Part shown: in pieces, positions 1 to 20,050 of the stretch
How the letters are laid out: every line of letters starts with the position of its first letter
How positions within the stretch are numbered: the first letter of the stretch is position 1
NCBI GenBank assembly: GCA_002898955.1
Contig: BEIP01000002.1
Span: 1 to 20,050 of the forward strand
Reading direction: 5' to 3'
DNA from: a bacterium HR39
GTDB lineage: Bacteria > Pseudomonadota > Alphaproteobacteria > Geminicoccales > Geminicoccaceae
Length of the DNA stretch: 20,050 nucleotides
Notes under the pieces: generated by a model
The model's database searches: none
The model's input: the letters and a program-made list of their open reading frames with translations, nothing else
What the model was told of the DNA's origin: nothing
Position numbers and translations under genes: made by a program

Positions 1-439
1 CGGCATCGGGGTGGTCGGCGCTGAGGTAGGCGATGCCCTGGACGGGCTTGGGCTCCTGGCGCTGGCGGGGGAGGTAGGGATCCAGGTTCACCCCGTTTCT
101 GCCCCCCACCTTGGTCACCAGGGCCAGCTTGAGGGCCACCTCCTCCACCCCCTCCAGGGAGTGAGGGGGGTGGGCCGTGGCCCCCTGGACGAAGCAGTTG
201 AGCAGGTTGCCGTGCTCCGTGCCCGCCCCGGCGAGGATCCGGCCCCCCGGGGAGAAGCGCTTGTTGGCCATCAGGGAGAAGAAGGCTTCCTCCCAGTAGG
301 CCCTTTTCTCGGGCTTCTCGGCCTTGGCGATCTCCCGGGCCACGCGGCGGAGGATGTCCTCCACCCGCTCCTCCCCCGGGAGGGCGTACTGGCGCCTGGC
401 CAGCGCCGTGGAAAAGCTGTCGAAGTGGGTCTCCTTCAT
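1..439 (-). CDS. nrdJ: Class II (adenosylcobalamin-dependent) ribonucleotide reductase, N-terminal part, cut by window edge
   Basis: The 146 visible residues match the N terminus of B12-dependent ribonucleoside reductases, which reduce ribonucleotides to deoxyribonucleotides in the cytoplasm. Visible signs are the early S-x4-RRQY segment, a W-x4-F-x2-LM segment near residues 49-57, the FSPGGRILAGAGT stretch (62-74) and the LLNCFV motif (79-84), whose Cys82 is the expected first partner of the redox-active cysteine pair. The usual glycine-rich GGGxG loop reads VGGRNGVN (111-118), a small variation. The ATG overlaps the TGA of the upstream ATPase gene as ATGA, and a GGAGGGAGG ribosome site lies just before it, so translation is probably coupled to the transfer operon. 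The radical-site cysteines and C terminus are beyond the left edge. I infer class II rather than class I from the motif style; this is fairly but not fully certain. Confidence 0.85.
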   Translation of the reverse strand, partial: MKETHFDSFSTALARRQYALPGEERVEDILRRVAREIAKAEKPEKRAYWEEAFFSLMANKRFSPGGRILAGAGTEHGNLLNCFVQGATAHPPHSLEGVEEVALKLALVTKVGGRNGVNLDPYLPRQRQEPKPVQGIAYLSADHPDA

Positions 440-1647
440 GCCTCCCTCCACTTTTGATAGGCCCTGAGCAGGTCCCAGAGGATGGGGGGTCTTTCCCCCG
501 CCAGGACCGAGACCATGAGGTCGAGGAATTCCCTCCTTTCCAAGCCCAGCTCGCTCGCCGCCTTTCCCAGGAGGGGATCCCGTTGCCGGTAAGCCTGGGC
601 GAGGAGGGCAGCCCCTTCGAGGAGGTCTTCCTCCCGTTTTCCGGCGGGTGGGAGGCGGGGATAGGCCTCCTCTCCCGGGCTCCACTTGCCGAGCTTTATC
701 CCTTCGGGGGGGAGTCCTTCTAAAAGGCGGTCCACGGCTTGGGGCAGGTCAGGGACGAGGAAGAGCTTTCCCTTGCCCCGCACCTCCACCGCGGCGGCGA
801 AGGCCGGCCTCGCTAGCCTTCGCCTAGCTCTGAGATCGGGGGAACCGAGAAGGGGTCCGTACCTGGGGTTTTCCAGTACGTCCAGGAGGTCGCCCCCGTG
901 GACGCTGGAGATGACCTGGATGCCCCTGCGGGCGGCGGACTCCACCTCTTCCACGTCATCGTTGTAGCCCACCTCGTCCAGGACCAGGACCAGGGGAGCG
1001 TGGTTGGCGATGACCCGCCTGATGATCTGGGCCTGCTCCTTTGGGTCCGGCACCTGGTGCCACCGGGCGGTGCCCAGGGCGGGGTGGGGAACCCTTCCGA
1101 GCCCCCCGATTTCGTTGGAGGTGTCGATGACGGAGAGGTGGGGCCCGATCTCCCGGCTGAGCAGGGCCACGATGTTGCGGAGGAGGGTGGTCTTTCCCGA
1201 CTCGGGAGCGCCCACGATGAGGACGCTGCCCCTGGAGGTCAGGACCAGCTCCTCGAGCTCCTTGGGGGCCACCTGGAGGAACCTGGCTATCCGGATGGTG
1301 AGCCCGATGATCTCCCGGGTCCTGGAGTAGATGACGGAGATGCGGTGGGCGGTCCCGTCCAGTCCAGCCCTGCCGTCCTCCTTTATCCCCGAGAGGCTGC
1401 TGACCACGTAGGCGATCTCGTCCTCCTCCACGAGGATGTCCGCGTACTCTACCACGTTGCCCCACCCCCCGTAGCTCACCACGAGGGGTCTTCCGAGGAG
1501 GAGGCTGATCTCCGAGACGCCCTCCAGGTCGCTCACGGTGTCGCGGATGCGTCCGGGAAGGATGTCCATGAGGGCTTGGTACCCCCGGGCTTCCTCCTCG
1601 AGGAAGGGGTTCACGGCGGTGATGAGACCGGTCATCTCCGATGCCAT
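436..1647 (-). CDS. SpoIIIAA/Ycf45-type (R3H-ATPase family) P-loop ATPase, candidate VirB11 substitute
   Basis: This 403-residue protein has the pattern of the SpoIIIAA/Ycf45 family of RecA-like ATPases, distant relatives of the VirB11/PilT secretion ATPases. The N-terminal part (30-130) carries the family's LGRP (51-54), DGRAGLDGTAHRIS (91-104) and GLTIRIAR (115-122) segments. Then come Walker A GAPESGKTT (146-154), VIDTSNEIGG (173-182), VPHPALG (186-192), Walker B LVLVLDEVG (219-227) and a SSVHGG turn (247-252). About 120 residues after the ATPase core match nothing I know. It has no signal peptide or membrane segment, so it is presumably cytoplasmic at the base of the secretion machine. 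ATG at 1647 is chosen because GGAG stands at the right distance; ATG at 1635 would make an ATGA overlap with the upstream stop but has no ribosome-site spacing. Family assignment is strong; the VirB11 role is inference from context. Confidence 0.85.
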   Translation of the reverse strand: MASEMTGLITAVNPFLEEEARGYQALMDILPGRIRDTVSDLEGVSEISLLLGRPLVVSYGGWGNVVEYADILVEEDEIAYVVSSLSGIKEDGRAGLDGTAHRISVIYSRTREIIGLTIRIARFLQVAPKELEELVLTSRGSVLIVGAPESGKTTLLRNIVALLSREIGPHLSVIDTSNEIGGLGRVPHPALGTARWHQVPDPKEQAQIIRRVIANHAPLVLVLDEVGYNDDVEEVESAARRGIQVISSVHGGDLLDVLENPRYGPLLGSPDLRARRRLARPAFAAAVEVRGKGKLFLVPDLPQAVDRLLEGLPPEGIKLGKWSPGEEAYPRLPPAGKREEDLLEGAALLAQAYRQRDPLLGKAASELGLERREFLDLMVSVLAGERPPILWDLLRAYQKWREA

Positions 1648-2210
1648 ACTTCTCCGTCAAAGTAGGCGCTTCCCTCCTTCTGGAGGAGCTGAAGGTCCCG
1701 GGCTACCAGGGGGGCGGGCAGCCCCGTGCGCCTGGCGATCTCAGCGATGCTTCCGGGAAGGGCCGAGAGGACGCTCTGGGGACCGGGGGCGGCGTTCTCC
1801 CCCCTGGGAGAGGACGGGGTTCTGCCCTGGTTCCTCCCCTCCTTGGCTAGGTCACCCAAGGCCTTGGCCACGATGAGGGTTCCCACGGGGACGAAGAGGC
1901 TCTGGGCGAAGGTCTCCCACACGGGGAGGTCTCCCGCCAGGGCCATGGCCCGGTAGTTGCCCAGCCAGACGAGCCCAAGGGCCACGTACGCTCCGTACGC
2001 GGCCCAGTAGCTCTTTCCGGGGAGGAGGTTGGCGGCCAGGGAGAGGAGGAAGGCCACCATTTCGAGGCTCGCCGCCAAGGCCCAGGAGAGGGGCGCGGGG
2101 AGGTCTCCCAGCGTGAGCCGGTACCAGGAGGCCAGGTGGGCGGTGGATACCGCGAGGGTGCTCAGGTAGGCGGCGAAGAGGGCGAAGGAGATCAGGCGCT
2201 CGGCCTTCAT
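1632..2210 (-). CDS. Four-helix membrane protein with a C-terminal winged-helix-like domain
   Basis: I do not recognise a named family. The 192-residue protein has four likely membrane segments (about 7-27, 41-63, 68-88 and 102-117), a charged, flexible Ser/Pro/Gly stretch (120-147), and a tail (148-190) that reads as a helix-turn-helix with wing: SIAEIARRTGLP (154-165), then VARDLQLLQKEG (169-180) and a short beta strand ending in VWHRR. This resembles winged-helix DNA-binding domains, placed here on the inner face of the membrane. The start at 2210 overlaps the stop of the transglycosylase gene as ATGA; the longer open frame upstream is antisense-like sequence over that gene. It overlaps the ATPase gene downstream by 16 nt. 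A role in holding DNA or plasmid sites at the membrane, or as a membrane-bound regulator, is only an inference. Confidence 0.75.
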   Translation of the reverse strand: MKAERLISFALFAAYLSTLAVSTAHLASWYRLTLGDLPAPLSWALAASLEMVAFLLSLAANLLPGKSYWAAYGAYVALGLVWLGNYRAMALAGDLPVWETFAQSLFVPVGTLIVAKALGDLAKEGRNQGRTPSSPRGENAAPGPQSVLSALPGSIAEIARRTGLPAPLVARDLQLLQKEGSAYFDGEVWHRR

Positions 2211-2680
2211 GGGGTCCTCCGCGGGGGCATGCGGCTCTTCAGGGCCTGGACCACGTAGACCACCCGGTAGACGTAGATCTGGGTGGTCCGAGGGGGTTGG
2301 TGGGCCCTTCCAGGGCCCGCGTTGTAGGCCGCCAGGGCCTTGTTCCAGTCCCCAAACCTCCTGTAGAGCCTTTGGAGGTAGAGCATGGAGGCGTAGAGGT
2401 TCCAGTCGGGGTCGTAGAGGTAGGAGGGAGGCACGCCGAGGCTTCGTGCCGTGGAGGGAAGCATCTGGCCCAGGCCGATCTCCCCCTTTGCCCCCACCGC
2501 TTGGGGGCAGTAGCGGGATTCGGTCCACACGAGGGCTACCGCGAGGTTGGGGGGTACGCCGAAGCGCTCCGCCCAGTAGAGGGTCTTGGCGTAGAGGTCC
2601 TGGGGGATGTACCCGCAGGCCCAGGCGGTAAGAGGGGAGGCCATCAGGAGGAGCAGGGAGGCGAGGAGTCCTCTAGGCAT
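2207..2680 (-). CDS. VirB1-like lytic transglycosylase (SLT domain)
   Basis: Cleaves peptidoglycan so that a secretion machine can cross the wall; periplasmic. The 157-residue protein has a signal peptide with a likely cut near residue 21 (AWA/CG; not a proper lipobox) and a single soluble lytic transglycosylase domain. The catalytic glutamate is Glu54 in the ES pair (54-55), followed by the GLGQMLPSTA motif (69-78) and AYNAGPGR (118-125), all standard for this family. Two cysteines (22 and 58) may form a disulfide. Length is close to the minimum for the domain, so there is no extra cell-wall binding module. It overlaps the small membrane protein upstream by 8 nt and the next gene by ATGA. 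In conjugation clusters this position is normally VirB1 or its equivalent. Confidence 0.92.
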   Translation of the reverse strand: MPRGLLASLLLLMASPLTAWACGYIPQDLYAKTLYWAERFGVPPNLAVALVWTESRYCPQAVGAKGEIGLGQMLPSTARSLGVPPSYLYDPDWNLYASMLYLQRLYRRFGDWNKALAAYNAGPGRAHQPPRTTQIYVYRVVYVVQALKSRMPPRRTP

Positions 2681-2828
2681 AGTCCCTTTCCCACATGAGG
2701 AGGAGGAGGTGGACGATGGCGGAGAGGAGGAGGATCTGGGCCCCCCGGTCTATGGAGAAGATGAAGATGGCGAGGAGGCCGTAGCCGTAGCCCGCGTACA
2801 CCAGGGCGCGGAAGAGCCGTTCTCTCAT
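2673..2828 (-). CDS. Small (51-residue) hydrophobic membrane protein
   Basis: A short gene inside the operon that fills the only gap between the PLD-like gene and the transglycosylase gene. It starts at ATG 2828 behind a GAGGTGAGG ribosome site, 7 nt after the preceding stop, and its TAG at 2673-2675 lies inside the transglycosylase start region (8 nt overlap). The protein begins MRERLFRALVYAG and has two hydrophobic segments (about 9-25 and 31-45) separated by a short IDRGAQ loop, ending in MWERDYA. The positive N terminus and negative C terminus suggest a hairpin with both ends in the cytoplasm. Size and operon position recall small T4SS membrane subunits (TrbD/VirB3-like), but a better VirB3 candidate lies next to VirB4, so the function is unknown. 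Confidence 0.7.
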   Translation of the reverse strand: MRERLFRALVYAGYGYGLLAIFIFSIDRGAQILLLSAIVHLLLLMWERDYA

Positions 2829-2835
2829 CCTCACC

Positions 2836-3366
2836 TCACGGAGCGAGCCCCAGACGCCTCAGCTCGGAGCGGAGCCGCGCCTCCTCCTGGAGGGTGCGCT
2901 TCACGAACTCTCCGAGCTGCGTGAAGGGATTGTAGGGCAGAACCTTCGCCCTCGAGGGCTTCGGCTGGTAGCGGTAGCTGGGAGCCCGCGCGAAGGCCGC
3001 TACGAACCGTCCGCGCCAGAGGTCCGGGTTCCCCTGGGGGTACACGAGCCTGCCGTCTACCATGGCCCCGTAGCCGTTTACCCGCGCCAGGCGGATGCTG
3101 GCTCCCACCAAGGACAGGACGCTCGTGTAGGCGTCCTTGGCCTCCGCCTCCTTCGGGGGGAGAAGGAGGTAGGCCCGCACCCCGCGCTTCACCACCGCCT
3201 CGTGGAGGGCCTTGGCCAGGGCCTCATGGGTAAGGCGCGGAGCGGCGAGGAGAACCTCGCTCCTGGCGGCGGCCACCGCCTCCACGATCTCGGCAGGCGG
3301 GTCCTGGGCCAAGGCGCCAGGGGCGAGGACCAGGCCCAGGGCGAGGAGGCTAAGGCCTTTCCTCAT
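2836..3366 (-). CDS. Secreted phospholipase-D-like protein with degenerate HKD motif
   Basis: The 176-residue protein has a signal peptide (1-20, cut after ALA) and then one PLD-like half-domain: EIVEAVAAARSEVLLAAP (26-43), an ALAKALHEAVVKRGV helix (49-63), a YLLLPP strand (66-71) and the region where PLD enzymes carry HxK(x4)D. Here that site reads NGYGAMVDG (97-105): the catalytic His and Lys are replaced by Asn97 and Tyr99 and only Asp104 remains. It is therefore probably not a nuclease or lipase but a binding or structural protein in the periplasm. The C-terminal 40 residues are charged and helical. The gene overlaps the VirB6-like gene upstream by 17 nt, has a GGAGGAAGGAG ribosome site, and is clearly part of the transfer operon. 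Fold assignment is from pattern only and is moderately sure. Confidence 0.7.
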   Translation of the reverse strand: MRKGLSLLALGLVLAPGALAQDPPAEIVEAVAAARSEVLLAAPRLTHEALAKALHEAVVKRGVRAYLLLPPKEAEAKDAYTSVLSLVGASIRLARVNGYGAMVDGRLVYPQGNPDLWRGRFVAAFARAPSYRYQPKPSRAKVLPYNPFTQLGEFVKRTLQEEARLRSELRRLGLAP

Positions 3367-4804
3367 CTCCTTCCTCCTTGGGAGGGGGAAGCTGGTTCCA
3401 CCCCTGGCCGCGCCTGGGGGGCGGGGGACCTGGGTCCTCCGCCACGAGGGGGGGCTTGGCCACGACGCGGGCGGTTTCGCCCTCCTTCAAGTGCCAGTAG
3501 TCCGTCATGGACTGGGGGTTGAGGGGTCGGGAGACCACGGGACGGCGGTCGGAGATGGTGTAGCTGTTGGCCACGGGGGCCTTGCGGGCCTGGTAGTCCG
3601 CGTAGGCGGTGCGGGCCGTCTGGTAGGCCACGCGGTTCAGGGCGTACAGGCCCACGGCGGTGCGTCCCGCCGCCGCGGCGGCGCTCTTTGCCGCGGATCC
3701 GGTGGCGAGGGCGGCCTGGGTGCTGGTCCTGGCGGCGGTCTTGCCGGTTACCGCTCCTCGCACGAGGCCCGCCATGTCGCCCACGAGCCCGGCGATGCCT
3801 CCTACGAACTGGGTGATGAAGCGGCTAGCGCCCAGGGTCACGTAGAAGGCCAGGATGACGCCGAAGACGAGGGAGAGCAGGAGGCGGACTATGGCCCAGA
3901 TGAGGGCGCCCACGTGCTTCAGTCCCTCCCCGATGTTCCACATGCTGATGTTTTCCAGGGCGCTCACGTGGTAGTTCCAGGCTTGGCCGAACTGCTCGGC
4001 GGGGATGCCGAAGGCGATGAGGGCGGCGGCTCCGAGGACGATGGGGGCCAGCAGGACCACGAAGGCACCGCCGATTATGGCGCGGTAGAGGGGTTGGAAG
4101 AACTGGGCGGTGACCCCGTGGCCGTTCATCACCAGAAAGGGGATGATGGCGGGTAGGAACATGAGGGCCACCAGCATGCCCACGCCCGCTGTCACCTGGA
4201 GCACGGCGAGGAGGAGGAGCAGGGGTATGAGGGCGATGGCGAAGATGTTTAGGTAGGCGGCGAACTTCCCCACGGACTCGGTGGCCCCTTTGGTCCCCGC
4301 CCCGGCCATGTCCACCACGGTGGTGTTGGTGATGCCCTTCTCCAGGGCCTTCTCTCCCACCTTGCGGGCGGCGTTCCCCATGACCCCCACGGTGGCTATG
4401 CCCATGGCCCCGGCGCCCACGGTGATCACGTCCGAGGCGGCCCGCGAGAGGGCCAGGTTGTACTCGAAGAGCCTGTCGGAGATGGTGATGCTGGTGTCCA
4501 CGGCCCCTATGAAGAAGCTGGCGGCGGCCTCTTGCAGGGCTGGAGCGGCGGCGAGGAGGGCTCCCGCGATGGCCCCGCGGATGGCGGTGGAGAGGAAGAT
4601 CTGGCCGCGGAGGCGGGCGGTTCCCTGGAGGAGGCGGATGCCCACCAAGCCCAGAAGGATGGCTCCTGCCAGCGTCTGGAGGGCGTCGAAGGCGCCCAGG
4701 TTCTTCAGGTGGAACTGGATCCGGGCGAGGGTGTTGCTCACGTCGGGGAGAACCCCCCAGTCGGTAAGGAGCTCGATGACTCCCTGTGGGGCTTGTCCGT
4801 TCAC
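3350..4804 (-). CDS. VirB6/TrbL-like polytopic inner-membrane protein
   Basis: At 484 residues this is probably the channel-forming subunit of the secretion system in the inner membrane. Hydrophobic segments are visible around residues 40-60, 74-97, 125-143, a long double-spanning stretch 185-230 (LIPLLLLLAVLQ and MFLPAIIPFLVM), 242-270 and 300-330. Before the long stretch there is a glycine/alanine-rich soluble loop (130-180). The last 130 residues are hydrophilic, first Ala-rich (a helical stretch near 345-380) and then Pro-rich. This arrangement is that of TrbL/VirB6 proteins. The start is GTG at 4804 with GAGGAGGAG in front, 10 nt after the VirB5-like stop. No motif settles the family, but position next to VirB5-like and VirB4 genes supports it well. 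Confidence 0.8.
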   Translation of the reverse strand: MNGQAPQGVIELLTDWGVLPDVSNTLARIQFHLKNLGAFDALQTLAGAILLGLVGIRLLQGTARLRGQIFLSTAIRGAIAGALLAAAPALQEAAASFFIGAVDTSITISDRLFEYNLALSRAASDVITVGAGAMGIATVGVMGNAARKVGEKALEKGITNTTVVDMAGAGTKGATESVGKFAAYLNIFAIALIPLLLLLAVLQVTAGVGMLVALMFLPAIIPFLVMNGHGVTAQFFQPLYRAIIGGAFVVLLAPIVLGAAALIAFGIPAEQFGQAWNYHVSALENISMWNIGEGLKHVGALIWAIVRLLLSLVFGVILAFYVTLGASRFITQFVGGIAGLVGDMAGLVRGAVTGKTAARTSTQAALATGSAAKSAAAAAGRTAVGLYALNRVAYQTARTAYADYQARKAPVANSYTISDRRPVVSRPLNPQSMTDYWHLKEGETARVVAKPPLVAEDPGPPPPRRGQGWNQLPPPKEEGDEERP

Positions 4805-4814
4805 GGTCTCCTCC

Positions 4815-6056
4815 TCAGTTTTGCGCCTCGAGGCACTTCTCCGGCTCCCGGTACCAGTTGCAGCGCGTGGGCTTGAGGACGCTCTTCCACAGCTCGCGCA
4901 CGCCCCTGGCGGTTCCCACGGCGGCGTCCAGCTGACCCATGACGTAGCCCACCTCGTTGGCCGCCTCCTGAGCGGTGGCCGCCACCTGCCCTCCTAGGAT
5001 GTCGGCCAGGCGCTCCGTCTGGTAAGCGAGCTGCTGGTTGGTGTAGACGTTCTGCTGGGCGAGCTCGGCCAGGGCCTGGTAGAGGAGGCTCTGCATGACC
5101 ACGTTCCCCTGGGTGAGCTGGGCGAGCCCTTTGACGGCGATCTGGACGGCGGCCCTGGTGGAGGTGGCGTTCTGGGCTTCCTCCACCAGGGCCTTGGTCT
5201 TCTCCTCCGTCTCCTTGATGGTGTTCAGGATGTCCTCGGTCTTTTCGGAAATACGCTTGGCGGCCTGGGCCGCGGCGAGGGTGGGGGTCTTGGCCTTGGT
5301 GGCGCTCACCGCCCGGTCCAGATGCCGCACGGCCTGGAGGGCGCTGGCTTGGGTGGCGGTGTATATCCTCTTGGCCTCGCTGAGGTGTGAGGCCAGAATC
5401 TTGGCCTCTTGGGTGAGCTGGTCCTGCTCCTGGAATATCTGCCTTATGAGGCTTTCGGCTTCGGGGGTCCCTGGGGTGACGAGGGAGAGCTGGTCCTGAA
5501 GTTGGCTGATCCTCTTCCTGCGCTCCTCGATCCTTCCCCAAGTCCCCGTGAGTCGGTCTTTGATGTCCTCCGTGGCCTTCTCCAAGTCCGTGAAGTAGTC
5601 CTTGTAGGCGCTTTCGATGGTCTTCAGGGCCTCCTTTTCGGCATCGGCAGGCGACACGTCGTTTTCATAGGCGTCCTGGTAGATCTCTCCGGGCCCGCGG
5701 TGCCCTTCGGGGTTGGGGAAGTCGGGCAGGGCGACGCCCACCTCCCGTGCCATGGAGCCGACGACTCCCGTGTCGGTGGCGGCGGAGATCAGGGGGTTGT
5801 CGAGGTCTTTGAAGACCTTTCCCATGGTGAGGTTGAAGCGGTTGAGGTTGGTGTTGAACTCCTTGAAGAGGCCGAGGAGCGCGCAGAGGTTGAGCTTCCA
5901 GTCCCCGAGGCCTACCTCTATGTCCCCGAACTGGCAGAGCAGGGAGATGATGCCTCCCAGGTCTTGAGGAGAAGGGGATGGAGGCGGGCTCGAGACCTGG
6001 GGAGCCGCCAGGGTGAGGGTGAAGGACGCGGTAAGGGCCACCGTCCACTTCTTCAT
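4815..6056 (-). CDS. VirB5/TrbJ-like secreted coiled-coil protein
   Basis: The 413-residue protein has a signal peptide (about 1-18), a short Pro/Ser linker, and then a mostly helical body. Residues 140-315 form heptad-rich coiled coil with many Glu, Lys, Gln and Ala; a further amphipathic part (316-385) contains repeated Gln/Ala helices. Cysteines occur as two pairs, Cys41/Cys58 near the N terminus and Cys399/Cys408 at the C terminus, which suggests two disulfides outside the cytoplasm. VirB5/TrbJ proteins are exported helical bundles at the pilus tip or base, and they sit between VirB4 and VirB6, as here. The start overlaps the VirB4 stop as ATGA behind AGGAGGTAGG, so the two are coupled. 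Longer than typical VirB5 (about 220-250 residues), so the assignment is by context. Confidence 0.72.
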   Translation of the reverse strand: MKKWTVALTASFTLTLAAPQVSSPPPSPSPQDLGGIISLLCQFGDIEVGLGDWKLNLCALLGLFKEFNTNLNRFNLTMGKVFKDLDNPLISAATDTGVVGSMAREVGVALPDFPNPEGHRGPGEIYQDAYENDVSPADAEKEALKTIESAYKDYFTDLEKATEDIKDRLTGTWGRIEERRKRISQLQDQLSLVTPGTPEAESLIRQIFQEQDQLTQEAKILASHLSEAKRIYTATQASALQAVRHLDRAVSATKAKTPTLAAAQAAKRISEKTEDILNTIKETEEKTKALVEEAQNATSTRAAVQIAVKGLAQLTQGNVVMQSLLYQALAELAQQNVYTNQQLAYQTERLADILGGQVAATAQEAANEVGYVMGQLDAAVGTARGVRELWKSVLKPTRCNWYREPEKCLEAQN

Positions 6057-8737
6057 TGCCTACCTCCTGCTAGCTTGTACACCGCTTTGAGTACGCTTCC
6101 CTCCCTCTTCGCCGCGGCCTCGCGGCGCTCCCTCTCCAGGGGGTGGGTGGTGAAGAGCCAGTAGCGCACGGGGTCGGCAATGATGCGCACTATGCCTCCC
6201 TCGCCGCCCTCCCCCTGGCGCAGCCAGACCTGGGCCTCGCTGTAGTGGCGCAGGGACTTGGTGAGGCTCGAGTTGAGGCTGGCGAAGCTCACCGGGCAGC
6301 CCACCACCTCGGCGATTTCCTCCGGGGTGTTCTGCGTGCGGAAGAGGAAGAAGGTGGAGACGTTGGCGGCCACGGCCCTGGCGTGCTCCGAGAGGAAGTC
6401 CCGGAGGTTTTGGCTCACCGCCCAGGTGGAGATGTTGAGGGTCCTGCCCCTGCGGAAGAGGTCGTAGACCGCGGTGGCGCTGGTGGGGTTTTGCAGGAGG
6501 TACCAGGCCTCCTCGAGGATGGCGATGCGCCTGGGGTAAGGGCTTCCGTTAAGGAAGCGCCAGAGGAGCTGGACCACGTTGAGCATGGCCACGGGAAAGA
6601 AGTGGGGAAGGCCCTCCACTTCTTGCACCACGATGTAAAGGAAGCGGGTCTTGGGGTGGATGTTCACGTTGGAGGGGCCATCGAAGATCTTCCCAAGGGG
6701 AGTCTTCCTGGACCAGCGGTCCAGGCGGGCGGCGAGGCTCGCCGCCACGGCCTTCTCCTCGGGGGTGGGAGCGCGGCCCGTGACCTGGTTCAGGTTGTTC
6801 AGGCTCGTTATGAGGTCGGAGATGGTGGCCCCCTGGTACCGCCTCTCCCACTCCCCGTCGGGGGCCTTGTGTTGGGTGGTCCTCCTGCGGTAGGTCTGGA
6901 GGATGGCGCTCCGGAGGATGGCCTCCTCGATGGCGGGATCGTGGTCCCCCGTGGGGGGAAGCATCTGCCGAAAGAGGGCCTCGAGCTGGAGGAGCTTGAC
7001 CTCATCGGGCTCGTGCTGGTCTGGAGCCAGGTCGAAGGGGTTGATGACCGTGGGGCTCTCGGGCCCGAACTTCACCATGGCGGCGAGTCCCTCCTCCCGC
7101 ATGGCCTCGTAGAGCCCCTTGTAGCTCCACTCGTGGCGGTCTATGGCCACCGCCACCACGTCGTCGCTCTTCAGGGCCTCGGTGAGGCGGTGCTGGGCGA
7201 GGTAGCTCTTGCCGGATCCCGACTCCCCCACGATGAGGGCGTTGTAGTTGGGGAGCTTGGGGTCCCACGGGTCGAGGGCCACGGGCTGGTTGCCCCGGTT
7301 GAGGTAGACCTCCCTGGGCCGCTCCGCCTCGTAGGTCCAGTACCCGTTGGTGGGCCAGTAGTGGGCGGCCTGGGTCTCCGGGTACAGGCGGGGCCTGGAG
7401 AGGGCGTGCCCGGAGAAGGGCAGGCCCTCGAGGAAGTGTCGGAGGACCCCCCGGTGGAGGCGCATGAAGGGGTGCCCCTCCAGGGCGGTCATGGCGGTCT
7501 GGGTCTCTAGTATCCGCTCCTGGAGCCTCCTTGGGTCCGAATCGACCAGAAGGAGGAGGGCGGAGACGAGGTAGAGCCCCTCCCCCGAACGCCTTATGTA
7601 GCGGATGTACTCGGAGACCTCCCTCGCGCCCTCCTCGGCCCCGATGTCGGGGACATCGGTCTGTCCGGCGGTGACGTAGTAGTCCCGGAAGCGGTTGCGG
7701 AGGATGCCCTCGGCCTTGGCGTTGGGCACCCTGGTAATGTCCAGGACAAACCAGGAGGGGAGGCCTGCCGCCTCGAGGACCCCGTTCAGCATGCCGAACC
7801 AGGTCTCGTCGGGCACGTCCACTAGCTTGAAGAAGACGAGTTCGCTCTCTCCGAGCTTGAGCCTGTCAAGATGCCTGTTGTCCAGGGTGGAGCGCACCAG
7901 CTTGCTCCTCAGGGTGGCTCGCCTGGAAGCCTCTCCCAGGCCGCCCGGCAGTCCCTTCCGCGGCATGTGGAGGGGCGTGGGGACGTAGCCCTTGGGGGGC
8001 GGAAGGTCGGGGTTCAGGTACTCGAAGATGACGCTGAAGAGCTCCCCGTCCTCTAAGGGGCGGTGGGGAAGGCCCGCCCTTCCCAGGGCCAGGGAGACCT
8101 GGGAGCGGTAGGCCTCCAGCTCCTTCAGGAACTCCTCGTACTCCTCCACGGTGTAGCCCACGTAGGGCTCCCGCTTGGTGCCGGGAAAGAGGTCTTGGAG
8201 GAAGGCGAGGAAGGGGCGCTTGGTGCTGTAGCCTAGGCGGGGAGTCCCCACGGGCAGGGAGATGTAGTAGCGGTGGGCGTAGATCTGCCCCGCCTTCTGC
8301 CAGCGGCGGAGCTCTTCCAGCTGCTGCCTTCCTATTTCTCTCAGGAAGGGCTCCTCGGCGGTGATGCCCTCGGCGTAGCGGGCGAGCACGCCGTCTATCT
8401 CCAGGATTTTGGCCTGTACCAGGAGGCGGAGGCGCTGGTTATCCCGCAGGGTCCGCAGGAGCCCCTTGAGCCCCCGGTGGAAGAGGGTGAGGGCCTCCTC
8501 CCCCATGGTTTCGCGGTTGGGGAGGAAGACTTCGAAGGCGATCTCGGCCCGGCTGTCCTTGAGGTAGACCGCTTTCCCCTGGATCTCCCAGTAGGGGAGG
8601 AGCTCCACCAGGGAGCCCGTGTCCTTGTCTGCGGCCTTGACCTTTCCCATGAGGGGGTCCACGCGGTCATCGAGGGGATGGGCGGGGGCGGGTTCCAACC
8701 GCCCCGGAGCTTTGGACTCAGGCCGCTGCCTACGCAT
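6053..8737 (-). CDS. virB4: VirB4/TrbE/TraC-type conjugation ATPase
   Basis: The central energising ATPase of the T4SS, 894 residues and so close to the usual family length of about 800-900. The N-terminal half (1-480) is the CagE/TrbE/VirB-type domain that contacts the membrane subunits. The C-terminal ATPase holds Walker A GESGSGKS (504-511), a helix with VAVAIDRHEWSYKG after it, Walker B AILEEAWYLL (about residues 738-747), and the RTLNISTWAVSQNL segment, the place of the conserved arginine and Gln of VirB4 proteins. No signal peptide or clear membrane segment is present. The ATG lies within the last codons of the VirB3-like gene (8 nt overlap) and has only a weak ribosome site, so translation is probably coupled. 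An in-frame ATG at residue 30 is a possible alternative start. Family assignment is firm. Confidence 0.95.
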   Translation of the reverse strand: MRRQRPESKAPGRLEPAPAHPLDDRVDPLMGKVKAADKDTGSLVELLPYWEIQGKAVYLKDSRAEIAFEVFLPNRETMGEEALTLFHRGLKGLLRTLRDNQRLRLLVQAKILEIDGVLARYAEGITAEEPFLREIGRQQLEELRRWQKAGQIYAHRYYISLPVGTPRLGYSTKRPFLAFLQDLFPGTKREPYVGYTVEEYEEFLKELEAYRSQVSLALGRAGLPHRPLEDGELFSVIFEYLNPDLPPPKGYVPTPLHMPRKGLPGGLGEASRRATLRSKLVRSTLDNRHLDRLKLGESELVFFKLVDVPDETWFGMLNGVLEAAGLPSWFVLDITRVPNAKAEGILRNRFRDYYVTAGQTDVPDIGAEEGAREVSEYIRYIRRSGEGLYLVSALLLLVDSDPRRLQERILETQTAMTALEGHPFMRLHRGVLRHFLEGLPFSGHALSRPRLYPETQAAHYWPTNGYWTYEAERPREVYLNRGNQPVALDPWDPKLPNYNALIVGESGSGKSYLAQHRLTEALKSDDVVAVAIDRHEWSYKGLYEAMREEGLAAMVKFGPESPTVINPFDLAPDQHEPDEVKLLQLEALFRQMLPPTGDHDPAIEEAILRSAILQTYRRRTTQHKAPDGEWERRYQGATISDLITSLNNLNQVTGRAPTPEEKAVAASLAARLDRWSRKTPLGKIFDGPSNVNIHPKTRFLYIVVQEVEGLPHFFPVAMLNVVQLLWRFLNGSPYPRRIAILEEAWYLLQNPTSATAVYDLFRRGRTLNISTWAVSQNLRDFLSEHARAVAANVSTFFLFRTQNTPEEIAEVVGCPVSFASLNSSLTKSLRHYSEAQVWLRQGEGGEGGIVRIIADPVRYWLFTTHPLERERREAAAKREGSVLKAVYKLAGGRQ

Positions 8738-9086
8738 AGGTCCGTTTACGCTCGGCCTTGGGAAGCTCCTTCTGTGCCCTGTAGACCAGGGGCGCGTTCA
8801 CCGGGTCAGGGCCGTGGTCGTAGAAGTAGCGTTCCTCGAAGACCCAGCGGGCGAAGTCCGTGTGTGTCCCGTGGGGGAAGACGGCGAGGAAGGCCCGCTT
8901 GCCCAGGTATCCCCCTGCGGCGGAGAGGGCCATGAGGAAGAGGCTCGTGCCCAGGCTGAGACCAAGGGTGCTGGTCAGAAAGCCCACGAAGGCCACGAGG
9001 AGGCCGATGAGGATGAGGTCGGCCCACGTGATGTCGAAGAAGAGGTATGAGGGCTGGTCCAGTTTGAAGGTGCGCATGCTGAGCAC
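8730..9086 (-). CDS. VirB3/TraL-like small inner-membrane protein
   Basis: A 118-residue protein with an N-terminal amphipathic piece (FKLDQPSYLFFDITWAD), two membrane segments (about 24-44 and 47-67) forming a hairpin, and a soluble C-terminal half with aromatic and charged residues (ARWVFEERYFYDHGPDP). Short two-helix proteins encoded directly before VirB4 are VirB3, TraL, TrbD or PrgI; they hold VirB4 at the membrane. The start is GTG 9086, with AAGGAGGAAGG in front at good spacing; the in-frame ATG at 9077 is too far from it. It overlaps VirB4 by 8 nt. Sequence identity to any one of the named families is too low for me to choose between them. Confidence 0.75.
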   Translation of the reverse strand: MLSMRTFKLDQPSYLFFDITWADLILIGLLVAFVGFLTSTLGLSLGTSLFLMALSAAGGYLGKRAFLAVFPHGTHTDFARWVFEERYFYDHGPDPVNAPLVYRAQKELPKAERKRTYA

Positions 9087-9113
9087 GGCCCTTCCTCCTT
9101 TCTTTCAGACCTC

Positions 9114-9647
9114 TCAGGACGAGGATGCCGAGCAGGCCTGCTTCGGGTTTCCGAAGATGGAGATGAAGGCCAGGACGATGCCCACGCCCGTGGCGGCGAT
9201 GACCCCGCCCCACACGAAAACGCCCCAAACTCTGACCTGTAGGGCTTTCAGTATAAAGCCGAGGACCACGGCGATGCCCGCGGCGAGGAAGACCACGGGG
9301 CCCGCCGTGTTGTAGATGTAGCACATGGCCTCTTTAATAGGGTCGATGGCCTTACCTAGGGCGCTCTTGACGTCGGTTCCCCCGAAGTCGACACCGCTAC
9401 CCTGCTGTCCCGAGTTCGGGGCAGCCAGGCCCAGGTTCGCCGCTCCCGTGAGGGCCAGGGTGGCCAGGGCTCCCGCCTTGGCCCCCCGGAGGAAGTTCTG
9501 GGCCGGGGTGAGGTGTGGGAGGTCTCCGAAGTGCTCCCCGAAGTCCCGCCGCACCTCCAGGGCCTGGGACTGCGTCCAGGCGTAGGCCCTGACCGCGAGC
9601 TCCTTCACGCCGACAAGCCCCTGGGTTATGTGGCGAAGTGATTTCAT
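9114..9647 (-). CDS. VirB2/TrbC-like pilin precursor
   Basis: First gene of the leftward transfer operon. The 177-residue product has a long basic leader (1-55), a hydrophobic piece with a signal-peptidase-like site (ALATLALTGAANLGLAA, cut near residue 76), a short Gly/Ser/Asp-rich region, and two membrane segments, 115-134 and 141-165, with a short basic loop KALQVR between them. Long leader plus two-helix mature part of about 100 residues is the VirB2/TrbC pilin design. Cys109 and Cys172 could form a disulfide. The start at ATG 9647 has CTGAGGAGGTGG in front. The longer open frame upstream lies antisense over the VirB10-like gene and is not real. Identification rests on architecture and position, as pilins have few conserved residues. 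Confidence 0.78.
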   Translation of the reverse strand: MKSLRHITQGLVGVKELAVRAYAWTQSQALEVRRDFGEHFGDLPHLTPAQNFLRGAKAGALATLALTGAANLGLAAPNSGQQGSGVDFGGTDVKSALGKAIDPIKEAMCYIYNTAGPVVFLAAGIAVVLGFILKALQVRVWGVFVWGGVIAATGVGIVLAFISIFGNPKQACSASSS

Positions 9648-9665
9648 TACCACCTCCTCAGGGGG

Positions 9666-9671
9666 TATTAT
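9666..9671 (+). promoter_or_regulatory. -10 box of leaderless promoter for the VirB10-like gene
   Basis: TATTAT stands exactly 6 nt before the ATG at 9678, with no ribosome site between, so the mRNA should begin at or next to the start codon. The -35 region is poor (TTTCAT or TTCATT at 9642-9648), which suggests a weak or activated promoter. It shares five of six bases of position with the pilin operon's -10 box on the other strand, so the two cannot be occupied at once. Confidence 0.6.
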
Positions 9672-9695
9672 AGAGTCATGGCGAACGGAAGGCAA
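9667..9695 (-). promoter_or_regulatory. Sigma-A-type promoter of the pilin/VirB4 operon
   Basis: Reading the minus strand, TTGCCT (9690-9695), a 17-bp spacer and a perfect TATAAT (9667-9672) precede the pilin gene. The expected start site leaves a leader of about a dozen bases, just enough for the GAGGAGG ribosome site. The -35 box lies inside the divergent VirB10-like coding region and the -10 box overlaps that gene's own -10 box. It is the only clear promoter upstream of the ten-gene leftward run. Confidence 0.75.
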
Positions 9696-11123
9696 GGTGC
9701 CCCCACGGAGGGCGGCGGCGACCTCGAGGCCCTCCATCGGGAAATCGCCGAGGCCTGGGGTAGGGAAGTCCCGGACCGCAAGGATCCCGCCTACGCGGAG
9801 ATGACGGCCTGGCTCATGCAGAACCGCCCCGACCTCCTCTCCCGGCTCTACGCCTACGAGGAGCTTCCCGAGGAGGGGAGGCTCCAGTACGAGGCCAGGG
9901 AGGCCACCAGGGAGCTCAGGCGGAAGCTCGCCTTCGAGGAGGACGAGCGGGGGAGGCCTTTCCTTTCCAAGGGAAAGGTGGGGGGGCTTCTCCAGGTGGG
10001 GGCCGCGGTCCTGGTGTTCGGGGTGGTGGGTTGGTTCCTCCTGGTTCCGAGGCTCTTTGGGGATCGGGGGGGGGACCAGCCTCCGCCGCCTCAACCCCCA
10101 CCCCAGGTGGAGCAGGCCAGCCAAGAGGCTCCTCCGGAGGAAGCCAATCCCTCTCCCGTGGCCCCTCCCGCGGCTCCTCCTGCTTCTCAGAAGGTGGAGG
10201 CTCCGAGCCCGCCCCCGGTGCCTGAGCTTCCTCAGGCTCCTCCACCACCGCCCCCGCCCCAGCTCACGGGGGTGGTGGTGGCTTCTCCCGTGGTCGCGGG
10301 GGAGGCGAGGACCGCCGAGCCCTCGTCTCCCGTGGGGAGCGCCTTCTTCGTGGGGGCGCAGGTTCCCGGAGGGGGGGGCGGCGCAGCGGGAGGGTTATTT
10401 CGGGAGGGGGCGGTGTCCCCCGGGAGCGCGGTCTTCGGGGAGGCGGCCTCTTCCCCGGGGGCCGCGGTGGCGGCGAGGGAGGAGGCGGTTACTCCTCCTC
10501 CTGAGCGGGGGCCCGAGGTCCGGGACCGGGGCGTGGAGGAGGCCCTTTCCGGCATGGAGCGGGCCGTGGTCCAGGTCTCGGCTCCGTCCTCTCCGCATTC
10601 CTCCTCTGAGGGGCCTTCGTGTCCCCCTGGGGGCTTCCTGAGGGGGGTCCTCGAGACCAAGGTGGCGGTGGTTCAGGGGCAGGAGGGGCCCGTGGCGGTG
10701 CGCGCCGGGGAGAAGGTCTTCCTGGGTAAGGTCTTCCTTGGGTCCTCGGGCAGGGTAGAAGGCCGTCTGGACCGGGTGGTGGTGGGAGGACAGGTGAGCT
10801 CCGCCAACGCCTACCTCGCGGAGAAGGACACGAGGGCGCCGGGGATCCCTCCGAGGGTGGTGGACCTGGCTCCCGCCCTGGCCCAGGATCTCCTTCGCGG
10901 GGCGGCCAACGGGGTGGTGGCCTATGTGGAAGGGCTGCGCTCCGCCACGAAGGTGGTGGTGGGGTCCGGGGGGCAGGTGGTGGTGGAACGCGGATCCCCT
11001 GACCTCCTCTCCAGCCTGGTCGGGGACGTGGCCAAGGTCCTGGCGCTTCCCCAAGGCTCAACTAGCGTGGTGCGGGTGTACGAGGTGGACCGGGGCACGG
11101 AGGTGGAGGTGGGCTGTCTTTAG
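9678..11123 (+). CDS. VirB10/TrbI-like scaffold protein, divergent
   Basis: The 481-residue protein has a cytoplasmic N-terminal part (1-100) rich in Glu and Arg, one membrane helix (about 102-124, VGGLLQVGAAVLVFGVVGWFLL begins it), a Pro/Ala-rich periplasmic linker (134-194), a Gly/Ala/Ser low-complexity part (195-300) and a beta-rich C-terminal domain (316-481). That domain contains GFLRGVLETKVAV (319-331), VAVRAGEKVFLGKVFLG (339-355) and VVVGGQVSSANAYL, in the order of the TrbI/VirB10 barrel domain, though strongly diverged. Cys315 and Cys480 bracket this domain. VirB10 spans from the inner membrane to the outer-membrane complex. It is the only T4SS gene on the plus strand and has its own leaderless promoter. 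Topology strongly supports the call; sequence similarity is weak. Confidence 0.75.
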   Translation: MANGRQGAPTEGGGDLEALHREIAEAWGREVPDRKDPAYAEMTAWLMQNRPDLLSRLYAYEELPEEGRLQYEAREATRELRRKLAFEEDERGRPFLSKGKVGGLLQVGAAVLVFGVVGWFLLVPRLFGDRGGDQPPPPQPPPQVEQASQEAPPEEANPSPVAPPAAPPASQKVEAPSPPPVPELPQAPPPPPPPQLTGVVVASPVVAGEARTAEPSSPVGSAFFVGAQVPGGGGGAAGGLFREGAVSPGSAVFGEAASSPGAAVAAREEAVTPPPERGPEVRDRGVEEALSGMERAVVQVSAPSSPHSSSEGPSCPPGGFLRGVLETKVAVVQGQEGPVAVRAGEKVFLGKVFLGSSGRVEGRLDRVVVGGQVSSANAYLAEKDTRAPGIPPRVVDLAPALAQDLLRGAANGVVAYVEGLRSATKVVVGSGGQVVVERGSPDLLSSLVGDVAKVLALPQGSTSVVRVYEVDRGTEVEVGCL

Positions 11124-11158
11124 GGCATGGTGGGGGCCGGTAGCCCTTTGCGCTTCCT

Positions 11159-12295
11159 CTACCTCTGCCGGGGCTCCCCTACCACGTCCGGCACGGGGTA
11201 GCCCTCCACCAGGGCGAGCCACTTGGTGTTGACCCTGACTCCCGAGAGCTGCGTGGGGAGGTAGATGGGCAGCGGTTGCTTGGTATCCGCCGGCCCCCTG
11301 CAGGTGATCCAGTAAACGGGCACCCGGGGAGAGGTCTCGGCAAAGGGGACGGCGTAGAGGTAGAGGTGCGGGGCCACGCCATAGATCTCGTACTCCGCCC
11401 TGGGGGCCGTGAAGGGGTCTCCCTTGGGCACCGGACCGCCTCCGGCTCCGCTCCAGTAGAGGGGCTGGTCGTGGACCCCACCCCGCTGGCTCAGGGTCTC
11501 CTTGAGCTTTTCCGCGGGCACCACGCCCGGGGGGTCGAAGCTTCCCCTTGGGTTTAGGGGCCTCCCCAGCTCCCTGGTCCTCTCCGCCGGAGAGGTGCCT
11601 GGGGCGGCCTGTCTGGTGTAGATGGGGGCCTTCCCGCCCAGGACTTGCTCCACCTTTTTCGTGAGAGCTCCCCAGTCCGGGCTCCTGGGGCCTTCTACCG
11701 GGGTGATGAAGGCTCCCCGTTCGGGGCGCGTGTAGTCCTCCCAGTAGATGCCCTTGGGGGCGTAGCGCTTTACGGCGCCCTCCACCCGGTCCAGGTACCT
11801 CCGGTAGTAGACGGAGAAGGCGTGGGCCTTGGCCTCGGCCAGCCTCCGGTTCATGTCCGCCCAGTCCAGCTTGTAGCCGGGGCAGGGCTCTTCCTCGTAC
11901 CACACGGGGGTGCTGGGCAAGTTGCCGTCGCAGTAGTCTTCCGGGCCCACCTGTTCTGGAATGGTCCGGTCCGGGGCCTCGGGGTTGGCCCCCTCCCAGA
12001 TGTCGAGGAGCCCGTCCTTTTGGGGCCCTCCGGAGCACTGCCTGCCGTAGATGGAGGCCATGATGCGGAAGTAGAGCTGGGCGTCGAAGTAGTTCCAGGC
12101 CTCCGAGACTGCCCGCTCCAGTTGCATGGCGTTTCTCCTCGGGATGATGGGGGCCACCAGGGCCTTTCCCGTCTTGCCCTGGACCCGTTCGTACTCCACC
12201 CCCTCTTCGAAGATGGCGGAGAGCATGTTGAGGGAGCTCGCGAGGGCCAGGAGGGAAAGGGCAGGGAGGGAGAGGAGGAGGAGCCTTCCCTTCAC
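11159..12295 (-). CDS. Exported four-cysteine protein of unknown function in the transfer region
   Basis: I do not recognise this 378-residue protein. It begins with a typical signal peptide (MKGRLLLLSLPALSLLALAS). After it comes a helical part (30-180, including MQLERAVSEAWNYFDAQLYF), then a Pro/Gly/Tyr-rich part (185-378) with many short beta strands. Four cysteines (87, 122, 138 and 332) and many tyrosines and tryptophans suggest a disulfide-stabilised periplasmic or surface protein. The GTG start overlaps the stop of the VirB9-like gene as GTGA with GAGGGAAGG in front, so it is the third gene of that operon. It faces the VirB10-like gene with a 35-bp gap. Context suggests an outer component of the secretion complex or a surface contact protein; the sequence itself does not prove either. 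Confidence 0.8.
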   Translation of the reverse strand: MKGRLLLLSLPALSLLALASSLNMLSAIFEEGVEYERVQGKTGKALVAPIIPRRNAMQLERAVSEAWNYFDAQLYFRIMASIYGRQCSGGPQKDGLLDIWEGANPEAPDRTIPEQVGPEDYCDGNLPSTPVWYEEEPCPGYKLDWADMNRRLAEAKAHAFSVYYRRYLDRVEGAVKRYAPKGIYWEDYTRPERGAFITPVEGPRSPDWGALTKKVEQVLGGKAPIYTRQAAPGTSPAERTRELGRPLNPRGSFDPPGVVPAEKLKETLSQRGGVHDQPLYWSGAGGGPVPKGDPFTAPRAEYEIYGVAPHLYLYAVPFAETSPRVPVYWITCRGPADTKQPLPIYLPTQLSGVRVNTKWLALVEGYPVPDVVGEPRQR

Positions 12296-13041
12296 GGCTG
12301 CCTTCCCTCGAGGGCCAGGGTGAGGCTCCCCGCCCTGCCCACCACCTTGAGGCGTAGCTCCTCGTTCCCCACCTTGAGGGGGATGGAAAGGGTGGCCTCC
12401 TTCTGGCCAGGGACGAGGAACTGGAGAGTCACCCCCTTGAGGGGCATGAGAACCGCGTCTCTCCCTACCACGCGGAAGGGGATGGGCTTTCCTTCCCGGG
12501 TGGTGGCCTCGGCCTGGCTCACCGGAACGGACACGGGGTAGATGGTGGCGGACCGCACCTCCAGGTTCACCTTTAGGCCGTCCGCGGTGAGCTCGCTGCT
12601 GGCGGATACGGCCAGCCCCCTGTCCACCAGGGTGGTGCTCGCGGGGGAGGTCCTTGGCCCCGCGGGTCCCGGCTCCGGGAGGTCTGGCTGCTCCGCCCGG
12701 ATGACGTAGCGCCTCGGGCCCCCCTGCTCCACCACCCGCACCCGGAAGAGCATGGTGTACCCCTTGGCCCGGAGGATGAGGTCCGTTTCTCCGCTCTTGG
12801 CCTTGGGGAAGAGGACCGCCAGGTTGCCGCTGGCCTTCAGCTCCACCAGGTTGGCGTTGCCGAGGAACTGCTCCTCCACGGGGGCGAACAGCTCCAGGAG
12901 GGTGGTGTAGCCGGGGGAGAGGAGGACGGTGGCGGGGTTCACTTCCAGGCTGGGGGCGTAGAGGAAGGTGGTGGCGCTCGGCCTGTCCTGGGCCAAGGCT
13001 ACGAGGGCGAGGAGGGGCAGGACTTTCAGAAGAATCCTCAT
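12292..13041 (-). CDS. VirB9/TrbG-like exported protein (second of a tandem pair)
   Basis: A 249-residue protein with a signal peptide (1-18). Residues 32-107 form a beta-rich domain: a hydrophobic strand around VLLSPGYTTLLELFAP (39-54), ALFP-type strand NLAVLFPKAKSGETDLIL (73-90) and then YTMLFRVRVVEQ. This is the order of the VirB9/TrbG N-terminal domain (membrane-potential-like strand, P-x-x-x-GxTDL turn, then a strand carrying aromatic residues). A Pro/Gly linker (118-136) leads to a second beta domain (140-240). Together with VirB10 such a protein builds the outer-membrane core complex. The ATG overlaps the upstream stop as ATGA. The C-terminal domain is not clearly that of VirB9, so the call is moderate. 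Confidence 0.65.
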   Translation of the reverse strand: MRILLKVLPLLALVALAQDRPSATTFLYAPSLEVNPATVLLSPGYTTLLELFAPVEEQFLGNANLVELKASGNLAVLFPKAKSGETDLILRAKGYTMLFRVRVVEQGGPRRYVIRAEQPDLPEPGPAGPRTSPASTTLVDRGLAVSASSELTADGLKVNLEVRSATIYPVSVPVSQAEATTREGKPIPFRVVGRDAVLMPLKGVTLQFLVPGQKEATLSIPLKVGNEELRLKVVGRAGSLTLALEGRQP

Positions 13042-13838
13042 CGGCCGACCTCCTTGACGGCGGGAATCCACTCGAGGAGGAAAGCCACGCTGGGGTTGGC
13101 CCCGGTGAGCTTGGCGTCCATGGCGGTGATGGGCCATTCCACCTCGAGCCGGGTGGGGGCAGGGGTCAGGTCCTCCACGGGCACTTCGAGCCGCGCCGTG
13201 GCCGTACCTCCCGGGGGAAGCCAGCCCGGCCTGCCCGAGGAGAAGAAGGACTGGGCCGTCACCTGCCGTGGGGTCCGGTCCCCCAGGCGGACCTTGGGGG
13301 AGGCGAGCACCAGGGGAAGGTCGCCCCGGTTCAAGGCGGTGAGGTCGATGAGGAGGAGGTTCCTCTCCTTGTCGAAGGAGACCACTCCCCGCAAGACGGC
13401 CCCCAGGACCTCCCGGCTAGCGGCGGCCTTGGGCTGGCTGGGGAGTCCCTGGGTTCCTGGGGGTCCTCCAGGTACGGCCCTGGAAGCGGGAGCGGGAGCG
13501 GGCTCTTTGGGGAGCAGGCGGAGGCGGTACTCGGTGGCCCTTCCCGGGACGAGCTCGAAGCGGACCCTTTCCTCCCCGATCCGCGCCTCTAGAGAGGCGC
13601 CCTTTTCTACCCTTCCCTGGAGGCACAAGCGGTCTCCCTCTTTGGCGATCTCTCCCTCGAGGCCCCCCAGGGCGTACTCCTTGACGGGAGCGGGGAACTC
13701 CACGCAGGTGGGCTCCTTCTCCGACACCTCGAGGGGCACGGGAGCCTGTCCGGGGGCGATGGGGAGGACTGCCAGCTCCTGGGCGGAGGCCAGGAGGAGG
13801 AAGCCTTCCAGGAGGAGGATGGCACGCAAAGTTTTCAT
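13038..13838 (-). CDS. Exported two-domain beta protein, VirB9/TrbG-like (first of a tandem pair)
   Basis: A 266-residue protein with a signal peptide (1-19, cut after ASA). Residues 22-110 form a beta domain with CVEFPAPVKEYALGG (45-59), DRLCLQGRV (69-77), then ARIGEERVRFELV and YRLRLLP; Cys45 and Cys72 could pair. A Pro/Ala linker (110-135) leads to a second beta sandwich (140-245) with GVVSFDKERNLLLIDLTALN in its first hairpin and WLPPGGTATARLEVPV near its end. The layout (signal, beta domain, Pro linker, beta domain) is the same as in the next gene, and the N domain again follows VirB9/TrbG order. It is transcribed from a leaderless promoter just upstream and coupled to the following gene by ATGA. 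An outer-membrane core subunit is the likely role, by context. Confidence 0.62.
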   Translation of the reverse strand: MKTLRAILLLEGFLLLASAQELAVLPIAPGQAPVPLEVSEKEPTCVEFPAPVKEYALGGLEGEIAKEGDRLCLQGRVEKGASLEARIGEERVRFELVPGRATEYRLRLLPKEPAPAPASRAVPGGPPGTQGLPSQPKAAASREVLGAVLRGVVSFDKERNLLLIDLTALNRGDLPLVLASPKVRLGDRTPRQVTAQSFFSSGRPGWLPPGGTATARLEVPVEDLTPAPTRLEVEWPITAMDAKLTGANPSVAFLLEWIPAVKEVGR

Positions 13839-13844
13839 AAGGAG

Positions 13845-13874
13845 ATGATAAGCACTTCGCCCTTCGCGAGGCAA
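13845..13874 (-). promoter_or_regulatory. Leaderless promoter of the VirB9-like operon
   Basis: On the minus strand TTGCCT (13869-13874), an 18-bp spacer, TATCAT (13845-13850), then 6 nt and the ATG at 13838. The bases before the ATG (CTCCTT) are the reverse of a ribosome site, so initiation must be leaderless. The -35 box is identical to that of the pilin operon. Confidence 0.7.
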
Positions 13875-13909
13875 GAGCCCTTCTCCGCTCTCCGATGGGT
13901 CCGCGGCCC

Positions 13910-14416
13910 TCAGGCGGGCTCCAGGTGGGTCACGGAGCCGCAGATGGGGCAGAGGCCGTAGAGGATCACCATGGGCGGGTAGGAGGTCTGGAGCTTCCAC
14001 CCCTCCGCCAAGGGTTCCTGGACTAGGGGCGCCTCCGTGGAGACCTCCACGTCCGTGGTGGTCTTGCAGATAAGGCAGTGAAGGTGGACGTGGGGCTCCA
14101 GGTAGCCGCCATAGCGGACTTTGCCCGCGGTGTCCACCAGGGAGTGGACTAGCTGCACCGTCAGGAACATCTTCAGGGCGAGGTAGACCGTGGTGGTGCC
14201 CACGGAAAGGTACTGGTTGGCGTCTTCCTCGAGCTCTTCGGCGGTGGGGTGGTAGCCCTTCCGGAGGAGGAGGGCGAGGAGAAGGGCGCGGTGAGGGGTG
14301 GCGGATATGCGCTTGGCCTCGAGGAGGGCCACGGCCCTTTCGTAGAGGGACGCGAGCTCCTCCGGCAGGTTGAGGCTTTGGACTTTAGGGCTTGGCCTCT
14401 CTTTCGCCTGCTCCAT
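13910..14416 (-). CDS. Fur-family metal- or peroxide-sensing transcriptional repressor
   Basis: A 168-residue regulator with the Fur order. An N-terminal winged helix contains RISATPHRALLLALLL (36-51), HPTAEEL (56-62) and the recognition helix TTTVYLALK (74-82). A hinge (VRYGGYLEPHVHLHC) leads to the dimerisation domain with H109, H111 and H113 as likely regulatory-metal ligands and the structural zinc site C114-x2-C117 plus C156-x2-C159. The N terminus is about 30 residues longer than in most Fur proteins. Which metal or signal it senses (Fe, Mn, Zn or peroxide) cannot be told. An inverted repeat covers its own -10 box, which points to autorepression. It lies between the transfer genes and a divergent operon with the PilT-like gene, so it may control either; that is inference. 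Confidence 0.88.
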   Translation of the reverse strand: MEQAKERPSPKVQSLNLPEELASLYERAVALLEAKRISATPHRALLLALLLRKGYHPTAEELEEDANQYLSVGTTTVYLALKMFLTVQLVHSLVDTAGKVRYGGYLEPHVHLHCLICKTTTDVEVSTEAPLVQEPLAEGWKLQTSYPPMVILYGLCPICGSVTHLEPA

Positions 14417-14421
14417 ACCTT

Positions 14422-14440
14422 ATGATTATACGCCAATCAT
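14422..14440. promoter_or_regulatory. Inverted repeat over the Fur-family gene's -10 box, candidate autoregulatory operator
   Basis: ATGATT (14422-14427) and AATCAT (14435-14440) are perfect inverted copies 7 nt apart. The minus-strand TATAAT (14425-14430), 8 nt before the ATG at 14416, lies within it. A-T-rich arms of ATGAT/ATCAT type around a promoter are what Fur-family repressors bind. No convincing -35 box is visible for this promoter. In this GC-rich DNA such an AT-rich palindrome stands out. Confidence 0.6.
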
Positions 14441-14472
14441 CGGCAAAGGCCAGAGGGGTGCTCCTCCTTGCC

Positions 14473-14502
14473 TTGGTCGGGGCGGGGGGTGGCGGGTATA
14501 AT
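14473..14502 (+). promoter_or_regulatory. Leaderless promoter of the PilT-like operon
   Basis: TTGGTC (14473-14478), an 18-bp spacer and a perfect TATAAT (14497-14502) are followed by 6 nt and the ATG at 14509, with no ribosome site. It is divergent from the Fur-family gene; the candidate operator lies about 33 bp upstream of this -35 box. Confidence 0.7.
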
Positions 14503-14508
14503 TGCTTC

Positions 14509-15102
14509 ATGGCACTCATGGACATACTCATCACCTCGGAAGAGAAGGCCCGCGAGCACGAGGGGGTGGAGGTGGCCTTTCGCAGCGAAGTCCTCCTGAC
14601 CGTGGTGGGCCACGCCCCGTGGGGGCTGGCCGTGCGCCCCCTCTGGCAGGCGGAGCCTGACCCGGGGTTGCTCTTTGGGGCGGTCCTTCACCTCTCGAGG
14701 CTCGCGGCCAGGAGCCTCTCGCGCTTCGTCTTGGTCCTCCCCTGGCAGGTGGTCCCCCAAGGGTTCGGGGAGGCGGCGGGAGAAGCCTTGGACCTGGCGG
14801 GGATTCCCCGGCGCTTCCTGTGGTTCGCCCTGGAAGGGTCGCCGGAGAAGGGCCCTGGCGAGGCGGCAGAAGGGCTGCGCCTCTCCGGCTTTCCCGTTCT
14901 GGTGCGGGGGGAGGAGTGGCTCGAGGCTGAGGACCTCGGCGGGCCCTCGAGGGAGCACCCGGTATACTGGGTCTCGGGAGTGGAGCATCCCAGGGTCTAT
15001 GACCTCGCCTTAGAACGGGGGGCCAGGGTTTTCTCTGGTTCTTACACGGGCGTGAAGGAGGCGGGGCTCTCCTCCTTCCGTCCCGTCCGGAGGGGGGTGT
15101 GA
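14509..15102 (+). CDS. Soluble protein of unknown function, first gene of the PilT-like operon
   Basis: I do not recognise this 197-residue protein. It has no signal peptide or membrane segment. It starts MALMDILITSEEKAREHE and alternates beta strands and helices: VAFRSEVLLTVVGHA (22-36), a helix LLFGAVLHLSRLAARSL (54-70), strand RFVLVLPWQVV (72-82), helix (87-98), strands FLWFAL and FPVLVRG, and a C-terminal HPRVYDLALERGARVFSGSYT (160-180), which is reminiscent of a Rossmann-like or nuclease-like alpha/beta fold, without visible catalytic residues. ATG 14509 is chosen because the -10 box lies 6 nt before it; ATG 14518 is the alternative. Its TGA overlaps the GTG of the PilT-like gene, so the two products probably work together. 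Confidence 0.78.
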   Translation: MALMDILITSEEKAREHEGVEVAFRSEVLLTVVGHAPWGLAVRPLWQAEPDPGLLFGAVLHLSRLAARSLSRFVLVLPWQVVPQGFGEAAGEALDLAGIPRRFLWFALEGSPEKGPGEAAEGLRLSGFPVLVRGEEWLEAEDLGGPSREHPVYWVSGVEHPRVYDLALERGARVFSGSYTGVKEAGLSSFRPVRRGV

Positions 15103-16238
15103 GGACCGAACAGCTTGCCCGCGTCCTGGAGAACGCCCGGGAGCTCGGCGTGAGCGACCTCATCTTCGCTCCCGGTCATCCCCCTCTCTACAAGCTAGGG
15201 GAGAGCGTCTTCTCCACGGACCACTGGCTTCTGGAGCTCAGGGATCTCGAGGCCCTGGTCAACTACTTCTTCCCCGCGGGCACCATGGAGCGCCTGGTGG
15301 CCATGGCGAGGGGGAGGGAGCGTCCCCAGGAGATGATGACCGCCCACTCTGGAACCTTTTCCCGCTACCGGGTTCAGCTCCTCTGGGCCCAGCCCAACGT
15401 CTCTGGTTCCCTGGGGTCCCTGGACCGGGAAGAGGTGGTGGCCGAGCCCGTGCTGGTCTTCCGCCTCATTGACCTCGAGCCCAAGCCCTTCGAGGTCCTC
15501 GGCCTCCCCATGGCCTTGGAGGAAGTGGTGCGCAAGCGCATGGGGCTCTTCCTCGTGGTGGGTCCCACGGACAGCGGCAAGACCACCACCCTGGCGGCTA
15601 TGGTGGAGCGGATCAACGCCGAGCAGCCGCGCTTCGTGATGACCGTGGAGGAACCCATTGAGTACGTCTTCGCTCCCAAGAAGGCCTTCGTGGTCCAGAG
15701 GGAGGTGGGGCGCCACGTGGGGGAGCCGGCCACCGCGGTTCTCACGGCCCTTAGGAGCAATGTCTCCGTCCTGGTCATGGGGGAAGTGCGGAATCCCAGG
15801 GAGATCGAGGCCACCCTCCTCGCGGCGGAGACGGGCCACCTGGTGCTGGCCTCCCTCCACGCCGTGAGCGCGGTGGACGCGGTGGAGCGCCTGGTCCTCG
15901 CCCTTCCCCCGGAAAAGCGGGAGCTGGCCTTTCAGGTACTGTCCTCCGTCCTCCTTGGGGTCATAGCCCAGCGCCTGGTCCCGGTGAGGGAGGGGAGGAA
16001 GCGGGTCCTCGCCTACGAGCTCCTCCTCACCACGCCCGAGGTGCGGGGGGCCCTGAAGGAGGGCAACCTGGCCGCTCTGGAAGACCTCTTGCGGGAGGGG
16101 AGGACACCGGGGCTGGTGAGCCTTGAGCGCTCCCTCGCCGAGCTGGTGCGGTCGGGCAGGGTGGCCTTCGAGACGGCGAGGGCCTACGTCCACCGCGACG
16201 CCGACTTCACGGCGCTCTTTCGGGGTCGGGGGGGATGA
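15099..16238 (+). CDS. PilT-like secretion/retraction ATPase with altered motifs
   Basis: A 379-residue hexameric-type ATPase of the PilT/VirB11 superfamily; cytoplasmic. The N domain (1-140) has the ELGVSDLIFAPGHPPL segment (15-30) as in PilT. The ATPase domain has Walker A GPTDSGKT (155-162), Asp box VEEPIEYVF (183-191), the QRE turn (200-202), Walker B VSVLVMGEVR (222-231) and His box AAETGHLVLASLHA (242-255), then GVIAQRLV (287-294). Differences from normal PilT are the stretch LRSNVS (218-223) where LREDPD is usual and EEP for EDP in the Asp box. It starts with GTG overlapping the upstream TGA. It lacks the tetracysteine zinc domain of PilB-type ATPases, as PilT does. It may power pilus retraction, or act as the VirB11-type ATPase of this T4SS; both are inference. 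Confidence 0.9.
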   Translation: MRTEQLARVLENARELGVSDLIFAPGHPPLYKLGESVFSTDHWLLELRDLEALVNYFFPAGTMERLVAMARGRERPQEMMTAHSGTFSRYRVQLLWAQPNVSGSLGSLDREEVVAEPVLVFRLIDLEPKPFEVLGLPMALEEVVRKRMGLFLVVGPTDSGKTTTLAAMVERINAEQPRFVMTVEEPIEYVFAPKKAFVVQREVGRHVGEPATAVLTALRSNVSVLVMGEVRNPREIEATLLAAETGHLVLASLHAVSAVDAVERLVLALPPEKRELAFQVLSSVLLGVIAQRLVPVREGRKRVLAYELLLTTPEVRGALKEGNLAALEDLLREGRTPGLVSLERSLAELVRSGRVAFETARAYVHRDADFTALFRGRGG

Positions 16239-16494
16239 GGAGATGGAGGGCCGGGGCTTTTCCCTTCCAGGTGATGTATCCCGTGTACTGGCACTCCGGG
16301 CACCCCTTCCCCCGGCAGGAGCAGGGGAGGATGGATACCCCTTCCCCTTCGAGCCACGCTCCCAGGAAGGTGAGCCCTTGGGCCTCGGCTTTCTCCGCCT
16401 CGAGGATGACCCTCGCGGGGTCGCCCTCCTCGAGGCGCTTCGTCAGGGGGTCTGGGTCTTTGGGGGACTGGAAGTAGAGCAGGGCTCTGGCCAT
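16207..16494 (-). CDS. Small tetracysteine (zinc-ribbon-like) protein
   Basis: A 95-residue protein encoded on the strand opposite to the PilT-like gene and overlapping its last 32 nt. The centre has Cys58, Cys60, Cys65 and Cys68 in a CxC-x4-CxxC pattern followed by YTGYITWKGKAPALHLLI (70-87). This is close in form to the zinc-binding loop of GspE/PilB-type ATPases (CxxC, then TGYxGR and a short strand-helix), here as a free-standing protein. The N-terminal part (1-50) is a charged helix region. The ATG has AAAGGGAG in front at a 9-nt distance and a TATGCT box (16514-16519) further up. The plus-strand frame in the same place lacks any such pattern. A partner of the PilT-like ATPase is possible but unproven. 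Confidence 0.65.
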   Translation of the reverse strand: MARALLYFQSPKDPDPLTKRLEEGDPARVILEAEKAEAQGLTFLGAWLEGEGVSILPCSCRGKGCPECQYTGYITWKGKAPALHLLIPPDPERAP

Positions 16495-16540
16495 GGCGTG
16501 GAGCTCCCTTTAGAGCATACCGGACGTGGAGGAGGGGAAG

Positions 16541-16957
16541 GTGCGTAGGGACTTGAAGAAGGCGCAAGCCCTAGCTAAGGACTGCGCTGACCTCGTGGTC
16601 TCCTCGGTGGTGGAGGCTGGGAACGAGGTCCCCGAGAGCCTCCGAGCGGAGCTGGAGGAAGGGTTCGCGGAGGTGGTCCTCCGCTTTTTGGACAGGCTGG
16701 CCCGTCCCGGGCCCCGGGGGGAGCTGGCAACCCTTTGGGCTTCCTTGACGGAGCGGGCCGCGGTGCGCTCCGAGGACCTCCCCCAGCGGTTCCGTCAGTG
16801 GGTCAAGCAGGGCTTCCTCAGTCAGCAGGAGTACGAGGCGGTCTCGCAGCTCATCCGGGGAGAGGAACCCGAGCTACCTCCGGGAGTGGACCCCCAGACC
16901 TTTATGCTGAAGGTGTCAAGCCTCCTACTGCGCTTCCGCGCCAGCAAGCGCCGCTAG
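16541..16957 (+). CDS. Small helical protein of unknown function
   Basis: I do not recognise this 138-residue soluble protein. It is almost wholly helical by composition: a charged N-terminal helix (RRDLKKAQALAKDCADLVVSS begins it), a middle segment rich in Glu, Leu and Arg (LRAELEEGFAEVVLRFLDRLA is near 29-49) and a basic C terminus ending RASKRR. The start is GTG 16541, with AGGAGG 5 nt before it; GTG 16526 would add five residues but has no ribosome site. It is divergent from the tetracysteine gene and ends in a strong hairpin. The basic tail could bind nucleic acid, but nothing shows this. Confidence 0.65.
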   Translation: MRRDLKKAQALAKDCADLVVSSVVEAGNEVPESLRAELEEGFAEVVLRFLDRLARPGPRGELATLWASLTERAAVRSEDLPQRFRQWVKQGFLSQQEYEAVSQLIRGEEPELPPGVDPQTFMLKVSSLLLRFRASKRR

Positions 16958-16974
16958 GGAGCGGTGCCGCTCCC
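16957..16974. terminator. Perfect hairpin between convergent genes, probable bidirectional terminator
   Basis: GGGAGCGG (16957-16964) and CCGCTCCC (16967-16974) are perfect inverted copies, realistically a 7-bp GC stem with a GTGC tetraloop. It begins at the last base of the stop codon of the plus-strand gene and stands 14 bp before the end of the convergent SLH gene. There is no T-tract on either side, so termination efficiency is uncertain. Confidence 0.55.
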
Positions 16975-16988
16975 TCGGAGCCCGGACC

Positions 16989-18842
16989 TCACGGCAGGGT
17001 GAGGCGGTAGCGCACCTGGAAGCGGTCGCCCAGGGTGGGGCGGAGGAGGAGGCCGTACTGGAAGTTCAGGGGGCCGAGGCCGAGGTCAAAGCCCACCTCC
17101 TGGAGCAGGGACCCCACCGGGGAGCCCGGTTCGAAGAGGCCCAGGTAGGAGGGGTCGTACCGTCTGTCCCAGAGCCGGAGGGGAAGTCCGCTCAGGCTCG
17201 CGGCCTCGGTGTAGCTCACGGCGAAGAGGGCCCCTTCCAGGTTTATCCCCAGTCTGCCCTCTAGGAAGGCCTGCCAGAGGTTCGTGGCCCTGGCGTAGGC
17301 CCCGGCGAGGCTCAGGCTTAGGGGGCCGAGGTCGCCCTTGACCTCTCCGCTCACCTTCAGGGCGTTCAGGGCCTGGCGGTAGAGCCCGAGGGCCCGGAGG
17401 TGGTCCGCGATGATCTGGCCCCTCAGGGTGAGCCCGCTTCCCCCTTCCAGCCACTCGTACCCCAGGGCGAGGGAGCCCCAGGAGGAGCGGGCCTCGGCCT
17501 CCACGCTGAAGCCGGACTGGCGCTTCACGGGCTCCAGGACGGCCGCCACCTCCTCCCCTCCCTCCACCTGGGTGTAGCTCCCCCTCAGGATGAGGTCTGG
17601 GCCCAGGGGGGACAGGGAGAGGCTCCCGCCGTAGGCCCTCCCCTCCTCGCTGGCCTCGTAGCGGGCCTCCAGGGTCGCCAGGGAAAGGCTAACCCCCCCC
17701 TTCAGGGCGAAGCCCCTCCCAGGGTTCAGGAAGGGGACGCCGAGGAGCCTGGAGAGGTCTCCCGGGGAGGCCTCCTTGTAGAGAAGGCCCGCCCTTAGGG
17801 CGGCGAAGGAAGCCCCCAGGGAGAAGCCCCGGTCGGCTCCCACGCTCCAGCCCACCCCGGAGAGGGACAGCCCCCCGAGGGCGAGCTCTCCCTCGAGGAC
17901 CCCCGCCGGGCTGGGAGCCATCTGCAAGGTGGCCTTCAGGGCATAGGGCTCCCGCGCCTGGGCCAGGGCGGCGAAGGTGCCTTCGGGAGCGAGATAGAGA
18001 GAGGCTTCGCTTCGCTCCCCCTCCCTCTCGAGGGCCAGGGAGAGGCGCAAGGGAAGGTCCGAAAGGGGCGCGGCGGGGTTTAGGAGCCGGGGAGACTCGG
18101 GGCCCGCGCCCACCCTGGCTTCCAGGGAGGACTTCAGGGTGAAGGGGGGAGGTGCGTCCAGGCGCTTCTGGACCTCGGCGGCGGTCTTCTCCAGGGCCGC
18201 CACCCGCTCCTTCAGGGCGGCCACCTCGGAGGCCAGGGTGGACACGGATCTGGTCACGCGTTCCACGGCCTCCGCGAACTCCCTGCGCCCCACGAGCTCC
18301 GCGAGGAGGGCGGAGAGGGCGTCCAGCTCCCTGCGCAGGGCCAGCATCTCCCCCGTGGCGTTCTGGGTAGCCACGGTGAGGGCGTCCACCAGGGAAAGGG
18401 CGCTCCCCAGGTTCTCGCCCATCTCCCCCACGGCCCTCTCCAGGAGGGCGAGGCGCTGGGCGAGGGGAGAGAGGAGGTCTTCCACCTTTTTCAGGTCCGG
18501 GTCCGCCACCCCGAGGGCCTCGAGGGCCCCCAGGACCCTTTGGGTCTGGTCCAGGGCGGCTACCTTCTCCTTCAGGGGGGTGTCCTCCTGCCCGAGGCTC
18601 CGGAGGGCCTCCGAGAGGTAAGCGTAGAGGCGGTAGACGGCCATGGCGAGTTCGTAGCGGCTCGCGGGGGACTCTCCTCGGAAGGAGCCGTCGGGGTAGC
18701 CCGTCAGGACGCCGATCTCCGCGAGCTTGCTCACCGCTTCCGCCGCCCAGTGACCGCTGGGCACATCGGAGTACGGAGGCCGCGTCTGGGCCAGGCCAGG
18801 ACCCACGGAGACCAGGACTAGAGCAAGGAGAAACCTTTTCAT
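16989..18842 (-). CDS. SLH-domain outer-envelope protein with coiled coil and putative beta-barrel
   Basis: A 617-residue protein with a signal peptide (1-19, cut after GLAQ or before), one S-layer-homology domain (24-72; YSDVPSGHWA, GYPDGSF and SRYELA are its marks), a long coiled coil (75-220) rich in Leu, Ala, Glu and Arg, and a C-terminal half (235-617) of alternating amphipathic strands rich in Gly, Ser and Leu, typical of an outer-membrane barrel. This order is that of the SLH-porin-like outer-envelope proteins of Thermus and Deinococcus, where the SLH domain binds the wall polymer and links the outer membrane to the cell wall. The protein ends in RYRLTLP and not in a C-terminal Phe. 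The start at 18842 is fixed by a leaderless promoter. No T4SS link is visible; this may be core-type DNA beside the element. Confidence 0.85.
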   Translation of the reverse strand: MKRFLLALVLVSVGPGLAQTRPPYSDVPSGHWAAEAVSKLAEIGVLTGYPDGSFRGESPASRYELAMAVYRLYAYLSEALRSLGQEDTPLKEKVAALDQTQRVLGALEALGVADPDLKKVEDLLSPLAQRLALLERAVGEMGENLGSALSLVDALTVATQNATGEMLALRRELDALSALLAELVGRREFAEAVERVTRSVSTLASEVAALKERVAALEKTAAEVQKRLDAPPPFTLKSSLEARVGAGPESPRLLNPAAPLSDLPLRLSLALEREGERSEASLYLAPEGTFAALAQAREPYALKATLQMAPSPAGVLEGELALGGLSLSGVGWSVGADRGFSLGASFAALRAGLLYKEASPGDLSRLLGVPFLNPGRGFALKGGVSLSLATLEARYEASEEGRAYGGSLSLSPLGPDLILRGSYTQVEGGEEVAAVLEPVKRQSGFSVEAEARSSWGSLALGYEWLEGGSGLTLRGQIIADHLRALGLYRQALNALKVSGEVKGDLGPLSLSLAGAYARATNLWQAFLEGRLGINLEGALFAVSYTEAASLSGLPLRLWDRRYDPSYLGLFEPGSPVGSLLQEVGFDLGLGPLNFQYGLLLRPTLGDRFQVRYRLTLP

Positions 18843-18848
18843 GCGCCG

Positions 18849-18878
18849 ATTATACGGAGGAGGGGTCCGGGCGGGCAA
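18849..18878 (-). promoter_or_regulatory. Leaderless promoter of the SLH-protein gene
   Basis: On the minus strand TTGCCC (18873-18878), an 18-bp spacer, a perfect TATAAT (18849-18854), then 6 nt and the ATG at 18842. There is no ribosome site. Same spacing as three other promoters in this window. The distance to the end of the AAA+ gene upstream is only 43 bp. Confidence 0.75.
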
Positions 18879-18885
18879 GGGTCTC

Positions 18886-20050
18886 CTAGCCTTCCCGCCC
18901 GGGGAGCTCCGCCAGGAAGTCCTGGAGGCTCACGGTGTCTCTTCCCTCGAGGTGCGCCCGGAGGGTGGCCCGCTGCGCTAGGGCGCGCAGGTCCCTCCCT
19001 GAGAAGCCCTCCGTGGCCCGCACCACCTCGTCGAGGTCCTCCTCCCGGTAGCGCCCCTTGGGGAGGAGGAGCTTCAGGATGGCCTCCCGTTCCCTGGGGC
19101 CCGGCAGGGGGAGCTCTACCCGGAAGGAGAGCCGGGAGAGGAGGGCGGGGTCGATCCTCTCCGGGTGGTTGGTGGCGAGCACCAGGAAGAGGTGTCCCGC
19201 GGGGGAGTAGAAGCCCTCGAGGCCCTGCAGGAAGAGGGCCACGATGGAGCGGCTCGTTTCGTGTTGGATCTCGTTGCGGTTCCCGAGGAGGGTCTCGGCC
19301 TCGTCCACGAAGACCATGGAGGTGGGGTGGCCTCCGGCCTCTTCCAGGAGGGCCTTCACCCGGGCCTCCGTCTCCCCGTACCACTTGCTCTTGAGCTCTC
19401 CCGGGTTCACCACGAAGAGGGGGACGGAGAGCTCCTTCGCCAGGAAGCGGGCCACGCTGGTCTTGCCCGTGCCCGGCGGTCCGTGGAGGAGGAGCCCCCT
19501 AGGGGGGTCCATGCCCCAGGTCCTCTTGTACCCTTCGGGGTCCGCCATCACCCGAGCCACCTTGAGGATCTCCTCACGCGCCCGCTCGGGGAGGACGAGG
19601 GCCCTTTCCAGCCTCTCCTCCAGCTCCTTGGGGCTTGGGGGTTCGGGCCCCCGGACGGGTTCAGGAGGTGGGGGTTCCGGTGGAGGAGGTGGGGGTTCCG
19701 GTGGAGGAAGCGGGGGTTCCGGTGGAGGAGGTGGCTCCGCGCGAAGGGGCTTCCGGGCCTTTCCCTGGGGGGAGGTCCGGGCCCTGGGCGCGGGGGAAGG
19801 CTTGGGGACGGAGAGGGCCAGGGGGAGGTTGAGGAGGAGGTGGATCAGGGAGGCCCAGGCGATGAGGTCCACCGCCGCGAGGCCCTTATCCGGGAGTAGG
19901 CCGCCTCCCGCGAGAAACCCCAGCCCGAAGGCCACGTAAAGCCCCGACAAGGCTTCTCCCATCACCCTCGTGGGGGTGAGCCTGAAGGGGTGGAAGGGTT
20001 CCAGGACCGTCCTGACCACCATGGCGGCGAGGAAGGGCAGGGAGGCCAGA
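18886..20050 (-). CDS. Membrane-anchored AAA+ ATPase with Pro/Glu-rich linker (5' end outside window)
   Basis: At least 378 residues counted from ATG 20022. The reading frame stays open and hydrophobic upstream to the right edge (LASLPFLAA before that ATG), so the true start is probably outside. Membrane segments occur at about 24-44 and 50-72, then a Pro/Glu linker (95-130), then one AAA+ domain: Walker A GPPGTGKT (181-188), pore loop KSKWYGETE (211-219), Walker B SMVFVDEAE (235-243), sensor 1 LATNHPERID (282-291) and a helical lid (310-375). The KWYGETE loop is of the spastin/katanin/FtsH kind, which thread protein substrates. No protease domain follows, so it is more like an unfoldase or extractase (Msp1/ATAD-like) than FtsH. 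No link to the transfer genes is visible. Confidence 0.85.
   Translation of the reverse strand, partial: LASLPFLAAMVVRTVLEPFHPFRLTPTRVMGEALSGLYVAFGLGFLAGGGLLPDKGLAAVDLIAWASLIHLLLNLPLALSVPKPSPAPRARTSPQGKARKPLRAEPPPPPEPPLPPPEPPPPPPEPPPPEPVRGPEPPSPKELEERLERALVLPERAREEILKVARVMADPEGYKRTWGMDPPRGLLLHGPPGTGKTSVARFLAKELSVPLFVVNPGELKSKWYGETEARVKALLEEAGGHPTSMVFVDEAETLLGNRNEIQHETSRSIVALFLQGLEGFYSPAGHLFLVLATNHPERIDPALLSRLSFRVELPLPGPREREAILKLLLPKGRYREEDLDEVVRATEGFSGRDLRALAQRATLRAHLEGRDTVSLQDFLAELPGREG
19663..19733. repeat. 21-bp tandem repeat coding for the Pro/Glu linker of the AAA+ protein
   Basis: Three to just over three direct units with the core GGGGGTTCCGG beginning at 19670, 19691 and 19712, and a degenerate continuation. 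Each unit gives seven residues of the PEPPPPP type on the minus strand. The period is a multiple of three, so gain or loss of units would change linker length without breaking the frame. Confidence 0.8.

Follow-up and report, generated by a model that had tools for sequence, protein, structure and literature searches.

Gene transfer in Thermus is usually explained by competence together with the TdtA/HerA route, and Thermus is known for unconventional transfer. The locus described here raises the question of whether a classical type IV secretion system (T4SS) stands beside it, what kind of machine that would be and whose genome encodes it. The window, meaning the whole stretch analyzed, is a 20-kb contig (20,050 nucleotides) with both ends open. 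A T4SS cluster of 14 genes, one of them an ORF of 53 aa, fills positions 436–13838 with tightly overlapping genes; its features and the neighboring gene start are as follows.

2–439, minus: start of a ribonucleotide reductase gene (Pfam Ribonuc_red_lgN, 1.7e-15)
436–1647, minus: SpoIIIAA/Ycf45-type P-loop ATPase at the VirB11 position (Pfam Spore_III_AA)
1632–2210, minus: membrane protein with a C-terminal winged helix (HTH_IclR 7e-4, below cut-off; two hydrophobic segments)
2207–2680, minus: VirB1-type lytic transglycosylase, SLT (Pfam SLT 1.9e-23; hydrophobic, signal-like N terminus)
2673–2834, minus: small membrane-like protein of 53 aa, an ORF between the PLD-like and SLT genes
2836–3366, minus: PLD-like protein, apparently exported (PLDc_2 E 0.0017, below cut-off)
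3350–4804, minus: VirB6/TrbL-like polytopic membrane protein (position; five hydrophobic segments; kinship with a protein of genome G103)
4815–6056, minus: VirB5-like coiled-coil protein (same-place relatives in O. profundus and two Thermus plasmids)
6053–8737, minus: VirB4/TraC ATPase (Pfam P-loop_TraG 7e-14; NCBIfam TraC-F-type 143 bits)
8730–9086, minus: VirB3-like membrane protein (O. profundus plasmid relative, 7e-9; position; hydrophobic segment)
9114–9647, minus: VirB2-like pilin (two hydrophobic segments; ATG at 9647; similarity E 0.0013)
9667–9695, minus: promoter-like site of the VirB2 operon (TTGCCT-17-TATAAT)
9678–11123, plus: VirB10 (hydrophobic segment 105–123, proline-rich linker, C-terminal core-complex domain; fold match)
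11159–12295, minus: o378, fold unassigned, hydrophobic N terminus, conserved with the system
12292–13041, minus: VirB9 (first beta domain has the VirB9 fold; second beta domain non-specific)
13038–13838, minus: first gene of the VirB9 unit (hydrophobic N terminus; distant G103 relative)
13845–13874, minus: promoter-like site of the VirB9 unit (sigma-70-like match)

The genes form a ten-gene minus-strand run (436–9647), VirB10 alone on the plus strand and three further minus-strand genes (11159–13838). Stop/start overlaps join VirB4 and the VirB5-like gene (6053–6056), VirB3 and VirB4 (8730–8737), the VirB6-like and PLD-like genes (3350–3366), SLT and the membrane-HTH gene (2207–2210), the latter and the ATPase gene (1632–1647), and VirB9 and o378 (12292–12295). 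Three sigma-70-like promoters occur in the window against 0.8 expected from shuffled sequence, and two of the three lie directly upstream of VirB2 (9695–9667, minus) and of the VirB9 operon (13874–13845, minus), which fits two minus-strand units plus a plus-strand VirB10; the overlaps and these promoters agree with the two or three transcription units of the original prediction.

The cluster encodes VirB2, VirB3, VirB4, VirB5-like, VirB6-like, VirB9 and VirB10 proteins, a VirB1-type transglycosylase and a secretion-type ATPase. VirB4 exceeds the Pfam cut-off for P-loop_TraG, which places it among the VirB4-family ATPases of T4SS; its NCBIfam matches are TraC-F-type and VirB4_CagE (66 bits), both below curated cut-offs. 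Pfam recognized neither VirB9 nor VirB10 in the window, and PDB sequence searches with alignments of the two gave nothing convincing (TrwF, E 0.075). When the structures of the pair were predicted, the top PDB matches were T4SS core proteins, and the models establish, as predictions, the fold of the N-terminal domain of VirB9 and of the C-terminal domain of VirB10. Each model in addition matches F-plasmid core-complex chains, which we take to be TraK and TraB. In Foldseek the VirB9 model matches unrelated beta-sandwich proteins as well, from rank 7 (2.5e-5), and the matches of its second domain in VIA are restricted to unrelated beta-sandwich folds.

The remaining subunits are more diverged. 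The VirB2-like protein was assigned from just E 0.0013 to an O. profundus plasmid protein together with its position; proteins at this place in two Thermus plasmids are annotated TrbC/VirB2. The VirB5-like protein belongs to no specific Pfam or NCBIfam family, and the VirB6-like protein, which matches the G103 protein preceding VirD4 at 1e-27, gave no Pfam T4SS family match in 11 sequences and no match in a single-sequence search of loci L009–L013; these two would fill the VirB5 and VirB6 roles. No VirB8 was matched by Pfam or NCBIfam sequence families among the window genes scanned, where a diverged one may still be present, and no VirB7 is recognizable in the window. The expectation that several subunits would be too diverged for simple family calls is supported. 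That of a nearly complete set holds with reservations: VirD4 is missing, VirB8 and VirB7 are not recognizable, and the family of the ATPase is not that of VirB11.

Genes beyond standard T4SS sets had also been foreseen, and this too is supported. Relatives of o378 occur in O. profundus, G103, Meiothermus/Calidithermus and other loci, adjoining VirD4 in two Deinococcus plasmids; it was rejected as a known T4SS protein for want of a T4SS family match. The protein encoded at 13038–13838 is matched just by a remote G103 relative that lies about 15 kb away from the T4SS of that genome, and its place in the machine is unproven. Of the 11 sequences of the conserved PLD-like protein, six have a PLDc_2 match (E ≤ 0.1) and none has HxK(x4)D, the PLD catalytic motif. 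Relatives of the membrane-HTH protein are found in two Thermus plasmids and G103, and in L009 and L010 small membrane-like proteins occupy the place of the 53-aa ORF.

The gene set and order largely recur in Thermus, Meiothermus, Calidithermus, Oceanithermus and Deinococcus; since the same order is seen in independent genomes, the T4SS gene set goes beyond chance, and together with the family matches and predicted folds this recurrence confirms it as real. The main profile comparison covered the window and 39 loci (L016, L017 and L024, as copies or pieces, were omitted), and the gene-order count, with eight more duplicates or fragments set aside, covered 25 loci with the VirB6-like and PLD-like genes, some of them near-copies. 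The family profiles were partly seeded by position (including VirB2, VirB3, VirB6 and VirB10 from some plasmids), which makes the matches to those seeds automatic. VirB4 is 39% identical to its O. profundus plasmid counterpart and 48% to the nearest relative, on a 140-kb contig of G103; the twelve best-covered plasmid matches are all from Deinococcota. VirB4 of this kind occurs in 25 of 111 Deinococci genomes, which suggests a second, often plasmid-borne, transfer route. Deinococcus plasmids carry this T4SS too, so a thermophile-only lineage, as first proposed, is not borne out. Such loci are already present in public plasmids, with some parts named by NCBI (TraC family, T4SS conjugative DNA transfer), and some relatives lie on chromosome-size contigs of 2.4–3.2 Mb, so that not every one is a plasmid.

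The Thermaceae plasmids pOCEPR01 (O. profundus), pTHTHE1601 (T. thermophilus), pTA69 (T. aquaticus) and pMESIL02 (A. silvanus) share the core subunits of the window in largely the same order; all four have the SpoIIIAA-type ATPase and PLD-like genes, and three of the four have SLT. Unlike the window, they carry VirD4 between the VirB6-like and PLD-like genes and a Replic_Relax-type gene near VirB10, and their VirB4 proteins are just 25–39% identical to that of the window.

Which organism carries the cluster is a separate matter, because the contig was binned with a genome whose RpoB is alphaproteobacterial. Its tetranucleotide usage correlates at 0.92–0.93 with that of four Thermus loci and at 0.89 with that of a fifth, as against 0.28–0.53 with 17 of 18 other bin contigs sampled; the exception is contig C8 (0.89). 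Among the arginine codons, 17–48% are AGG in the 12 genes counted in the window; in a cruder count over long ORFs the AGG share is 1–4% in seven of eight bin contigs, 19% in C8 and 12–18% in five Thermus loci. If the contig instead belonged to the alphaproteobacterium of the bin, as a horizontally acquired plasmid, its binning there and the 1.4% contamination given for the bin would follow naturally; this we consider very improbable in view of the composition and codon usage, and VirB4 is absent from all three genomes of the bin's own genus that were searched. The binned organism was dropped as host on the disagreement between RpoB and contig composition. The contig is Thermus-like in composition and very probably mis-binned; the original "Thermus-like genome" thus stands for the contig and not for the bin. 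We infer that the window and C8 form one replicon; the 140-kb G103 contig carries counterparts to the Fur-like, PilT, o95 and SLH genes of the window, arranged as they are there, together with relatives of ParB, SSB, NYN, macro156 and o237 of C8.

VirD4 is absent from the window contig and from the bin at E ≤ 0.01, and neither contains relatives of Replic_Relax, the relaxase family searched. In almost every relative the cluster retains both, the two nearest, L147 and L009, included. VirD4 lies between the VirB6-like and PLD-like genes in 22 of the 25 loci; the window and L144 lack it, and in L139 it follows the VirB6-like gene, with the PLD-like gene elsewhere. These absences would fit a T4SS that has lost VirD4 and Replic_Relax, kept its channel and turned from conjugation to protein secretion or DNA release or uptake. 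We regard such a change as decidedly unlikely: two complete Deinococcus plasmids whose operon has the same gap keep VirD4 about 11 kb and 36 kb away, so the gap in the window does not demonstrate loss, and loss of VirD4 was dropped on this ground. Similarly, on contig C8 of genome G064 some 70 kb separate VirD4 from a cluster lacking it (with a run of N in the VirB6-like gene of that cluster), G105 has it on another contig, and the bin, not being that of the plasmid's host, says little by its lack of VirD4. Ten of 11 plasmid records searched have VirD4, two of them away from the operon; the eleventh, P3 of D. gobiensis, encodes proteins related to VirB9, to the PLD-like protein and to the ATPase, and lacks VirD4 as well as, within the 30 kb read, VirB4.

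With good confidence, then, we read the cluster as one half of a conjugative T4SS, that for mating-pair formation, carried by a plasmid of Thermus or an element resembling one. VirB2 would build the pilus, VirB9 and VirB10 the outer-membrane core, and VirB3, the VirB6-like protein, VirB4 and the SpoIIIAA/Ycf45-type ATPase the inner-membrane motor, while the transglycosylase would open the cell wall. VirD4 probably sits outside the window contig and, with a DNA-nicking protein, would come from another part of the same replicon, allowing the predicted machine to transfer DNA.

As to kind, MOB-suite (PLSDB) labels pOCEPR01, pTHTHE1601, pTA69, pMESIL02 and pDEIPR02 as MPF_T, pOCEPR01 also being typed as conjugative, MOBC; five Deinococcus plasmids carrying the cluster or parts of it have no label, and 21 of 24 plasmids bearing this ATPase are classed as non-mobilizable, which counts against a conjugative machine. 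The MPF_T labels would suit an ordinary MPF_T system with fast-evolving parts, as would the VirB3, VirB4, VirB9 and VirB10 homologues; with the VirB-type system of R388 the window shares VirB2, VirB3, VirB4, VirB9, VirB10 and a transglycosylase, and differs in lacking recognizable VirB8 and VirB7 and in its ATPase at the VirB11 place. The VirB4 tree places the window outside the R388 branch. In this tree of 33 hand-chosen rows (18 of the Deinococcota set, one an Armatimonadetes MAG, and 15 others) the 18 sampled VirB4 proteins form a single clade (support 100/99) apart from F TraC and R388 VirB4, the latter, the single MPF_T row, pairing with two TraC proteins outside the clade at 89/79; a separate tree of relatives omitted 11 of 40 loci as duplicates or fragments. 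The lack of a VirB8 match and the F-type NCBIfam model at the top for VirB4 likewise speak against MPF_T, which we judge unlikely. With the F plasmid (MPF_F) the window shares that top TraC-F-type match and the core-chain matches of VirB9 and VirB10; it differs in that the window genes scanned match no TraH, TraN, TraU or TraW family, and its VirB4 falls outside the F branch. Whether this is an already typed MPF class thus receives a divided answer, labels pointing to MPF_T and the tree to neither R388 nor F. A viral origin was dropped: when viral_contigs was scanned with VirB4, none of the 19 pattern matches proved to be a relative, and a phage collection gave just two weak matches.

The ATPase at the VirB11 place also bears on the kind of machine. 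In Pfam it matches Spore_III_AA at 55 bits (cut-off 27), within that family, and T2SSE at 18 bits, under the 24.9 cut-off of the family to which MPF_T VirB11 proteins belong; in NCBIfam spore_III_AA (5e-20) is under its curated cut-off and no VirB11 or TrbB model is listed at E ≤ 1e-3. The window ATPase matches a cyanobacterial R3H protein at 4e-43, a clostridial SpoIIIAA at 4e-15 and R388 VirB11 at E 0.55; for the Deinococcus AJ005 ATPase the contrast is weaker (0.012 for R388 VirB11 against 7e-5 for SpoIIIAA). All ten aligned ATPases, the window's included, match Spore_III_AA, and seven of the ten also match T2SSE, more weakly, a point that favors MPF_T; on some Thermus plasmids the ATPase goes under the NCBI name T2SS/T4P/T4SS family. 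The iterated ATPase profile absorbed the window's own PilT, so its PilT matches were disregarded and the comparison was repeated with single sequences. A tree with SpoIIIAA, R3H, VirB11 and PilT references has long branches and unresolved forks, the cyanobacterial R3H protein adjoining L022 and R388 VirB11 adjoining L137/L138 on an open fork; no single origin and no sister group can be read from it.

From sequence comparison, a SpoIIIAA/Ycf45-family motor appears to have replaced the VirB11 motor, whose job it would do. It belongs to the same sequence family as the SpoIIIAA/Ycf45 (R3H) ATPases and differs from them in being encoded in a T4SS operon rather than a sporulation operon. Deinococcota may possess a conjugation machine of a class peculiar to them, separate from the MPF types known so far, with this ATPase in place of VirB11, a reading we hold tentatively, as one that falls just short of being probable. 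If true, the motors of conjugation and of the sporulation feeding-tube apparatus would be directly linked in evolution, a kinship that the ATPase at the VirB11 slot makes testable, and Thermus would have classical conjugation alongside its unconventional transfer. Downstream, the ATG of the ribonucleotide reductase gene overlaps the stop codon of the ATPase gene.

By its sequence, the type IV secretion system (T4SS) in the window is a genuine, rather divergent, conjugation-type system of a Deinococcota-wide kind. The divergent gene set claimed in the original prediction is borne out, with VirB2, VirB3, VirB4, VirB9, VirB10, VirB5- and VirB6-like proteins and a transglycosylase present; each of the two minus-strand units is preceded by a promoter-like site:

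9647-436, minus strand: VirB2, VirB3, VirB4, a VirB5-like coiled coil and a VirB6-like membrane protein, followed (to 436) by a PLD-like protein, a small membrane-like protein, the transglycosylase, a winged-helix membrane protein and an ATPase
9678-11123, plus strand: VirB10, divergent from the VirB2 unit
13838-11159, minus strand: an unplaced protein, VirB9 and o378 (hydrophobic N terminus)

A search with VirB4 as bait found VirB4 of this kind in 25 of 111 genomes of the class searched (E up to 1e-20), the closest (48% identical) being on a 140-kb contig of genome G103; some loci are on chromosome-size contigs. By tblastn, 1,111 of 72,556 plasmid records matched, the top-ranked twelve being from Oceanithermus, Thermus (nine), Allomeiothermus and Deinococcus aetherius; scanning genome contigs yielded 64 loci, of which the first eleven come from Thermus, Calidithermus, Meiothermus, a Trueperaceae, an Armatimonadetes and a Deinococcales MAG. 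In a tree of 33 rows, a branch with support 100/99 separates the 18 of the Deinococcota set from the other 15: R388 VirB4, a pair of TraC proteins and 12 more.

The ATPase belongs to the SpoIIIAA/Ycf45 family by Pfam (10 of 10 sequences), and the window's copy also to SpoIIIAA by NCBIfam, under the curated cut-off. In single-sequence comparisons, with E-values set for 1,000 sequences, it matches an R3H protein at 4e-43, SpoIIIAA at 4e-15, the window's own PilT at 6e-5 and R388 VirB11 at 0.55; a tree left the branching without resolution. From its operon position, we infer that this ATPase performs the work of VirB11. By tblastn, relatives occur in 24 of the 72,556 plasmid records, all but two from Deinococcota. 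MOB-suite classes 21 of these 24 plasmids as non-mobilizable, which speaks against a role in conjugation.

The coupling protein VirD4 lies between the VirB6-like and PLD-like genes in 22 of 25 loci having both neighbours; the window and L144 (from genome G105) lack it at that place, and in L139, which has another layout, it follows the VirB6-like gene. The window's arrangement (VirB6-like, a 164-176 aa protein, a short protein, ATPase) recurs in two complete Deinococcus plasmids, where the PLD profile has no match; they carry VirD4 about 11 and 36 kb away, adjoining an o378 relative; genomes G064 and G105 likewise keep VirD4 away from the cluster lacking it. Because of these cases, the neat gap is better read as a probable relocation. 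At L144 (1505-3700), the VirD4-less relative is next to a gene for a replication initiator (Pfam RPA) and to serial repeats that by eye resemble iterons; plasmid pMESIL02 has two VirD4-type coupling proteins (locus L012, 21403-23631 and 26010-28655).

In relatives, a Replic_Relax-type gene usually adjoins VirB10. Its product matched Pfam in three of four cases tested (two above cut-off), with P-D, E-x-D and K residues invariant over ten rows. The window has no such gene, and none turned up in genomes G000, G105 and G132 or in the 30 kb examined of the two Deinococcus plasmids. Restriction-enzyme-like relaxases have been described previously and the Oceanithermus plasmid pOCEPR01 is labelled MOBC, so our guess is that this protein may be the relaxase.

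The window is the entire contig C2 (20,050 bases), assigned to a metagenome bin of 1.99 Mb (396 contigs, 74% complete). The prediction's "Thermus-like genome" holds for the contig but fails for the bin, which by its RpoB fragment is alphaproteobacterial: 7ye1, which we take to be Caulobacter RNA polymerase, ranks first (1002 bits), ahead of E. coli (816) and 1iw7 (497), presumably a Thermus entry. Of five Thermus loci, four correlate with the window's tetranucleotide profile at 0.92-0.93 and the other at 0.89, but for 17 of 18 further bin contigs sampled the correlation is 0.28-0.53, the exception being C8 (0.89); on these profiles, both window and C8 are very probably Thermus contigs placed in the wrong bin. 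They are also likely one replicon: the window's left end holds the first part of a ribonucleotide reductase (Pfam all-alpha domain) and the start of C8 the later part (barrel domain), both matching the same, and only, pOCEPR01 reductase. Such reductases occur in Thermus genomes too; C8 also encodes ParB, SSB, NYN and UvrD-type proteins. The residues VVVHNC before the C8 fragment (L087, 1-60) resemble what we take to be an intein end. In the window (2-439, minus strand), the reductase ATG at 439 overlaps the T4SS ATPase stop codon, as though this were the last gene of the operon; in pOCEPR01 the reductase is located away from the T4SS, and the 137 kb examined of the G103 contig yielded none.

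Right of the T4SS, 13910-16494 encodes a Fur-like regulator, an uncharacterised protein, a PilT-family ATPase and a short protein. Three of these (the Fur-like, PilT and short ones) have relatives on the G103 contig that keep this order, some 35 kb from the T4SS there. An SLH-domain protein (16989-18845, minus strand) has its own promoter-like site, and a relative sits beside the ATPase in two Thermus plasmid T4SS clusters. Finally, 18886-20022 (minus strand) encodes an AAA ATPase with N-terminal hydrophobic segments, kin to CDC48/FtsH; it also matches an anti-phage ATPase model below cut-off.
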